From: Stieleria neptunia
GTDB lineage: Bacteria > Planctomycetota > Planctomycetia > Pirellulales > Pirellulaceae
Assembly: GCF_007754155.1 (NCBI RefSeq)
Contig: NZ_CP037423.1
Span: 5,700,567 to 5,764,566 of the forward strand
Reading direction: 5' to 3'
Length of the DNA stretch: 64,000 bases
Positions 1 through 64,000 of the stretch are shown piece by piece; position 1 is the first letter of the stretch; the number at the start of each line of letters is the position of its first letter. The notes below the pieces were generated by a model, which saw nothing but the letters and a program-made list of their open reading frames with translations, did no database searches and was not told where the DNA came from. The position numbers and the translations under genes were made by a program.

Positions 1-24
1 GGTTGTGTGGGGACAGACCCCCGG

Positions 25-435
25 TTAGGCGATGGATTCGAAGGTGTCGGTTTCGGGGAGTGCGGGGATCGTACCTTGACGCTCCATCTCGTTGGCTTGG
101 TCGGCGATTTGGGCGAAGCCGTCTCGAATCTGACCGAGGACCTTCTTGCCGCTCGCGTAGTCTTTGTCGTCAAACTGGACCATCACGAAATGCAGCAGAC
201 GCGCGATGTTGAAGGCGACTTCGTCTTCGTCGGGCTTAAGCCCGGCGTGAATCGTCATGATCGTTTTACGCAGTGCCAACTCGTGCTTGCAGTACAGCGT
301 TTGATCGCCCGAGTCGGCGGCAATCTCGCAGGATTCGAGTTCGCCGATTGCCCGATCGTAGAGCATCAGCAGCAAGTCGACCCGTGTCCAGCCGCGTTTG
401 ATGCTCGTTCGTTGGTAGGTCTTGAGTAGATTCAT
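25..435 (-). CDS. fliS: FliS-like flagellar export chaperone
   Basis: A 136-residue protein of the usual FliS size. In the family this cytoplasmic chaperone binds the C-terminus of flagellin and keeps it unpolymerised until export. The helical N-terminus (YQRTSIKRGWTRVDLLLMLY) resembles the FliS opening in which a short motif is followed by a 'LLxMLYDxAI' helix; here LLLMLYDRAIGELE is visible at about residues 22-35. It lies 30 bp downstream of fliD on the same strand, the common fliD-fliS order, and flagellin is the next gene upstream. The C-terminal tail is longer and more acidic than usual. Assignment rests on the motif, size and neighbours. Confidence 0.88.
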   Translation of the reverse strand: MNLLKTYQRTSIKRGWTRVDLLLMLYDRAIGELESCEIAADSGDQTLYCKHELALRKTIMTIHAGLKPDEDEVAFNIARLLHFVMVQFDDKDYASGKKVLGQIRDGFAQIADQANEMERQGTIPALPETDTFESIA

Positions 436-471
436 TCACTGTCCCCTGTGCGCAAATGTCGTGTGAAGGTG

Positions 472-2466
472 CTACTTGCTGTTATTGCCGCTGAAATTGC
501 CCAGCGACGTCAACTGAGTCGAAATAAAGTTTCCGGTGGTCTGGAGTTCGTTGAGGATACTTTCCAGAGCGGTGAATTCCGCGATTAGGTACTCGCGTTT
601 CGATTCGGTCAATTCTTCGACTTTTTCGATCGATTGGTCGATCGACGCGATCCGCGACTCGAAGGTTTCGTTGACGGTTTTCAGAAGTCCGGTATCGGCA
701 TCCAGGACGCTGCTGATGTAATCGTTTAGTCGTCCGGTGATGCCTTGAGTCACGGTCAGTTCAGCCTCGCTGCCGGCCACCACTTGGGCGGCACCGAGGG
801 TGACTTCGACGCGCAGATCGGCGGTGTTTTCGTTGTCCTGATCACCGGCCAGGATGCGGCCGGTTCCTTTGGCAATTTCTTCAACACCGTTGACGAGGAA
901 TCGTCCGGCCACATCCTGGCCGGCGTCGTTTTCGCTGCCATCGAATCCGAGAATGGATGCGGCGGTACCGCTGAGACTGGAGACATTGGCGGCCGACCCG
1001 TAGGCTTCGGTCGTGATGCTCAATCGGTTGTCACTGCCGACGCTGACTTCGACGTGGTGCACACCCAGGGTGGACGAGTTGTTGACGACCGATTGCAGAT
1101 GTGCCGCCAGTTCCTCGGTGGTGTAGGTTCCTTCGCTGAGCGTCAGGGTTTCACTGACGACACTGTCGACGGTGATTTCGAAGCTGTTGTTGGATCCGTC
1201 GACGACGATGCTTGCCGCGGCGGCATTGGTCGCGGTGACCAACGCCCGCTCGGCGGCTTGGGTGATATCGACTTCGTAGGGCGTTTCGGAGGGTTCGGTC
1301 CGTCCTGTTCCACCGAGGAATCGGATGCCTGCGCTGGTCGAGGAACCGTTCAGCCCGAACAGGTTGCGGATGTCGCCGGCATCGACGTCATCGAGTTCAC
1401 CATTGAGCGCCTGGTCCAGTTTCGCCGAATCGATGGCCAGCTTGCCCTGCAGATTCAGATCGATACCGATTTCACTCAGTCGTGCCAGCCCGGAACCGGG
1501 GACGGATTCGGAAACGATCGTCAGCAGTTTATTCTTGATCGTGCTGGCCGAGCGATCGCCCAGCAGCGGGTTTGCGACTTCGGTGTCGGGATTGTATTGC
1601 GATTGTGAATCGATGAATTCGACGATGGCATTGAAATTGTCCACGAATCCTTGGACCGCCTCTTTGGCGGATTCTGTATCCGTATCGATTTCGATGTTGA
1701 TGACGCTGCCCGGGTCCGCTTTGTTGAGTTCGAGCGTGACGTTTTCGATCAGGCCATCGATGGTATTTGAATCGTATTCCGCCGAGATCGCGCCGACGCC
1801 CGAGCCGAGTTTGACGATCGCGTTGAGGGGGGGTTGGACGGCGGGCCCGGAGAAATCCGGAAGCACGCCGGTGAGCGGATCTTGGGCACTGGTGACCGAG
1901 ATGGTGTTATCCGCTCCGGTGTGTTTGGAAGACAGCAGGATACGATGCGAACCGGCCGCCTGGTCAAAAATGACGCTGGCGTTTAGATCGTCGACCTGTT
2001 CATTGACGGTGTTGACGAACCCTTGCAACGTGTTGTTACTTTCGTTGATGCTGATCGTCTGTTCGGCGCGGTCACCGACCTTGAATGTGATGTCACCGGT
2101 GGCGATTTGTTCGGTCGTCGAAGACAGCCCTTGCGAGGCGACTTGGTGGGCGGTTGCGAGTTGCTCGACGCTGATTTGGTAGCTGGACGCGATGGCACCG
2201 CTGCCTGCGGTCGCGGTGACCACCTCTTCATTGGTGCTGGATGCGGTCCGCGCATCGAACACCGAGTTGGTCGCGCGGTTGAGTCGCCCCAAAGACGACT
2301 GCAACGTGACGAGTTGGGCCTCGATGCCTTTGAACGTCGTCTGTTTGGTGGTGACTTCCGCTTTACGCGAATTAAACGTATCGATCTGAGATTGCTGGAA
2401 CCCGAGCAGACTTTCGATAATGCTTGTGGTGTCGAATCCAGAAACGATCCCGTCAATATTGAACAT
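472..2466 (-). CDS. fliD: Flagellar cap / hook-associated protein 2 (FliD)
   Basis: FliD forms the filament cap that folds incoming flagellin at the filament tip. The N-terminal region (IVSGFDTTSIIESLL, then QQSQIDTFNSRK) is the classic FliD_N signature and the C-terminus (GLLKTVNETFESRIASID through a long heptad helix) matches FliD_C. At about 664 residues it is longer than the ~470 residues of enteric FliD, the excess being Ser/Thr/Asp-rich middle domains expected to be surface exposed. ATG at 2466 is chosen over a TTG two codons earlier because AGAAGA precedes it at suitable spacing. The 458 bp upstream of it contains no convincing gene. Confidence 0.95.
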   Translation of the reverse strand: MFNIDGIVSGFDTTSIIESLLGFQQSQIDTFNSRKAEVTTKQTTFKGIEAQLVTLQSSLGRLNRATNSVFDARTASSTNEEVVTATAGSGAIASSYQISVEQLATAHQVASQGLSSTTEQIATGDITFKVGDRAEQTISINESNNTLQGFVNTVNEQVDDLNASVIFDQAAGSHRILLSSKHTGADNTISVTSAQDPLTGVLPDFSGPAVQPPLNAIVKLGSGVGAISAEYDSNTIDGLIENVTLELNKADPGSVINIEIDTDTESAKEAVQGFVDNFNAIVEFIDSQSQYNPDTEVANPLLGDRSASTIKNKLLTIVSESVPGSGLARLSEIGIDLNLQGKLAIDSAKLDQALNGELDDVDAGDIRNLFGLNGSSTSAGIRFLGGTGRTEPSETPYEVDITQAAERALVTATNAAAASIVVDGSNNSFEITVDSVVSETLTLSEGTYTTEELAAHLQSVVNNSSTLGVHHVEVSVGSDNRLSITTEAYGSAANVSSLSGTAASILGFDGSENDAGQDVAGRFLVNGVEEIAKGTGRILAGDQDNENTADLRVEVTLGAAQVVAGSEAELTVTQGITGRLNDYISSVLDADTGLLKTVNETFESRIASIDQSIEKVEELTESKREYLIAEFTALESILNELQTTGNFISTQLTSLGNFSGNNSK

Positions 2467-2930
2467 CGTCAATCTTCTTGTGGCGAGGTGTAGCCGCGTG
2501 GGCTTTACAAGGCGTCAAGTGGCGGGATCTCAGGCTGCGAGTCGCCCTGTGGACTGGCAGCCGAAGAGCTCAGCACCCTGACGGGATAACATCATCCAAG
2601 TTGATTACGTCACGAGTCCGTTCTGATCTCACCCCCAAATCGTTCCATCGGAATCGTAGAACGCGTGCATTGGGATGTTAGCGCAAAAGTCGGATCCGAC
2701 GGTAAACCGCCACTGCCAATCCGGAGGATGGCTACGGCTTCACATGCGGCATCGATCATGCCGGCGATGAAACGTGTATCCGGAGGGCCAAAAACAAGGT
2801 CAGCGTGCCCGCCGCGGACGAACCGCTTGGTGAAACAGCGGCACGATCGCGGAGAGCACGCTGACGCGTACCGCCGAGAGAGGAAGGGGTGGATTTCCAA
2901 GCCCGGCGGCGGGTCTCAGTCTGGTCCGTC
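2467..2930. other. Gap between flagellin and fliD
   Basis: About 460 bp with no supported gene. It must hold the fliD-fliS promoter on the minus strand; I could not find a clean sigma-28 or sigma-54 match. FlaG, which often sits here, was not recognised in any frame. Confidence 0.5.
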
Positions 2931-4343
2931 TTACTGAAGCAGCGACAGAACCGATTGCGACGTTTGGTTGGCACTGGAAAGAACCGACGTCCCCGCTTGC
3001 ACCAAAATCTGGTTGTTGGTGAATTTGGAGATTTCTTCGGCAAAGTCCGTGTCGCGAATGACCGATTCGGCGTTCACGGTGTTTTCCAGCGTCGACCGCA
3101 TGTTGTTGGCGATCGATTCGAGCGTGTTCGATTGGAACGCACCGAGTTCGCCTCGCATGTTGGACAGTTCGTCGATCGACGCGTCGATCACCTTCAACGC
3201 GTCTTGAGCGTTGTCGAAGGAGGTGACGTCGATTTCGTTCAAACTGTTGAACTTCGATCCGGTCACGGCAACGCCCATGGCGTCGGCGTTGACCGATTGG
3301 ATCGAGATTTGGGCCGTTTGGTTCTGGTTGGCACCGATTTGGAACACCAAGGCGTTGTTCTGGATCGAGACGTTGCCTTGGGCACCGTCTTCGGTCAGCA
3401 CCGCATCGGTTGCCAGGTCGCCGATACGGACGACCGTGCCTTTGGATGAACCGGAGACACTGGTCAGCGTGTCCCCTTTGCCGGATGCGGCAACGCCATC
3501 GATTTCACCAGCGATATTGACACCTTGGTCGGAATCGAGCGTTGTGCCGAAGCCCGAGGACGTTGTAGCGGCAGCGGTATCGGAAACGACTTCGATCTCG
3601 GCATCGGAGCCGAATTCGATCGATCGCAACCGTGTTCCGCCGGAGACGTCTTCGGCGACGACACCGGTTTGGTCGGTGAATTCGTTGATTCGGGCGACCA
3701 CGCCGGCACGGCTCAATCCCGAGTTCAACGTGATGCTGACGCCGTTGACCGAAAGAACTTCGTCGGCGGCCAAGTTGCCGGTTTGCGAAGTACCGGCGGT
3801 GATGTTGGCTCGTTCACCTTGGGTGGTCACCTCGACGGTGTACGTTCCATCGCTGGTGTTGCTGCCGCCCTTGAGGAACGTGACGTCGGTGTCGTCGGTC
3901 GTGCCGGTCACGCCCGCCGTTCCGTCGAGCAGCGATTTCTCGCCGAATTGGGTGTTGGCAGAGATTCGATTGATCGTTTCCAACGCGTTGTCGATTTCCG
4001 CTTGGTTTGCGGCGAACGCGTCGGCATCGTTGACGCCCGAGTTAGCCGAATCCAGAGCCAGCGAGCGAACTTTGATCAAAATGCTGTTGATTTCGTTCAA
4101 CGCGCCTTCGGCGGTTTGGACGACGGCCACAGCCTTTTCGGTGTTGTCGATGGCGGTTCGAAGACCGGCGATTTGAGCACGTTGTTTCTCCGAAATCACC
4201 AGAGCCGCAGGACCGTCTGCACCTCGATTGACTTTGAAACCCGTCGACAGTCGTTCGATCGACTTGTTCAACGCGTTCGAAGATTTGTTCAAATTGTTGC
4301 GGGCATTCAGAGCGCCGACGTTGTTGGTTATTGTTAAGCTCAT
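2931..4343 (-). CDS. fliC: Flagellin
   Basis: Major filament subunit of 470 residues. Both conserved ends are intact: the N-terminal D0/D1 helices (SLTITNNVGALNARNNL, then ERLSTGFKVNRGADGPAA) and the C-terminal helices (ESVIRDTDFAEEISKFT and QAGTSVLSSANQTSQSVLSL, ending at Gln470). The central ~200 residues are Thr/Ser/Gly/Asp-rich and variable, as expected for the exposed D2/D3 part. It has one ATG start with a modest purine-rich upstream stretch (AGAGAA). It is the only flagellin in the window and is followed on the same strand by fliD and fliS, a standard late-filament group. Confidence 0.97.
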   Translation of the reverse strand: MSLTITNNVGALNARNNLNKSSNALNKSIERLSTGFKVNRGADGPAALVISEKQRAQIAGLRTAIDNTEKAVAVVQTAEGALNEINSILIKVRSLALDSANSGVNDADAFAANQAEIDNALETINRISANTQFGEKSLLDGTAGVTGTTDDTDVTFLKGGSNTSDGTYTVEVTTQGERANITAGTSQTGNLAADEVLSVNGVSITLNSGLSRAGVVARINEFTDQTGVVAEDVSGGTRLRSIEFGSDAEIEVVSDTAAATTSSGFGTTLDSDQGVNIAGEIDGVAASGKGDTLTSVSGSSKGTVVRIGDLATDAVLTEDGAQGNVSIQNNALVFQIGANQNQTAQISIQSVNADAMGVAVTGSKFNSLNEIDVTSFDNAQDALKVIDASIDELSNMRGELGAFQSNTLESIANNMRSTLENTVNAESVIRDTDFAEEISKFTNNQILVQAGTSVLSSANQTSQSVLSLLQ

Positions 4344-4438
4344 TTCTCTTGCTAACTCTGGATTAGGGATTCAAAGAAACGTCCGTGACAATGAGTGCAT
4401 CCGTGGCTCTTGCGATTGAAGGAGGACCCCCCGCAAGA

Positions 4439-4732
4439 TTACAAGTCGAGAATGGACCTGGCCGTATCGACCGCAGCCTCTTTGGTCAGGTATTCGCCGC
4501 TTTGTATTTTCAGTTTGACTGCTTCCACCACGGACTCTCGCACATCAGCTGACTGATTGAGGACCTGTGATAAATCGCGGATCGAATCGAGTTGAATCGG
4601 GGTTGAGGCCGCCGAAGATTGAGGCGCCGAAGCCTGGGTCGGCGATGGCGTCTCACTCTGCTGGGCCGTCGACTGGGAATCGAGCCGCTTGTATTGAGCG
4701 GGCTGCGAATTTCCAATGGGGTTGATTCTCAT
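4439..4732 (-). CDS. flgM: FlgM-like anti-sigma-28 factor
   Basis: A 97-residue protein with a disordered Gln/Ser/Thr/Pro-rich N-terminal half and a C-terminal helix pair (VRESVVEAVKLKIQSGEYL, then AAVDTARSIL) that matches the sigma-binding region of FlgM. In other bacteria FlgM holds FliA inactive until the hook is complete and FlgM is exported. The start at 4732 is chosen because GGAGAGAG lies 5 bases upstream; a longer frame to 4885 has no ribosome site. It is divergent from the envelope/TPR gene at 4911 and upstream of flagellin on the same strand. No FliA gene is in the window. Confidence 0.8.
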   Translation of the reverse strand: MRINPIGNSQPAQYKRLDSQSTAQQSETPSPTQASAPQSSAASTPIQLDSIRDLSQVLNQSADVRESVVEAVKLKIQSGEYLTKEAAVDTARSILDL

Positions 4733-4910
4733 GTTTCTCTCTCCGCAATGGGTGACTGAAATGGGTTGTCGAGAGGCCGGCGGCGAACTTGCGTATAAAT
4801 TCTTCAAGCCGCAAAGCTTTTTTAGTCGATACAGTCGTAGCGAATGAAGGGACAATAGCGCATGTCCGGAATGCGCCAGATCCATCGCTTTTCAATGCCC
4901 CGTCACGTTG

Positions 4911-7190
4911 ATGCGGGCAACGTCTCATGCAGGATGCAACACGGTGTTTCGAGCGGAAGTCTTGTGGATTTCAGTGTTTCTGGCGATCGGTGCGGTCGGC
5001 GGACTGGTCTACAATTGGCCGTCGGAGCCCGACGTGGACGTCGAGTCGCCGGTCGCCCTGGAGCCGGCCCCGGCCGTCGAGGGTGGCGGCGACGTCGCCG
5101 CCGAGCCGCTGGGCAGCGAAGAAATCGGGGCAACGGGAGATGCGGAAGCCGTCGTGAGGGAGGACCCTCAGGGTGTGCTGGCCGATCCCGGAACCGTCTC
5201 GGGGATCTGGAATGATGCCGGTCCGACGTCGCAGCGCAGTCAGCCGATCGACTTCGGCGTTCTCGAGCTGGGCGACCGACTGTTGCTCGGCGGGAATTCG
5301 ATCGGTGCCGTCAAGCACTACAGCAAACTGTGGCAGCAAGCCAATCTGCCGGTCGACTGCGCCGTGCTGATTCGATTGGGTTTGGCGTCCGAGTTGGCGG
5401 GTTTGCATGAGCAAGCCGAGAAGCATTACCACAGTGCCATCCGGGTCGCGAAGAAAGGCTCTGCCCAACAGTTGGTCAGTCTGTTGGGGTTGGCTCGGCT
5501 GTGGGAGCGCGAAGGTCAGTTGGGCGAAGCGATCGCGCTGTTGGGTGAGTTGTTTTTGGTCTATTCCCACGAAGGCCATCCGGAGATCATTCGTCAGTCG
5601 ATTATTCATCAATTGGCCGACTGTCTGCAAAGACGACTGCTTGCCAGCGAAGTGGTGGTCGAGGCCCTGAGGAAAGAGCCGATGGAGTACCACTGGTGCC
5701 CGGTGATGGTGGAGCCGATCCTTGAGCTGGCCGATTTCGAGTCGCCTGCCGATCCGCCGGCCAATCCTGCGTCAGGTTTGAAATTGCTTCAGGACTACGA
5801 CGGCGGCGTGTCGCTGATGCTTGTTCAAGCTCACCTGGAAGGCATCTCGGTGTTGGAGCTGATTTCCGAGCTGCAGCGTCTGGCCGGGTTGCAGGTGGAA
5901 GTGACCGAGCAGGCCAAGTCGGCGTTGGTGGGCCGTCTGGCGGATGTTGATTCGCCCGTGATGCCGGTCTCGATGTTATTGGATCACACGCTGGAGCCGT
6001 TGTCGTTGGCTTGGAGTCAGTCCGAGGGCGTGTTGACGATCATGGCGCGTGATGAGTTGACATCGAAAGACTTGGCCTCGTTTGATTTGGCTCGCACGCA
6101 ACGGACATTGTTGCAGGTTCAGTTGGAGTTTAAGAGCAGTGTCGAGCGTACGGCCGCGGCGATCATGAACGATGGCAACAACGCTCGGCTGTCGGGTGGT
6201 TGGGACGTCGCGGTGGAGAAATATCGATCGGCCCGGGATCTCGACCCGGCCGATGAGTTGAGCGCCCAGTTGTATTTCAATGAGGCATCGCTTTCCCTTG
6301 TCCGCGGCGAAAAACTCAATGCGTTGCATTCCAGCTACATGGCGCTCGATCAGACGTTGTCGGCAAAGCTTCAGGCGCAGGTTTACGCGATGATCGCGGA
6401 CTTGGAGTTGGAGTTTGGTCAGTTGGAGAAGTCGATCACGGCGGCCTCGCGAGGGTTGCGTCGGGCCGCTGAGCCGGCGGTGTTTGCGCGTACCGCGATG
6501 ACTCTTGCGAAGGCCTACTTGTTGACGGGGGATCCGTATTCCGCGAACGCCGTTCTGTTTGATGCGTCGGCGGATTTGGCCGGAGAGTCATTGGGTCGTT
6601 TGGCCAGTGTGTTTTCGTCGTTCGCCAGGTTTCAACATGTCGGGCCGACGCTGGGGTTGCAGGATGAAGGGCAGCGAGTGGTGTTGGCGTTGGCGGCGCT
6701 CCAGCCGGATGACGTCGCTTCGTTTGCCGACGCGTTGATCGTTTCCAAAGCCTACTCGGCGGTCGGGTTGCGATCCAAAGCGATCGATCGTTTGAGCGAA
6801 GCATTGGACATTGCGCCGGCCGGCTATTGGAACGAGCGGATTCGGCTGCAGTTGGCGGAGATGTATTACGCTTCGCAGGCGTTGGACAAGGCGAACGAAA
6901 CGATTGAATCGTTCGGGACGGTTTCGGCGGGGCTCTTGCCCAAGGTGTTGTACCTGCACGCGTCGGTTCAGTTGGACCTGGGGAATCTGGAACAAAGTGA
7001 AACCATCTGTCGGCGTCTCTTGGGGATGAATCTCGATCAAGGCATTCAATCGAGCGCGCTGGAGAAGCTCGGTGAAACGCTGCAACGATCGGGCGACCAC
7101 TACGCGGCGGCCTTGTGCTTTGCGGGGCTGCTGCCCAAGTCGGAGGGGACGGCGCCCGAGACAGACGGTGAAGCGGCGGTGTCGCCATGA
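4911..7190 (+). CDS. Membrane-anchored TPR protein with STN-like segment
   Basis: A 759-residue protein. An N-terminal hydrophobic stretch (LWISVFLAIGAVGGLVYNW, about residues 14-32) acts as signal anchor. TPR-like helical repeats occupy roughly residues 110-210 and again 420-740. Between them, near residues 300-375, the sequence SMLLDHTLEPLSLAWSQSEG followed by VLTIM looks like the short STN fold of secretins and TonB receptors. ATG at 4911 is preferred to the TTG one codon earlier. The next gene overlaps it by 4 bases. Its place before the flagellar activator and hook genes suggests an envelope or assembly role, but I know of no named family member and the function is unknown. Confidence 0.75.
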   Translation: MRATSHAGCNTVFRAEVLWISVFLAIGAVGGLVYNWPSEPDVDVESPVALEPAPAVEGGGDVAAEPLGSEEIGATGDAEAVVREDPQGVLADPGTVSGIWNDAGPTSQRSQPIDFGVLELGDRLLLGGNSIGAVKHYSKLWQQANLPVDCAVLIRLGLASELAGLHEQAEKHYHSAIRVAKKGSAQQLVSLLGLARLWEREGQLGEAIALLGELFLVYSHEGHPEIIRQSIIHQLADCLQRRLLASEVVVEALRKEPMEYHWCPVMVEPILELADFESPADPPANPASGLKLLQDYDGGVSLMLVQAHLEGISVLELISELQRLAGLQVEVTEQAKSALVGRLADVDSPVMPVSMLLDHTLEPLSLAWSQSEGVLTIMARDELTSKDLASFDLARTQRTLLQVQLEFKSSVERTAAAIMNDGNNARLSGGWDVAVEKYRSARDLDPADELSAQLYFNEASLSLVRGEKLNALHSSYMALDQTLSAKLQAQVYAMIADLELEFGQLEKSITAASRGLRRAAEPAVFARTAMTLAKAYLLTGDPYSANAVLFDASADLAGESLGRLASVFSSFARFQHVGPTLGLQDEGQRVVLALAALQPDDVASFADALIVSKAYSAVGLRSKAIDRLSEALDIAPAGYWNERIRLQLAEMYYASQALDKANETIESFGTVSAGLLPKVLYLHASVQLDLGNLEQSETICRRLLGMNLDQGIQSSALEKLGETLQRSGDHYAAALCFAGLLPKSEGTAPETDGEAAVSP

Positions 7191-8224
7191 AAGTTCGAAC
7201 ACAACCATCAATAGGCTGCGTCACGTTGATTGCAAAAGTATCCGGTAAATGTTTGTGGGTGTTTCCTTTCGTCGCCGTGTTCGGGCTAGTCGGTCCGTTG
7301 TTCGGCCAGACGACCGCCGAAGACGCGCCGTCGCTGCGTTCGATCATGGGCGGTAATTCGGCAAGCAACCAGGGCGTGCAAGATCAGCTCGACGCCTTGA
7401 TCAAAACGACACAAGAGGCGCGGCTGGAACGCCAATCCGCACTTGAGCAATCGCCTCAACCGGGCCGTCCAAGTGATTGGATTCCTGGTACCGGCAGCGG
7501 CACCGGCAGCGGCACCGGCGGCGGCGATCGTGACGTGACCAACGACGCGCCGGGGCAGGCTGCAGGTCGATCGACCAGAAGTTTGTCGGAGATCCGCGAG
7601 CGGATTCGAATTTTGCAGCGGCTTCGTCGCGACCGGATGATGGCGGCGCCGACAGAACAAGCGTCCGGCATTCCAGGCGGGACCGCAGCGCCCACGCTGT
7701 CCGTGCCCGACGGCGACGTGCTTCAAAGCAATCCGGTTCGTCTTCCCGGGTCGGCCGAAAATTCTAGCCAAGCGATGTCGTCGATTGATGACAGCTTGGA
7801 CAGTGCGGCTCCGGTAAAAGAGGCCGCTGAAGAAGCGACGGCCGAAACGGAAGTGGCTGCCGAGCGGATCCTGCCCAATCCGGTCAATGCGATGGCGTTG
7901 GGGGAGAGCCTGTACCGCACCGGCAACTATGAATCGGCGCTCAAGGCGTTTCGTTCCGTTTCGGTGGATGGGCTTTCCCAGTCCGACCGCACCTGGCTGG
8001 ATCTGTTGATCGCACTGTGCCAGCGCAAGCTCGGTCAGTTTGAGAAAGCCCAGGGAACGCTGCGTGAGATCGCCAATGAAGAATCGACGGATTATCCCGT
8101 CAAGGCAGCCCAGTGGTGGCTCAAGTATTCCGAAGCCTCAGACGGAACGCAGGTGAAATTTAGTCGCGTGTCGACAGACTTTGATGCCCTCCTCGAAAGG
8201 TCAGAAAAATATGTTAGCCCATGA
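7187..8224 (+). CDS. Secreted tetratricopeptide-like protein of unknown function
   Basis: 345 residues. The first ~40 residues form a signal peptide (CLWVFPFVAVFGLVGPLFGQ ends at a plausible cleavage site). A low-complexity GTGSGTGSGTGGGD stretch at about residues 100-115 is encoded by tandem 12-bp repeats around 7491-7520. The C-terminal ~120 residues (ALGESLYRTGNYESALKAF onward) look like two or three TPRs, similar to YbgF/CpoB-type periplasmic proteins. Start and the preceding stop overlap (ATGA), and the following coiled-coil gene starts inside its end, so all three are probably co-translated. Function is not assignable. Confidence 0.72.
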   Translation: MKVRTQPSIGCVTLIAKVSGKCLWVFPFVAVFGLVGPLFGQTTAEDAPSLRSIMGGNSASNQGVQDQLDALIKTTQEARLERQSALEQSPQPGRPSDWIPGTGSGTGSGTGGGDRDVTNDAPGQAAGRSTRSLSEIRERIRILQRLRRDRMMAAPTEQASGIPGGTAAPTLSVPDGDVLQSNPVRLPGSAENSSQAMSSIDDSLDSAAPVKEAAEEATAETEVAAERILPNPVNAMALGESLYRTGNYESALKAFRSVSVDGLSQSDRTWLDLLIALCQRKLGQFEKAQGTLREIANEESTDYPVKAAQWWLKYSEASDGTQVKFSRVSTDFDALLERSEKYVSP

Positions 8225-8597
8225 AGAACAGACGCTGATCGAGTACACAATCCAGCTCAAGCAACAGTACGAAAGTCTCAGCGAGATCATTGAGACGATT
8301 GAACGCGAGCCCGGACGTGGTGTCGAGTCGATCAATGAGCAAATGAAGCAAATCAAGCAGACCGAGGATCTTTTGCGACCGCTTCGCCAGCGTTATCAAG
8401 ACGAACATGAGCAGGCCAGCGGTCAGATCAAGGTCTTGACGGACGAGACGATCGACGTGGTGAAATCGTTGATGCCGAAGTTGGCCGGTCTGGAGAAGGC
8501 ATCGGTTGACTCGCTGCGGCGGTTGTTTCCCAAGATTCAAGGGAGTGTCCGCGCGGTGCAGATGCAAAACGCCTATCGGGGGAACCATCACGCCTGA
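8211..8597 (+). CDS. Coiled-coil protein, possibly FlgN-like chaperone
   Basis: 128 residues, almost entirely helical with heptads (EQTLIEYTIQLKQQYESLSE near the start). Size, charge and the pattern of two long helices fit FlgN, the cytosolic chaperone for hook-filament junction proteins FlgK and FlgL, but sequence similarity to FlgN is weak and FlgK/FlgL are not in the window. ATG at 8211 is chosen because GAAAGG lies upstream; it overlaps the previous gene by 14 bases. An in-frame start at 8181 would lie deep within that gene and lacks a ribosome site. The flagellar activator follows after 36 bp. Confidence 0.65.
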   Translation: MLAHEEQTLIEYTIQLKQQYESLSEIIETIEREPGRGVESINEQMKQIKQTEDLLRPLRQRYQDEHEQASGQIKVLTDETIDVVKSLMPKLAGLEKASVDSLRRLFPKIQGSVRAVQMQNAYRGNHHA

Positions 8598-8633
8598 CGC
8601 GACCTTTGGGACCCGTAGCCAGGCGTCTTTAGG

Positions 8634-9653
8634 ATGATTATCACTCAATCACCAAAAATCAAACAGCTGATCAAGTTCGCTCAACGAGCGGGGCGTTCGA
8701 GTGCCCCGGTATTGCTGACCGGCGAAAGCGGTACCGGCAAAGAACTGTTTGCCGAACTGATCCATCACTCCAGTCCCAGGTCGTCCAAGGCCATGGTGAC
8801 GGTCAATTGCGCCGCGCTGCCAGAGAATCTGCTCGAAAGTGAACTCTTTGGGCATGAAAAGGGCGCTTTTTCAGGTGCCGTCGCGGCGCGGCAAGGACGG
8901 TTCGAGTTGGCCAACGACGGCACGCTGATGCTCGATGAGGTCAGCGAGATCCCGATCGCATCACAAGCGAAATTGTTACGTGTGCTGGAATCGAAGCGGT
9001 TCGAGCGTGTCGGTAATAGCACGCCGATCGACCACGATGTGCGGATCATCGCGGCGTCCAACCGAGATCTCCAACGCGAGATCGAAGACGGCAACTTTCG
9101 GTTGGATTTGTTTCACCGCATCAACGTGATTGAAATTGTGATTCCGCCTCTGCGTGATCGCATCGGTGATATTCCGCCCCTGGCGATGCACTTCATCGGG
9201 CAGTTTAAAAACGAAGGCGACGTGGAAATCGAAGGCCTGAATTCGGCTGCGATGAAAGCGCTGGCTCGTCACGATTGGCCGGGGAATGTCCGCGAGCTAC
9301 GCAACGTGATTCACCGGGCTTGCGTGTTGTCGGACAGTCCTCGGATCAGTGTCGAGCATCTGGGGCTGCCCGAGAGTGCCGACTCCGCTGAGCAGCGAAA
9401 CGGCGGCGGTGTTCCAGACGGTGCTCAAGTTCCAGACGGTGTTCAAGACGGATCTGAACCGCACGAACCGTTGCCGGAGCGTTGGTTGCACACGCATTTG
9501 GAAGACGTCGAACGACAGATCATTACCGCCGCCATCGATCGGTTCGGCAATCGGCGGTTGGTCGCGGAAAAACTGGGGGTCTCGCCGCGGACGTTGACCA
9601 ATAAAATCAAGCGATATCGCGAGAGTTCGGGCGACGATCGCAAGGCCGCCTGA
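8634..9653 (+). CDS. Sigma-54-dependent activator without receiver domain
   Basis: 339 residues: the AAA+ sigma-54 interaction domain begins at the very N-terminus, with Walker A GESGTGKE at 30-37, the L1 loop as GAFSGA at 77-82 (consensus GAFTGA), Walker B GTLMLDE near 94-100 and the sensor RNRD-type region after it. A short linker with a PDG repeat (about 259-272) leads to a C-terminal Fis-type helix-turn-helix (NRRLVAEKLGVSPRTLTNKI). There is no phosphoacceptor domain, so control must come from another protein, as in FlgR/FlrA-type flagellar circuits. It is followed by a strong sigma-54 promoter and the hook genes, its likely targets. Confidence 0.9.
   Translation: MIITQSPKIKQLIKFAQRAGRSSAPVLLTGESGTGKELFAELIHHSSPRSSKAMVTVNCAALPENLLESELFGHEKGAFSGAVAARQGRFELANDGTLMLDEVSEIPIASQAKLLRVLESKRFERVGNSTPIDHDVRIIAASNRDLQREIEDGNFRLDLFHRINVIEIVIPPLRDRIGDIPPLAMHFIGQFKNEGDVEIEGLNSAAMKALARHDWPGNVRELRNVIHRACVLSDSPRISVEHLGLPESADSAEQRNGGGVPDGAQVPDGVQDGSEPHEPLPERWLHTHLEDVERQIITAAIDRFGNRRLVAEKLGVSPRTLTNKIKRYRESSGDDRKAA
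9411..9450 (+). repeat. 18-bp direct repeat inside the activator linker
   Basis: GTTCCAGACGGTG is followed by CTCAA and then repeated with TTCAA, giving VPDGAQVPDGVQ in the linker between AAA+ and DNA-binding domains. The length is a multiple of three, so it is neutral to the frame. Confidence 0.8.
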
Positions 9654-9781
9654 GGAAACAATTGCCTCCGGCGCTGCAGGATTTGCCGTGCCGGCGACTT
9701 GAGAGATTTTTAGAAATGACGGTTGATCATTCTGCGTAAATGACCCGTCGATAAGTAAGCCATTTTGAGCCTCTGACGAGT

Positions 9782-9798
9782 TTGGCACAGCGTTTGCC
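9782..9798 (+). promoter_or_regulatory. Sigma-54 (-24/-12) promoter of fliK-flgD-flgE
   Basis: TGGCACAGCGTTTGC matches the consensus TGGCAC-N5-TTGC at every defined base. The GG (9784-9785) and GC (9796-9797) are exactly 10 bases apart, predicting transcription near 9809 and a leader of about 40 bases before the fliK ATG at 9848. It lies 130 bp after the gene for a sigma-54 activator. Confidence 0.92.
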
Positions 9799-9847
9799 AA
9801 GTGTTCCGCCGACGTGTCTGCGGACTGAAACTCACTTCGAGGAAAAA

Positions 9848-11794
9848 ATGGCAAACCTCTTTTTCGATTTCCCTTGCACGGCGTCTTGCTCCGACACGGC
9901 GTCTACTCAATCGAAGGGCAAGTCGGCGGGTGCAGCCGAGGCGTCTGAGTCGTTCGAGTCGGTCGCAAAGAAGCTGCTGGCAATCGATGACCTGGACGCA
10001 CAAGTGGAGGCGTCTGCGGTTGCAGCGGGGAACGCTGCGGCTGCGTCCACCACCGAGCTTGTCGTGACCCAGGCAGCGGACGGTGATGGGGAGTCTTCAA
10101 CGTGGCAAGACGCCGAGTGGGCACCGGCGAGCCTGGCAATCGACACGAGATCGCAGGTTTCGGCGGACGTGGCAGGCGACGCCAGCTCCCAAAGCGATGC
10201 GATGGCCATTCCAGTGGACCCATTGCTGTCGCAGCAATGGGGAAAGGACGACGGAGTGTCGCCGGTCGTGCGTGACGACGCAACACTCGCCCACATCGAT
10301 TCCGTCTCCTCGGCCGATGCGAATGCTGAGCTTGAGACGCCGGCCGATGGAGTGCCCGTCAATGAAGCGGAATCTCCGGACGATGCGGTCTCATCCGATG
10401 TCGAGCTCCCGTCGGTTGATCAGGACGACACAACCGTCTCCGATTCGGCTGGCAATGCTGAAGTCGTGGCCGTGGCGGCGGGCATACCGTTGGACGCCGG
10501 CGGAAACGCGGGGCCGAATCAGCCGGCTGAGCAATCTCGGACACCGGATGATTTCGTTTCGGCCAACACAGACAGTGAGAGCGCCGAAACAGGGGCCAGG
10601 CCGCTGACGGGTGATCGGGTTGAGGAGGAACCGGTGCAGGCCGCCGACGGCGAGTTGCCGGAAAAAGGCTTGGAGTCAGTTCGCGCGGAGTCGGGCGGGT
10701 TGGCCGATGTTGCGGTTCCGATCAGCGGGGCTTCCGAGGGCTCATGGCCGCAAACCGTCGCAGTTGAAGATTCGGTGGATGCCGGAGGGCTTTCCCAATC
10801 AAGCGGCTCACTTGCCGGCGCGGCTTCGACGGAACAGGTTGTCGCGCCAAGCGAGGCCATCCACTCAGGTTCGGATGTGGCCGATCGTTTCGACAACGAA
10901 ATCGCATCGGACGAACGGGGCGGGGCAACCGATGCCGACTCGGCGGTCGACGATGCGGTCACGGCAGATCTCGCCGGACAAGACACACCACAACCGCTGG
11001 CGCCGGGGTCGGTATCCGATTCGGCAGTTGGGGCGGTCGATGAAAACGCTGCCGTCTCGGGGGCGATCCAACCGGTTGCGAAAGAGTCGGTCGCAGATTT
11101 AGAGTCACCGGATGTGGAAGAGTCGGGCGATCTGTCGGTCGACCCGGAAGCCCTCGAGCCCGCGCCGTCCGATTCTGGCGGTCAGCCGGAGCTTGGCGGC
11201 CAGCAATCACGGCGCGATGATTCGTTTGACGCGTCTATTTCGGGCGATCCGAACGATGTGGTCCCGGAGGCGAACGAACAGCCCACGATCCTGCCGATCG
11301 ATGCTTCATTCGATGCGGCGTCCGATGTGAGTGCCGACCAGGAGATCCTGGAGACGCTTTCGTTGGAAGAGTTCATCGCGCAGTCTCCGGCATCGCCGGA
11401 AGCCGTCAAAAAGACGGCCGAAGTGATCAAGGATGCGATGCAAGCGAGTCTGCAGCTTGAAGGCCAGACCGTCCGCGTCGAGATTCATCCGGCTGAACTG
11501 GGAACACTGAAGATTCAGGTCACCCAGTCCGATCAATCGATCGAAACACAAATCATCGCAACCGAGTTTGTGACCAGCGAGTTATTGGCCGGTCACCGCG
11601 ACCAATTGATGGAGGCCCTATCCGACCTCGGGTTTGATTCATCCGAGGTCAACATTTCATTCGAAGATCAATCGTCGACAGAATCGGAGGGTCGGCAACC
11701 GCCCGCCGAGCATCGCTACCAATCAAAATCAGAAACGCAGTCCCAGGTGAGCCGAGCATCGGTATCCGGTGGCGGCATCAACATCGTGGCATAA
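9848..11794 (+). CDS. fliK: FliK-like hook-length control protein
   Basis: 648 residues. The first ~500 are an acidic Ala/Asp/Ser/Glu-rich, probably disordered stretch, suiting a molecular ruler. The C-terminal ~130 residues hold the FliK substrate-switch domain: VRVEIHPAELGTLKIQV, then LLAGHRDQLMEALSDLGFD. In flagellar assembly this part switches the export gate from hook to filament substrates. ATG at 9848 follows GAGGAAAA, a strong ribosome site; an upstream in-frame TTG falls inside the promoter and is rejected. flgD follows 10 bp later. Confidence 0.92.
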   Translation: MANLFFDFPCTASCSDTASTQSKGKSAGAAEASESFESVAKKLLAIDDLDAQVEASAVAAGNAAAASTTELVVTQAADGDGESSTWQDAEWAPASLAIDTRSQVSADVAGDASSQSDAMAIPVDPLLSQQWGKDDGVSPVVRDDATLAHIDSVSSADANAELETPADGVPVNEAESPDDAVSSDVELPSVDQDDTTVSDSAGNAEVVAVAAGIPLDAGGNAGPNQPAEQSRTPDDFVSANTDSESAETGARPLTGDRVEEEPVQAADGELPEKGLESVRAESGGLADVAVPISGASEGSWPQTVAVEDSVDAGGLSQSSGSLAGAASTEQVVAPSEAIHSGSDVADRFDNEIASDERGGATDADSAVDDAVTADLAGQDTPQPLAPGSVSDSAVGAVDENAAVSGAIQPVAKESVADLESPDVEESGDLSVDPEALEPAPSDSGGQPELGGQQSRRDDSFDASISGDPNDVVPEANEQPTILPIDASFDAASDVSADQEILETLSLEEFIAQSPASPEAVKKTAEVIKDAMQASLQLEGQTVRVEIHPAELGTLKIQVTQSDQSIETQIIATEFVTSELLAGHRDQLMEALSDLGFDSSEVNISFEDQSSTESEGRQPPAEHRYQSKSETQSQVSRASVSGGGINIVA

Positions 11795-11804
11795 GGAGAG
11801 ACAG

Positions 11805-12170
11805 ATGGAAGGAATCAACTCGCAAACCGCTTCAATCGACTACTTTCAGTTATTGACCGTTCAGCTACAGCACCAGGATCCGGTGGACCCGGTGGACCAG
11901 GAAGGGTTGATCAATGACTTGACACAGTTTTCTATCCTGGAAGGGATCGAAAACCTGAATGCATCGTTCAATCAGTACATGCAGCTGCAGGAACTGACGC
12001 AGGGCGTCAACTTGATCGGCAAGTCGGTCGACTACCTCGATGAAGCATCGGGTTCGATCAAGTCTGGAGTCGCGACCGACGTCTTCAATATCGATGACTC
12101 CATTCAGGTGCTCGTCGATGGTCAAACCGTCTCCCTCGATCAAATCGCACGGGTGGCCGAGGCCGCTTAG
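11805..12170 (+). CDS. flgD: FlgD, hook-capping/scaffold protein (short form)
   Basis: 121 residues. The N-terminal FlgD core is clear: YFQLLTVQLQHQDPVDPVDQ followed by LTQFSILEGIENLNA. FlgD caps the growing hook and guides FlgE polymerisation. Enteric FlgD is ~230 residues; here only the conserved N-terminal domain plus a short strand-rich tail is present, and the Ig-like/tudor part is essentially missing. ATG at 11805 follows AAGGAGAG. It sits between fliK and flgE, the usual order, separated from flgE by 152 bp that contain a palindromic repeat. Confidence 0.92.
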   Translation: MEGINSQTASIDYFQLLTVQLQHQDPVDPVDQEGLINDLTQFSILEGIENLNASFNQYMQLQELTQGVNLIGKSVDYLDEASGSIKSGVATDVFNIDDSIQVLVDGQTVSLDQIARVAEAA

Positions 12171-12187
12171 CAACCAACGGAAAACGG

Positions 12188-12244
12188 GTGGGATAGGCTT
12201 TCAGCCTGTCGATGTCGCAATGACAGGCTGGAAGCCTATCCCAC
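12188..12244. repeat. Family A REP-like inverted pair
   Basis: Two inverted 23-base units. Each begins GTGG and contains a 5-bp hairpin (AGGCT..AGCCT type; here AGGCT-TTC-AGCCT on the left and AGGCT-TCC-AGCCT read from the right). It lies between flgD and flgE, so it may affect operon mRNA stability or termination. Confidence 0.85.
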
Positions 12245-12322
12245 TCGCAGGATCCAACACCTCTTTCTCATTCTCTTTCATTCCATTTCCAACCAACCAT
12301 CTACCATTTCTAGGGGCAACTT

Positions 12323-13966
12323 ATGTCTAGATCTTTGATGACCGGCATCACCGGACTCCGCACCCACCAACAAAAACTTGACGTCGTCGCCAACAACCTG
12401 GCCAACATGAACACCGTGGGATTCAAGTCCCAGTCGGCTGTGTTCAGTGACTTGATGTACAACGTCGCTCGGGGTGCGTCGGCGGCCACCGAGGACAGCG
12501 GCGGGATCAACCCGCAAGCGATCGGAACGGGGGTCCAGACGGCGCAGATCACGCGAAGCTTCACTCAGGGGACCTTGGAATCGACATCACAGATTTTTGA
12601 CTTCGCGATCCAGGGCGAAGGCTTCTTTACGCTGGGCGGTCAGGCCAATGACAATGTGTACTCGCGCGCCGGGGCATTCTCGCTGGACTCCAACGGCCGT
12701 CTGGTCGACCCGGCGACCGGGTTTTTGGTGCAGCGTATGGGGGACGTCGGCGAAGGTGCCGACGGCGGTGTCGCGTTCCAGGATATCGGCGAGAGTTACA
12801 TCAACGTCCCGATCGGGGCGCCGATCGCTGGTGAAGCAAGCAGCATGGTCAACTTTACCGGCAACCTGCCGTCGAGTTCTTCGCCACCGGTGGCAGAGGT
12901 GTTGCAGTCCTTCACGGGATTTTCGACCGCTGGCGGTGTGGCCGACGGAACAACGTTGCTGAATGATTTGACGATCAACACCGATGACTACGTCGCCGGT
13001 GACGTCATTGAGATTTCTGGAACCAACCCCGACGGTACGCCGTTCGCCGTGAACATGAACGCGGAAACCGCGACGCTGCAAGATCTGGTCGACTCGCTCA
13101 ACGGTGCACTGACCGGCGCGACGGCTGCTTTGGCCGCCGATGGGACGCTGTCAGTCACTGCGGATACGACCGGCGAGGGCTATCTCAGCCTGTTGCTCCG
13201 CGATGCGTCCGGCAACGTGGGCGGATCAAGCTTCTCCGCCAACTCGATGTTCCTCAGCACCCAGGGTAGCAACGGCGACACGTTCGAGTTGTCGATGGAA
13301 GTGTTTGACGTGCGAGGCGAAAGCCACCGGATCAATTTTGACTTCTTGAAAGAGACTGCCAATACCTGGTCGGTGACCGCCGACATCCGCGCCGAATCCG
13401 GCGTGTTGATCGATAATTCGGTGTTGAATCTGACGTTCAACGAAGACGGCAGCTATGGGCTGGCGGGGTTGACCGGAGCGGGGGACGCGAACATCGAAAT
13501 TCAATTCAACGGGATCACCGCACCACAAGAAATCGCGCTCGACTTCTCCGGGCTGAGCCATCTTGCGACGGATTTCTCGATCACGCAGATGCAAGACGGG
13601 ATCCCGCCGGGATCGTTGACTTCCGTCGCGGTTTCCACGACCGGTGAGTTGACGGGATTGGCGTCCAATGGACGGGCGATTCCGCTTGCCCAACTTGCGA
13701 TCGCCACGTTCAGCAATCCCAACGCACTCGACGCCGTGGGTAGCAACTATTTCAAGCAATCCATGAGCAGCGGAGAAGCATCGCTGGGAACCGGGATGTC
13801 CGGCAACCGGGGGCAGATCATGGGGGGCCAGCTGGAACGATCCAATGTGGACATTGCCCAAGAATTCACGCAGTTGATCGTCGCTCAGCGAGGTTTTTCG
13901 GCCAACGCAAGGACGATCACCGTGTCGGACGAAATGTTGGAAGAGCTGACCAACATCATCCGATAA
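12323..13966 (+). CDS. flgE: Flagellar hook protein FlgE
   Basis: 547 residues. The N-terminus (SLMTGITGLRTHQQKLDVVA, then NNLANMNTVGFKSQ) is the conserved rod/hook motif shared by FlgE, FlgF and FlgG, and the C-terminus (NVDIAQEFTQLIVAQRGFSA, then NARTI) is the matching closing helix. The length and large internal domains mark it as FlgE rather than the shorter rod proteins. FlgE polymerises into the hook under the FlgD cap. ATG at 12323 is preceded by AGGGG at 10 bases. It is the last gene before a strong hairpin at 14015-14044. Confidence 0.95.
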   Translation: MSRSLMTGITGLRTHQQKLDVVANNLANMNTVGFKSQSAVFSDLMYNVARGASAATEDSGGINPQAIGTGVQTAQITRSFTQGTLESTSQIFDFAIQGEGFFTLGGQANDNVYSRAGAFSLDSNGRLVDPATGFLVQRMGDVGEGADGGVAFQDIGESYINVPIGAPIAGEASSMVNFTGNLPSSSSPPVAEVLQSFTGFSTAGGVADGTTLLNDLTINTDDYVAGDVIEISGTNPDGTPFAVNMNAETATLQDLVDSLNGALTGATAALAADGTLSVTADTTGEGYLSLLLRDASGNVGGSSFSANSMFLSTQGSNGDTFELSMEVFDVRGESHRINFDFLKETANTWSVTADIRAESGVLIDNSVLNLTFNEDGSYGLAGLTGAGDANIEIQFNGITAPQEIALDFSGLSHLATDFSITQMQDGIPPGSLTSVAVSTTGELTGLASNGRAIPLAQLAIATFSNPNALDAVGSNYFKQSMSSGEASLGTGMSGNRGQIMGGQLERSNVDIAQEFTQLIVAQRGFSANARTITVSDEMLEELTNIIR

Positions 13967-14014
13967 TCGCAGCCTAGTCAGGCAGGCGTTTGATCGAAGC
14001 CCGCGTACGTCAGC

Positions 14015-14044
14015 ACGTGACATTGCGACGCCGCAATGTCACGT
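14015..14044. terminator. Perfect 13-bp hairpin after flgE
   Basis: ACGTGACATTGCG pairs perfectly with CGCAATGTCACGT across a 4-base loop, 49 bases after the flgE stop. No T-run follows, so it is either a non-canonical terminator or an mRNA 3'-end stabiliser for the hook operon. Confidence 0.5.
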
Positions 14045-14061
14045 CCGTTGACTCTCAGGGT

Positions 14062-14142
14062 GTTAGCGGAACGGCGCGAGCCGTCCGGTCGCGTTTCAGA
14101 AATACCGTGAAAGACCGGAGGGCTCGCGCCCTGCCGCTAACA
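14062..14142. repeat. Family B REP-like inverted pair
   Basis: The left unit has tail GTTAGCGG and hairpin ACGGC-GCGA-GCCGT (14071-14084). The right unit, inverted, has the same tail and hairpin AGGGC-GCGA-GCCCT (14119-14132 on the other strand). GCGA is a GNRA-type loop. Confidence 0.88.
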
Positions 14143-14175
14143 TCGTAGCGGGACTGCGCGAGCGGGCTGTCGATG

Positions 14176-14225
14176 GTGAGCCGCTGGCCGTAAGGCCTCG
14201 GGCTGGCACCGAAATGCCCGGCCGC
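14176..14225 (+). repeat. Family C REP-like unit
   Basis: Starts GTGAGCCGC, then a hairpin GGCC-GTAA-GGCC, then TCGGGC; a degenerate inverted partner ends in CCCGGCCGC. Part of a 250-bp block of repeats filling the gap 13967-14414 between flgE and the lipoprotein gene; no gene is seen in that gap. Confidence 0.8.
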
Positions 14226-14246
14226 ATTGGACCGCCGGAAGAATAA

Positions 14247-14303
14247 GTGGGATAGGCTTCCAGCCTGTCATAGCGAAAACGACAGGCTAAAAGCCTATCC
14301 CAC
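14247..14303. repeat. Family A REP-like inverted pair
   Basis: GTGGGATAGGCTTCCAGCCT on the left and its inverted counterpart (with one change, GGCTAAAAGCC) on the right. It is adjacent to the B and C elements. Confidence 0.85.
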
Positions 14304-14414
14304 AATCAATCCCCGCCACGCATACTTCCGACGGTCCTTGCGCGGTTCACGGCTCGCCAAATCAACAGACTGAGAGCCGTGCGGATTTTTCTTGCGGACA
14401 ATCCTTTGGGCCGG

Positions 14415-14633
14415 CTACATGATGCCGCCGTGTGTCCGAATCGGGGTCAGGTGACTGGGCGAATCAAGGAACCAGAATCGTTCCCACTCGTCGATCACCG
14501 ACCGCATGTCTTCAGAGGTGTACAGCAATTGCTGGACACGGCGTTCGGGACGCGGCGAATAGATCGGAAGAAAGCATCCGACGGAGCTGCTGACACAGAC
14601 GGCCAGCATGGTGAGTTGGAACAAGCGACGCAT
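14415..14633 (-). CDS. Small lipoprotein of unknown function
   Basis: 72 residues. A short signal peptide ends in a lipobox (VSSSVGC, Cys20), so it should be lipid-anchored. The rest (RRVQQLLYTSEDMRSVIDEW, then a Pro/His/Thr stretch ending THGGIM) looks like a compact conserved helix and tail; I have the impression this tail is recurrent in planctomycetes but cannot verify it. ATG at 14633 is preceded by GGAGGA at 7 bases, which is why it is preferred over the upstream in-frame Met. It lies 54 bp downstream of the HU-like gene on the same strand and may be co-transcribed. Confidence 0.75.
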   Translation of the reverse strand: MRRLFQLTMLAVCVSSSVGCFLPIYSPRPERRVQQLLYTSEDMRSVIDEWERFWFLDSPSHLTPIRTHGGIM

Positions 14634-14687
14634 AGGACGTTCCTCCGTGAACGTTTTCAGTTGGGCCACGACCCCTGTGACGAGCGA

Positions 14688-15086
14688 TTAATCTTCGTCC
14701 CAGCGACCGGTATTCTTGTTGGACGGCGTGGTATCGGTTGGAGAAGCCGGGGGGCTCGCGTTTGCGTCGTCGACGCCACCTGACAGTCCGTCATGGTGAA
14801 CGTCGAGTTCTGCGTCTTGAACCCTGACCTCCATGTACTTGCCAGGCTTAAAGGTGACGACGTACTTTTCCGGTACGATCACCTCATCACCTGTCCGGGG
14901 GTTACGCGCACGGCGTGCAGCCCTCGGCTTGACTTCGAAAACGCCAAAATTCCTCAGCTCGATTCGACCCTCGCGGACAAGCGTCTCGATAATCGAATCA
15001 AAGGTCTTTTGGACGATCTTCTTCGTCTGTTGTTGCGTTAGGCCTACTTCGTCAGAAATCGTTCGGACGATGTCTTTCTTGGTCAC
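14688..15086 (-). CDS. HU/IHF-family nucleoid protein with acidic tail
   Basis: 132 residues. Residues 1-90 are a full HU/IHF fold: [20 protein letters not shown], then [20 protein letters not shown] with the beta-arm Pro in [13 protein letters not shown] proteins bend DNA and organise the nucleoid. After residue 100 comes an Asp/Ser/Pro/Thr tail not found in classical HU. The start codon is GTG (15086), supported by AGGAG 6 bases upstream. The lipoprotein gene follows on the same strand. Confidence 0.93.
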
Positions 15087-15506
15087 TCCCGACTCCTGCT
15101 GGCTCTCCGCCGACCCAAAAAACGCTTGAGGGCGAATGATGTAACCCTTTGCAAGCTTTCAACTTAAAGGCCGAAGCATAGGGATGCCGGAGTCGGTCGT
15201 CAAGCCAACGCCCCCATGTGAACGGGGGCGGATTCCTGGCAAAGCAGACCGCTCTTGGTATCAGTGTCGGCATGTCGATGCCGGATTCTTGAACCATTCC
15301 GCATAACCGGAAATATTGTTGCGACTGGAGCTGCGGAGCGGGAGCAGAACTGCAGGGCCGGGGCATCGACGGCACGCGAACCGGTCTGCCGCGGCGGAAT
15401 GTTGGGGGGAACCGTTGGCGTCGGTGAGACGCCCGCTGGCTAAGATGTCGCTTGTCGATGCCATGGACATTGATGCCGCGCAGGCTGTCGCTTGATCGAG
15501 TCAATC

Positions 15507-15557
15507 GTGAGCCGCTGGCCGTCAGGCCTCGGGCGGGCGCCGGAATGCCCGGCCGCT
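15507..15557. repeat. Family C REP-like unit
   Basis: GTGAGCCGC tail, hairpin GGCC-GTCA-GGCC, then TCGGGC and a degenerate inverted end CCGGCCGC. Confidence 0.78.
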
Positions 15558-15645
15558 GACGCGTCGCGGCTCACTCATTCGACGGGGCGTGAGCGCGTCG
15601 CGTCTTACTAAGAACCGCACAGGAAAGACGTGTCGGAGCGAGCGC

Positions 15646-15702
15646 GTGGGAGAGGCTTCCAGCCTGTCATTGCAGCGTCGACAGGCTGGAAGCCTAGCCC
15701 AC
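15646..15702. repeat. Family A REP-like inverted pair
   Basis: GTGGGAGAGGCTTCCAGCCT and its inverted partner GGCTGGAAGCCTAGCCCAC; lies 41 bp from the 3' end of the secreted-protein gene. Confidence 0.85.
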
Positions 15703-15743
15703 TTGTCTTCCCTGCGTTGCCAACACCTTCAGAGCCAAAGCCC

Positions 15744-16868
15744 CTATCGCAGGGCGCTGTAGAGGCTGCGTTTGCTGGCCTTGGGAATCGCGATCGGTGT
15801 CGGCTGGACGTCGAACGGGATCATGGCGACGTGATTCGCCGCGACGCCTTGACGACCGGGGACGCGTTTGGCGCGTGAGGCGTTCAGGGCGCTGTATTGT
15901 TGCATCAGCCGTCGGATTTCCGGCTCGTACTGAAACCCGCCGCCGGGCAATTCGCGTCCCAGGGATTCAAAGCTTCCGATGGTGACGACGGAGCGATCGC
16001 GGTCATGGTACTGGTAGGCTTCCTCGCCCTGCTTGCGAAGTTCTTTGACCATTTTGTCGGCCTGGCGGGCGAATTTCGCCATCCGCTCTTCGCTCGGCTT
16101 GAACTTGTCTTGGTTCTTGGCGCCGAGGATCGTGCCGCAGGCGTTGAAGGTTCGGACCACGACGGTGAACTTGCCATCGGCTTCCAGCAGGTTGTAGTCG
16201 GTGCCTTCGTTGAGTTGTTTGACGAATGAATCGACTTCGGGTTGTTGGAAGAACCCTTCGGGCAGGAGCGGATTTCGGGTGACGAAGGCGGCCGCCATTG
16301 GATTGCGTCCGCGGCCTTTACGCGATTTGAACAATTGCTCGCCGAATGCCTTGATCATCGACGCCGGGGATTCCGTGTTGTATTCGGCGGCCACGTCGTC
16401 GGGATCGCGGAACACATCCAGGTCGGCCGTTTTAAGTCGTTCAAGGTCGTCGTCGATACTTTCGTGATTGACCGAGTCGTATTCGCCGACCAGAACGGCA
16501 TACGCCTGGTATTGGTGGGGGTTCGCGTAGCGGGCCCGTCTGCCGGTCGCGTTGTCTTCTCCGGCGGTGCCGGTGAAATTGAAGTCTTCTTTGTAGATGA
16601 ACGCGGGCAATCGAAGCTCACTGCGGATTTCGACGGCGGTTCGTTGGGCGCGGTCTTTGGCGTCTTCGCCGACAAAGGTCGTCGCGAGCAAGAGCCAGGG
16701 GCCATCCTCTTCGGTGAGCACGAACGAGTCGGCTTCGTCGATCGGTTTGGATTTTCCGAACAGCCGCAACAGGCTCGGCGGTGCAGCCTGGGCTGGGGCA
16801 GCGGACAGCCCGGTGACAACGGCGGCGGTGCAAAATGCGGCAAACGAACGTCGGGAGGGACGCATCAT
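15744..16868 (-). CDS. Secreted protein of unknown function
   Basis: 374 residues. Tandem ATGs at 16868/16865 begin a signal peptide (RRSFAAFCTAAVVTGLSAAP, cleavage after AQA). The mature part opens with a strand-helix unit (GPWLLLATTFVGEDAKDRAQ, then VEIRSELRLPAFIYKEDFNF) that resembles the first half of a SPOR-like fold; a related unit (NACGTILGAKNQDKFKPSEE region, then VVTIGSFESLGRELPGG) occurs later. A peptidoglycan- or envelope-associated role is possible but inferred. The frame stays open upstream to 17099 through a repeat, but that part lacks a ribosome site and is not counted. Confidence 0.75.
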   Translation of the reverse strand: MMRPSRRSFAAFCTAAVVTGLSAAPAQAAPPSLLRLFGKSKPIDEADSFVLTEEDGPWLLLATTFVGEDAKDRAQRTAVEIRSELRLPAFIYKEDFNFTGTAGEDNATGRRARYANPHQYQAYAVLVGEYDSVNHESIDDDLERLKTADLDVFRDPDDVAAEYNTESPASMIKAFGEQLFKSRKGRGRNPMAAAFVTRNPLLPEGFFQQPEVDSFVKQLNEGTDYNLLEADGKFTVVVRTFNACGTILGAKNQDKFKPSEERMAKFARQADKMVKELRKQGEEAYQYHDRDRSVVTIGSFESLGRELPGGGFQYEPEIRRLMQQYSALNASRAKRVPGRQGVAANHVAMIPFDVQPTPIAIPKASKRSLYSALR

Positions 16869-17000
16869 CGGTTGGTTTCCCTGGATATCGAGTCGATAGA
16901 TCGTCAACTCGTCCCTAGGTATCAAATCCGATGTCGGGGGCGAAAGAGAGTTTTGCGGGGGATGGCACGACGCGCCGCTCGCTGACCGGGCTGTCGATTT

Positions 17001-17070
17001 CGTGAGCCGCGACGCGTAAGCGGCCGGGCATTCTGGCGCCCGCCCGAGGCCGTACGGCCAGCGGCTCACC
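17001..17070. repeat. Family C REP-like inverted pair
   Basis: The left unit GTGAGCCGC carries hairpin CGC-GTAA-GCG; the right unit, inverted, carries GGCC-GTAC-GGCC. The same tail on both ends and a different but still self-pairing stem make this the clearest family C pair. Confidence 0.85.
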
Positions 17071-17140
17071 ATTGACTCAGCAGATCCCGAATAGATCAAC
17101 AGGCCGTGACGCTTCCCGCTGTGCCTGTGTTTGACGAGGT

Positions 17141-17219
17141 GTTAGCGGAACGGCGCGAGCCGTCCGGTCGCGTTTCAAAAACACCGTGAAAGACCGGAGG
17201 GCTCGCGCCCTACCGCTAA
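17141..17219. repeat. Family B REP-like inverted pair
   Basis: Nearly identical to the copy at 14062-14142: hairpins at 17150-17163 (ACGGC stem) and 17198-17211 (AGGGC stem) with GTTAGCGG tails outward. The gap 16869-17287 holds only repeats. Confidence 0.87.
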
Positions 17220-17287
17220 AAATATATCACGGCGCGTCCCGCCGGGATGTGAACCCATGGTTCCGCACGAGGCGTGCCCGGCGGTGG

Positions 17288-19408
17288 TTACAACTTCGGC
17301 ACGGGGCGTTTGGGTGCCTTTTTGAGCATCCGTTTTTTGTCGTCACTGGCCGGCCGCGGGGGATTATTGTTATTGCCGGGGTTGCGCCGAGGCGGCGGGG
17401 ACAGATCGGTAAAGTCTTCCGTCCATGTCCAACCGATCGGCACTTCCAGTTCCTTCTTGGCGAGCAATTCCCACGGTGTGCCGGGGTGCTCGTTGACGAC
17501 GGTTTCCAGTAGCGTCTTGGCCGTTTCCGCTTCGCGTTTCCATTTGCTGCCGACGGTCACCTCGTCGCTCGGCTCCAGGATCCAGGTGTTGTTCTTTTCT
17601 TTTTCGAACGACATCCCCAGTTTCGCTTTGGCCAACATGGCGTTGTAGGTTTCCGTGCGAACCTTCTGGGCCAGGACGCGTCCCATGGCCAGATCGAATC
17701 CTGCTCGCCAGCGCGGGCTCTCCTCTGACTCACGGTACTTCATGCCCGGCTCGAGCGTCATCGCCATCCGTGCCAGGGGTTGTTCCAGTCGGGCCGCGTC
17801 TTGCTGTGCGCGGGTCAAGTCACCGGACAGTCGGGCTTGGTCGGCTCCGATGAAACGCAGCCTCGGGCGGCTGATCCCCGTGACCGGTCTCAGTTGGGCT
17901 GCGGTCACCAGGGCGCTCCGCAGCGGGCTCGATTTGACTTTGGCGACGTAATCGCGCGGCGACAAATAGTCGGGGCGATAGCGAGACATCGCGACCGGGT
18001 CAAAAAAGTATTCCATGTCCGAAGCATACGCGGCCACGTCGCGCTTGTTGACTCGGCGGGAAACGTTGCGGTTGGGGTGCACGTTGAAATAGATCCCACC
18101 GGTTTCATAGCTCAGCCGTGTCAGGGCGTAGGGGCCGAACCCGCTGTCGATCGTCGGCTCCTCTTCGAAATTGGCGGTGAACGGCAATTGGACCCGTTCG
18201 GGCAAAAACGACTCGGGGCCTTGGTCGACCGATGCCCATTGCGGGGTTTGGTCATACTTGGGATCGGGGTCGATGTACTTGACCAACGTTTCGCGGCGTC
18301 CGAAGGGGGCCGGGACGCCAATGATGTGAACCGGCATGCCGTATTTACGGCAAATCTCGATCGTGTCTTCGACCTGTTGCTCGTCATCGCCACGCTCGTC
18401 CGTGACGACGATCAACAGCACATTCCGCTGCGGTTCGTTGCCTCCACGGCTGACGCGTAGCGACTTGTATTGTTCGGCGGCACTTTTGACCGCGGTGAAG
18501 ACGCGTTCCGTTCCGGACGAATCGGTTTCGATGTTGTCGACGATCTGTTTGATTTCGGCGACGTCTTCGGTGGGGGTCTCGGTGTAGAGCGTGATGGTTT
18601 CGCCGAACCCGATGACGGAATTGAGCAATTGGGCGTCGTGGTTCATGCCACGTCGACGTTGGGCGGCCAGTTCTTTTTCGTCCTTGGCTTTGGCGTCGGC
18701 GACAATGCCCAACTCGTCATAGATCCGGTCGAATCGGTCTCGGATCTCTCGTCGTTGGCGGTGCAAGGATCCGCTTTGGTCGAACAGCCAGACGACCAAT
18801 GTCGGACGTTCTTCCATCGATTGCAGGATTTCGAAAGTCAGACGGTCGACGGCACCGGCCGCTCCACTGGCGCCTTCACCAACGGTGCCTTTGCGATCGG
18901 TCAGGCGGTCCATTGGGGCCATCGGTTGGGAGAAAATCCGATTGACTTCGATGTCGCCCAAGTCGCTCTTTTCGAGCTCGACCGGACTGGGGATCTCGGC
19001 GATTTCCGCGAACATCTCAGCCGACGCGTCCGCCATCTCGGCCTCGGCGGTGCTGTTGGCGCCGATCGCGATCTCCGGGATGTCGCTGAAGACGACCTCT
19101 TCGACCAGCGGTTCGGATTCGGTTTCCACCGGCGGCGAAACAATCACCACCGCTTCTTCGTCCTTGAAAACCGCACTGGGCGCGATCGCCAATGAGACGA
19201 TGATCAGAATGTGCACGGCCATGCTGCCGAACAGCGCCGCCGACTCGTCCGTCTGCAAAACCGGTTCTTCTTCCAGTTCCTCCTCGTCCCAGGCATCGAC
19301 CTCGTCCAGATCTTGATCCCCCAGCTGCTGATCCCCCAGATCGAAAGCGTCGTCGGGACGCTCCGGAAACTCGGCCGAATCGGTGCTGGGAAATTCAGTG
19401 GTACTCAT
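17288..19408 (-). CDS. Membrane-anchored von Willebrand factor A protein
   Basis: 706 residues. A very acidic cytoplasmic N-terminus (residues 18-56) precedes one membrane helix (about 61-80, SMAVHILIIVSLAIAPSAVF). From about 203 a VWA domain begins (TLVVWLFDQSGSL) with the MIDAS motif DQSGS at 210-214, so it should bind a divalent metal and a protein ligand. The C-terminal ~200 residues are helical and basic (ends Lys-rich, AKRPVPKL-type tail). VWA membrane proteins often serve as assembly scaffolds with MoxR ATPases, but none is next to it. Partner and role unknown. Confidence 0.85.
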   Translation of the reverse strand: MSTTEFPSTDSAEFPERPDDAFDLGDQQLGDQDLDEVDAWDEEELEEEPVLQTDESAALFGSMAVHILIIVSLAIAPSAVFKDEEAVVIVSPPVETESEPLVEEVVFSDIPEIAIGANSTAEAEMADASAEMFAEIAEIPSPVELEKSDLGDIEVNRIFSQPMAPMDRLTDRKGTVGEGASGAAGAVDRLTFEILQSMEERPTLVVWLFDQSGSLHRQRREIRDRFDRIYDELGIVADAKAKDEKELAAQRRRGMNHDAQLLNSVIGFGETITLYTETPTEDVAEIKQIVDNIETDSSGTERVFTAVKSAAEQYKSLRVSRGGNEPQRNVLLIVVTDERGDDEQQVEDTIEICRKYGMPVHIIGVPAPFGRRETLVKYIDPDPKYDQTPQWASVDQGPESFLPERVQLPFTANFEEEPTIDSGFGPYALTRLSYETGGIYFNVHPNRNVSRRVNKRDVAAYASDMEYFFDPVAMSRYRPDYLSPRDYVAKVKSSPLRSALVTAAQLRPVTGISRPRLRFIGADQARLSGDLTRAQQDAARLEQPLARMAMTLEPGMKYRESEESPRWRAGFDLAMGRVLAQKVRTETYNAMLAKAKLGMSFEKEKNNTWILEPSDEVTVGSKWKREAETAKTLLETVVNEHPGTPWELLAKKELEVPIGWTWTEDFTDLSPPPRRNPGNNNNPPRPASDDKKRMLKKAPKRPVPKL

Positions 19409-19700
19409 GCTAACATCCGATCCTGGAAAACTTGCAGAGAAGGGTTGAGCGAAGCACCGCAGATGCGGGCCCGGAGAACGGGGAAAGCATTGCCATCGTC
19501 ATCGCTGCCTAGACAGTGTCGCTGAGCTTTCACAAACTTTCAACGTAGAAACGAGTTTGAGACCACCTGTTCACCTGAACTCTATTTGAACGAACGCTGA
19601 TCTCGCACGCTTTGTACTCAAAACTCCTCCGGCAGAGGGGGGTGTGGTGGGGGAAAGGGATCGGGATCGTTGGAAACGCCGGCCAAGCATAGGAAAATTT

Positions 19701-20360
19701 GTGACGCAACGATTGATCGCGATCGGAGATATTCATGGTTGTCGCACCGCCCTGGAGACTTTGTTGGATGCGATTGATCCGACCGGCGAGGACATCATCG
19801 TCACGCTGGGGGACTATATCGATCGGGGGCCGGACTCTCGCGGGGTCATCGACACGCTGATTCGACTTGCCGATCGGTCTCAGTTGGTCGGCGTGTTGGG
19901 CAACCACGAAGAAATGATGTTGGAGGTCCTTCACCACGGCGGCTCGCACCACGCTTGGTTGCGTTACGGCGGGTTGGAAACGTTGGAAAGCTATGGCTTC
20001 GACGGCGATTTGGATTTTTTGCCGCCCGAACACCAACAGTTTCTCGACTCGCTGGGCGATTTTTATCTCTCCGGTGACTTCTTCTTCACCCATGCCGCCT
20101 ACGATCCCGAGCTTCCCTTGGAACAACAGGAGATCGAGATGCTGCGTTGGTACTCGCTGACCAACGGAATTCCGCCCCAACATCAAAGTGGCAAGACTGC
20201 GGTGGTCGGCCACACCGCCAATCGAGACGGAGAAATTCTCGATTCAGGCCACCTGATTTGCTTGGACACGTATTGTTACGGCGGCGGTTGGTTGACGGCG
20301 ATGGACGTCAACACGCGGCAGGTCTGGCAGGCCAATGAAAAGGGAGAGCTAAGGGACTAA
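19701..20360 (+). CDS. PPP-family serine/threonine or bis-phosphatase
   Basis: 219 residues. All PPP metallophosphatase motifs are present: GDIHGC near residue 8, GDYIDRGPDS near 38, GNHEEMM near 70 and the later metal His in VVGHTAN. These bind two metals and hydrolyse phosphoesters, as in PrpA/PrpE-type protein phosphatases or ApaH. GTG at 19701 is chosen as start because AGGAAAA lies just before it; an in-frame GTG at 19644 would add a basic, unrelated extension. It stands alone, divergent from the VWA gene. Likely counterpart of the many Ser/Thr kinases of this lineage, but the substrate is unknown. Confidence 0.88.
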   Translation: MTQRLIAIGDIHGCRTALETLLDAIDPTGEDIIVTLGDYIDRGPDSRGVIDTLIRLADRSQLVGVLGNHEEMMLEVLHHGGSHHAWLRYGGLETLESYGFDGDLDFLPPEHQQFLDSLGDFYLSGDFFFTHAAYDPELPLEQQEIEMLRWYSLTNGIPPQHQSGKTAVVGHTANRDGEILDSGHLICLDTYCYGGGWLTAMDVNTRQVWQANEKGELRD

Positions 20361-20398
20361 CGGCGACGGCGTTGAACGTTCGAGCCCGCGTTTGTCGA

Positions 20399-20477
20399 GC
20401 GGAAAAGGGGTCAGGTACCAAAAACCAAATGGCCCGAAGGGTGCTTCGCATTTTTGGTACCTGACCCCTTTTCCGCG
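20399..20477. repeat. Long inverted repeat with GGGGTCAGGTACC arms
   Basis: Two 26-base arms (20399-20424 and about 20452-20477) running GCGG, AAAAGGGGTCAGGTACC and five A, and its inverse, around a ~27-base centre with its own small stem (CGAAG..CTTCG). It lies between convergent phosphatase and PEP-CTERM genes and could act as a two-way terminator. Confidence 0.9.
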
Positions 20478-20506
20478 GCACCCTCAGTTTAAACGTCGAC
20501 GCACCA

Positions 20507-21175
20507 CTAGCGGCGCCGGCGTTGAAGGACCAAACCGCAGCTGGCGAGCATCAGCATCGTTGTCGCGGCGGGTTCCGGAATGGCGACCGCACCCACCGTG
20601 ACGACGCCCGGCGTGAACGTAAAGTTGAGGTCGGCTAGGCTTTCGTCGGTGAAAAAAGATTCCACGGCACCGCCCACTTCGTATTGGTCACCGGCGGTTG
20701 CCGCTGGCATCGCCCCACCGAGCAGGTGCCCTATGTCGACCGTCGCGAGTAGATTGCCCGACGTCACAGAAACATCCAAAGGATCCCCCAGCGAGTCGAT
20801 GCTCAGGTCGTACAGTGTGATCCTGCTGCCTGAATTGCTTTGCGTTGAGGGAAGGTCGTCCGCGATCGATTCGCTGGTCCCGGCGAAAATGTAGTCGGCG
20901 TCGGCAAGGAACGTTTCCGATTGTGGATCGACGAACACCAAGGAACTTCCCGGAGCTGCGCTCAGTGGTGTGATCTCCAAGATCAGCTCAAATTCAGCCA
21001 AGTTCTGCGGCGGCGCATCGCTGGAAATCCCAATTTCCAACAGCAGATTGCCGCCCGGGTCGATCGTTCCGCTACCGATCGAGATCTCAAAATCGGCCTT
21101 TGCAGAGGCGACCGACAACAGCCACGCGGTCGAGACGGCAATCAGCAGGCGGTGAAATGCGGAGGGCTTGGGCAT
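20507..21175 (-). CDS. PEP-CTERM sorting-signal protein
   Basis: 222 residues. An N-terminal signal peptide (LLIAVSTAWLLSVASAKA) and a canonical C-terminal PEP-CTERM tripartite tag: IPEPA, a hydrophobic helix (TTMLMLASCGLVL) and a basic end QRRRR. Such proteins are exported and processed by an exosortase. The middle is a beta-rich domain (FEISIGSGTIDPGGNLLLEI onward) with no recognisable enzyme motif. No exosortase gene is in this window. It is convergent with the phosphatase gene across the long inverted repeat. Confidence 0.9.
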   Translation of the reverse strand: MPKPSAFHRLLIAVSTAWLLSVASAKADFEISIGSGTIDPGGNLLLEIGISSDAPPQNLAEFELILEITPLSAAPGSSLVFVDPQSETFLADADYIFAGTSESIADDLPSTQSNSGSRITLYDLSIDSLGDPLDVSVTSGNLLATVDIGHLLGGAMPAATAGDQYEVGGAVESFFTDESLADLNFTFTPGVVTVGAVAIPEPAATTMLMLASCGLVLQRRRR

Positions 21176-21351
21176 CGGTCGTGGTCCGAGAAACGCGCGT
21201 GGAGATTGCCCGCTGCGACGGGAGAATCACTGGGGAGTTCACACAGTAGAATAGTTAGAAACCGAACCGGGATCGAACACTTTCCCGGTCGGTCCCCATT
21301 TTTGCACCGTTGCCCCCGTTGTGATCACGTCGAACTTTCGTCCCAATCACA

Positions 21352-23556
21352 ATGTCAACGATTCCCAGCAAGGACCCGCCCGACGCGGATTGGAAACAGC
21401 CTAGCATGACTTCATCCCTGATCCCCCGCCGGCCGGTCGGTTTCCCCCCGGTTATCGCCAAACGAAATTCGGTTCGCCATGTCGCGATCGCATCAATCCT
21501 GTCGTTGGCGGTGCTCTGTCTTGTCGACGCGGTTCACGCGGGGATGAGCAGCGAAAATGTGGTGGTGGTGGTCAACGGTGACTCCATGGTCTCTCGGACC
21601 GTCGCCAACCATTACATCGATGCACGGAAGATTCCGACCAAGAACGTGATCGTCTTGAGTGATGTCCCCGCTGGTCTGCAGATCGAACTGGAATCGTTTC
21701 GTGATCAGATTCTGAAACCGTTGTTGGCCGAGATTGATGCGCGGGGCATTTCGCCGGCGGCTCGCGTGATCGCCTATTCGGCGGACTTTCCGACCGCCGT
21801 CAAAATCCCGTCGCATCGGGACAAGCTGACCGATCCGACGGCGAAGCGGTATCAGTTGCCGGTCGCCTCGATCACGGGGCTGACGTATTTCTACCGCTAT
21901 GTCTTGGCCGACGATCCCGGGTATTTGAGTTTTGCGTCCAACCTGTACGCGCGGGGGAAATTTGAACGGCATTTCCTCAACCCCTTTGCCGGGGAAAAGA
22001 AGTCACAGTTTGAAGCAGGTGTGAAACTGCTGGAGGAGGAAAAGTACGCCGAATCGGCAGAGATTTGGAGGAAGCTTCACGAGGGGCATCCGCGAACGAT
22101 GCCCGCACTGGCGCTTCGCGCCGCCGAGGCGTATTCACTCGATGGGCAAGCCGAACCGGCGGTCGAAATGATTCGCGCCGCACTCAAAGCCGGCTGGCGA
22201 TCCTCCAGTTATTTGACCGAGACGCCCGCGCTGGAAAAACATCTCGTCGACCCGCAAATCCAAAAAGCGCTGCCGTATCTCGATGACAGCCCGATCGCAT
22301 GGCAGGGGCCGCAAGCGTTTTCGTCCAGCGTGGGGTGGACGTTGACCGGCAGTCCGGTGGAAATCAAAGACGGCGGGATCCCCTATTTGGCCGCCTGTTC
22401 GTTAGCCGTCGTGCATCCCCATGGCTCCACGCTCAGCGATGCGGTGCGGATCTTGTTGCGCGCCGGCAAGGGCGATCGGACGTTTCCCAGAGGCCGCTTC
22501 GCGTTCAGCACCAGCGGCGATGTTCGATCAAAAACCAGGTTTCCAGGAGTCGCCGATACGATTGTCTATCTGCAAGAAAACGGATTCGAGACCGAGGTGT
22601 TTAATGCCGTCGTTCCGACCAAACAGGGCGCGATCGTGGGGTTGATGGTCGGCACCTCGACGGCCGACGTGATGGGAAAGCCATGGATTTTGGTGCGCGG
22701 TTCGATTGCGGAGAATTTGACCAGTTTCGGTGGGGCGTTCGAGATCGGATCCCAAACCAAATTGACGGCGTTCCTCAGTGCCGGCGCCGCGATGTCCAGT
22801 GGCGCCGTCGCCGAGCCCTATTCGCTGCAGTACAAATTTCCGACACCCATGCTTTACGGGTACTACGCGCGGGGGCTTTCGGCGATCGAGTCCTTTTATC
22901 AATCCGTCGCATCGCCCTATCAATTGTTGATCGTCGGCGACCCACTGGCGCAACCATTTGCAAAAGCGCCCGATGAATTGGTGGAAGCCCGCTTTGTCAC
23001 CGAAGGCAAACGGCGGTTGAAAATCTTGCGTCGTTCGCTGCGATTGAAAATCCCCAAGTCGCGGCCCGCTTCACTGGAGCTTTCCATCGATGATCGACTG
23101 TTCCAGGTTGTTCCGCTGGCCGGGGCCGTCGATGTCCAGACGGTTGAAGTCAATTGGCCCGAAGGCACATCCGGCATCTACGACGTTCGAGCAACGTTGA
23201 CTGGGCTCGATCGCACCGAGCCTCGCGTCACCTTTCTTTCAGAAGTCGACGTTCAAGGCGATCACCCCGCGCCGACGGCAACCGTGACCAAAGCACGCGG
23301 CCAGGTGGACGGGTTTGGCAATGACGGCAGCAACGCCACGCCGATCGAGGTCCGCCTTGAATGCCCCGGCGCCGACCGAATTGAACTGCATCATCTCGGT
23401 CAGAGCGTCGCCGACGTGCAGGCCGACAAGGGCACGGTGACGGTGGAAACCAAAACGCTCGGCGGTGGCCCACTGCGGTTTCGTCCGATCGCGGTTTTTG
23501 GCGAAACCAAAGTCCGCGGCAAAACGCTGATCGATCAGGTCGACGCACTCAAATAG
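21352..23556 (+). CDS. TIGR03790-family secreted protein
   Basis: 734 residues. A signal-like hydrophobic segment (VAIASILSLAVLCLVDAVHA, about 43-62) is followed by the opening typical of TIGR03790: NVVVVVNGDSMVSRTVANHY, then IDARKIPTKNVIVL. A second region (LVGTSTADVMGKPWILVRGS-like, then a run ending GDPLAQPFAK) also fits that family, whose function is unknown. A TPR-like insertion (EEEKYAESAEIWRKLHEGHP) is unusual. The 3' end overlaps the convergent tmk gene by 22 bases. The ATG at 21352 is the first; later Mets before the signal segment are possible. Confidence 0.8.
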   Translation: MSTIPSKDPPDADWKQPSMTSSLIPRRPVGFPPVIAKRNSVRHVAIASILSLAVLCLVDAVHAGMSSENVVVVVNGDSMVSRTVANHYIDARKIPTKNVIVLSDVPAGLQIELESFRDQILKPLLAEIDARGISPAARVIAYSADFPTAVKIPSHRDKLTDPTAKRYQLPVASITGLTYFYRYVLADDPGYLSFASNLYARGKFERHFLNPFAGEKKSQFEAGVKLLEEEKYAESAEIWRKLHEGHPRTMPALALRAAEAYSLDGQAEPAVEMIRAALKAGWRSSSYLTETPALEKHLVDPQIQKALPYLDDSPIAWQGPQAFSSSVGWTLTGSPVEIKDGGIPYLAACSLAVVHPHGSTLSDAVRILLRAGKGDRTFPRGRFAFSTSGDVRSKTRFPGVADTIVYLQENGFETEVFNAVVPTKQGAIVGLMVGTSTADVMGKPWILVRGSIAENLTSFGGAFEIGSQTKLTAFLSAGAAMSSGAVAEPYSLQYKFPTPMLYGYYARGLSAIESFYQSVASPYQLLIVGDPLAQPFAKAPDELVEARFVTEGKRRLKILRRSLRLKIPKSRPASLELSIDDRLFQVVPLAGAVDVQTVEVNWPEGTSGIYDVRATLTGLDRTEPRVTFLSEVDVQGDHPAPTATVTKARGQVDGFGNDGSNATPIEVRLECPGADRIELHHLGQSVADVQADKGTVTVETKTLGGGPLRFRPIAVFGETKVRGKTLIDQVDALK

Positions 23557-24173
23557 TTTTCGACCGCCTTGCGAATCTCTGCCTGCACTTGCTCGGGCGA
23601 ACCGGCGGCGTCGATCACGGCGGTGAACCGACTCGCCCGGGGCAATTCGGTCAGGAAGGATTGCCGGACCGACTCCATGTATTCCGCCCCGCGCGACTCC
23701 ATGCGGTCGGTCGGCCCTTCGATCCGCCGCATCGCTTGTTCGGCCGGCATGTCCAGCAACAAGGTCAGATCGGGACGCAGCCCCCCGTTGGCAAGGTCCC
23801 CCATCTGCCAAAGCAAGTCGGGCGATACCTCCGTCGGACCCTCACAGACACTTTGATACACCACGTTGGCCAACAAAAAACGATCACTGATCACGCTCGT
23901 TCCGGAAGCAAGCGTCGGTCGAATCGTCGTTTCAACCATTTCACAGCGACTGGCCATGAACAGCATCGCTTCGGTTCGTCGATGCATGGTCAGCCGGCTT
24001 TCCAACAACAAGGTCCGCAAACGTCGGCCAATTTCCGAACTTCCCGGGTCGCGCGTCGTTAGGAACTCCAAGTCGAGTTCTCCCATCAGACGCTCCAGCC
24101 CTTGGATTTGTGTGGATTTTCCGACGCCGTCGATTCCGTCGACGGCGATAAAATGACCAGGTTTTGGCGGCAT
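23535..24173 (-). CDS. tmk: Thymidylate kinase
   Basis: 212 residues, typical length. It phosphorylates dTMP to dTDP with ATP. The P-loop GIDGVGKST is at 13-21; the DPG of TTRDPGSSEIG replaces the usual EPGG region; SDRFLLANVVYQ holds the conserved DR(Y/F) motif, and RIEGPTDRMESRG is the lid. The divergence of EPGGT to DPGSS is worth noting but retains the key Pro-Gly. It is convergent with, and overlaps, the TIGR03790 gene. No partner genes of DNA metabolism are adjacent. Confidence 0.93.
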   Translation of the reverse strand: MPPKPGHFIAVDGIDGVGKSTQIQGLERLMGELDLEFLTTRDPGSSEIGRRLRTLLLESRLTMHRRTEAMLFMASRCEMVETTIRPTLASGTSVISDRFLLANVVYQSVCEGPTEVSPDLLWQMGDLANGGLRPDLTLLLDMPAEQAMRRIEGPTDRMESRGAEYMESVRQSFLTELPRASRFTAVIDAAGSPEQVQAEIRKAVENYLSAST

Positions 24174-24415
24174 TGAGACTGATTTTGAAACGATAAAGGG
24201 AATGGACGAACGCTGCGATTCGACCGGATGCAGCCGATTTTCGGAAGGGGAAGGCGGCTGATGTTGCCGAAATGCAGCTTTTTGCCACCTGCGGCGTGTT
24301 CAGTGGTTGCCAAAAGAGTGGCTTTGTGTTTTTAAGCTTGATTAATGTGCCCAGAAGGGGTAAGTTCTTGCCCTTGCAGCCCTAGTCAATGGATTTCTCT
24401 GTTTAGGAATGGCTG

Positions 24416-24673
24416 ATGAGTACCAATAGTCTCGTTCGCTTCACACGGTCTTGTCCTACGTGTGGGCGGCGAATTCAGATCCGCGGCTCGTTGCTCGGTC
24501 GTGTCGTCGCCTGCCGCCATTGCAATGCGGAATTTGTCGCGACGGCATCGGACGATGCTCCCGGCTGTATCGATGACGCGAAGCGGTTGATGGATCGTGT
24601 GGATTCGGTGCTGTCGCGGAGTCAACCGCCAGTGATCGACACCCCCACTTCGACGACCACGCCCGCCGGTTGA
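24416..24673 (+). CDS. Small zinc-ribbon protein
   Basis: 85 residues. Two CxxC knuckles, C13-P-T-C16 and C33-R-H-C36, with the spacing of a rubredoxin-like zinc ribbon (RSCPTCGRRIQIRGSLLGRV). The C-terminal half is a short amphipathic helix and a Thr/Pro tail. Similar ribbons occur at the N-terminus of planctomycete kinases and regulators, but here no second domain follows. ATG at 24416 follows GGAATGG. Function unknown. Confidence 0.72.
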   Translation: MSTNSLVRFTRSCPTCGRRIQIRGSLLGRVVACRHCNAEFVATASDDAPGCIDDAKRLMDRVDSVLSRSQPPVIDTPTSTTTPAG

Positions 24674-25043
24674 GGGGTGTTCCGTGCCGGGGGCTCATGT
24701 CGCCTCCGCGGGGGACATCGGTTCTTTTACTGCAGGATTTGGCAACTCATTTAGTTTCTCTCCCTCTGGGAGAGACGGCATTTGCGCAGCAAGCAATCGC
24801 CAGAGAGGGTTCGCGCTGCAAAAGTCCTGGCGCCAAACGCGACGATCAATTCCGCCGCTTCTACAATCGGCATCCCGTGCGTCGGCAGGTGTTTCGACGA
24901 TAAAACCCAGCCGCGCTTCGCCCGATGGTTGATTGGTCGCGCGCCCGTCAGGCTGGGCACTCGCTGACCAACTGGCCGTTTGGGAATCAGCTCCGGGCGT
25001 GCCGGCGTGCGAACGCATGAGGGATACGCCGGCTGATTTTGCA
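24674..25043. other. Gap upstream of the acyltransferase gene
   Basis: No gene seen. A small inverted repeat (CTCTCCC..GGGAGAG, near 24758-24776) is present. Upstream activator sites for the sigma-54 promoter at 25044 would be expected here; I could not define one. Confidence 0.5.
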
Positions 25044-25060
25044 TTGGCCCTCTTTTTGCT
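25044..25060 (+). promoter_or_regulatory. Sigma-54 (-24/-12) promoter of the FeeM-like gene
   Basis: TGGCCCTCTTTTTGC matches TGGCAC-N5-TTGC with one change (C for A). GG (25046-25047) and GC (25058-25059) are 10 bases apart, followed by T as in the best promoters. Predicted start of transcription near 25071, 35 bases before the ATG. Confidence 0.82.
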
Positions 25061-25105
25061 TCCAGGTTCTGTTCGGGCATTCGCCGCGAACCAAGGAGCT
25101 TGGCA

Positions 25106-25984
25106 ATGGGCAAGTCTGATCGTATCGAACGTAAAGGCGGAGGAAAGGTCTCTGCTGCGCCAGCCATGACTCCAGTCGTGACCCAAGCTGTCGACGATCA
25201 GGAGACGTCGGTCGGTGGCGTTGATCGGCTGCATGCGCGGGCATGGACTGCCGCGGGGACGCGGACTGCTGAGGAAACTTGGGCCGCAGGTGAGCTGTTT
25301 CCCGTTCAGTGTTTTACCGCTCGTTCGCTTCACGACTATGAAGCAGCCTTTCGAACGTTACACGACAGTTACGTGAAGGCGGGGCTGTGTGACCCGACCG
25401 CAAGCGGGATGCGTGTCTTGCCGTTTCATCTTTGGCGTGAAACCCAGGTGTTCTCCGGCCGAGCGGATCAGAAACGTGTCGCAACCCTCTCGTTGGTGTT
25501 GGATGAGCACCATCGGTTGCCGATGGAGGAGGTGTTTGAAGACGTGGTGCAGCGCGAACGCGAGGCAAACGAACTAACCGCCGAACTATCATCGTTCGCG
25601 GTGGCACCGGATTATTCCAAGCCCCGGACGGAGCATTTGGTTGCCATGACGGCTGCGGCGGTGCAGTTTGCACGTCGGCAGGGAGTCGACGATCTGTTGG
25701 CGACGGTTCACCCAAAACATGTCCGTATCTATCGCCGCATCATGGGGTTTCGGCAAATCGGCGAGGTCGCTCCGCACGGCGGGGTGATGGGGCGACCTGC
25801 CGTCCCGATCGCAGCACCGGTCAACGACATCCGTGCCGTTCACCCACGGTTTTTGCCGTGGTACTTCGGCGATCGGATCCGGAAAGAACAGGTTCGTCGG
25901 AGCTATTTATCGGAGCGGGGTTATCGGTATTTTCGACCGTTCGCCAGGGGCATCGGGAATCGTCGGTACCGCCGTCCCCGTTGA
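25106..25984 (+). CDS. FeeM-like N-acyl amino acid synthase
   Basis: 292 residues. After a disordered start the core shows the GNAT-like acyltransferase pattern of FeeM and the exosortase-associated acyltransferases: YEAAFRTLHDSYVKAGL near 75, SGMRVLPFHLWRET near 98, ATLSLVLDEHHRLPMEEVF near 125 and HLVAMTAAAVQFARRQGVDD near 180. Family members join a fatty acyl group from acyl-ACP to an amino acid amine. A basic C-terminal tail (last ~40 residues, Arg-rich) is extra. ATG at 25106 has AAGGAG 7 bases upstream. It is monocistronic, convergent with the WYL regulator. Substrates cannot be told from sequence. Confidence 0.82.
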   Translation: MGKSDRIERKGGGKVSAAPAMTPVVTQAVDDQETSVGGVDRLHARAWTAAGTRTAEETWAAGELFPVQCFTARSLHDYEAAFRTLHDSYVKAGLCDPTASGMRVLPFHLWRETQVFSGRADQKRVATLSLVLDEHHRLPMEEVFEDVVQREREANELTAELSSFAVAPDYSKPRTEHLVAMTAAAVQFARRQGVDDLLATVHPKHVRIYRRIMGFRQIGEVAPHGGVMGRPAVPIAAPVNDIRAVHPRFLPWYFGDRIRKEQVRRSYLSERGYRYFRPFARGIGNRRYRRPR

Positions 25985-26012
25985 TCAATGCTTGGGTCGG
26001 GCCGGATGCCGT

Positions 26013-27038
26013 TCAGGTGTAGTGGGCAACCATCTCGCGTACCGATTCGGCGACCGTCTCGCGGAACTCCGCCGGCTCGATGACCTCCGCATCTGCACCC
26101 AAGGAGAGGACTTTGGGCAGAATCTCTCGGGGGTGAGCCGCCGGGACGGTCAGCATGGCATGGTCGTCGCCCAACTCTTCGAGTGATTGTTCCGGATGCC
26201 AGGGGTCTTCACGCAGGTAGGCGGCGCTACGTTTTCCCAAGCGGATTTTGACCAGCGTGGTGGAATCCCCGGAGAAGATTCCGATGCTGCTGCCGAGGTA
26301 CTTCGACAAGTCGATTTGTGGGTCGGGCTTAAAGTATTCGTCCAGCAGCGTGGCGTGATGAAATCGATCCAGTTTCCAATTCCGTAAACGTTGGCCTTTC
26401 TCCGGTTGATCGGTTGCTGGCGTTGCCGGGACCGCGGCGACGATGTAGATGCTGCTCTGGTAGACGGCCAGTCCGTAGGGTTCGATTTTTCGAGTCGACA
26501 CCGGTTTACCGATCGATTCGTATTCGATTTCGACGAGACGATGCTCCAGGATGGCGCGGTTGATCGTTTTCAGCATCCCTTCCTGGCGTTCGTAGGATTT
26601 GCTGGGGGAACCGAAAACGTGCAGCGCGGCACGGTACCGCGCGTAGTGGTCGAAGACCCCGTTGGGCACCGCTTCCTGGACTTTATTCCAGAACGTCTCG
26701 ATGCCACGCCAGTATTGGGTGCCCATCAACGGATAGAGCAGTTCTCGTCCGATCGACAAGGCGATCAATTCGGTCGCCGAAATGCCGATTTCGTGGACGT
26801 CGGTGGTGTTTTGGCCCAACTTGAACACGCGTCCGCGCTGGACGGTTTCGGACTGGATATCAAAACCCGCAGCCTGCAGTGCTTCCAAGTCGCGGCGGAC
26901 GGTACGTTCGTGCAGTTTGGTCAGGCCCAAGTCGGCGACCAAATCGCCGCGCAGCTCTTCCAGCGTGCGACCGAAACGCGACAATTCAAGCAGCTGGAGC
27001 AACTTGTGCTGGCGAATGAGTTGTTCATTACGTGCCAT
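26013..27038 (-). CDS. WYL-domain transcriptional regulator
   Basis: 341 residues. N-terminal winged helix of the DeoR/HTH_11 type (LIRQHKLLQLLELSRFGRTL, then HERTVRRDLEALQAAGFDI), then the WYL domain (AILEHRLVEIEYESIGKPVS, then RKIEPYGLAVYQSSIYIVAA) and a C-terminal WCX extension. WYL domains bind small ligands or nucleic acid and switch DNA binding. ATG at 27038 has AAGGAG upstream. It is convergent with the FeeM-like gene and is followed upstream by the tandem repeat array, so its promoter abuts that array. Confidence 0.92.
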   Translation of the reverse strand: MARNEQLIRQHKLLQLLELSRFGRTLEELRGDLVADLGLTKLHERTVRRDLEALQAAGFDIQSETVQRGRVFKLGQNTTDVHEIGISATELIALSIGRELLYPLMGTQYWRGIETFWNKVQEAVPNGVFDHYARYRAALHVFGSPSKSYERQEGMLKTINRAILEHRLVEIEYESIGKPVSTRKIEPYGLAVYQSSIYIVAAVPATPATDQPEKGQRLRNWKLDRFHHATLLDEYFKPDPQIDLSKYLGSSIGIFSGDSTTLVKIRLGKRSAAYLREDPWHPEQSLEELGDDHAMLTVPAAHPREILPKVLSLGADAEVIEPAEFRETVAESVREMVAHYT

Positions 27039-27206
27039 TTGGGATTCGTCTCCTTACGAGTCGCGACCAAAACGAAAACACGAGTTCAACCACTCGTGAA
27101 AACCCAGCGTCGAGCCGAGGTGGCCGGATTCTACGCGCCACCGGGGCCCCAGAGCAGTGGTTTGCCAAACGATGGCTCAAAAAAAACGGTCCCGCCTCCC
27201 ACCCAC

Positions 27207-27560
27207 CCGGGGTCTGTCCCCACATCCACCCGGGGTCTGTCCCCGTCCACCCGGGGTCTGTCCCCGTCCACCCGGGGTCTGTCCCCGTCCACCCGGGGTC
27301 TGTCCCCCGACCATCCAGGGTCTGTCCCCGATCATCCAGGGTCTGTCCCCAATCACCCGGGGTCTGTCCCCGATCATCCGGGGTCTGTCCCCGATCACCC
27401 GGGGTCTGTCCCCGATCATCCAGGGTCTGTCCCCGATCATCCAGGGTCTGTCCCGATCATCCGGTCTGTCCCCGATCATCCAGGGTCTGTCCCCGATCAT
27501 CCAGGGTCTGTCCCCGATCATCCAGGGTCTGTCCCCGATCACCCGGGGTCTGTCCCCGGG
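27207..27560. repeat. Tandem array of GGGGTCTGTCCCC units
   Basis: About 17 units of roughly 20-21 bp. The near-palindromic core GGGGTCTGTCCCC alternates with spacers CGTCCACC, CGATCATCC or CGATCACC; runs of like spacers show recent local duplication. One unit is contracted (near 27455-27475). It lies between the WYL gene and rsmG; the whole gap 27039-28033 holds no gene. Confidence 0.93.
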
Positions 27561-27945
27561 AATGGAATGGGACGGATAGGTCAAATAGGACCTATGCGTC
27601 GTATAGGTCCCATTGGTCCTAGGATGTTCGGGGTCTGTCCCCATGCACCCGTCCATGCGGGGAATAGGACGGATGGGACAAATAGGACCCATGCGTCGTA
27701 TAGGTCCCATTGGTCCTAGGATGCTCGGGGTCTGTCCCCGATCACCTGTCCCCGATCACCCAGGGATGCTCGGGGTCTGTCCCCATGCACCCGTCCTGGG
27801 GTCTGTCCCCGGGAATGGAATGGGACGGATAGGTCGAATAGGACGCATGCGTCGTATAGGTGCCATGGGGCCATCACCCGGCGTTTGTCCCCGGATCATC
27901 GTCCTATCATCCGGGATTCTGATCACCCGGGGACTGTCCCTGAGA
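27561..27945. repeat. Second-order repeats with interspersed GGGGTCTGTCCCC cores
   Basis: A ~62-bp unit (starting near GGAATGGGACGGATAGG and containing a near-palindrome GGACCTATGCGTCGTATAGG) occurs at about 27561-27625, 27661-27723 and 27816-27870. Single GGGGTCTGTCCCC cores separate the copies (near 27629, 27727, 27772 and 27799). The third copy has drifted. Confidence 0.88.
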
Positions 27946-28033
27946 TATTGGGATCGTCGGGGATGTTCCCAAACGCAGGTGATTGCATCATCATGCGGAT
28001 CTTGACATTTCGCTCTTTTAATTTTGCTAGCCC

Positions 28034-28705
28034 ATGCCTCTCGATCCTGATTTTGAGACCGCCCTGAAGAATCATGCCGTCGAACTCGATGGCGACATCG
28101 CAGCTCGACTGCAGGCCTATGCGGAGGCAATGTGGAGCTGGAATGAAAAATTGAATCTGACACGTCACACGACGTGGGAGTTGTTTGTCGGCCGCGATTT
28201 GCGAGATTGCCTTCAGTTGGCGCCCATCCTCGATCCGGGCGAAGAGGTGCTGGATCTGGGCAGTGGCAATGGCGTGCCGGGGATCCCCCTTGCGATCCTG
28301 CGACCGGACATCGATGTCTCGTTGGCCGAATCGGTTGCCAAGCGAGCGAGCGTGCTGGGCGAATTGATTGCCGATCTGGATCTGCCCGTGCCCGTCTATT
28401 CGGCGCGGGGCGAAGATCTGTTGGATGACTTTCGCTTCAGCAGTCTGGTTTGCCGCGCGGTGGGAAGCATCTCCAAGCTCTGCCGCTGGATCGAGCCTCA
28501 TTGGAGCAACGTCGACCGCATGTTGCTGATCAAAGGGCCGAAATGGATCGAGGAACGCGGCGAAGCACGCCATCAGGGCTTGATGGGCAATTTGCAATTG
28601 CGGAAGGTCGCGTCTTACCCGCTCGGCGACGAAAGCGATGAAGAGCAAGGCGCCATCGTCCAGATTTGGCCGAAGGGGCGCGAACTGCCGATGAAAATCA
28701 GCTGA
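28034..28705 (+). CDS. rsmG: 16S rRNA (guanine-527-N7)-methyltransferase
   Basis: 223 residues, family length. The SAM-binding motif is LDLGSGNGVPGIPLAILRPD at about 74-93, preceded by the family-typical WNEKLNLTR (36-44). The enzyme methylates G527 in the 530 loop of 16S rRNA; loss of it gives low-level streptomycin resistance in other bacteria. It lies directly after the repeat array and 90 bp before a convergent epimerase gene. A TTGACA hexamer at 28002 could be its -35 element, but the -10 is weak. Confidence 0.94.
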   Translation: MPLDPDFETALKNHAVELDGDIAARLQAYAEAMWSWNEKLNLTRHTTWELFVGRDLRDCLQLAPILDPGEEVLDLGSGNGVPGIPLAILRPDIDVSLAESVAKRASVLGELIADLDLPVPVYSARGEDLLDDFRFSSLVCRAVGSISKLCRWIEPHWSNVDRMLLIKGPKWIEERGEARHQGLMGNLQLRKVASYPLGDESDEEQGAIVQIWPKGRELPMKIS

Positions 28706-28730
28706 AAAGCAATCAGTTGCACAGCGCATC

Positions 28731-28753
28731 GACAGGCTGGAAGCCTATCCCAC
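28731..28753 (-). repeat. Single family A REP-like unit
   Basis: One half of the usual pair (GACAGGCTGGAAGCCTATCC then CAC), between the 3' ends of rsmG and the UDP-glucuronate decarboxylase gene. Confidence 0.82.
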
Positions 28754-28774
28754 GTTCTGAATTCTGCCGGTCGC

Positions 28775-29743
28775 TCACACGTAGTTCGGTGTCGGCGGAC
28801 GGTAGTCGCTCAGGTCGATCGATTTGAACCAGTCGATCGTTTGTCGCAATCCATCGGCGAGCTTGATCTTGGGTTCCCAGCCGAGTTCTTTCTTGGCCAG
28901 CGAAATGTCGGGCCGCCGACGGGTCGGATCGTCTGCCGGCAGTGGTTTTTGAATCAACTTGCTCGCCGATCCGGAAATCTCGATCACCTGTTCGGCCAAT
29001 TCGCGAATCGTGAATTCGTCCGGATTGCCGATGTTGACCGGTCCGATGAAATCGTTGTGGCTCATCATGGCGATGATCGCGTTGACCAGGTCGTCTCGAA
29101 AACAAAACGACCGCGTTTGAGAGCCGTCGCCGAAGATCGTGATGTCTTCGCCGGCCAACGCTTGACGAATGAAGTTCGAAACGACGCGCCCGTCAAAGGG
29201 GTGCATGCGGGGGCCGTAGGTGTTGAAAATTCGCACGATGCGGACATCGACCCCGTTGCTGCGGTGGTAATCCATGAACAGTGTTTCGGCCGCACGTTTG
29301 CCTTCGTCATAACAGGCACGAATTCCGATCGGGTTGACGCTGCCGCGATACGATTCCACCTGCGGATGGACTTCGGGGTCGCCGTAGACTTCGCTGGTGC
29401 TGGCTTGCAAGATCCGTGCGCCACAGCGTTTGGCGATGCCCAGCATGTTGATCGAACCCATCACGCTGGTCTTCATCGTTTTGATGGGGTTGTACTGGTA
29501 ATGCCCGGGAGCGGCCGGGCAGGCCAAGTTGTAAATCTGATCGACTTCCAAAAACACCGGGTTGGTGATGTCGTGCCGAATCAGTTCGAAATTCGGGCAA
29601 TCGAGCAAATGAGCGACGTTGGTCTTCTGGCTGGTAAAAAAATTGTCCAGACAGATGACATCGTGGCCCTGTTCGACCAGACGTTCGCAGAGGTAGGAGC
29701 CCAAAAATCCGGCACCGCCGGTGACAAGAATGCGTTGAATCAT
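28775..29743 (-). CDS. UDP-glucuronic acid decarboxylase (UDP-xylose synthase)
   Basis: 322 residues, extended short-chain dehydrogenase. The NAD-binding loop is GGAGFLGS at 9-16, the catalytic Y145-x3-K149 pair sits in [11 protein letters not shown] and [14 protein letters not shown] is the UXS signature. It converts UDP-glucuronate to UDP-xylose for polysaccharide synthesis. The frame continues 44 codons upstream, but the fold starts at Met45 (29743), which is used here. It is downstream of panC on the same strand by ~200 bp and may be separately expressed. Confidence 0.9.
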
Positions 29744-29950
29744 GTGTCGGATGGGTAAGGCGTTAAGAATCACTCGCTCGTCCACTCTCTCGGTGAAAGA
29801 ATGAACGATGGGAACGGCCGCTGCACTTGGACCGTCATCGTATCGAAAGCTTGGTCTCCGCACGACCGCGCTCACGGTGCATTCGTTGCGTTCGGCCGCT
29901 ACGTCAAAATCGCAGGCGTCGTGACCGGCAAAACGCGACCTGATCTTCCG

Positions 29951-30808
29951 TTAAGGATCGATCAGTCGGTTGTCGATCAATCGCGTCGAGCCGACTTTGG
30001 CCGCGATCAGCGCGACGGCTCGTTCATGGATCTGCCGGATCGGTTGCAGGGTTTGTGCGTCGACCAATGTGGCGTAATCGATCGAGTCGACGCCCTGTTC
30101 AGGTCCGTCGGCCGACAACGTCGACTGCATGATTTGTTCGATTTCGATCGTATCGCGTTGTCCGTCGCGGACCGCGTGCTCGGCAGCATTGAGCGCCGCG
30201 GAAAGTCGCAGCGCTCGGATTCGTTGGGCGGGGTTCAGATAACGATTCCGGCTGCTCATGGCCAGTCCATCGGTTTCGCGGACGGTCGGACAGGCGACAA
30301 TCTCGATCGAGACATTCAGATCACGGACCATCGCCCGGATCACACACAGTTGCTGATAGTCTTTCTGGCCAAAAAACGCGTGTGTGGTCGGCAGGATGTG
30401 AAACAGTTTCAGCACGATCGTGGCGACGCCTTGAAAGTGCGTCGGTCGGAACTCGCCTTCGAGTGATCGGGCGACACTGGGCGGCTGGACCGCTGTGCTG
30501 AATCCCGGCGGGTAGATTTCGTCCGATTCGGGAACAAACACGGCGGACACGCCTTCTCGGCGCAACCCTTCCAGGTCGGTGTCGAGCGTGCGAGGATAGT
30601 TGTTCAGGTCTTCGTGGGGTGCGAATTGGGTCGGGTTGACGAAGATCGTGGCGACGGTCTGATCGCACCGACCGACGCTGGTCCGCGCCAGCGAAAGATG
30701 GCCTTCATGCAATGCCCCCATCGTCGGCACCAAACCGACCGTTGCATCGCGGCGGCGCCATTGCCAAACAAGCTCCGTGGCCTGTTCGGTCGTTCTTAGA
30801 ATCTGCAT
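29951..30808 (-). CDS. panC: Pantothenate synthetase
   Basis: 285 residues. It condenses pantoate and beta-alanine with ATP to give pantothenate for coenzyme A. The HIGH-type signature is PTMGALHEGHLSL at about 28-40, and FFGQKDYQQL and MSSRNRYLNP (the KMSKS-equivalent) follow at their usual places. Length is normal. It begins 12 bp after the bifunctional-nuclease-family gene on the same strand, so the two are probably co-transcribed; panB and panD are not here. Confidence 0.95.
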   Translation of the reverse strand: MQILRTTEQATELVWQWRRRDATVGLVPTMGALHEGHLSLARTSVGRCDQTVATIFVNPTQFAPHEDLNNYPRTLDTDLEGLRREGVSAVFVPESDEIYPPGFSTAVQPPSVARSLEGEFRPTHFQGVATIVLKLFHILPTTHAFFGQKDYQQLCVIRAMVRDLNVSIEIVACPTVRETDGLAMSSRNRYLNPAQRIRALRLSAALNAAEHAVRDGQRDTIEIEQIMQSTLSADGPEQGVDSIDYATLVDAQTLQPIRQIHERAVALIAAKVGSTRLIDNRLIDP

Positions 30809-30820
30809 GTCGCTGGTCGG

Positions 30821-31240
30821 TTAAGGCATGCTCGAGGTCGCTTCGGCAAGCACATGCTCGGCGACAAAGATCGGCAATGGCGGCGAGAAGGTGACGGCGA
30901 CGGCGATGGCGTCACTGGGGCGGGAATCGATTTCGATCATCTCGCCCTCTTCGGTCTCCAGACGCAGTTGTGCGAAATACGTTTGATTGCTCAGGTCGCT
31001 GATCACGACGCTATGGATCGACGCGCCGAGCGCTTCGGCCGTTCGCACGACCAAGTCATGGGTCAGCGGTCGGGGCGGTTGATAGCCGTCTTCTTTGACG
31101 CGTCGGTCGATGTTGGTCGCTTCGAAAATGCCGATCAAGATGGGGAACTCGCGCTCCCCATCGATCTCGCGCAAATAGATGACTTGGCTTTCGGTCAGCT
31201 CGGAAATGATGATCCGAGCAAGTTGCATTTGAACCGGCAT
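30821..31240 (-). CDS. Bifunctional nuclease (BFN/DUF151) family protein
   Basis: 139 residues with the DUF151 core: REFPILIGIFEATNIDRRVK, then RPLTHDLVVRTAEALGASI and a final DSRPSDAIAVAV motif that is the family hallmark. Plant members have DNase and RNase activity and bacterial ones are mostly uncharacterised. An in-frame ATG three codons in (31228) is an alternative start. It lies between glgB and panC, all on the minus strand, with tight spacing to panC. Confidence 0.9.
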   Translation of the reverse strand: MPVQMQLARIIISELTESQVIYLREIDGEREFPILIGIFEATNIDRRVKEDGYQPPRPLTHDLVVRTAEALGASIHSVVISDLSNQTYFAQLRLETEEGEMIEIDSRPSDAIAVAVTFSPPLPIFVAEHVLAEATSSMP

Positions 31241-31335
31241 CGCGGCGGACCAGAATGGGACTGGAAGATCGTGAAACGTTACGCTGGTTCAAAGTTTACC
31301 ACCGATCGCGACCACGGACACGATGCGACGGCGTG

Positions 31336-33585
31336 CTATTTTTCCAGGCGGAACATCGTGACACCCAGCGGTGGCATGTTGACAAGGATGCTGTCGCTGC
31401 GTCCGTGGTGGCCATCGCCGGTCGATTTCGCTCCGGGATAGTTGCCGACGTTCGAGCCGCCATACCGTTCGCTGTCGCTATTGAAAATCTCTTTCCAAAA
31501 ACCGCCCTTGGGAACGCCGACCCGGTAATTGGGCCGTACCACCGGGGTGAAATTGCAGCAGATCAAAATCGGCTCGGTCCCCGCCAGGCCCTTGCGCAGG
31601 AAGACCAGGGTGCTTTCCTGCCAATTCATGCAGTCGACCCATTCAAAACCGTCGCCGGTGAAATCCAATTGGTGCAACGCCGGGTTTTCGATCACCAGTT
31701 TGTTGAGATCCGAAACCAGATTCTGCACGCCGCGATGGGATTCGAAATCCAACAGCAACCAATCGGGGCCGTCGTCGTGGTTCCATTCATTCCACTGTGC
31801 CAGTTCGCCGCCCATGAACAACAGTTTCTTGCCCGGGTGCGTCCACATGTAGGAGTAGAGCAACCGCAAGTTGGCAAATTTCTGCCACACGTCACCGGGC
31901 ATCTGGCTGATCAGGGATCCTTTGCCGTGAACGACTTCATCGTGCGAGAGCGGCAGCATGAAGTTTTCGGTAAAGGCGTAGATCATGCTGAACGTCAGAT
32001 CGTTCTGGTGATGCCCGCGATGAATCGGTTCCTTCTGCATGTAGGTCAGCGTGTCGTTCATCCAGCCCATGTTCCACTTGTAGGTGAAACCGAGTCCGCC
32101 GTCATAGACAGGCCGTGAAACGCCGGGCCATGCCGTCGATTCTTCGGCGATCGTCACCGCACCGGGATGATGTTCGTGGACGGCCACGTTGAACTCGCGG
32201 AGAAAATCAATCGCTTCCAAGTTTTCGCGACCGCCGTACTGGTTCGGGATCCAGCCGCCGTCTTCGCGGCTGTAATCCAGGTACAGCATCGAAGCGACCG
32301 CGTCGACTCGCAAACCGTCGATGTGGTATTTCTCCAACCAGAAGATCGCGTTGGCGACCAGGAAGTTGCGAACTTCGTTACGACCGAAGTTGAAGATCAT
32401 CGTGCCCCAGTCCGGGTGTTCGCCCTGGCGTGGGTCTTCGTGTTCATACAGCGCCGAACCATCGAAGCGCCGCAGCCCGTGCGCGTCTTTGGGGAAGTGC
32501 GCCGGAACCCAATCGACCAGCACACCGACATCGTGTTGGTGCAGGTAATCGACAAAGTACATGAAGTCTTCGGGGCTTCCGTGCCGGCTGGTCGGTGCGA
32601 AGTAGCCGACCGTCTGGTAGCCCCACGATCCGGTGAAGGGGTGCTCGGTGACGGGCAACAATTCGACGTGGGTGAAGTTCATCCGGTGGCAATAATCGAC
32701 CAGACGGTGCGCCAAGTCACGATAGTCCAGCCAACCGTGCGTGCGGCCGGGACCCTTTTGCCAGCTCCCCAAGTGGCACTCGTAAACATTCATCGGGGCG
32801 TGCATCGGATCGGTCGCCGCACGCCGCTCCATCCAAGCGTCGTCGTTCCAACTGTGCTTGTCCAAGTCCGTGATGATCGATGCGGTCAACGGCGGCAATT
32901 CGGCGGCGAACCCGACCGGGTCGGTCTTGTCGATCCATTGACCGTGCTGGTCCAAGATCCGGAATTTGTATTTCTGGCCGGCCTTGGCACCCGGGATGAA
33001 CAATTCCCAGATCCCGACCGACATGTCCAACTTGGCGACGTGGCCACGTCCGTCCCAGCCGTTGAAATCACCGACCACCTGGACGATTCGGGCGTTGGGT
33101 GCCCAAACGGCGAAATTGACGCCGTCGATGTCGTCGACGCTGCGCAGCTGGGCGCCGAGTGCGTCGAAGAGCCGATAGAATTTTCCTTCGCCGAGCAGGT
33201 AGCGATCGAAATCGGTCAGAATCGAAGGCACCGCGTAGGGATCGTGCGTCTCGATGAGTTTGCCAGTTTTGTCAGCCATTTGAATTCGATAACTTGAGTG
33301 CGTCGAGGATGTGTCCTCATCATTATGCCCGATCGCGGCGGCGTCGACCGTGCCTGAGCAGATTGCCTCAAAAAACCCCGCTGGATGCAGTTTACGCATC
33401 GGACGACGCTTTCCGGTGGGGTGATCGACGACCCAAGCCGCCTGGGCATCTGGCAAAAAACTGCGGACGGCCGTCGCCTTCGTGCCGCGGTAGTCGACCG
33501 TGTGCGGGCCGAGGATTGACGAAGGATTCTCCAAATGACCGTCAACGAGTCGTCCGAGATCGGTGAGGGAAATCTGTGTGTGCAT
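31336..33585 (-). CDS. glgB: 1,4-alpha-glucan branching enzyme
   Basis: 749 residues: an N-terminal CBM48-type module (about 10-260) and a GH13 barrel. The nucleophile is D428 (GLRVDAV), the acid/base E481 (TIAEEST) and the transition-state stabiliser D549 (LSHDEVVHG), spaced exactly as D405, E458 and D526 of E. coli GlgB. It makes alpha-1,6 branches in glycogen. Met at 33585 is chosen because the frame further upstream (to 33642) lacks homology. It lacks other glg genes nearby; an RNase H-like gene is upstream. Confidence 0.95.
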   Translation of the reverse strand: MHTQISLTDLGRLVDGHLENPSSILGPHTVDYRGTKATAVRSFLPDAQAAWVVDHPTGKRRPMRKLHPAGFFEAICSGTVDAAAIGHNDEDTSSTHSSYRIQMADKTGKLIETHDPYAVPSILTDFDRYLLGEGKFYRLFDALGAQLRSVDDIDGVNFAVWAPNARIVQVVGDFNGWDGRGHVAKLDMSVGIWELFIPGAKAGQKYKFRILDQHGQWIDKTDPVGFAAELPPLTASIITDLDKHSWNDDAWMERRAATDPMHAPMNVYECHLGSWQKGPGRTHGWLDYRDLAHRLVDYCHRMNFTHVELLPVTEHPFTGSWGYQTVGYFAPTSRHGSPEDFMYFVDYLHQHDVGVLVDWVPAHFPKDAHGLRRFDGSALYEHEDPRQGEHPDWGTMIFNFGRNEVRNFLVANAIFWLEKYHIDGLRVDAVASMLYLDYSREDGGWIPNQYGGRENLEAIDFLREFNVAVHEHHPGAVTIAEESTAWPGVSRPVYDGGLGFTYKWNMGWMNDTLTYMQKEPIHRGHHQNDLTFSMIYAFTENFMLPLSHDEVVHGKGSLISQMPGDVWQKFANLRLLYSYMWTHPGKKLLFMGGELAQWNEWNHDDGPDWLLLDFESHRGVQNLVSDLNKLVIENPALHQLDFTGDGFEWVDCMNWQESTLVFLRKGLAGTEPILICCNFTPVVRPNYRVGVPKGGFWKEIFNSDSERYGGSNVGNYPGAKSTGDGHHGRSDSILVNMPPLGVTMFRLEK

Positions 33586-33753
33586 GTCGAAAAACGGTGG
33601 GTCCAAAAGGGTCAAATTTGACAGGCGACTCGCAAAATCCATTGCGGAGTCATGAAACGGCGGAGCCGCGAAATCTCTGCGGAGCCGCGAAAAAAATGCT
33701 CAGTCGGGGGCGTCTGACGACCGCGAAGCGTGCGGACGGCGGAACGTCCCGAT

Positions 33754-34647
33754 TTATTCGGATTCCAGGTCAGCGGCGGTAAACCGTCCGCGGCGGCGGA
33801 GTTTGGATGGTGTTTGGGGGGCGGCCGCGTCGCCGTTGATCAGCCGACGCAACCGTCGGCTGGGGGCCGGCACGGTGCTGCCAGCGGTCGAGGGGGGGCT
33901 GCCAAGACGCGGGCGGTTGGGCGGTGTGTCGACGCGGTAGTGGGAGGAACCGGCCGACGACGGTTGCTGCGGCAATTCCGCTGAGGTCGCCCGAGTGGTT
34001 GGATCGAAATCGGCGGCCTGGCCGAGATCGTTGTGCCCGTGGCTGACCAGACAGGAGCTGACCAGGCAGGCTTGGACGCGATGGATCGCCAGGGTGCGAT
34101 CGATCCGGCGCCACAGATCGGCGTGCTGTACCTCGATCCGCCGGCCGAAGTGTTCCCAGCGAAAGTTGTTTTGACGCCAGCGGGGCAGCGAGTTGGAAAG
34201 CGAACGAATCAGGTAACGATTGTTGCTCAACAGCGTCACGGCGCTGGGGCCTTCCAGCGATTCCAGTCCGCGAACGGCGGCCAACAACGTCAGCCGGTTC
34301 AGGTCGCCGAGTTCCTGGTCTTCGGCGTCTAAGATCAATTCCCCGTCGGCCGCTTCGAGTGTGAATCGCCACCGTCCATCGGTGAGCGAGCGCGAGTAGG
34401 CTTCGCAAACGAGCAGGTAATCCGTTTCAATGGCCGGGTTCTGGTGGGAGGGGAGTCCAGAGGAGGGCACGGCAATTGGTGGATTATGGAGGGCTCGGTT
34501 TTGCGTCATCAGCGAAGGGCCGACGGGGTCCATTGGGAATGACAGCTTCACGGCACGCAGCTCCATTGACGATGCTTCGGGAAGAAAACGAACTCGCGTG
34601 ACATCTGCGAGTGACTCGGCATCCGGGCCGCCTGACCAGTGATCCAT
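33754..34647 (-). CDS. RNase H-like protein lacking catalytic residues
   Basis: Up to 297 residues; the start is uncertain, with Mets at 34647, 34566 and 34509 and no clear ribosome site. From about residue 75 it tracks RNase HI strand by strand: DGRWRFTLEAADGELILD, then LNRLTLLAAVRGLESLEGP, then VTLLSNNRYLIRSLSNSL, then EVQHADLWRRIDRTLAIHRV. Yet the positions of the E. coli acids are changed: E48 (NRMEL) is Thr, D70 (STDSQY) is Asn, and no equivalent of D10 or D134 is evident. A Ser/Pro/Arg-rich tail ends it. Likely a non-catalytic nucleic-acid-binding derivative; role unknown. Confidence 0.72.
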   Translation of the reverse strand: MDHWSGGPDAESLADVTRVRFLPEASSMELRAVKLSFPMDPVGPSLMTQNRALHNPPIAVPSSGLPSHQNPAIETDYLLVCEAYSRSLTDGRWRFTLEAADGELILDAEDQELGDLNRLTLLAAVRGLESLEGPSAVTLLSNNRYLIRSLSNSLPRWRQNNFRWEHFGRRIEVQHADLWRRIDRTLAIHRVQACLVSSCLVSHGHNDLGQAADFDPTTRATSAELPQQPSSAGSSHYRVDTPPNRPRLGSPPSTAGSTVPAPSRRLRRLINGDAAAPQTPSKLRRRGRFTAADLESE

Positions 34648-34905
34648 TCCATCGAGTGCGACGACGAGAGTTGCCCGCAGGATTGGGAGGGGCAGGCACT
34701 CTCGTCGTGCAAGAGTGGACTCGTCAAACTTTGCCGCGTCGCCAAAGTTTGTCCAGTAGATTTTGCTTGCGCCGATTGAAGGCCGCTGTCAGGACGCTAC
34801 CATTCGCTACAATCGGTGCCCTTTGCGGCTCGAAGCGTCTTCCGGCCGCCCTCCCCTGCCTCTCGCACGACCGCATCGCGAAACTCTTTGCTCGTCCCAA
34901 TCATC

Positions 34906-35331
34906 ATGCCACGCAACACGCAACGTCCCTGGTACCACGAAGGTTTGCGATTCGAATGCACGCAGTGCGGAGCGTGTTGCAGTGGCGATCCGGGCTATGT
35001 TTGGGTCGAACAAGACGAGATCGATGCGATGGCCGATGCGATGAGTTTGTCGGTCGACGCATTCGAATCCCAGTTCGTCCGCCGCGTCGGTTCCCAGAAG
35101 AGTTTGCGTGAATATCCCGACGGCGACTGCATCTTGCTCGACCCCCAGCAACGGACCTGCTTGGTTTACCAAGCCCGCCCGATCCAATGCCGAACCTGGC
35201 CGTTCTGGGATTCGACGATCGAGACCAAGAAAGCCTGGCGCGAGACCTGCGAAGAGTGCCCCGGCGCCGGCAAAGGCAAACTGTACACGTTCGAAGAAAT
35301 CGAAGTGCAGCGCAAGCAGAAACGCGTGTAG
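34906..35331 (+). CDS. YkgJ-family cysteine-cluster protein
   Basis: 141 residues. It has the CxxCGxCC signature of the family (FECTQCGACCSGDPGYVWV), then CLVYQARPIQCRTWPFW and a final CEECPG, giving the eight-Cys pattern presumed to bind zinc or an iron-sulfur cluster. No enzymatic role is established for the family. ATG at 34906 is the start consistent with known lengths. A family A element begins 4 bp after the stop. Confidence 0.85.
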   Translation: MPRNTQRPWYHEGLRFECTQCGACCSGDPGYVWVEQDEIDAMADAMSLSVDAFESQFVRRVGSQKSLREYPDGDCILLDPQQRTCLVYQARPIQCRTWPFWDSTIETKKAWRETCEECPGAGKGKLYTFEEIEVQRKQKRV

Positions 35332-35335
35332 CGCA

Positions 35336-35392
35336 GTGGCGTGAGCTTCCAGCTTGCGTTTCACGAGACGACAGGCTGGAAGCCTATCCCAC
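35336..35392. repeat. Family A REP-like pair, mixed subtypes
   Basis: The left unit is subtype A2 (GTGGCGTGAGCTTCCAGCTT) and the right unit subtype A1 inverted (GGCTGGAAGCCTATCCCAC). The two halves do not match one another, so pairing must be within each half. It separates convergent YkgJ and oxidoreductase genes. Confidence 0.87.
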
Positions 35393-35403
35393 TGATTGTC
35401 CGC

Positions 35404-36402
35404 CTAAACTTGCCACTGGCAGATTTGAATGGCGTCGGCGGCCAGATTGCCATCGAGCAACGGCGACACTTCACCGCTGCGAATCGATTCGGCCGCCGCA
35501 TCGAGTTCTTTGACAAAGCTGGCGATCGGATCACCGTCGCCCAGATCGGGGCGTTCGACGCGTCCGTCTTGGTGAAGGATCACCAGCGGGATCGTCGCGG
35601 TGGTTTCATCGGCATACGCGGCGAATTCAAACTGGATCGTCGCCCGTTCGAAGGAGACTTCGTAGCCGTGCGTGAACCCCCGCGCCGGAGAATCGATGAC
35701 ACCGCCGCCGGCCGAGACCGGTCGCCCGTCGGCATAGCGGAACAGCGTTTCGTAGAACTTCGGCACCGAGTCGTTGCGGATGCAACTGCTTTCCACCGAG
35801 TCGGGCATTCCGAACAAGACGCGAATCAGGTGCGCGTCGTGAACGTGCAGATCGATCAGCGGTCCGCCGACGCTGGTCGGATCGTAAAAATCTGGAATCC
35901 AATCCGGCGGCGAGATGGTGCGTTTGAATCGTCCCGCGATCGGTCGTCCGAATCGACCGTCATGTGCCGCGTCGACCAACAGTCCGAATTCCGGCATGAA
36001 CGGCAGCACGTGGGCGACCATTACATCGCCGGGGGCGCCGAGTTGTGCCAGCCGCCGCGCATCCTCGGCGGCGAGCGCCAACGGTTTCTCGCACAGTACT
36101 TTCTTTCCGGCGGCGATTGATTTTTCGATCGCTTCGGCGTGCAAACTTGGCGGCAAGCAGATGTCAATCAAATCGATCGAATCATCGGTCAGCATCGCGT
36201 CGAGTGATTCGTAGACGCCCATGTCGGAAACATCGATTTGCTCGCCGGGAGGCCCAAAGTTACCCTTGATCCCCGTCCAGTCGCCGCCGCGTTTTGCTTC
36301 GTTTCGACTGCAGAAAGCGACCAAGTCAGCTTGATCACTTCGCTGGTAGGCCAGATAGTGAATCCAGCCCATAAACCCCACGCCGACGATTCCCGCACGC
36401 AT
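35404..36402 (-). CDS. Gfo/Idh/MocA-family oxidoreductase
   Basis: 332 residues. N-terminal Rossmann fold with GVGFMGWIH at 7-15 and the family motif EKP at 105-107 (VLCEKPLAL), where Lys106 is the expected catalytic/nicotinamide residue. C-terminal alpha/beta domain includes DLHVHDAHLIRVLFG. The enzymes use NAD(P) on sugars, inositols or similar substrates; the substrate is unknown here. Met at 36402 (AGGACA upstream) fits the fold; an earlier Met at 36441 would overlap the divergent region. Divergent from the PQQ-propeller gene. Confidence 0.9.
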   Translation of the reverse strand: MRAGIVGVGFMGWIHYLAYQRSDQADLVAFCSRNEAKRGGDWTGIKGNFGPPGEQIDVSDMGVYESLDAMLTDDSIDLIDICLPPSLHAEAIEKSIAAGKKVLCEKPLALAAEDARRLAQLGAPGDVMVAHVLPFMPEFGLLVDAAHDGRFGRPIAGRFKRTISPPDWIPDFYDPTSVGGPLIDLHVHDAHLIRVLFGMPDSVESSCIRNDSVPKFYETLFRYADGRPVSAGGGVIDSPARGFTHGYEVSFERATIQFEFAAYADETTATIPLVILHQDGRVERPDLGDGDPIASFVKELDAAAESIRSGEVSPLLDGNLAADAIQICQWQV

Positions 36403-36564
36403 ACGCTCTGTTGTCCTATTCGAAGTAAGTTTTCGGGCCATTGTACCTGGTTCGTCTCCGTCGAGTCAGTCGCCGGAATCGAACCGACGAGTGGACGCGA
36501 CGAACAAGTGACCAGGCCGATGCGTGGAAACCTATCATTGATTCCGTTTCGCTTCTACAGTTCT

Positions 36565-37860
36565 ATGATGAAACATTCCAACCCACCGACGAATCGTCTC
36601 TGCTTGATCGCAACCCTCTGGCTCAGCCTATCGGCCGGCGCGGTCGGTTTGGCGCAGGCCCCCGAGGCGGGACCGTGGCCGCAATGGCGCGGCCCGACTT
36701 CGGACAATCACGCTGCGGACGACGTCGTTTTGCCGCGTCACTGGGATCTGCGGACGGGGGAAGGTATCGCCTGGAAGACCAAATTGCCCGGCCGCGGGCA
36801 TTCGACACCCATTTTTGTCGGTGACGCGATTTTTTTGACCACGGCGGACGTCGACGCCGGCACGCAATCGGTTTTGGAACTCGAAGCGGGATCGGGAAAG
36901 CTGCGGCGGGAAATGGTGCTGCACCGCGGCACGCTTCCTGCTCGCATCCATCCCAACAACTCGCACGCGTCTCCGTCGATGGCCTATGACGGCGAGCGAT
37001 TGTTCGCCTCGTTCCACACCGACGATGCGATTGTGCTGACGGCGCTGTCGACCGACGGCAGCCAGCTTTGGCGGAAGCGTGTCTGTGAATTCAAACCGTC
37101 CAGTTTTCAATTCGGGTACGGTGCCAGCCCGATCATCGAAGGCGACCTGGTGATCGTGGCGGCCGAGTACGACGGCAAAGAGAGCGGGATTTATGCGTTG
37201 GATCGCGCCAGCGGAGAACGAGTGTGGAAAATTGAGCGGCCGGCAAACTTGAACTTTGCGTCGCCGATTGTGACGACGATCGCGGGAGAGCGACAGCTGT
37301 TGATCGCCGGGGCGGAAACGTTTGCGGCCTACGATCCGTTGAAAGGACGCTTGCTCTGGCAGGTCCGGACGACGACCGAAGCGATCTGCGGGACGGTGGT
37401 CTGGGACGATCGGCACGTCATGGTCAGCGGAGGCAATCCAGACGCGGGGACCTGGTGTGTTGCCGCCGATGGCACACAGCGACTGATGTGGAGCAATCGT
37501 GTGATGTGCTACGAACAGTCTCTGTTGGCGATCAAAAACTTTCTGTTCGCCGTCGCGGACAATGGCGTGGCGTACTGTTGGCGGACGCAAGATGGCAAAG
37601 AGATGTGGAAGACGCGTCTGTTCGGCGGCGGAATCAGCGCTTCGCCCCTCTTGGCCAATGGCCACGTGATTGTCGCGACCCAACGCGGCGAAGTGTTTCT
37701 GTTTCAAGCCTTTCCGGATCGGTTCGAGTCCCTGGCCGAAATCCAAACCGGTGACTCGATCTTTGCCACGCCGGTCGCCGTCGAAAACCGACTCTACGTC
37801 CGCACCGGCATCAACGAATCCGGTCGTCGCCAGGAATACCTGATCGCCATCGGGCCGTGA
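36565..37860 (+). CDS. Secreted PQQ-binding-like beta-propeller protein
   Basis: 431 residues. Signal peptide (LCLIATLWLSLSAGAVGLAQ), then the planctomycete-typical start of the mature protein GPWPQWRGPTSDN and repeated propeller blades: LYALDRASGERVWK-type motif (IYALDRASGERVWKIER), LLIAGAETFAAYDPLKGRLL, YCWRTQDGKEMWKTRL. No PQQ-binding or calcium-binding residues of true quinoprotein dehydrogenases are evident, so it is a propeller of unknown ligand. ATG pair at 36565/36568. The stop codon is directly followed by a REP-like unit. Confidence 0.88.
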   Translation: MMKHSNPPTNRLCLIATLWLSLSAGAVGLAQAPEAGPWPQWRGPTSDNHAADDVVLPRHWDLRTGEGIAWKTKLPGRGHSTPIFVGDAIFLTTADVDAGTQSVLELEAGSGKLRREMVLHRGTLPARIHPNNSHASPSMAYDGERLFASFHTDDAIVLTALSTDGSQLWRKRVCEFKPSSFQFGYGASPIIEGDLVIVAAEYDGKESGIYALDRASGERVWKIERPANLNFASPIVTTIAGERQLLIAGAETFAAYDPLKGRLLWQVRTTTEAICGTVVWDDRHVMVSGGNPDAGTWCVAADGTQRLMWSNRVMCYEQSLLAIKNFLFAVADNGVAYCWRTQDGKEMWKTRLFGGGISASPLLANGHVIVATQRGEVFLFQAFPDRFESLAEIQTGDSIFATPVAVENRLYVRTGINESGRRQEYLIAIGP

Positions 37861-37883
37861 GTGGCGTAAGCTTCCAGCTTGCG
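37861..37883 (+). repeat. Single family A (subtype A2) REP-like unit
   Basis: GTGGCGTAAGCTTCCAGCTT begins at the base after the stop codon of the propeller gene. Confidence 0.83.
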
Positions 37884-38048
37884 TTGACGATTAGTAGGTC
37901 ACGCTGTGCGTGACTGGCATGCACAGCATGCCCTACTCTGCCGCGGCGGATGCGCTGGTTGGGGTGACATGAATTTTCAGCGTAAGTAGAAAGTGTTAAA
38001 CTGAAACACAACACGCTTCTTCGTCATTTCCTCGTTTCCGAAGGACTC

Positions 38049-38657
38049 ATGAAATTTCTCTGCTTTAGCGATCTTCACCGCAATCGAGAAGCGGCGCGAA
38101 ACCTGGTCCGGCTTGCCGAAGAGGTTGATGTCGTGATCGGCGCCGGGGATTTTGCCAATCGTCACGAAGGTCTCCCCGATACGCTGGAGATTCTGGCGGA
38201 CATCGAGAAACCTTCGATTCTGGTGCCCGGCAACGGAGAGACCGTGGAAGAGCTCCGCAGTGCCACCGAGGGCTGGACGTCGGCGACGGTTCTGCACGGC
38301 GAAGGTTGCGAGGTCGGGGGCGTTCCGTTTTGGGGCGTCGGGGGCGGTATCCCGGTGACGCCGTTCGGCGATTGGTCGTATGATTTTGACGAAACACAAG
38401 CCACCGAGCTACTCAGCGGTTGCGAGCAGGGCGGCGTGTTGGTCGTGCATTCACCGCCGCTGGATACGGTCGATCGCGACAGCGGCCGAAGAGTCCGTGG
38501 CAGCCAGTCGATACGCGATTGCGTGCTGACCAAACGTCCGCGATTGGTGGTCTGCGGTCACATCCACGACGACTGGGAAAAGCAGGTCACGCTGGAGCAA
38601 AGCCTGGTGCTCAACGCCGGCCCGCGAGGCGTGACGTTGGAAATTGATTTCGATTGA
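38049..38657 (+). CDS. Calcineurin-like metallophosphoesterase
   Basis: 202 residues. The metal motifs are FSDLHRN (Asp8, His10), GAGDFAN, the variant GNGET where GNHE is usual, and CGHIHDD near the C-terminus. The missing His in the GNGET block is the general phosphate-contacting one and suggests altered activity, as in the YfcE-like/UPF0046 subset that often has this change. ATG 38049. The sigma factor gene follows ~110 bp later, so a shared operon is not excluded. Confidence 0.82.
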   Translation: MKFLCFSDLHRNREAARNLVRLAEEVDVVIGAGDFANRHEGLPDTLEILADIEKPSILVPGNGETVEELRSATEGWTSATVLHGEGCEVGGVPFWGVGGGIPVTPFGDWSYDFDETQATELLSGCEQGGVLVVHSPPLDTVDRDSGRRVRGSQSIRDCVLTKRPRLVVCGHIHDDWEKQVTLEQSLVLNAGPRGVTLEIDFD

Positions 38658-38764
38658 CGAGGGGTTTGTCGGTCATGAGACCGCGGTGGCGGTCACCGCG
38701 AATTTTGACAGATCGCGTGACACTGCTCTCTTGGAACAGTAGCCGAATTCGCCAGAGAGACGCG

Positions 38765-39328
38765 ATGTCTGACGTGACGGAAATTCTTGATCGCATCGAA
38801 TCCGGAGATCCGGACGCGGGTGATCAATTGCTGCCCTTGGTCTATGACGAATTGCGTCAATTGGCCCGAGGCTTACTCGCCCACGAATCGGCTGGACAAA
38901 CCCTGCAGCCGACCGCATTGGTCCACGAAGCCTACTTGCGGCTTTTGGGTGGCGAGGCGGACGCGAGATGGAATAGCCGCGGGCACTTCTTCGGTGCCGC
39001 CGCACGCGCGATTCGTCGCATTTTGGTCGACAACGCGCGGCGCAAGAACTCGATCAAACATGGCGGAGGGAGTCGCCGAGAGGAGCTGGTGGAGATGGCT
39101 CGCCCCGATCGGCCCCAGGAACTTCTGGCGATTGATGAAGCGTTGGTAAAACTATCGAATGAAAACCGGCAAGCCGCCGCATTCGTCGAAATGCGATATT
39201 TTGCCGGGTTTTCCTTGACCGAGACGGCCGAGGCGTTGGGGATTTCACCTCGTGCGGCAAGTCGAATCTGGACCTATGCCCGCGCTTGGCTCTATCGCGA
39301 ACTGCATCCAGATCAAGCCGAACTTTGA
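38765..39328 (+). CDS. Planctomycete-type ECF sigma factor
   Basis: 187 residues, close to the TIGR02999/Sigma70_ECF group. Region 2 is VYDELRQLARGLLAHESAGQ and TALVHEAYLRLL; region 4 is FAGFSLTETAEALGISPRAA followed by SRIWTYARAWLYREL. It directs RNA polymerase to specific promoters; no anti-sigma gene is adjacent, and in this group control is often through linked Ser/Thr kinases. The gene for a small secreted protein (39442) and a Ser/Thr kinase (39903) follow on the same strand, which supports that model. ATG at 38765 is the first start matching the family. Confidence 0.92.
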   Translation: MSDVTEILDRIESGDPDAGDQLLPLVYDELRQLARGLLAHESAGQTLQPTALVHEAYLRLLGGEADARWNSRGHFFGAAARAIRRILVDNARRKNSIKHGGGSRREELVEMARPDRPQELLAIDEALVKLSNENRQAAAFVEMRYFAGFSLTETAEALGISPRAASRIWTYARAWLYRELHPDQAEL

Positions 39329-39441
39329 AAACAATTCAATCAGGAAAAAAAGGTGAATTGCTTGGCAAGCATGACATGGTTTTCTCGCACTATCAAATGA
39401 AAGGCTGATTGGCCTGCGGACGAACGACTTCCTCGGGATGA

Positions 39442-39906
39442 ATGGTTGCGATGTTTACAATGCAAATGCGAGTCGGGGGATTCCGGCCAAAATGGGTTGC
39501 GTTCTTTTTACTCGTCTGGATCGGCGGACTTTGCTCCTGCAATGCCGCCTGGGGTCAGGGAGGCGATTTTATTGATGGTGCAATTTGGCGGTTCACCATG
39601 GTCTCGAAAACGGGTCCCTCGACGACGTTAAAAGGGCAATATCGTATTTCCGATCGAATCGTCTTTCAAAAGCACACCCCCACCGACGCGGAACTCAATA
39701 AGCAGGTGGGCAAGAATTTTCCCAGGGGAAAAAAGACGCGTCTTGAATTCACTGATTTTCGCGCCGTCGATCGGTCCGGTGAATGGCGCAAAGGGATGAA
39801 AGGCACGGCGCGGCTGACGTACGAGCGATACGGACGGTGGACTGGAATCCTGACCGATCAGTCAGGGAACAACTGGCAATTCACCTGCAACCGCGTCAAA
39901 GAATGA
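39442..39906 (+). CDS. Small secreted protein of unknown function
   Basis: 154 residues. Signal peptide (WVAFFLLVWIGGLCSCNAAW, cleavage near GQG) and a ~110-residue beta-rich, basic mature domain (GAIWRFTMVSKTGPSTTLKG to TGILTDQSGNNWQFTCNR). Its stop overlaps the kinase start (ATGA), which indicates translational coupling. I do not recognise the fold; it could be a surface or ligand-binding partner of the kinase. ATG at 39442; a second Met at 39451 is possible. Confidence 0.75.
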   Translation: MVAMFTMQMRVGGFRPKWVAFFLLVWIGGLCSCNAAWGQGGDFIDGAIWRFTMVSKTGPSTTLKGQYRISDRIVFQKHTPTDAELNKQVGKNFPRGKKTRLEFTDFRAVDRSGEWRKGMKGTARLTYERYGRWTGILTDQSGNNWQFTCNRVKE

Positions 39907-42149
39907 ACGAATTTGAACTCTTTGATGCGGCCCTGGAGATCGATGACGAACGGCAACGGCGCGAGATGCTTGACCGTGCTTGCCGCGACGATGCAGCCCT
40001 GCGCCGGTCGGTCGAATCGCTACTTTCGGCACATCGGCAGGCGAGCGGATTCCTCGACCTACCGATCAGCCTGACGATGCCAACCGAGACAACGACAGTG
40101 CAAACCGATGGCGGCAAACATCCGGATTTTCCCTTCTTCGACAGCCCCACGCGTCAAGATTCGATCGGACGCATCGGCACCTTTGAAGCGTTACAGCTGC
40201 TCGGTCGCGGTGGCAACGGAATCGTTTTTAAAGCGTTTGACGAAAAACTGCATCGCATCGTCGCATTGAAAGTGATGGCGCCCGAGCTGACGGCCACCTC
40301 GCCGGCGCGGAAGCGATTTTTGCGTGAGGCGCGCGCGGCGGCGTCCTTGCAACACAGTTCAATCGTCAATGTTTATTCGGTCGAAAGTGGCCCGTTTCCT
40401 TATTTGACGATGGAATTCATCGACGGTCCTTCTCTGCAACAGTATGTGGCCCAGAGCGGACCGCTAGAGATTGCGGATGTCTGCAGGTGGGGCGCTCAGA
40501 TCGCCGAAGGACTGGCCGCGGCCCATGATCGCAATCTGTTGCATCGTGACATCAAACCCGCCAATATCCTGCTGCAACGCGGCAGCGATCAGGCCAAAAT
40601 TACGGATTTTGGACTTGCGCGAGCCGTCGACGATGCGAGTCTGACCCGGAGTGGAATGATTGCAGGGACGCCGATGTACATGTCGCCCGAGCAGGCACGG
40701 GGACAGACCATTGACCAGCGCAGCGATTTGTTCAGTTTGGGCAGTGTCTTGTACGTCATGTTGACCGGACGCCCGCCGTTTCGGGCGGCGCACTCGCTGG
40801 CCGTCATGAAACGCCTGACCGAAGAACAGCCTCGTGCGATACAAGAGCTGATTCCGGAAGTCCCTTCGTGGTTGGTCGATGTCGTTTCCCGCCTGCACGC
40901 GAAAAAACCGGAGGATCGTTTTCAAAACGGGTTGGACGTCGCGAATGCCTTGCGAACGCATTTCGCACCGCCCATGCACGCATCGAATGCGACGCCGAGA
41001 ACGTCCACGGCGGCTCCACCGATCCTCGCGGAACACGATCGCTCAGACGCTCAGGTTAGTCCGCAAATCAAGACGAGCGGGGCTTCCCGTGGAACACGTA
41101 AACGCGTGCCAGGTGTGGTCGGAGTCCTCGCGGTGGGCTTTGCCATCTCGGCGTTGGCGATCGCCAAAATTGACAGTTGGAATTCAGGTTCATGGACGAC
41201 TTCAAGCGGGACGTCCGCTGAATCGAACAAGTCGGATGCCGATCCGTTGGCAGGTGCGGCTTCAACTGACACGTTGGAGTCGGGGCTGCTGGTTCAATCA
41301 GAGCCGCCGATTCAAGATGAGAACCCGACGATGGACTCGGTGCGGGAAGGTCGCGATCCCGAGGTGCTCGCCTCCGCGGTGCTGCTGGGGGCCAGCCGTT
41401 CGAGTTTGGAACAATGGCTCAGTGGACTCGATGACGCAGTTCCTATTGGGATCGGGTTGCGTTCCGGATCGACAGATCCAACCTTTGATGCGGTCGCCAT
41501 CACCCAGCGAAACACTCCGCAGTGGCAAGCCAATTTCGTCAAAGATGATCGCGAGGCAGGGAAGGATTATCAACAGATGAGAGGAACCCACGGTGTTTAC
41601 TGGAGACTGACAATCCCCTTCCCCGGCCGAAAGCCGTGGGAATGCGAAGGCATCAAACTTTGGAAGCGTTCGATGGGCAATTGGGAAACGCGGAATCACG
41701 GTCAACGTCCGATTCGGCAAGTGATCAGCGGGCTTCAGAACAGCTCGAAATATCCGCTCTCGATTTCTGTCGTTGAGTCCAACGGAGAGACGAACACTCA
41801 TTTGCTAACCAAGCATCGTCCCGGCCTCGCCAATCATGCGTACGGGCAGCTGACGTTGGAGCAATTGGTCCAACGCGTTGCACTGCACCGTCAAGACGAT
41901 TGGCGTCTGGAATACTTTCAATTGAACAGCGGAACTCCCGAGGCAAGGTTTGCCGCCGTCTTTTGTGAAAACAATACGCCGCGACACTGGGAGTTGTCCG
42001 TCGGACTCACCGCGCCGGAGTTTTGGGAAATGCGGTCCGCCAAACGATCGGACGGGTTTTATCCGCGTAGCCTCGGCAGCTATTGGTCAGACGGCAAAGT
42101 TTTTGTCGCTGTGCTGTGGCATGACATTTATCACAACCCGATCTACTAG
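39903..42149 (+). CDS. Membrane Ser/Thr protein kinase with extracytoplasmic domain
   Basis: 748 residues. A Hanks-type kinase spans about 92-360: P-loop GRGGNGIVFK (101-110), catalytic Lys123, HRD at 214-216, DFG at 235-237 and GTPMYMSPEQARG. One membrane helix lies near 400-420 (GVVGVLAVGFAISALAIAKI). The C-terminal ~300 residues outside the membrane are of unknown fold and Trp/Arg-rich. The N-terminal ~85 residues resemble the short helical 'FELFDAALEIDDERQRREML' lead found before planctomycete kinases. It is coupled to the secreted protein and follows an ECF sigma gene, so a sensory circuit is likely. Confidence 0.92.
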   Translation: MNEFELFDAALEIDDERQRREMLDRACRDDAALRRSVESLLSAHRQASGFLDLPISLTMPTETTTVQTDGGKHPDFPFFDSPTRQDSIGRIGTFEALQLLGRGGNGIVFKAFDEKLHRIVALKVMAPELTATSPARKRFLREARAAASLQHSSIVNVYSVESGPFPYLTMEFIDGPSLQQYVAQSGPLEIADVCRWGAQIAEGLAAAHDRNLLHRDIKPANILLQRGSDQAKITDFGLARAVDDASLTRSGMIAGTPMYMSPEQARGQTIDQRSDLFSLGSVLYVMLTGRPPFRAAHSLAVMKRLTEEQPRAIQELIPEVPSWLVDVVSRLHAKKPEDRFQNGLDVANALRTHFAPPMHASNATPRTSTAAPPILAEHDRSDAQVSPQIKTSGASRGTRKRVPGVVGVLAVGFAISALAIAKIDSWNSGSWTTSSGTSAESNKSDADPLAGAASTDTLESGLLVQSEPPIQDENPTMDSVREGRDPEVLASAVLLGASRSSLEQWLSGLDDAVPIGIGLRSGSTDPTFDAVAITQRNTPQWQANFVKDDREAGKDYQQMRGTHGVYWRLTIPFPGRKPWECEGIKLWKRSMGNWETRNHGQRPIRQVISGLQNSSKYPLSISVVESNGETNTHLLTKHRPGLANHAYGQLTLEQLVQRVALHRQDDWRLEYFQLNSGTPEARFAAVFCENNTPRHWELSVGLTAPEFWEMRSAKRSDGFYPRSLGSYWSDGKVFVAVLWHDIYHNPIY

Positions 42150-42154
42150 CCGGG

Positions 42155-42667
42155 CTACTGCCAAAAACTGTTGCTGGTTGATAGGTGGGGCAAGGGATGG
42201 TCCCGACCGGGGCGCGGTGGATTTGTGGCCGAGGTTGTCACCGGGCTAGGCAGCGTGTTTTGCGGCGGGGTACTAAAACGGGACGATGCGGGCTGCGGCA
42301 CAGCCGACCAAATTGCGACGGGGCGTTTCTGCAGGGTACGCGTCTCCGCAGCGATGACTGGCGTCGCCGAGGCCGGCACGGCGACTTGGGGAAGGTGACG
42401 TTGCGGCACGTTGGCTGGTGCCGCCGGGCGAAATGGAGTCGCCGTCGGGAGCCGGCGGTGGTAGCTGGACCCGCTCGATGGCTTGGAACGCTGGCGGCTG
42501 AAGTTTGCGTTTTTGTTGCTTGTGTAGAACGCCCCCATCCGTTTGTTCATGGGTTTGGCCCAGCCCCAGCCGCTGTTACCGCCGGCGCATGCATCACCCC
42601 CGGCGATCAAGCCGGACCCGAGAACGGAGACAGCGACAAGCAATACGAATGGATGAAGGCGATTCAT
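42155..42667 (-). CDS. Small secreted Pro/Ser-rich protein
   Basis: 170 residues. Signal peptide (LHPFVLLVAVSVLGSGLIAG) then a Trp/Gly-containing segment (GNSGWGWAKPMNKRMGAFY) and a low-complexity Pro/Thr/Ser/Arg tail. No family recognised. Convergent with the kinase gene, with only 5 bp between the stop codons. The ATG (42667) has no strong ribosome site, so this is a probable rather than firm gene. Confidence 0.55.
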   Translation of the reverse strand: MNRLHPFVLLVAVSVLGSGLIAGGDACAGGNSGWGWAKPMNKRMGAFYTSNKNANFSRQRSKPSSGSSYHRRLPTATPFRPAAPANVPQRHLPQVAVPASATPVIAAETRTLQKRPVAIWSAVPQPASSRFSTPPQNTLPSPVTTSATNPPRPGRDHPLPHLSTSNSFWQ

Positions 42668-42999
42668 CAGCGGGTCTCATTTTTACGGGGTCGGAATCGG
42701 TCGGAAAACCGTTGGGATGGGCTCCAAGGCTGGCAGTTCACTTCACCGAGCGGAGGCGGCGACCAAATGTTACGACGTTGACATCGAAAATAAAAACTTT
42801 TTCGCACGCCCATTGATTCGCCGCGAGCCGGCCTCCGGTCATCATTCTGCCCCCATCGTTCTGCCAATCTCTTGCCCGAACTCGGCGGCGTGTTAAGATG
42901 GAGTGAACCTCGGGAGTGATCGCGTGTCACTTCCGACGCATCGTTTTCCGCCGACAAGCTGCAATTTTTTTAGTGAGTTGGCGGTGACCGACCAGTCAG
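42668..42999. other. Gap before the tmRNA gene
   Basis: About 330 bp with no gene seen. A possible sigma-70 promoter on the plus strand is TTGCCC (42872-42877) and TAAGAT (42894-42899) with a 16-base spacer, about 100 bp before the mature tmRNA end. Confidence 0.4.
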
Positions 43000-43369
<370 letters not shown>

Positions 43370-43377
43370 TCACAAAG

Positions 43378-43410
43378 AGCTGCTTTCGAATTTTCGAAAG
43401 CAGCTTTTTT
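43378..43410 (+). terminator. Rho-independent terminator of ssrA
   Basis: A 13-bp perfect stem (AGCTGCTTTCGAA paired with TTCGAAAGCAGCT) followed by TTTTT, 8 bases after the tmRNA end. Confidence 0.95.
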
Positions 43411-43446
43411 CGTACACAGACATCCCATTGGACGATCGCTGTCTTG

Positions 43447-43470
43447 TGCGTGCGTGCGTGCGTGCGTGCG
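43447..43470 (+). repeat. TGCG tetranucleotide microsatellite
   Basis: Six perfect TGCG copies in the gap (43411-43675) between the tmRNA terminator and the membrane protein gene. No gene is seen in that gap. Confidence 0.9.
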
Positions 43471-43675
43471 ATGGATGGCGAAACATGTCGATCCCATTGC
43501 TCGGCGCGCGGAGCACGACACGTTGGAGCTAGGGCAACAGGACGGTAATGATCAGCGTCGAATCGACGCTGTTGTCGCAATCGTACGTCGTCCGGCAGAG
43601 CACTCGGGGATCGCGCAAGACGTTGGAAAATGCCGGGCGCTGGATGGTCGTGCTTGGGGTTGTCGCGTGTTGAGA

Positions 43676-45316
43676 TTACGACCCGAGTTGTAACCAGGAA
43701 GGACGAAGGAGCATGACCAATCCGAGCAGCAAGATCACGGCACCGCTGAGCAGTTTTAGCCACCGTCCCTCACGCTCCTGCAGTTTGCGGTGCGAGAGCG
43801 TCACGACGACCACCGTGACCAGCAGCGTATCGTCCAGCATGTACGCCACGATATACACCGCCAAAAACGCATAGTTCTTCCAGGCGGGGTAATCCTGGAT
43901 CGTCAGCACTTGAGTGTACAGTGCCGGCAGCCCGGCCGTGCACAACAGTTCGATCATGTTGACGATGACCGCCAGAACCACCGCACCGGTCAAGGCCACC
44001 GTCAGATACTTGGCGCTGACGATCTCGCGTACACGACGGTACAACTTAGGCTTGCTCGATTCGGGGATCGACAACGAAAGCCCTTGCTTGAACGCAAAAA
44101 AGTCCTTGACGTTGATCACGCCGATGAACAGCGCCAGCAAGCCCAATGCAATTTGCACCGGTCTCGCGATTCCGATCAACAGGAAGATATTCAGCCAGGC
44201 TGCCATGAACGCGAAATAGGCTAACCCGCTGATGAAGACGAACGTCCCCGCGATCAGCAAAATCTTGCGGCGGTCTTTGATGTTGACCAGCACCGAGAGC
44301 AGAAACACCAGCACCCACATGGCGCAGGGATTGAACCCGTCGACCAAACCGATCGCCAACGTAAACAAGGGCATGCCGAGTTCTGAAGCGTTTAGCGGCC
44401 CCAGCATCGGAACATCGATCGTGTCGCTCGTCACCACCTCCAGCGGCGTTTCGCTTTCACCGGACTGCGACGGAGTGGCTTCATCGGGGAGTTCCAACAG
44501 GTCGATCGGAATGTCATCGACGGAAACCTCCGGCGTCGTCACTTGAGCGACCAGCAAGAAAGTGGCGTAAGCTTCCAGCTTGGGCATCGTCAACATCGCA
44601 AGTTGGAAGCTTACGCCACGCTGCTGATTCCGGCTCAACGGCTTTGATGGTTTCATCCCCGAGACGTCCCTGATCAACTGGTCCAGTTGTGCACCCGTGA
44701 TTTCGTCGCCTTGGTAGCCGATCAGGATGCGTCGGGCAAAATCAATCGTCGGCAATCCCGGCGGGCTTCCGGCCTTACGGCACAGTGTTTCCCACTGCGA
44801 CCGAGCCGCCGCAGATCGATCGACATCATGGATCGCGAATCGGATCGCCGGCCAGCGTTGTTGCAAGGTCGGCAGAAACGCTTTCAGTTTTTTGCATTTG
44901 GGGCAAGTGGTACGCGTGTAGAGGTTGGCGGTGAAAAGTTGTTCGATCTGCGGGCCCGTTCGGGTCGCATCGTCGAAGCCAAAGTACATCCGGTCACAGG
45001 TGTAGAACGCCGGCAGCAACGGTTTTTCTCGGCCCGCTTGTTTGGACAGTTTGTACAGCCGAAGCAGTTGCGTTTTTTCATGAAGCACATCATGAATTTG
45101 AATGTCCAACCCGTTGATTCGCTGTTTCAGTTGATCGCAATACGCCTGAACGGTTTCGGCGGATTCGCGGTCGCTGCGGACGAACACATCGATGCGGATT
45201 CGATTCGTCGTCTCATCGGGCGGGCGGTCGTCGGCGCGTACCCAAGTCAGCGATGCGGACGACAAGAACAGAAAACCCAGTAGCGCAATTCGGAAAGCCA
45301 TGGTTGCTCGGCCCAT
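43676..45316 (-). CDS. Thioredoxin-fold/DsbD-like membrane protein
   Basis: About 546 residues. Signal peptide (IALLGFLFLSSASLTWVRA), a periplasmic redox part with C138-P-K-C141 in NLYTRTTCPKCKKLK and a cis-Pro region (SPPGLPTIDF), then a membrane domain starting near 313 with the CcdA/DsbD motif GLVDGFNPCAMWVLVFL and at least six helices. Such proteins carry electrons across the membrane for disulfide reduction or cytochrome maturation. Only one Cys (331) is seen in the classic membrane pair region. Residues 233-252 are encoded by a REP-like element. Start uncertain: Mets at 45316 and 45301 both precede the signal peptide. Confidence 0.8.
   Translation of the reverse strand: MGRATMAFRIALLGFLFLSSASLTWVRADDRPPDETTNRIRIDVFVRSDRESAETVQAYCDQLKQRINGLDIQIHDVLHEKTQLLRLYKLSKQAGREKPLLPAFYTCDRMYFGFDDATRTGPQIEQLFTANLYTRTTCPKCKKLKAFLPTLQQRWPAIRFAIHDVDRSAAARSQWETLCRKAGSPPGLPTIDFARRILIGYQGDEITGAQLDQLIRDVSGMKPSKPLSRNQQRGVSFQLAMLTMPKLEAYATFLLVAQVTTPEVSVDDIPIDLLELPDEATPSQSGESETPLEVVTSDTIDVPMLGPLNASELGMPLFTLAIGLVDGFNPCAMWVLVFLLSVLVNIKDRRKILLIAGTFVFISGLAYFAFMAAWLNIFLLIGIARPVQIALGLLALFIGVINVKDFFAFKQGLSLSIPESSKPKLYRRVREIVSAKYLTVALTGAVVLAVIVNMIELLCTAGLPALYTQVLTIQDYPAWKNYAFLAVYIVAYMLDDTLLVTVVVVTLSHRKLQEREGRWLKLLSGAVILLLGLVMLLRPSWLQLGS
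44562..44619. repeat. Family A (A2) REP-like pair inside a coding region
   Basis: Both units are subtype A2 (GTGGCGTAAGCTTCCAGCTT and GTTGGAAGCTTACGCCAC). It lies wholly within the DsbD-like gene and is read through in frame, adding about 20 residues (RGVSFQLAMLTMPKLEAYAT) in the linker between redox and membrane domains. Confidence 0.9.
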
Positions 45317-45516
45317 GATGCGTGTTGGAAATCGGTCGCCTACTTTCAGGACGAAGCTTGTGTCTTTATCGAAGACGTTGAAGGTCACGATTCATCGTTC
45401 GACCTCCCCTCGCTGCGCTCGACCCTCCTGCCAGGAGGGTGACTTCAAAAACCGCACGACCGCCTTGCGATCAGTGCACGCAGCATACCAATGGCGTGCT
45501 TCGAATCGTCACAGGC

Positions 45517-46161
45517 TCAGGCTGACTCTTCAGCTTTGGCGCGCAGGTTGGCGACCGAGTACCGACGCACCGGTTTGGAATACATCGTGCGATGCGCGTA
45601 CTCTTCGTCGGGCTGCTTACAGCGCTGAATGAACTCCACAAACTGATCGACAAACAAGTCGACCTGCTTCCAATTGGTGAACTCATAATCGAAACGCGTG
45701 TCGGTCGGACCGCCCTCTTTCTTGGCGACCCACTGCATCAGTTTTCGTTTCAGCCAGTTGTACTTGGAATAGGTCAACGCGCCGGCGAAATGAATCGTCA
45801 ACAGGGGATTCCAATCGGTCTCGTGTAAGTAGGCTGCGGTGATCTTTCGCACTTCATCCTGTTCGCTGTCGTCTTCGCTCATGATGCCCAGGCTGACCGA
45901 AAAAAACGCCGATGGCATTTCGTGCAAGAGGTCGCGAAACTGTTTGAGATACTCCGCCAGACGGACGTCGTAATGGGAGTAGTGGATCGGGGAGCCGACG
46001 ATGACCGCGTCGTAGGCATCCAACGCAATCGGCCGATTGGGATCGACCGCAATGTTGTGCCGGTCCGTTGCAATGCCTTGCTCGGTCAGTCGTTGAGAGA
46101 TGTGACGGGCGATCTTTTCGGTTTGGCCTTCGTCAGTCGCAAAGAGAATCAGAGCGCGCAT
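45517..46161 (-). CDS. HemG-like flavodoxin (protoporphyrinogen dehydrogenase family)
   Basis: 214 residues. N-terminal flavodoxin FMN site ILFATDEGQTEKIARHI, then AVIVGSPIHYSHYD and TIHFAGALTYSKYNW, which match the menaquinone-dependent protoporphyrinogen IX dehydrogenase HemG. The C-terminal ~35 residues are extra and basic. HemG oxidises protoporphyrinogen in haem synthesis; other quinone reductases of this fold are possible. ATG at 46161. It is downstream on the same strand of a repeat-rich gap and convergent with nothing near. Confidence 0.85.
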   Translation of the reverse strand: MRALILFATDEGQTEKIARHISQRLTEQGIATDRHNIAVDPNRPIALDAYDAVIVGSPIHYSHYDVRLAEYLKQFRDLLHEMPSAFFSVSLGIMSEDDSEQDEVRKITAAYLHETDWNPLLTIHFAGALTYSKYNWLKRKLMQWVAKKEGGPTDTRFDYEFTNWKQVDLFVDQFVEFIQRCKQPDEEYAHRTMYSKPVRRYSVANLRAKAEESA

Positions 46162-46275
46162 TCAGTCTGTCCTTGCCGGCGCATCACCGGCTTGTTGATT
46201 TTATCGATGTTCCGAACCAAGGCGTTGGCATGAACCCCATGCCTTTTCTCGTGACGCCAAACGGGGTGTTGTTTT

Positions 46276-46331
46276 GTTAGCGGCAGGGCGCGAGCCCTCC
46301 GGTCTTTCGAGCCGAAACCGGAGGGCTCGCG
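46276..46331. repeat. Family B REP-like pair, truncated
   Basis: The left unit has tail GTTAGCGG and hairpin AGGGC-GCGA-GCCCT (46285-46298); the right unit is inverted and cut at GGCTCGC. The gap 46162-46581 contains only this element and the next. Confidence 0.85.
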
Positions 46332-46366
46332 GGCTGTCGATTGAGTCGGGATCTGCTGAGTCAATG

Positions 46367-46434
46367 GTGAGCCGCTGGCCGTAAGGCCTCGGGCAGCGTC
46401 GCAGTGCCCGGCCGCTTACGGGCGCGCGGCTCAC
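46367..46434. repeat. Family C REP-like inverted pair
   Basis: The left unit is GTGAGCCGC with hairpin GGCC-GTAA-GGCC; the right unit, inverted, ends GCGGCTCAC and contains a different stem around GTAA. Confidence 0.82.
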
Positions 46435-46581
46435 AAAAACGACAGCCCGCTCGCGCCGTGCCGCTGACTCATTCGGTGTCAATATCGATGGTATTCAGGC
46501 TTGGCCGGAACGCAAAAACGAGCTGCGCCGCGTGGCCCCTAGCTCACGCATGCATCTTTCAATCAATAGGCCGTTCAGACG

Positions 46582-46710
46582 TTAGAACATCGCGGTGAGC
46601 GTTCCCGCCACCGTTTTGGCGAAGATCAAAAGCGACATGATCGCGATCACGATCACCGAAATCCAAAAGATCTTCTCATGGGGTGAGTCCTTCCAATTGA
46701 TGCGGCTCAT
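46582..46710 (-). CDS. 42-residue single-span membrane protein
   Basis: A short cytosolic lead (MSRINWKDSPHEKIF) and one membrane helix (WISVIVIAIMSLLIFAKTVA). ATG at 46710 has AAGG at 6-8 bases upstream. No known function. The composition is clearly that of a membrane peptide and the divergent neighbour is an integral-membrane methyltransferase. Confidence 0.6.
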   Translation of the reverse strand: MSRINWKDSPHEKIFWISVIVIAIMSLLIFAKTVAGTLTAMF

Positions 46711-46866
46711 CGTTTTGCCTTGGGGTTTGAAGACCGGGGTACTCGGATCCAGGCATCCCGAACGCTTTGACACGACGCCGGGAATTTGCAGAATGCATCT
46801 TCTGTGCCAATTTCGCCCTGTTCCGATTGACCGTAACATCGTGCAACATCGTCGCGCGTTTGCCGC

Positions 46867-47334
46867 GTGTTGGCCATTTTCGCACACTCCGTCCACGAGA
46901 CCGGTCGATTGCTCGCGTTCCTGATTGTTGCACAGTTTGTGCTCGCCGCCACACTGGTTTTGTCGGCCCGCTGGTCGCCGCTGCCCGTTGCGGCGTTGGT
47001 GATCGCCGCGCCGGGGATCGCGCTGGCGGTTTGGGCGTGGGCGAAAGTGGGATGGCGGAAGATTCGGATCCATCCGACGACGACCGACGAAACGGAGTTG
47101 CTGACCGACGGGCCGTACGGAATCGTCCGTCACCCGATGTATGCGGGGTTGTTGTGGTTTACCGCTGCGTTGCTGTGGACCCCGTTGCTGTGGTGGCGGG
47201 TCGTCGGCTGGGTCGCGCTGCTGGTGGTTCTGTATGCCAAAGCGAAGCATGAGGAACAATCGATGCGGGACCGCTTTGAGGGGTACCACGCTTATCAGCA
47301 GCGGGTCGGGCGGCTGTTTCCGATTCGCTGGTAA
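46867..47334 (+). CDS. Isoprenylcysteine methyltransferase-like membrane protein
   Basis: 155 residues, GTG start (46867). Three to four membrane helices (LLAFLIVAQFVLAATLVLSA, LPVAALVIAAPGIALAVWAW, TAALLWTPLLWWRVVGWVAL) and the family motif LTDGPYGIVRHPMYAGLLW followed by KAKHEEQSMRDRFEGYHAYQ, the SAM-binding end of ICMT/PEMT-type enzymes. In bacteria these methylate small molecules or lipids; the substrate is unknown. The next gene starts ~170 bp later. Confidence 0.85.
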   Translation: MLAIFAHSVHETGRLLAFLIVAQFVLAATLVLSARWSPLPVAALVIAAPGIALAVWAWAKVGWRKIRIHPTTTDETELLTDGPYGIVRHPMYAGLLWFTAALLWTPLLWWRVVGWVALLVVLYAKAKHEEQSMRDRFEGYHAYQQRVGRLFPIRW

Positions 47335-47505
47335 CCGAAGGAAGAAAGGCTGATTGCAAGGCAGTTGGCAATCGATCTGACGGCCGCATCCGATCCCAAG
47401 CGATCTCGACTCCACCGGCACGTGGTCTGCTGGTGTATAATCGATCAGTCCCGACGGTGTTTTCTGGTGACGATCCTAGGACCACGAAACTGCAGGCGGT
47501 GTGTC

Positions 47506-48432
47506 ATGGATAACGCGGAGTCTTCATCTTCGATTGCGGCCCTCGACGATCCGGCCGAACGGCGACGCGTCGGGTTAGACGAAAACAGGCGGATCGCAAA
47601 TCATCTCGGTGAGATCGCCAGCTTGCTGGAATCACAACACGCCAGCGAGTTCCGTGTGTCGGCTTACCGCAAGGCGGCCGGCACTTTGTTGAATCTTCAA
47701 ACCCCCGTGCGTTGGATTGACCAGAAGCACGGAATCGAGGGCTTGATTCGAATCGAGACGGTCGGGCAATCGATCGCCAGTTTGATCGACCAATATCTGA
47801 GAACCGGTCGCGTTCCGTTGCTGGATCGGTTGCGTGGCGAGGCGACTGCGGAAAAGATTTTTACGACGTTGCCCACGATCGGGCCCGAGTTGGCCCATCG
47901 AATCTATGACGCGCTACACGTGGAGACCCTGCCCGAACTGTATAGCGCGGCGATCCACGGCAAACTCGGTCAAGTTCCCGGGATTGGTCGAAAACGTGCC
48001 TCCGCGATTGAAGAGGTGTTGGCGGAACGTTTGCGACGAAACCCCAGTCCGATGACGCCCCTGTATCCGCAAACAGATCGTTCGATACCAGTTGCCGAGA
48101 TTCTGGATGTCGACGCCGAGTACCGTCGCAAGGCAGGGGAAGACAAACTGCCCAAAGTCGCGCCCACCAAATTCAATCCCGGCGGCGTGGCTTGGTTGCC
48201 GATCTTGCATACCCAGCGAGACGACCGCCACTACACCGCCTTGTATTCCAACTCCGCACGCGCGCACGAATTAAATACGACGAAGGATTGGGTGGTGATC
48301 TACCGAGACGACGACCAACAACACGGCCGCTGGACGGTGATCACGTCCCAGTTCGGGAAACTACACGGGTGTCGTATCATTCGAGGCCGCGAAGACGAGT
48401 GCCGCGAAATCTATTTGAGGAACCCGCAGTGA
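47506..48432 (+). CDS. Helix-hairpin-helix DNA-binding protein of PolX-like type
   Basis: 308 residues. Residues ~25-180 resemble the N-terminal part of family X DNA polymerases: NRRIANHLGEIASLLESQHA, then SAYRKAAGTLLNL and the two HhH units (FTTLPTIGPELAHRIYDAL and LGQVPGIGRKRASAIEEVL). No polymerase nucleotidyl-transfer motif (GSxxR...DxD) follows. Instead there is a distinct ~100-residue C-terminal domain with FNPGGVAWLPILHTQRDDRH and a basic end. It probably binds DNA ends or gaps without synthesis; function is unassigned. ATG at 47506. Confidence 0.8.
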   Translation: MDNAESSSSIAALDDPAERRRVGLDENRRIANHLGEIASLLESQHASEFRVSAYRKAAGTLLNLQTPVRWIDQKHGIEGLIRIETVGQSIASLIDQYLRTGRVPLLDRLRGEATAEKIFTTLPTIGPELAHRIYDALHVETLPELYSAAIHGKLGQVPGIGRKRASAIEEVLAERLRRNPSPMTPLYPQTDRSIPVAEILDVDAEYRRKAGEDKLPKVAPTKFNPGGVAWLPILHTQRDDRHYTALYSNSARAHELNTTKDWVVIYRDDDQQHGRWTVITSQFGKLHGCRIIRGREDECREIYLRNPQ

Positions 48433-48452
48433 CGAAACATTGACCGAAAAAA

Positions 48453-48475
48453 GTGGGAGAGGCTCCCAGCCGATT
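48453..48475 (+). repeat. Single family A REP-like unit
   Basis: GTGGGAGAGGCTCCCAGCC: compensated stem (GGCT/AGCC altered to GGCTC..). It overlaps the stop region of the cytochrome gene by a few bases and separates two convergent genes. Confidence 0.7.
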
Positions 48476-48929
48476 AATAATACGGCACGAACGGCGTCGG
48501 CACGTAGATTTCCACTTGGTAATGCTGCTGCAAGAACGTGACCAGATCCGCTAACTGCGTCACCGTCATTTCGTCGTTGTACGACCGCATCTTGGAAACC
48601 TCGCCCTCTTGAATCTCGTCGGATTGGTAACCGAGTGCGAATCGGTGCGACGGGTTGATGATGGAGGTCACGAGGTCTCCGTAAGTCACCACGTATCCTT
48701 TTTTGCCGCCCAACGCGACCGTCGTGACGTCTTCCGAAACGTCGGCGTCCAACTCCACCCCGTCGACGGTATGACACGCGTTGCATTGCAACGCCACAAA
48801 CGTGGCTTTTCCGCGCTCGGCATCACCTTCGGGCAGCGTAAACCCCCAGCCAGACTTGGGATCCGGCGCGCATCCCACCAGCGCCGACAACATAAGCACG
48901 CACAACGCAGTTTTGAATGACTTGATCAT
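48474..48929 (-). CDS. Lipoprotein monohaem cytochrome c
   Basis: 151 residues. Signal peptide with lipobox LVGC20, haem motif C49-N-A-C-H53 and a later Met-rich region ([12 protein letters not shown]) that can give the axial Met. The fold is small class I cytochrome c ([19 protein letters not shown], then [12 protein letters not shown]). It would be anchored to the membrane on the outside and carry electrons. Met at 48929 is the start with a signal peptide. Divergent from the ABC transporter genes. Confidence 0.88.
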
Positions 48930-49382
48930 CGATCGGTCTTCATTGGGAAGGGAGCTAAAACCGCAACGATCAAACAACAAACGCAAGCGTTGTGCCAACT
49001 GGGAAGTCCTGCATTCTCACCCAACGCGAGGCCGGTGACGCACACTTTGAGTGACAATGTGCGTTACCGCTCAGGATCGGAGGCCGAACCGTTGCTAAAT
49101 GACCAACGTCATGCGCGGCACCAGACTGTCTTGCACCCCATCCCGATCGCTGACGGTCGGTTGATCCCAACCGCACGATCCGTGTCGATTCCCTATTGGC
49201 GGATCCGTTATAAAAAGGTGCGTCCACCCTCGGCTCGATGGCGAACGCGTACTGCGAATGCGAGTGCCATCACACCCGCAACCGAAACGAATCGATTGGA
49301 TCGGCGATGGCGACTTTGCAGGTGCGGCTACTTTTTCGGCCGGTGGCATTTCTCAATCATAACGCGGCCCTTAGCACAAACT
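48930..49382. other. Divergent intergenic region with hairpin
   Basis: About 450 bp with no gene. It contains an 11-bp imperfect hairpin at 49034-49068 (GGTGACGCACA and TGTGCGTTACC, one G-U pair) some 315 bp before the ABC ATPase. Promoters for both sides must lie here. Confidence 0.5.
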
Positions 49383-50114
49383 ATGAACGCATCGAAGGCC
49401 CAGGGCAGTCAAACCAGCGTGTTTCACGCCGTCGACATCACCAAGATCTATCAGATGGGCGAAGTGGAAGTGCACGCGCTGCGCGGGGTCAGCTTGGAAC
49501 TTTACGAAGGCGAGTTCGTCGTGCTGTTGGGGGCATCGGGCAGCGGCAAGTCGACGTTGCTGAACATCTTGGGCGGATTGGACTCGCCCACGTCCGGTAC
49601 GGTTCACTACCTGGATCACGAATTGACCGCCAGCGATGGCTCCCAGCTGACACAGTACCGCCGCGACAACGTCGGATTTGTGTTCCAGTTTTACAATCTG
49701 ATCCCCAGTTTGACCGCTCGTGAAAACGTTGAATTGATCACCGAGATCGCCGCTTCACCGATGGAGGCGATGGAGGCGTTGGATCTGGTCGGGCTTAAGC
49801 CTCGCGCCGACCACTTTCCCGCTCAGCTTTCCGGGGGCGAACAACAGCGCGTCGCGATTGCCCGGGCGATCGCAAAGAACCCGAGAGTGTTGCTGTGTGA
49901 CGAACCGACAGGCGCGTTGGACGTGCAAACGGGCGTCGTCGTGTTGCAAGCGATCGGGCAGATCAATCGACAATTGGGGACGACGACCGCGGTGATTACC
50001 CACAATGCGGAGATCGCCAAAATGGCCGACCGGGTGATCCTGTTGTCGGACGGTCACATCGCCGGGATCGAGACCAACTCGACCAAGATCGCGGCTCAAG
50101 ACCTGAGGTGGTGA
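49383..50114 (+). CDS. ABC transporter ATPase (LolD/MacB type)
   Basis: 243 residues. Walker [15 protein letters not shown] near 45-58, Q-loop [13 protein letters not shown], signature [19 protein letters not shown] and Walker [13 protein letters not shown], then an H-loop in AVITHN. The Q-loop context and the FtsX-type permease after it place it with LolCDE/MacB-like mechanotransmission ABC transporters rather than importers. The permease starts 3 bp after its stop. ATG at 49383; there is no obvious ribosome site. Confidence 0.95.
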
Positions 50115-50117
50115 GCG

Positions 50118-52481
50118 ATGCGAAAGCTGGACCGCAAACTGTTGCGAGACCTGTATCAACTGCGTGGTCAGGCGGCGGCGATCGTGCTGGTCATTGCCGC
50201 CGGGGTCGCCACCTTTGTGATGTCGATGTGTGCTTATCGATCGTTGACGGCGACCAAAGACGCGTTCTACCGCGACTATCGGTTTGCGGATGTCTTTTCG
50301 TCGACGCACCGAACTCCCGACGCCCTGTTGCCCCGACTGCGCGACATCGAGGGGGTCGCCGCCGTTGAAACGCGTCTGGTCTACGACGTCTTGTTGGATG
50401 TCGCCGGGATGTCCGAACCGGCCACCGCTCGTTTGATCAGCGTGCCCGATCGCGGTCAAAGCGAGTTGAATCGGGTCTACATCCGCCGCGGGCGAATGAT
50501 CGAACCGTTGCGCAGTGGCGAAGTCGTCGTCTCGGAGGTGTTTGCCGCGGCGCACGGGTTCGTGCCCGGCGACCAGGTCCGCGCGATCGTCAACGGCAAG
50601 ACCCAGGTGATGAAGATCGTCGGGATCGCCTTGTCGCCGGAATACGTCATCCAAGTTCAGCCCGGCAGCATTTTGCCGGACGACAAACGATTCGGCATCT
50701 TTTGGATCGGCCGGCGCGACTTGGAAGCCGCCTTCGACATGACGGGCGCCTTCAACAGCGTCACCGTCCGCTTGGCGCTCGGTCACGAAACGCCGCGCGT
50801 GATCGACGAACTGGACCGCTTGTTGAAACCCTACGGCAGCGTCGGCGCGTACGACCGGGACGAGCAATTGTCGCACCGGTATTTGTCGGATGAGTTGTCA
50901 CAGCTTCGCGGCATGGCGGTGATGGCACCGGCGATTTTTTTGGGCGTTGCGGCCTTTCTGCTCAACATCGCAGTCTCCCGCATCATCACGCAACAACGCG
51001 AGCAGATCGCCGCCCTGAAAGCGTTCGGGTATTCTGATTTCGAAGTCGGCGCCCATTACCTGAATCTGGTGTTCGTGATCACCGTGGGCGGCAGCGTAGC
51101 CGGTTCGTTGATCGGATTTTGGATGGGCGCCAACATGATGGGCATGTACGAGGAGTTTTACAAATTTCCGTCGTTGACGTTTCTGATCAATTGGCCTGCC
51201 GTCGGCGCCGCGTTCTTGATGACCAGTGCTGCGGCGGTGGTAGGAACGTTTCTGTCGGTGCGATCGGCGGTCACGTTGCCGCCGGCCGAAGCGATGCGGC
51301 CCGAAGCACCGCCGAGCTTCCGAACGTCGTGGGTCGAGCGTTTGGTTCCCAAGCGGTTTTTGGCACCGGAGATGCGGATGGTCCTCCGCAATTTGACTCG
51401 GCGACCGGTCCGTGCGGCGCTCTCGGTCGTCGGGATCGCGATGGCCGTCGCCGTGATGGTGCTCGGCAATTTTTCGCTCGACGCGATGAATTACATGATG
51501 GAGTTCCAGTTCCGCCTCGCTCAGCGCCAGGACTTAACCGTCACCTTTGTGGAACCGGCAACCGAATCGGTGATGTACGAAGTGCAGAATCTGGATGGGG
51601 TCTTGGAGAGTGAAACGATGCGAAGTGTCGCCACCCGCATTCGGTTTCAGAACCGGTCGCGGCGGATCGGCATCATGGGAATTCTGCCCAACCCCCAGCT
51701 GTATCGTTTGCTGGACGCGGACGAGCGGCAGGTTCGAGTGCCCGATTTCGGAATCATGCTCAACCGCAAACTCTCAGAGGTCTTGGGTGCCCAGATCGGT
51801 GATGAAGTGATTGTCGAAGTGCTGGAAGGCAAGCGTCCGACGCTGACGTTAGAGGTTTCGGCGATCGTCGAGGAGTTTGCGGGAATCAATGCCTACATGA
51901 ACAAGAGCCGTCTTCACGAGGTGCTGTTGGAATCCAATGTCGCTTCGGGGGTGTTTTTAAAGGTCGATCCGAATCGCATCGACGCGGTGTTCGCCGAGCT
52001 GGAAGAACGCCCGGGGGTGGGCAGTGTCACGATCAAGGACGCGATGATGCAAAGTTTTGAACAAACCGTCGCCGAGAACATCTTGGTCATGCGGTCCTTC
52101 ATCGTGATGTTCGCGGCGGTGATCGCGATCGGTGTGGTCTACAATACCGCAAAAATATCGTTGTCCGAGCGGCAGCGCGACTTGGCGACGATGCGTGTCA
52201 TCGGGTTTACCAATCGCGAGGTGTCCACCGTGCTGTTGGGAGAGATCATCATTTTTACCGCGTTGGCGATCCCGCTGGGCTGCCTGATCGGGTACGGTTT
52301 GGCGGCGGTGACGACCGCAGGATTGGATACCGACAACTACCGGATTCCGTTGGTGATCAGCCGAAACACGTTGCTGTTGGCCTCGTCGGTCGTCGTGGTG
52401 GCGACGATCCTTTCGGCGCTGTTGGTGCAACGACGCGTGAAGCGTTTGGATCTGATCAGCGTGCTCAAAACAAGGGACTAG
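50118..52481 (+). CDS. ABC transporter permease with two FtsX domains
   Basis: 787 residues. Eight membrane helices: one at 18-40, three near 270-380 (first FtsX set), one near 430-452 and three near 655-777 (second FtsX set), separated by large periplasmic domains. This duplicated architecture is typical of DevC/MacB-like permeases that push substrate through outer-membrane partners rather than across the inner membrane. It overlaps the adaptor gene by one base. Together with the ATPase and HlyD adaptor it forms a probable efflux or lipid-export complex; the cargo is unknown. Confidence 0.92.
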   Translation: MRKLDRKLLRDLYQLRGQAAAIVLVIAAGVATFVMSMCAYRSLTATKDAFYRDYRFADVFSSTHRTPDALLPRLRDIEGVAAVETRLVYDVLLDVAGMSEPATARLISVPDRGQSELNRVYIRRGRMIEPLRSGEVVVSEVFAAAHGFVPGDQVRAIVNGKTQVMKIVGIALSPEYVIQVQPGSILPDDKRFGIFWIGRRDLEAAFDMTGAFNSVTVRLALGHETPRVIDELDRLLKPYGSVGAYDRDEQLSHRYLSDELSQLRGMAVMAPAIFLGVAAFLLNIAVSRIITQQREQIAALKAFGYSDFEVGAHYLNLVFVITVGGSVAGSLIGFWMGANMMGMYEEFYKFPSLTFLINWPAVGAAFLMTSAAAVVGTFLSVRSAVTLPPAEAMRPEAPPSFRTSWVERLVPKRFLAPEMRMVLRNLTRRPVRAALSVVGIAMAVAVMVLGNFSLDAMNYMMEFQFRLAQRQDLTVTFVEPATESVMYEVQNLDGVLESETMRSVATRIRFQNRSRRIGIMGILPNPQLYRLLDADERQVRVPDFGIMLNRKLSEVLGAQIGDEVIVEVLEGKRPTLTLEVSAIVEEFAGINAYMNKSRLHEVLLESNVASGVFLKVDPNRIDAVFAELEERPGVGSVTIKDAMMQSFEQTVAENILVMRSFIVMFAAVIAIGVVYNTAKISLSERQRDLATMRVIGFTNREVSTVLLGEIIIFTALAIPLGCLIGYGLAAVTTAGLDTDNYRIPLVISRNTLLLASSVVVVATILSALLVQRRVKRLDLISVLKTRD

Positions 52482-53683
52482 TGGTGCGATTTTCGCTGAA
52501 GACTTTGCTCTGGGGAATTCTGGTGATCGCGCTCGTCATGGTCGCCATCGCCGCACTTTTTCCCAGCCCCGTTGCCGTCCGTGCGACTCCCGTCGCCGTC
52601 GGGCCGTTGCGGGTGTCGGTGGTCGAGGACGGCAAGACGCGGATTCGCGAAAAGTACACGGTGTCTGCGCCGGTCTCGGGCCGTTTGTCACGCATCGAAC
52701 TTCGCGAAGGCGACTACATCAGTGTCGATCGGCTGCTGGCGGTGATCTTGCCCAGTGACCCCGCGTTGCTGGATCAACGTTCGTTGGCCGAAACCCATGC
52801 CCGGGTACAAGCCGCCGAGGCCGCGGTGTTGCGAGCCGATTCGAGGGAGCAACAAGCCAGGATCGATTTCGGCTTGAGCCAAACGAAATTCGATCGCGCC
52901 AAACGGCTGCTGCCCCAAAGGGGAATGTCGCAGGACGAATACGACATCGCCGAGTCTCAGATGCTGGCGGACAAACAAGCGATCGAAACCGCGTCCTTCG
53001 AAGCCGAGATCTCACGATTTGAACTCAAAATGGCCCAGGCGGCTCTGAACCAGTTCGAACAAGAGGACGCCGAGGTGCAGGTGTCCCCCTTCGAAATCTC
53101 TTCCCCCATCGACGGTCGGGTCCTACGCGTGATGGAGAAAAGCTCCACGGTGGTCACGGTTGGAACCCCGTTGATCGAACTGGGGGATCCTCGCAACTTG
53201 GAAATGGAGATCGACGTGTTGTCGACCGACGCGGTCAAGATTCGAACCGGCGCGGACGTCACGATCGAACATTGGGGTGGCGAGTCTCCACTGAAAGGTA
53301 GCGTTCGCGTCGTTGAACCGGGGGCGTTCACCAAGATTTCGTCGCTCGGTGTGGAGGAGCAACGCGTCAACGTGATCGCCGATTTTAACGAACCGCCCCA
53401 GCGGATCGCTTCGCTGGGCGACGGCTATCGGATCGAGGCTCGGATCACGATCAACCAGCTCGACAAAGCCCTGTTGATCCCCAACAACGCCCTGTTTCGC
53501 TACGAACAACAATGGCACGTGCTGGTCGTGCAAAACGGCGCCGCCGAACTGCGAAGGGTCGAGATCGGGATTCAAAACGAGTCTCAGGGCCAAGTCGTTT
53601 CGGGGTTGGTGGAAGGAGAACGCGTGATCGAATACCCCAGCGACCAGCTCGCTCCCGGCACCCCGGTCACCGTTTTGGACTGA
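52481..53683 (+). CDS. HlyD-family periplasmic adaptor
   Basis: 400 residues, GTG start overlapping the permease stop by one base. Signal anchor (about 7-27, TLLWGILVIALVMVAIAALF), then the biotinyl-lipoyl-like half motif (RVSVVEDGKTRIREKYTVSA, PVSGRLSRIELREGDYISV), a long coiled-coil hairpin (about 105-190) and the matching second half (SSPIDGRVLRVMEKSSTVVT). It should connect the inner-membrane transporter to an outer-membrane channel, which is not in the window. Confidence 0.93.
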   Translation: MVRFSLKTLLWGILVIALVMVAIAALFPSPVAVRATPVAVGPLRVSVVEDGKTRIREKYTVSAPVSGRLSRIELREGDYISVDRLLAVILPSDPALLDQRSLAETHARVQAAEAAVLRADSREQQARIDFGLSQTKFDRAKRLLPQRGMSQDEYDIAESQMLADKQAIETASFEAEISRFELKMAQAALNQFEQEDAEVQVSPFEISSPIDGRVLRVMEKSSTVVTVGTPLIELGDPRNLEMEIDVLSTDAVKIRTGADVTIEHWGGESPLKGSVRVVEPGAFTKISSLGVEEQRVNVIADFNEPPQRIASLGDGYRIEARITINQLDKALLIPNNALFRYEQQWHVLVVQNGAAELRRVEIGIQNESQGQVVSGLVEGERVIEYPSDQLAPGTPVTVLD

Positions 53684-53886
53684 TTTTGAAAGGTTTCTTG
53701 AATTTGACGCCAAGAATCGCGGTAAAATTCTGGCTGAACTTGTCGGCACGCGCGCCTGATGCAGTGTCCGCCAAAGCCTGATCAACGAGTGCCTGATCGA
53801 GAGGTCCGCTTAACGGCGTCCGAAGCGTTCGAGCGCGACGAGTTCACCTCTCTTCTTTTCAAGAACCGGTCACAGGGGAAGTCAGC

Positions 53887-54969
53887 ATGGCAACGACAAG
53901 TATGCTTGGGAACGTCAAGACGAAGCCTGCTTCACGGGTGAGGCCCTCCAAGGTCGACCCGCGGACAGCTCAGCCGTTTACGTTGGATCAGGAACTGGAA
54001 CCGTTTGGAACGTGGACCGGCGATCCGATCCTCGTGCCGCCCAAGGACGCCAGCACGGAGATGGCCGAAACGATGCTGCGTCAGTCGGGAATCTTGACGT
54101 CGAAAGACAGCAGTTGGGAGGCGGTGGTCCAACAGCATCGCAGCCAATTCACCGAAGTCCGGGAACTGGAACTCACCAAGGCTTCGATCCGGCTGCCCAA
54201 AACCAAGTTGTTCTTCACCGTTACGCAACAAGAACATTTTGACAAAATCACCGACTCGGTCCCCGCTTGTGTGCAAACGCGCCTGGATGAGTTTTTGGCC
54301 GGTCCCGGAAAGCAGCCCGGCGTCAAAGTCTATTACCTGAAACCCCTGTGCATCGAAGTCGATGATGAATTGATCTTCACGTCCGGAGAAAGTCTGACGG
54401 CCGCGATCACGAAGATTCAGGAGGAGGTGTTTACGGAGTATCGGCGGTTGTACCTGTTTCGCCGTCCCCGGCACGTGATGCGTCGAGTGGCACGCGCAAG
54501 TTTTGCCCTGCCGCGGGCCATCGCCAATCGGGCGATCCAGCGGCGACAAAAAGCGATCGACGCCTATCAGGCCAAGCTGGAATTTCAACGCCGCAAGACC
54601 GCCTTGCGCGCGGCCAAGACCTTTGAAAAGAATCGCACGACCGGGTGCACCTTTGATGAGATGTTGGAGCTGACCAACCCCCTGCAGCGGTATGATGTGA
54701 TCGAGCAATTCGGCGTCGAAAACGAACTCTCGCGGGCCAAGCGAGATCAATTGATCCGCATGGCGGCGGGACAGCTACCTTGGTTTGTCGCGTTCTCCAT
54801 CGGCGCGTCGTACCTGGTTTCCATCGGCATCACCATCGGTACCTCGCTGTCGCCGCCGGTGTTGGTCTGCGACCCGGCCTTTGTCGCGGAGTTCCCCGGA
54901 TCCAAAGGCCAGGTACTCAAAATTGGCCACTTTGATGAAGTCGCGGGCGTGACCCACGTCGAAATTTGA
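53887..54969 (+). CDS. Hypothetical protein with one membrane segment
   Basis: 360 residues. N-terminal half is alpha/beta (EAVVQQHRSQFTEVRELELT region) with no recognisable motif; a basic helical stretch (RRPRHVMRRVARASFALPRA, then RNAIQRRQKAIDAYQAKLEF type) is followed by a membrane-like segment near 295-320 (WFVAFSIGASYLVSIGITIG). ATG at 53887 follows AGGGGAAG. A spaced -10-like TAAAAT lies at about 53723. No family known to me. Ends ~35 bp before a small hairpin at 55002-55028. Confidence 0.6.
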   Translation: MATTSMLGNVKTKPASRVRPSKVDPRTAQPFTLDQELEPFGTWTGDPILVPPKDASTEMAETMLRQSGILTSKDSSWEAVVQQHRSQFTEVRELELTKASIRLPKTKLFFTVTQQEHFDKITDSVPACVQTRLDEFLAGPGKQPGVKVYYLKPLCIEVDDELIFTSGESLTAAITKIQEEVFTEYRRLYLFRRPRHVMRRVARASFALPRAIANRAIQRRQKAIDAYQAKLEFQRRKTALRAAKTFEKNRTTGCTFDEMLELTNPLQRYDVIEQFGVENELSRAKRDQLIRMAAGQLPWFVAFSIGASYLVSIGITIGTSLSPPVLVCDPAFVAEFPGSKGQVLKIGHFDEVAGVTHVEI

Positions 54970-55001
54970 ACCGGCTGCGTTCGCGACGATCCGGTTGCGT
55001 C

Positions 55002-55028
55002 GAGTCGTCCAGCCATGGCTGGCGACTC
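55002..55028. terminator. Hairpin after the 53887 gene
   Basis: GAGTCG and CGACTC flank the palindrome CCAGCCATGGCTGG. No T-run follows, so termination is only possible. Confidence 0.4.
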
Positions 55029-55098
55029 GTTAGAATGTTCGGATCGCGACCCTGTTTCGCGACCCTGTTCCGCTTCGTCATAGACACTGGAAGCTCCC

Positions 55099-55326
55099 AT
55101 GGCCACACGATTCATCTTCAATCCACCCGTCGATGCAGGCGAGTTCGACGAGAAGGTTGCGTTGCAGCAACACCCCGAGCACCGCATCTCCATCAAAAGC
55201 GGGAGCACGGTGGTCGATGAGCTGACCGTCGAAACGGATTCCGACACCGAGATCTTGAACCTGCAGCAGGAGTTGGCCAAGCTGTTCGGGACCGTGACTG
55301 TCCAACGCGGCGTCCAACTGCATTAG
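55099..55326 (+). CDS. Small conserved-looking hypothetical protein
   Basis: 75 residues, compact alpha/beta, charge-balanced (RFIFNPPVDAGEFDEKVALQ, ISIKSGSTVVDELTVETDSD). It begins ATGGCCACACG with no overlapping better frame. No motif known. Codon use fits the neighbouring genes, which is the main reason it is kept. Confidence 0.5.
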   Translation: MATRFIFNPPVDAGEFDEKVALQQHPEHRISIKSGSTVVDELTVETDSDTEILNLQQELAKLFGTVTVQRGVQLH

Positions 55327-55463
55327 GATTCCGTCGCCGCGATCCAGACGTGCCCACGCTCTCCGGGCAACATTTGCTCTGGGCAGCATTTGTCTCGACA
55401 CCTCTAAAGACACCCTCCCAGGCAGGGATTGATGTCTACGTAAATAAGCCGGCAATCTTTTCT

Positions 55464-55597
55464 GGCTCCCCTCTCCCCCAATCAAGCCGTGGTTGCCAAT
55501 ACAACACGGTCGACATGCCAGTTATCGATGCGATATTACAAACTCTCAATCTCTACGACGGGTTGATTGGGGGAGAGGGGCTGGGGGTGAGGGGCTC
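55464..55597. repeat. Family F inverted pair (CCCCTCTCCCCCA arms)
   Basis: The left arm GGCTCCCCTCTCCCCCA and its inverted, longer counterpart TGGGGGAGAGGGGCTGGGGG flank ~80 bp. Sits in the gene-poor stretch 55327-56407. Confidence 0.8.
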
Positions 55598-55737
55598 AGC
55601 ATTGAGACGCTTCACATCGATTGACGTGCTAGATCGCCGATCATGTTGAGGCGTGATTGTTGTCGGGTTCAACTGCTTGGCTATCAAGTATCGCCTTCGG
55701 TCTACTCTGCTCGTATGCGTCACGATCGATTGGATTC

Positions 55738-55815
55738 CCCCCCTCACCCCCAGCCCCTCTCCCCCAACACTCTGGCTCGCTGGGGCTCGCCAGATTGTTG
55801 GGGGAGAGGGGAGCC
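55738..55815. repeat. Family F inverted pair, second copy
   Basis: CCCTCACCCCCAGCCCCTCT then CCCCCAACA faces TGTTGGGGGAGAGGGGAGCC across a ~30-bp centre with its own palindrome (GGCTCGC..GCTCGCC). Confidence 0.85.
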
Positions 55816-56407
55816 AGAAGAGAGGAGGTGATCGTCAATTTGTGTCGAGTACCGCTACCCCTTAACGAATTCTTAAGAGCCGCTCTTAGGCTTGATGAAG
55901 GGGCGCTTCCTGACCACTAACAATGGGGCCCGCGGCGTTCGTCGGATCGTTTGCAACGCCAGCTCGATCGTCGTTAGGGTGGCAAACTTTCACCCAGAAT
56001 AGTGATCGAAAACGTCAGGGACAGATCCATGACGAACGTGGGATCCAAAAAAACTTTATCGGTCTATGGTTGTCACAACGCACTTTAGCGAGGCTGCTAG
56101 GGAGCGGCCGTCCTATCTAGTGACCGCCGGGACATCAATTCGTGACGGCGTCCCTTGACAACAAAACCGGCTTAGCAACGATGTAGGCTCCTACCATTAT
56201 GCAAGCTCTTGTTGAGCGGCCTGGTCTGGGGCTCCTGGTCGGGGCTATCGAACGCCCACCTGACAGTAGCCTGTCGGACGATCTCGATTCGCGGATTGTG
56301 ATGTTTTTAAATTGCGCGTCGAATCTTCGAAACTTGTTGGCCGCAACGTAAGTTTAACGACTTGTATTTCAAAGTTACCTTTTCACCTTCTACATCGAGA
56401 CCCTTCA
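55816..56407. other. Gene-free leader of the DUF1559 gene
   Basis: No gene seen. A short stem (TAAGAGCCGCTCTTA, 55871-55885) and a TTGACA hexamer at 56155-56160 are present; the matching -10 is poor. The first ~250 bp upstream of the ATG are probably the promoter. Confidence 0.45.
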
Positions 56408-57664
56408 ATGAAGCGTTCCGCTCGTCCGAGCAACGGTTTTACACTTGTTGAGCTTTTGGTTGTCATCGCCATCATCGGTATCCTCGTCGGTCTTCTGCTT
56501 CCCGCCGTTCAAGCAGCGCGAGAGGCCGCCCGTCGAATGAGTTGCAGCAATAACTTCAAGCAATTGGGGTTGGCTGTTCATAACTATCACAGTGCTTACA
56601 AACAACTTCCGATCCACGGCGTCGGCACGGGAAGTCCCCCCAACGGAGCGGCGCCCTTCGGTTCCGTCGACGCCACCACGAACTGGTGGACGAACTATGG
56701 CGATTCCAACGCCTGGCGTTTGAGTGCCCTGGTCGGCTTGACTCCGTTCATGGAGCAGCAAGCCATTTGGGACGAAATTTCAAACCCCAGCTACATCAAC
56801 GCGATCGACCCGGACAACCGTCTGACCGTCGCTTGGCCTCCGATGGGTCCGACCGTACAGTTCATTCAATACCGTCCCTGGGTCACCGAGATCCCGATGC
56901 TGCGTTGCCCCAGCGATCCCGGCGTCGGTCTGCCCGCACAAGGGCGAACGAACTACGCCGCCTGCTTGGGTGATTCGATGGAATGGTCGGTTCGCGGACC
57001 GAAACAGCACCAAGCCTCACGCGGCGGTGAGGTCGTGACGAACCAGACTTGGGCCCTGCGGTCACTCGCCGCCGACCGCGGTGTGTTCGTGCCCCACAAA
57101 GACTCCAAGTTCCGTGACATTTTGGATGGCTTGTCCAACACCGTCGCATTCGCCGAGATCCTCACCGATCTCGGTGATCGCGATTCCCGAGGAACGCAAA
57201 GCATCAACGGTAATCCCCCTAACGAGATCCGTTTGAACCCCAGCTATTGCGTCGACAACAACCAACTCGATCCCGAACGACCCAAGTATTGGGCGACGGG
57301 GATACCGACGGAAAATGCGAACAACGGACGCGGATTCAAGTGGGCCGACTTTCGTCCCAACTTCAGTGGTGTCCACACGATTTTCCCGCCCAACGCCCCG
57401 ATCGGTGGAGGAAACAATTCCGGGCAAACCGGTATGTTCCCGCCGTCGAGCCGGCACCAGGGTGGAGCACACGTCTTGCTGGCTGACGGCGCCGTGATCT
57501 TCATCACCGACTCGATCGAATCCGGCGACCTGCACCAAGAGATGGTTTGGCAGACACCCGTCAACGGTGTTTCCGTCCCGGGCTCGCAAAGTCCCTATGG
57601 CCTCTGGGGAGCGCTTGGAACAAGGGCGTCTCGCGAAACGATTCAAGAACAGTTGAATCAATAG
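56408..57664 (+). CDS. DUF1559 prepilin-type protein
   Basis: 418 residues. Type IV prepilin N-terminus with the cleavage site [19 protein letters not shown] and E5 intact, then [20 protein letters not shown], the DUF1559 opening. The C-terminal H-X9-DG-like end ([20 protein letters not shown]) is the family signature. Planctomycetes encode many of these; they are believed to form pseudopilin-like surface structures but function is not proven. It ends in a strong terminator. Confidence 0.95.
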
Positions 57665-57724
57665 CCCCACGAGTATGTGACTCGCGAACAACTCGTCATC
57701 GACGGGACGCGAACCCATTACAAA

Positions 57725-57762
57725 AAACTCTCGGCCCCACGAAAGGCCGAGAGTTTTTTTGT
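57725..57762 (+). terminator. Rho-independent terminator of the DUF1559 gene
   Basis: Stem ACTCTCGGCC (57727-57736) and GGCCGAGAGT (57745-57754) with an 8-base loop and a following run of seven T. Confidence 0.95.
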
Positions 57763-57851
57763 TGTTTCGAATCTTCTCCTTTCGCAACGGGCGCGGCATT
57801 CGACAGGAATGAATCGCTCGATGCTCTTCTACTTGGATGGCAAGCGTACGG

Positions 57852-59471
57852 TCAGCGGGCAATTCCCAAGCTCTTGATTCGTGATGCCAAGGTGGTCGGT
57901 TTCATGCCGAGCAATTCAGCGGCTCCACCGGCTCCGGACACTTTGCCGTTGCATTGTGACAGGGCGCGGCGAATGTTGTTAGTTTCCAGTTCACGCAACT
58001 CGGCAACCGTCATCACCCGTTGTTCATCAGCGGGCTCGATTGCACCCGCCGCGTTGACGGATGATTGCCGACTTGCGGAGAGGCCGGAATTGAGCTGGAA
58101 CCGTAAGCGTCCGGCTTTCGACGTGATCATGGCGCGTTCGAGGACGTGCTGAAACTCGCGAACGTTGCCGGGCCAATCGTAACGCTGTAAATCATGCACG
58201 TTGGCCTTGGTCAGCCGCGGTGTCGGACGGCCGAGCTTGCGGGCCAGCTGCGCAAGAAGATGTTCGGCGAGCAACGGGATGTCGTCCTTGCGGTGACTGA
58301 GCGGTGGCAGCTCGATCGGGAACACGCTGAGCCGATAGTAGAGGTCGCTGCGGAATCGGCCGGCATCGCTCTCCGCTTCCAAATCGCGATTGGTGGCAGC
58401 GATGATCCGCACGTCGACGCGGCGAGTTTGTTCTTCGCCGACACGCTCAAGCTCTGATTCTTGAAGCACCCGCAACAACTTGCTCTGCAGATCAAGTGGG
58501 ATCTCCCCGATTTCATCCAGGAACAACGTGCCTCCATCGGCCAATTCGAAACGCCCGATCCGATCACGCACCGCGCCGGTAAAGCTGCCCTTGGTGTGGC
58601 CAAAGAACTCGCTGTCGTACAGCTCGCGTGGGATCGCGGCACAGTTGACTTTGATCAGCGGCCGATCGCTGCGCGCAGAACGTCGATGAATCTCGCGGGC
58701 GACCAGCTCCTTGCCGGTGCCGCTTTCGCCGGTCACCAAGACCGTTGAATCGGTCGGAGCGACGAGCTCGATTTGCTCGGCGACTTTTTGCAGCGCCGCG
58801 CTCTTGCCCACCATGTCGCCGAATGCGTTTCTCGTCCGCACTTCCTCTTGCAGGTAATCGTTCTCCATCTCCAGCCGGCGACGCAGCGATTCGATCTCCT
58901 CCCATGCCGACGCATTGGCAAGCGAAGCGGCCGCATGGTTGGCGATCGTGCGCAGCCAGTCCAGGTCTTCGTCGTTGATCGTGGTTCGGCTAAACACCGC
59001 CAGCACCCCGAGCACCTCGCCGCGGTACACCAGCGGTTGGCCGGCGAAACCGCGAATGCCTTCCGAGTGGGCCCAGTCCGGGTGGACCAGCCAATCGGGC
59101 TCACCGGCCAGATTGCCAACTTCCAACGGTTCGCCCGTCGCGGCGATCCGCCCCACTTTACGGACCCCGATCGGAAACCGTCGAAACGCGCCGTCGGTCC
59201 GCGACAGGTCGCGGTTGGGGGCCACCACCGACGCGCCGCCGCTGGCCACCAAATGCAGGCACTGGGTTTGGTCGGGGCACTCCTGTCGCAGCGGACACGT
59301 TTCGCAGCCGGCCCCCGGACGGATCAGCCAGATCCTCACCAACGCCACCGCCGGCGACGCGGCAATGTGATCGACGATCAACTTGAGCGCATCGTTGACC
59401 TGCAGCCGCTGGGCCATCTCCAACAGCAGCGTCTTGGGCTGATCGATCAGGGGTGTCTTGTCGCCGAGCAT
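57852..59471 (-). CDS. GAF-type sigma-54 activator with Cys cluster
   Basis: 539 residues. An N-terminal GAF sensor (about 15-200) contains C56, C59, C65 and C71 ([16 protein letters not shown]), a pattern that can bind metal or an iron-sulfur cluster. The AAA+ domain has [14 protein letters not shown] (GAFTGA) and FLDEIGEIP; a Fis-type helix-turn-helix is at the end ([20 protein letters not shown]). It is divergent from an AhpD-like gene; a candidate -24/-12 promoter lies before that gene. ATG at 59471 is preferred over an upstream TTG. Confidence 0.9.
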
Positions 59472-59523
59472 TCGCAAAACATACGCGAAAATTCGTCATC
59501 GGCAAGCGATATTTCGTGAATTG

Positions 59524-59535
59524 ACGAGATCTCGT
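59524..59535. promoter_or_regulatory. 12-bp perfect palindrome, candidate activator site
   Basis: ACGAGATCTCGT lies between the divergent activator and AhpD-like genes, about 80 bp upstream of the candidate sigma-54 promoter, where an enhancer-binding protein site would be expected. Confidence 0.45.
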
Positions 59536-59605
59536 GTCGTTCACGTTTTCGCCTTTGGTGTCGTAAGTGCTGTTCAGCATTGTAGTTGCGGGTTTCTTTG
59601 CGTTT

Positions 59606-59620
59606 TGGTCCGGGACATGC
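59606..59620 (+). promoter_or_regulatory. Candidate sigma-54 promoter
   Basis: TGGTCCGGGACATGC keeps GG and GC exactly 10 bases apart but departs from TGGCAC-N5-TTGC at three positions. It would start transcription near 59632, 63 bases before the AhpD-like ATG. Confidence 0.4.
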
Positions 59621-59694
59621 TTGAGCGGATACCGACGAGCAGTGGCTTTCACTGCTTGCAGTTCAAAACCCCCCTTTGTATGAGGAAAGTAGCC

Positions 59695-60279
59695 ATGACC
59701 CGAATCAGCCCCATCAACCCCGCGAACGCAACCGGCAGCGCCCAAGAATTGCTCAACGGAGTTCAGTCCAAGTTGGGCATGATCCCGAACATGATGTCGA
59801 CGATGGCCAACTCGCCGGCCGTCCTGGACGCGTACCTGAAATTCAGCGGCGCGCTCGCCGCGGGCGGACTGTCGGCCAAGGATCGCGAGCGAATCGCTTT
59901 GGCCGTCGGGCAGGCCAATCAATGTGACTATTGCCTGGGCGCTCACACGGCGATCGGCAAGATGGTCGGACTGACGTCCGAACAGATCCGTGACGCCCGA
60001 TCGGTGACCGCCGCCGATGCCAAGTCCGATGCGATCGTGAAGCTCGCGGCACAGTTGGTCGAAAAACGCGGTCTGGTTTCTGACGACGAAGTCGCCGCGG
60101 CCCGGCGTGCCGGCTTGGGCGACGGCGAGATTGCTGAAGTCGTGGCCAACACGGCGCTGAACCTGTTGACCAACTACTTCAACCACGTCGCGGAAACGGA
60201 CAACGACTTCCCGCCTGCCGAGCCGATCGACTCGCCATCGTCTGGCGGTTGCCACAGCGAGACCTGCGGCGTGGCCTGA
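59695..60279 (+). CDS. AhpD-like carboxymuconolactone decarboxylase-family protein
   Basis: 194 residues. The AhpD/CMD core has C77-D-Y-C80-x3-H84 (QCDYCLGAHTAIGKMVGLT), the redox-active pair and His of alkylhydroperoxidase D. Such proteins reduce peroxides or scavenge reactive species. A Cys pair at the end (GGCHSETCGVA) is extra and could bind metal or act in redox. ATG at 59695 follows GAGGAAAG. It is divergent from the Cys-rich GAF activator and followed 56 bp later by a DUF1348 gene. Confidence 0.9.
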   Translation: MTRISPINPANATGSAQELLNGVQSKLGMIPNMMSTMANSPAVLDAYLKFSGALAAGGLSAKDRERIALAVGQANQCDYCLGAHTAIGKMVGLTSEQIRDARSVTAADAKSDAIVKLAAQLVEKRGLVSDDEVAAARRAGLGDGEIAEVVANTALNLLTNYFNHVAETDNDFPPAEPIDSPSSGGCHSETCGVA

Positions 60280-60335
60280 TCAACGCTGCAAGCTGATCAT
60301 CACATTCAACATCTCTGAACGAAGAGGATTACAGC

Positions 60336-60806
60336 ATGCCAAAGCCGACCGACATTCGACCGCCCTTCACCCGTGACACGGCGGAGCAAAAAGTCCGGGC
60401 TGCCGAGGATGCCTGGAACACGCGCGATCCCGAACGTGTTTCGTTGGCCTACTCTGCGAACAGCCAATGGCGAAACCGTGACACGTTCGTCGCAGGGCGT
60501 CCGCAGATCGTCGAGTTCCTGTCTGGAAAGTGGGACAGGGAGCAGCAGTACCGTTTGGTCAAGCAATTGTGGGCATTCACCGAGAACCGGATCGCGGTTC
60601 GGTTTCAGTATGAGTACCACGACGAGACGGGAAATTGGTTTCGTGCCTACGGCAATGAAAACTGGGAGTTCGATGACGATGGTTTGATGCGACGCCGCGA
60701 AGCCAGCATCAACGATGACGCGATCGACGAAACGGATCGAAAGTTCCACTGGCCCATGGGGCCCCGTCCTGCGGACCATCCCGGCTTGGGAGAGTTCGTC
60801 AAATAG
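60336..60806 (+). CDS. DUF1348 (NTF2-like) protein
   Basis: 156 residues with the DUF1348 pattern: [20 protein letters not shown], then [20 protein letters not shown] and a C-terminal [13 protein letters not shown]. The fold is a SnoaL/NTF2-like cone that binds small ligands; biochemical role is unknown, although members are often linked with redox or carotenoid genes. AGAGGA precedes the ATG at 7 bases. Same strand as the AhpD-like gene, probable operon. Confidence 0.9.
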
Positions 60807-60822
60807 GCGGGGCTTGATTTGA

Positions 60823-60852
60823 AAGTCGGCCGTCACAGATGGCGGCCGACTT
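60823..60852. terminator. Hairpin between convergent genes
   Basis: AAGTCGGCCG and CGGCCGACTT form a perfect 10-bp stem with a 10-base loop, between the DUF1348 gene and the convergent coiled-coil gene. There is no T-run, so two-way termination is tentative. Confidence 0.5.
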
Positions 60853-60881
60853 GTCGGGAATACCGTCGCACACCCGCGCGG

Positions 60882-61469
60882 TCAATTCGTCGGAATGAAA
60901 CCTCGGATCGGTTCGAGTCTTGAAAGTCGTTGATCGAGTGAGAGGATTTCGTCTGCCAAACGATCGACCTTGGCGTCCAGGGATTGGAGCATCGTGTTGA
61001 AGTATTGTGGATTCTTCAACAGCACAAGCGATAACTGTGCCAGCTCGTATTTCAGTTTTAGGCGTTCCAATTCCAGGTCATTCACCATTCCGTTGTCGTG
61101 CAGCAGTCTTCCGTTCTCGAAATTGAGTTTCGCCAAACGAATTTTTTCTTGGGCGTTGCGAAGCCGAATGCGTTCGCTTCCACCAACGGTCGCCATCTCC
61201 GCCTCTTGGAACCGTTGCTCGGCGATCGCCACGTCGGACTTCAGTCGCTCGATCACGAGTCGAGCGATCGTTCCTGGGGACTCCTTGTTGATCTCCTGGG
61301 CAGAGAGCAGTTCAACGTTCGCCAACGCCAACTGCGTTTTGGTGTGTTTGACATTCAAGTCATGCCATGAAGGCTCGGTCGTCTTGGCCTGGTGTTCTTG
61401 GCAAAACGCAGCGGTGGCCAACACAACCAACAAGCAAAACACGAATCCGACCGCTTTGAAGTGTGACAT
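60882..61469 (-). CDS. Secreted coiled-coil protein
   Basis: 195 residues. Signal peptide (VGFVFCLLVVLATAAFCQ) and a long, largely helical body with heptads (TKTQLALANVELLSAQEINK; AKLNFENGRLLHDNGMVNDL). It resembles the coiled-coil hairpin of periplasmic adaptors or OmpH-like proteins but has no lipoyl domain. Function unknown. Met at 61469 has GGTGG just before it; an earlier Met at 61481 is possible. Confidence 0.68.
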   Translation of the reverse strand: MSHFKAVGFVFCLLVVLATAAFCQEHQAKTTEPSWHDLNVKHTKTQLALANVELLSAQEINKESPGTIARLVIERLKSDVAIAEQRFQEAEMATVGGSERIRLRNAQEKIRLAKLNFENGRLLHDNGMVNDLELERLKLKYELAQLSLVLLKNPQYFNTMLQSLDAKVDRLADEILSLDQRLSRLEPIRGFIPTN

Positions 61470-61738
61470 TGGTCCACCCATAATTGTGCGAATTCGCCCG
61501 CTCTTTCCATGGTGGCGATGCGCTGATGACTTTTGTTTCCTCGTCCAGATCACCTGCAAAAATCGCGCCACAGCGTGGAAACCACAGGGGATCCACGTTC
61601 TCTCGCGGGCAACGACATCGGATCAGAAATTGGCGACGTTTCGTCTTCTCCTGCCCCGAATGATTTTGCCAATCACCCAGGAGCGATTGGTCGGCGTGAT
61701 CGCATCGGCGTGATCCGGCGTCCCCGGCGCTGGCCGAG

Positions 61739-62473
61739 TCAAACTCCAACCACCTCGCGCCAGGTTTTGGCCATCAGTTGGTGCCCCAGCGGGGTGGGGT
61801 GGACGCCGTCGCCGGCCAGCAGTTTCGCCTCGGTTCCCTCGGCCACCGCATCGTCGAACATGGTTTGGAAAGGAACCCAGATGGCTTCTGCGTTCTGAGC
61901 GACTTCTTTGGCATGCTTGCGGCGGACGTCGAACTCGGGGAACCATTTGTCACGGTTTTCCTTGACCGTGCCGCTCATCAAAACAAACGGCTCGCAGATC
62001 ACGATTGTCGTCGTCGGGAGTGCACCTCGGGTGCGCTCCAGCAACGCGGCAAACCCGTCGCGATAGGTTTCCGCAGTTCCGTCATAGCGGCCGTTGAGCA
62101 TGTGCCAGATGTCGTTGACTCCGATCAGGATGCTGAGGATTTTCGGTTCGATGTCGATACAGTCTTTTTGCCAGCGACGGTCCAGGTCGGGAACTTTGTT
62201 TCCGGAGATGCCCCGATTGTGGATTTGCAGGTTCAGATCCGGGTAATCGTGATGCAGCGATTCGGAAATGAAGTTGGGGTAACCGCGTCCGAGTCCTTCG
62301 TTGGCAACGGGCGATTTTTTGTTGCGCCCGGCGTCGGTAATTGAATCACCTTGAAACAGGATCACGTCGTCCTTGGACAAGGTCATCTTCTCCGCAGCAA
62401 AGAGTCGGGGCTGGTCGAGGCAGGCGACGGTGCCCGCCGACGCGGCGACGGACAGAAAGGTGCGACGTTTCAT
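61739..62473 (-). CDS. Secreted SGNH/GDSL-type hydrolase
   Basis: 244 residues. A twin-arginine-like signal (MKRRTFLSVAASAGTVACLD) and the GDSL blocks: GDSITDAGRN with catalytic Ser44, GVNDIWHML in block III and GDGVHPTPLGHQ with the Asp/His of block V. These enzymes deacylate carbohydrates or lipids; the substrate is unknown here. The upstream frame (to 62563) has no signal peptide and is not counted. The gap 62474-62878 is a tandem repeat block. Confidence 0.88.
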   Translation of the reverse strand: MKRRTFLSVAASAGTVACLDQPRLFAAEKMTLSKDDVILFQGDSITDAGRNKKSPVANEGLGRGYPNFISESLHHDYPDLNLQIHNRGISGNKVPDLDRRWQKDCIDIEPKILSILIGVNDIWHMLNGRYDGTAETYRDGFAALLERTRGALPTTTIVICEPFVLMSGTVKENRDKWFPEFDVRRKHAKEVAQNAEAIWVPFQTMFDDAVAEGTEAKLLAGDGVHPTPLGHQLMAKTWREVVGV

Positions 62474-62604
62474 CAAGGATCTTGCCAAAAAGGGTGACGG
62501 TAGCATCAAGTTGATTCGGGTGTGTGTCATGGCGCCATGCCACGTCACCCGAACTTGGGGCAAAGTTTAATCGATCGCCAGCGAGAGACCAACATGCGCC
62601 GGTG

Positions 62605-62848
62605 TGTACGACGTCCTTATCTAGGTCGTCCAGGAGAGTCTTCCTCGCGACGGCCCGGAAGGGCCATCGTACTCGAAAAGCGGACCGTTGTACGACGTCC
62701 TTTCTAGGTCGTCGTCGGGAGTCCCACGGACGACGGCCCGGAAGGGCCGTCGTACTCGGAAAGTGGACCGTTGTACGACGTCCTTTCTAGGTCGTCGTCG
62801 GGAGTCCAACGGACGACGGCCCGGGAGGGCCATCGTTCGTGCGAAAAG
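62605..62848. repeat. Three tandem copies of an 83-84-bp unit
   Basis: Units begin TGTACGACGTCC at 62605, 62689 and 62772 (period 84 then 83). Each contains CTAGGTCGTC and CGACGGCCCGGAAGGGCC, so each has its own hairpin (GGCCC..GGGCC). The first and last copies are drifted, the middle least. No gene lies between 62474 and 62878. Confidence 0.93.
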
Positions 62849-62878
62849 CCGTCGACACACGCCGGTTGCACAGCGGGT

Positions 62879-63676
62879 TCAACCGAACAGTCCTTTCTTA
62901 GGCAGGATCGACGTCGGGCTTCCGGTCGCCTTTTCGGATTTCTTGACGGCCTTGCGGAATTCCTTGTCGTTGCCAAACTCGGGGATCCGGGTGAGCAGAT
63001 CCTTGAACTCTTCGAGCGCCTCCTCGTGCATCTCCTTGGCTTGATAGGCGTTGGCCAACATGTAGAACAGGGATGGGTCGTAGAAGTCGGCCGACTTACG
63101 CAGCGGCTCAAAGCATTTCGCCGCCTCGTTCGGGTTGCCCGACTGAAGTGCGTCGACGCCTTGGATTCGCTTGCTGGTCGGATGCGCCGGGTCCAACGCG
63201 ATCGCCTGGTCGAAACATCGATTGGACAGCTCGGTCTGTCCTTGGCGTTCATACCACGACCCGATGTCGATCAGGGTGTCAAAGTCCTTGGCGTGCTGTT
63301 TCGCGGTTGCCGCCGCCAGCTCCATCGCTTCGTCAAGCTGGTTGAAGACGGTCATGCTTTGCAGCAGTTCGAGCGCCTTGGACGGGTCGTCCATATTTTC
63401 CGCCAAGCCGGCCAACCCAGACTCCAAGTTTTCCTCTCGAATCCGTTCCCATTCTTTAAGCGGCATGACTCGGTGCCGTCGACAGGCCGAGCACTCCCCG
63501 ATGATCTGCTTCTTTCCCAGTGGGATGACCGGAATGAACAGCACGACGATGTAGTAACCGGTTTCGTAGTCGGTCAACGTCACGTGTCGCTGGCATGATT
63601 CACAGATGCCGCCATAAACGCGCGGGTTCTTTCGGCCGTAATACTGGGTCCCAATTCCATTGATGGTCGTTGGCAT
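62879..63676 (-). CDS. Zinc-ribbon membrane protein with TPR
   Basis: 265 residues. Two CxxC pairs, C25-E-S-C28 and C62-S-A-C65, flank a hydrophobic stretch (about 38-53, YETGYYIVVLFIPVIPLG), so the ribbon encloses a membrane-like segment. The C-terminal part has TPR-like helical repeats (KALELLQSMTVFNQLDEAME; YMLANAYQAKEMHEEALEEF). This zinc ribbon/helix/TPR arrangement recurs in planctomycete-type hypothetical proteins; function is unknown. Ends in KKGLFG. Confidence 0.82.
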   Translation of the reverse strand: MPTTINGIGTQYYGRKNPRVYGGICESCQRHVTLTDYETGYYIVVLFIPVIPLGKKQIIGECSACRRHRVMPLKEWERIREENLESGLAGLAENMDDPSKALELLQSMTVFNQLDEAMELAAATAKQHAKDFDTLIDIGSWYERQGQTELSNRCFDQAIALDPAHPTSKRIQGVDALQSGNPNEAAKCFEPLRKSADFYDPSLFYMLANAYQAKEMHEEALEEFKDLLTRIPEFGNDKEFRKAVKKSEKATGSPTSILPKKGLFG

Positions 63677-63755
63677 GCGTGACGGCTCGGGATTTTAGTC
63701 TTGCTTGGGTAGGGGAGCTTGGCACCAGCGTAAACGAAATGCAAACGTGATGGAG

Positions 63756-64000
63756 CTAGGGAGTAAGTCGACGCAAGGGAAGCTCGGGTAAGGGGGCCGG
63801 ATCCCAGACACTGATTTCCACTTCGTCGATCACGGCTTCTCCGTCGCCGATCACTTCGAACATCACACGCACCTCCGTCTCTCCGGTGCTTTGCCGGTAC
63901 AGTCGAATAGGAGTCCAATCGGTCGCACCGCGGACCAAGATTCCCATCTCTTGGCCGCCCAAGCTGTCATAGACCAAAATTCCTTGATGCGGTGCACCGA
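63756..64000 (-). CDS. Partial protein of unknown function (3' end only)
   Basis: The frame is open to the window edge (reading GAPHQGILVYDSLGGQEMGI) and ends at 63756. The visible 80 residues are beta-rich (RLYRQSTGETEVRVMFEVIG; AVIDEVEISVWDP), like the end of a carbohydrate-binding or jelly-roll domain. The start lies outside the window; an internal TTG at 63977 is not a credible start. Confidence 0.6.
   Translation of the reverse strand, partial: GAPHQGILVYDSLGGQEMGILVRGATDWTPIRLYRQSTGETEVRVMFEVIGDGEAVIDEVEISVWDPAPLPELPLRRLTP

Follow-up and report, generated by a model that had tools for sequence, protein, structure and literature searches.

REPs of the GTAG superfamily have a short hairpin plus an unpaired tetranucleotide of GTAG type, occur singly and as inverted pairs, and accompany flanked RAYT genes (Di Nocera et al., 2013; PMC3733652). 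The same paper mentions GTGG variants (O. terrae) and REPs inside genes, and it names R. baltica, which belongs to the same bacterial family as the organism studied here, as having several REP families as well as tyrosine-transposase genes with repeats beside them. E. coli REPs contain two conserved mismatches that form a bulge, and REP recognition by RAYTs has been studied in vitro for three REPtrons, in one of which substrates headed by GTGG are reported to be cut at CC and, weakly, at CA (PMC8266576). Residues W94, Q95, E100, H101 and R104 of the E. coli protein are discussed for GTAG recognition in PMC6006769, which in its Table 1 of TnpA-Y1 subclasses gives the HuH motif only as [ND]HxH.

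Family A, the repeat described here, lies in a 64,000-nucleotide window of the Stieleria neptunia genome (G000; contig NZ_CP037423.1, positions 5,700,567 to 5,764,566) and is almost certainly a REP/REPIN-RAYT population, i.e., a set of RAYT-mobilised non-autonomous elements in which subtype 2 goes with the RAYT of this genome and subtype 1 with other RAYTs. This identification draws on unit sequence, covariation, copy number, position, cognate RAYT flanks, association with the RAYT tree, and presence or absence between species, and it supports the sequence-only reading, which had proposed REP/BIME-type elements mobilised by a RAYT: counts, stop-codon positions, covariation and a flanked RAYT are all as predicted. 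Family A is a system of known kind, and may be one of the 24 families of PMC3733652. It shares with the GTAG superfamily the short hairpin, the unpaired tetranucleotide, the singles and inverted pairs, and the flanked RAYT genes, but has GTGG as the rule. That the family had at first gone unrecognised reflects novelty only in part: R. baltica REPs with flanking transposase genes are already in print (PMC3733652).

All eight places first singled out bear the 23-base unit (Table 1), although the last is a diverged fragment whose stem is mostly broken; at up to five mismatches the window holds 13 copies, 12 of them with 0-2 mismatches. The hairpin had been described as 5 bp long, and these inner pairs are real, but the full stem has 8 bp and a TCC loop (GATAGGCT-TCC-AGCCTGTC and CGTAAGCT-TCC-AGCTTGCG), a structure also obtained by DNA folding, and GTGG, taken for a tail, is a head standing 5' of it. 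A REP should have its GT[AG]G head 0-2 bases from the hairpin, at least 7 stem pairs and a short loop, all of which the unit shows. At the third stem pair T·G is favoured, a single T-G pair in contrast to the bulge of E. coli REPs (PMC8266576). The REPIN at 14247 folds at -21.9 kcal/mol (z -9.7), and an Rfam scan of the window matched only tmRNA.

Table 1. Family A elements in the window (positions count from its first base; G001, G002, G005, G012 and G013 are congeners).
Element	Positions	Strand or units	Setting	Congeners
57-base subtype-1 REPIN	12188..12244	unit + 12188-12210, 11-base spacer, unit - 12222-12244		unit absent at equivalent intergenic place, 5/5
57-base subtype-1 REPIN	14247..14303	units 14247-14269 (+), 14281-14303 (-)		unit absent, 5/5, intergenic sequence differing widely
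57-base subtype-1 REPIN, one mismatch in each arm	15646..15702			shared with G005; no unit in G001, G002, G012, G013
single subtype-1 unit	28731..28753	-	flanked by convergent predicted genes	G005 exact single; G013 exact pair; G002 4-mismatch relic; G012, G001 none
mixed pair	35336..35392	subtype 2 + 35336-35358; subtype 1 - 35370-35392	11-base spacer	G005 three units; G013 degenerate subtype-1 pair; G012, G001 none; G002 not bracketed
single subtype-2 unit	37861..37883	+	immediately 3' of predicted stop codon	G012, G002 unit (2 mismatches each); G001, G013 none; G005 not bracketed
subtype-2 pair	44562..44619		in-frame within ORF 43676-45388 (-)	frame open in G000, G012, G005, G002; orthologues in G001, G013 carry a different linker
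decayed subtype-1 unit, 5 mismatches	48453..48475	+	between convergent predicted genes	G005 intact unit; G012, G002 none; G001, G013 not bracketed

The idea that the stem is kept while its sequence varies holds in a wider set, where stem changes are largely compensatory. In an alignment that is biased in its make-up (65 of 89 distinct units, hand-picked, with rows from RAYT flanks pre-filtered for at least 6 pairs), 90.8% of cells are paired as opposed to 76.7% after shuffling and the covariation score is 0.440 as opposed to 0.201 (0/500 shuffles as high in both cases), with both-sided changes at six of the eight stem pairs, a level reached by 42/500 shuffles. When no pairing filter is applied, the flanks of 31 RAYT genes contain 165 matches to GTRG-N8-TCY-N8; at least 7 of the 8 stem positions pair in 148 of these, against 1 of 427 matches after base-by-base shuffling of the same flanks (20 rounds per flank).

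Units occur alone or as inverted pairs, as first noted, and also in clusters. Inverted neighbours in the G000 sample invariably have GTGG outermost (34/34); inverted pairs of subtype 1 have an 11-base spacer in 18 of 21 cases, yielding 57-base REPINs, and two spacers occur in both orientations, while subtype 2 forms singles as well as tandem and inverted arrays. The pair of mixed subtype at 35336 is real, and its counterpart in G005 (two units of subtype 2, the second inverted, then an inverted subtype 1) suggests, from sequence comparison, that it may derive by deletion from a three-unit arrangement. However, the two mixed pairs in the 83 sampled sites both show the 11-base spacing typical of subtype-1 REPINs, which chance deletion would not predict.

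The window had been said to contain no RAYT, and for this clade indeed none of 16 genome matches to the A1 profile (E up to 10) falls within 5,700,567-5,764,566. The anticipated RAYT bordered by the unit is found at G000:C1:885838-886539, with arrays of subtype 2 on both sides. Its product has 234 residues (the 4ER8 chain has 165), has no Pfam match and scores 71.5 bits with NCBIfam REP_Tyr_transpos (cut-off 80), so that a Pfam-only search would leave family A an orphan. Pfam PF01797 was rejected as a route to the RAYT, none of the loci of its 8 matches having family A; one of these loci (L038) has REPs of its own kind. In a PDB profile search only one sequence has E <0.1 (7.3e-6), and a fold search with the predicted model of the RAYT (pLDDT 71.7, pTM 0.62) gives only one match at E <0.001 (2.7e-6; TM 0.43 by query); both are 4ER8, the structure of E. 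coli TnpA-REP with a REP hairpin. Profile, fold and motif comparison thus all find the HUH Y1 fold and its catalytic motifs: the HuH, WQ and Y motifs align with those of the E. coli protein (PMC8266576), and W173, Q174, D179, H180 and R183, invariant across the 16 rows of A1, align in that order with the five E. coli residues discussed for GTAG recognition. The WQ and YIxxNP motifs and GT[AG]G-headed REPs are likewise those of TnpA-Y1 subclasses (PMC6006769), but in place of the [ND]HxH of its Table 1, 27 of 31 RAYTs have SHHH (SHYH in L094, pattern unmatched in L077), NHVH occurring only in the distant L050 and L052.

Units flank all 24 RAYT loci from L075 to L098, 22 of them on both sides, the other two having a 3' flank of just 23 and 85 bases; L044-L048, L050 and L051 have flanking units too. 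More distant RAYT-like loci run counter to this association, L049 having at best a weak unit and L054-L056 none. GTGG is the rule beside RAYTs (GTAG in L080, L082 and L093), and subtype 1 adjoins other RAYT lineages, such as those of G013 and G026. Along the tree of 30 RAYTs, scored by main flanking type and including near-copies that cluster labels by themselves, REP stem type changes 7 times (shuffled mean 14.8; 0/200 shuffles as low), and the subtype-2 RAYTs form one clade (support 90/85). Among 98 genomes (own included), 7 have a RAYT at 55% identity or more (one partial), and every one of these holds at least 45 units, as do 4 of the remaining 91. Nature thus supplies roughly 30 RAYT-REP pairs with hairpin differences at defined base pairs, a resource for working out REP recognition by RAYTs.

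By homology to E. coli TnpA-REP, the RAYT, as an HUH Y1 transposase with single-stranded substrates, would recognise the folded strand by its GTGG head, 8-bp hairpin, T-G third pair and TCC loop, cut the unit and copy it into intergenic DNA, after which copies would be inherited, gained and lost between species. Subtype 2 goes with the RAYT of G000; subtype 1, which mostly forms 57-base inverted pairs, goes with other RAYTs, for example those of G013 and G026.

Among the points against this reading is subtype 1 in G000 itself, with 615 copies in a one-contig genome but no cognate RAYT found. Family A resembles REPINs in having the inverted pair as replicating unit and a single-copy RAYT gene, and differs from them in this respect (PMC8049555). 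The A1 profile, run against the entire genome, found no RAYT of a subtype-1-type lineage, so subtype 1 is either orphaned here or served by the subtype-2 RAYT. The latter, movement in trans, is a serious if somewhat doubtful possibility. Of the window sites, 12188 and 14247 have units in G000 only among the five congeners compared, which hints at gain after the split, though these could be losses elsewhere rather than gains. Comparison of the eight sites across these congeners yielded neither a clean empty site nor a target duplication, which also counts against the main reading. Subtype 1 does not look older than subtype 2, given similar fractions of exact copies in a 1.2-Mb sample (45/70 and 22/35, plus 3/21 exact in the GGTAAGC form of subtype 2), and the REPIN spacing of both mixed pairs also fits movement in trans. 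Yet the main flanking type tracks the RAYT tree, and G002 and G012, whose RAYTs are 90% and 87% identical to that of G000, have fewer subtype-1 than subtype-2 units (145/410 and 44/211).

Orphaned repeats may have a parallel in G005, which has 582 + 378 copies and in which we found no close RAYT, a further point against the main reading; the flanks of the RAYT locus are joined there on one contig via one repeat block. The missing gene could be an assembly effect, with the RAYT on a short contig (the smallest of 20 contigs sampled is 4.1 kb). There is no clear sign of decay in a 400-kb G005 sample (exact copies 8/13 in subtype 1 and 10/23 in subtype 2, plus 5/9 of its GGTAAGC form). We tentatively propose, at somewhat less than even confidence, that these RAYTs are an SHHH-signature, Pfam-invisible clade with a hairpin code of its own, in which outer and middle REP stem pairs switched repeatedly along the RAYT tree, and that genomes can lose the RAYT (seemingly G005, where recombination between the flanking arrays would have left a single repeat block) while retaining hundreds of nearly perfect copies, so that REP populations survive the loss of their transposase and are perhaps maintained by the host. 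A genus with RAYT-bearing and RAYT-less congeners allows the fate of repeats to be compared.

Placement near gene ends, another early observation, is pronounced: 82 of 83 sampled sites are intergenic, although 76% of the sequence is predicted coding, and the sole exception is read in a frame that is kept open in four species. The nearest stop lies at a median of 19 bases (n=67) and the nearest start at 138.5 (n=54), convergent gaps, which make up 15% of intergenic bases, contain 23 of the 77 sites that were classed, and single units in co-directional gaps have GTGG on the coding strand 16 to 6, a skew that a purely selfish element would not predict. Together with the better folding of the GTGG strand than of its complement, these figures would also suit host-recruited RNA hairpins at transcript ends or stabilising mRNAs, kept by selection and mobile only in the past. 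We consider this unlikely: the unit contains no T run, such as follows the GC-rich hairpin of an intrinsic terminator, and a scan of 11700-16200 (4.5 kb) made 8 terminator-like calls (4.3, sd 2.3, in shuffled sequence), of which 2 overlap units. Moreover, seven of the eight window sites have no unit in at least one of the five congeners despite conserved flanks, and placement after stops would also result from the purging of insertions that hit genes or promoters.

Copy number also agrees with a REP population. Searching the 10.98-Mb genome for GTGGSRTARGCTTCCAGC with up to 2 mismatches shows the 23-mer enriched, as anticipated, with 621 + 592 = 1213 copies against 4 + 1 for the reversed pattern, and an even 1.2-Mb sample holds 126 units against 0 for the identical sequence reversed. 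These counts refute the idea that the units are palindromes arising by chance or a motif common to coding or promoter sequences; no support was found for either, and they have practically no claim to consideration. A consensus-free scan for any GTRG-headed 8-bp hairpin (1.264 Mb, comprising 60 evenly spaced 20-kb stretches and the window) returned family A as its four most recurrent sequences (49, 23, 9 and 9), a fifth family-A sequence at 3 being tied with two unrelated hairpins. Plasmid and phage collections gave no match for a 57-base element. A supposed 1-Mb desert of units (1.96-3.0 Mb) was refuted by the even sample, which places 9 units between 2 and 3 Mb, and so was a strand bias along the genome, both strands being represented in every Mb bin, 63 to 63 overall.

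Eight sites in the window had been read from sequence as sharing a 23-base hairpin unit (family A), and 13 copies lie there at up to five mismatches. The unit is strongly enriched across the one-contig genome of Stieleria neptunia (10,975,817 bases), as had been proposed for checking: the family-A pattern gave 621 + 592 matches versus 4 + 1 for the reversed pattern, the subtype-1 and subtype-2 23-mers (its two stem types) number 615 and 408 at no more than two mismatches, and sixty evenly spaced 20-kb stretches hold 126 units (63 on each strand) and none when reversed. Gene prediction by a home-made codon-score method places all but one of 83 sites, those of the window included, between genes (82 of 83), though 76% of bases are coding; the 77 classable sites occupy 43 co-directional, 23 convergent and 11 divergent gaps, types that account for 60%, 15% and 24% of the intergenic bases that could be classed. 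Copies do lie near gene ends, as first read, with a median of 19 bases to the nearest stop (n=67). The sole coding exception is window site 44562, a subtype-2 pair (44562-44619) that encodes a linker peptide within a 570-residue ORF (window 43676-45388, minus strand), presumably for a two-part membrane protein with a CxxC thioredoxin-like part and then a DsbD-like membrane part, labels assigned by reading the sequence. Four species keep the reading frame open through the pair, whereas the orthologues in two congeners, G001 and G013, have a different linker. REPs read within genes are already known, according to PMC3733652.

Folded as single-stranded DNA, both consensus units form GTGG followed by an 8-bp stem with a TCC loop, and the GTGG strand folds better than its complement (-4.8 vs -3.6 and -5.5 vs -3.4 kcal/mol); at the third stem pair the GTGG strand has T-G where its complement has C-A. 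Among 56 distinct units from a genome sample and the window, found by similarity with no pairing filter, pair 1 is G-C in 26 and C-G in 18, pair 2 A-T in 20 and G-C in 19, pair 5 G-C in 30 and A-T in 18, and pair 3 T-G in 41. The paired stem changes claimed for the window extend to a wider set of 65 distinct units, biased in being hand-picked, with rows from transposase flanks pre-filtered for at least six pairs: the covariation score was 0.440 versus 0.201 in shuffles (0/500 as high) and at most 0.145 when slid, and both-side changes affected six of eight stem pairs, a figure equalled by 42 of 500 shuffles.

GTGG is outermost in all 34 inverted neighbours at most 80 bases apart in a non-overlapping genome sample, and in 7/7 from 400 kb of the congener G005. 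In S. neptunia, the two units are 11 bases apart in 18 of 21 subtype-1 pairs, for a total length of 57 bases. Among 15 strict 57-base copies, 10 distinct spacers occur, two of them in both orientations; the subtype-1 inverted pair, or REPIN, thus seems to spread as one unit. Subtype-2 pairs vary in spacer length and also form arrays. The arrangement in G005 suggests that the mixed pair at 35336 may have arisen by deletion between adjacent units; but REPIN spacing is seen in both of the mixed pairs in the 83-site set, so arm exchange between REPINs may, beside deletion, account for it.

A PF01797 search of the genome returned eight genes, with family A at none of their loci. One match, L038 (G000:C1:10890261-10890962), is a second REP-associated tyrosine transposase (RAYT). 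The REPs that belong to it, GTACGACGGCCCTTCCGGGCCGTCGC and variants with GTAG, have GTAC/GTAG heads and an 8-bp design like that of family A. The L038 protein as query recovered a divergent relative at 885847-886476, a 234-residue RAYT flanked on both sides by blocks of unit plus inverted unit (three upstream, two downstream), all of subtype 2 in CGTAAGC and GGTAAGC forms. The sequence-only reading, REP elements with a RAYT, stands in both observation and interpretation. The 234-residue RAYT has no Pfam match and scores 71.5 bits against NCBIfam NF047646, below the cut-off of 80; 369 proteins in a protein collection match it at E<=0.001, several named RayT by their source, and the closest come from Stieleria sp. 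ICT_E10.1 (Stieleria sedimenti) and Planctomycetes bacterium TBK1r. A profile of 16 relatives matched PDB entry 4ER8, E. coli TnpA-REP on a REP hairpin, at 7.3e-6, with one other match up to E 1 (at 0.14). In a structure model of middling confidence, 4ER8 was the only fold match with E <0.001, followed by, among others, IS608/IS200 transposases and tRNA-His guanylyltransferases. Profile searching of the genome found one RAYT of this clade (436 bits), with L038 next at 59, and a 30-residue C-terminal RAYT relic at 882233-882322 among subtype-2 units.

A contig scan gave 38 loci, 26 of them RAYTs at >=52% identity: GTRG-headed 8-bp hairpins flank all 24 of L075-L098 (some near-identical to each other), and the remaining pair, L073 and L074, was analysed within a set of 31. 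Beside these 31 RAYTs, at least seven of the eight stem pairs form in 148 of 165 anchored candidates, taken with no pairing filter, versus 1 of 427 in shuffled flanks; the main stem types start with GA, CA, CG, CC or AA. In a 30-RAYT tree that leaves out L050, whose REP type was not recovered, REP type requires 7 changes versus a shuffled mean of 14.8 (0/200 as low); the L052 row of this tree has great length, stars mark 9 of its 27 inner branches, and near-copies aid clustering. The CG type, subtype 2, is a single clade (support 90/85); the GA type needs 5 changes and the CA type 4, and the subtype-1 RAYTs are therefore not one clade. The SHHH active-site form occurs in 27 of 31.

Counting subtypes 1 and 2 only, all seven of 98 genomes with a RAYT at >=55% identity (S. 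neptunia included; that of G004 partial) hold at least 45 units, as do four of the other 91: G001 (57), G005 (960), and the drafts G029 (145; 89% complete) and G037 (174; 78%). G013 and G026 have 296 and 100 subtype-1 units and none of subtype 2, and subtype 1 flanks the RAYT of each. Six genes give the congener tree ((G001,G013),(G000,(G002,(G012,G005)))), G000 being S. neptunia, with support of 100/99 or more. The subtype-2 RAYT shares one locus in G000, G002 and G012; in G005 a single repeat block joins the flanking genes there, with no RAYT gene, which we read as loss by recombination between arrays, an assembly effect being possible. Where G013 has its RAYT, a subtype-1 cluster with no RAYT gene stands in G000, G001 and G005, and a different repeat in G012 (the G002 junction was not resolved), a pattern that fits either loss of an old RAYT or RAYT arrival in G013.

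For RAYTs or REPs in connection with planctomycetes, the relevant papers are PMC3733652 and PMC6006769; a search covering few subscription papers found none on repeats and transposases of Stieleria or on REPs in Pirellula/Rhodopirellula. PMC3733652 lists R. baltica as one of the genomes that carry several REP families and many genes for tyrosine transposases with repeats at their flanks, so the general REP-RAYT phenomenon in Pirellulaceae is already published. Family A is an ordinary REP/REPIN-RAYT system, though a well documented one, with three points of interest: the SHHH form, REP types that follow the RAYT tree, and a large subtype for which no RAYT of its own was found in the genome.

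Family-A sites and the tmRNA gene in the window, with site occupancy from 500-base flanks in five congeners (G001, G002, G005, G012, G013)
Feature	Window position	Strand	Congeners
Family-A site	12188		occupied in 0/5
Family-A site	14247		occupied in 0/5
Family-A site	15646		occupied in G005 only
Family-A site	28731		occupied in G005, G013; relic in G002
Family-A site	35336		three units in G005; degenerate pair in G013; G002 not bracketed
Family-A site	37861		occupied in G012, G002; G005 not bracketed
Family-A site	44562		occupied in G012, G005, G002; G001, G013 not bracketed
Family-A site	48453		occupied in G005; G001, G013 not bracketed
tmRNA gene	43000-43372	+	

Just after the unit at 37861 lies another palindromic repeat (about 37891-37930; GTAGGTCACGCTGTGCGTGAC...CCCTAC), part of which is tandem in G002 and which also occurs at the G013-RAYT locus of G012. 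Other dispersed repeats, at about 16970-17121, 20388-20510, 24708-24877, 45388-45461 and 46253-46468, each have many matching places in congeners. S. neptunia also has five RAYT-like genes (L288-L292; frames of 417-524 codons) with no adjoining family A, one of them at 5769919, about 5.4 kb beyond the window's right end; L289, the one read, resembles subclass 2.3 of PMC6006769, its motifs being NHMH and YVDLNP. L031, L032 and L033, three IS200-like genes whose Y motif is of the QxEHHR type, adjoin tandem repeats spaced at 81, 291 and about 282 bases.
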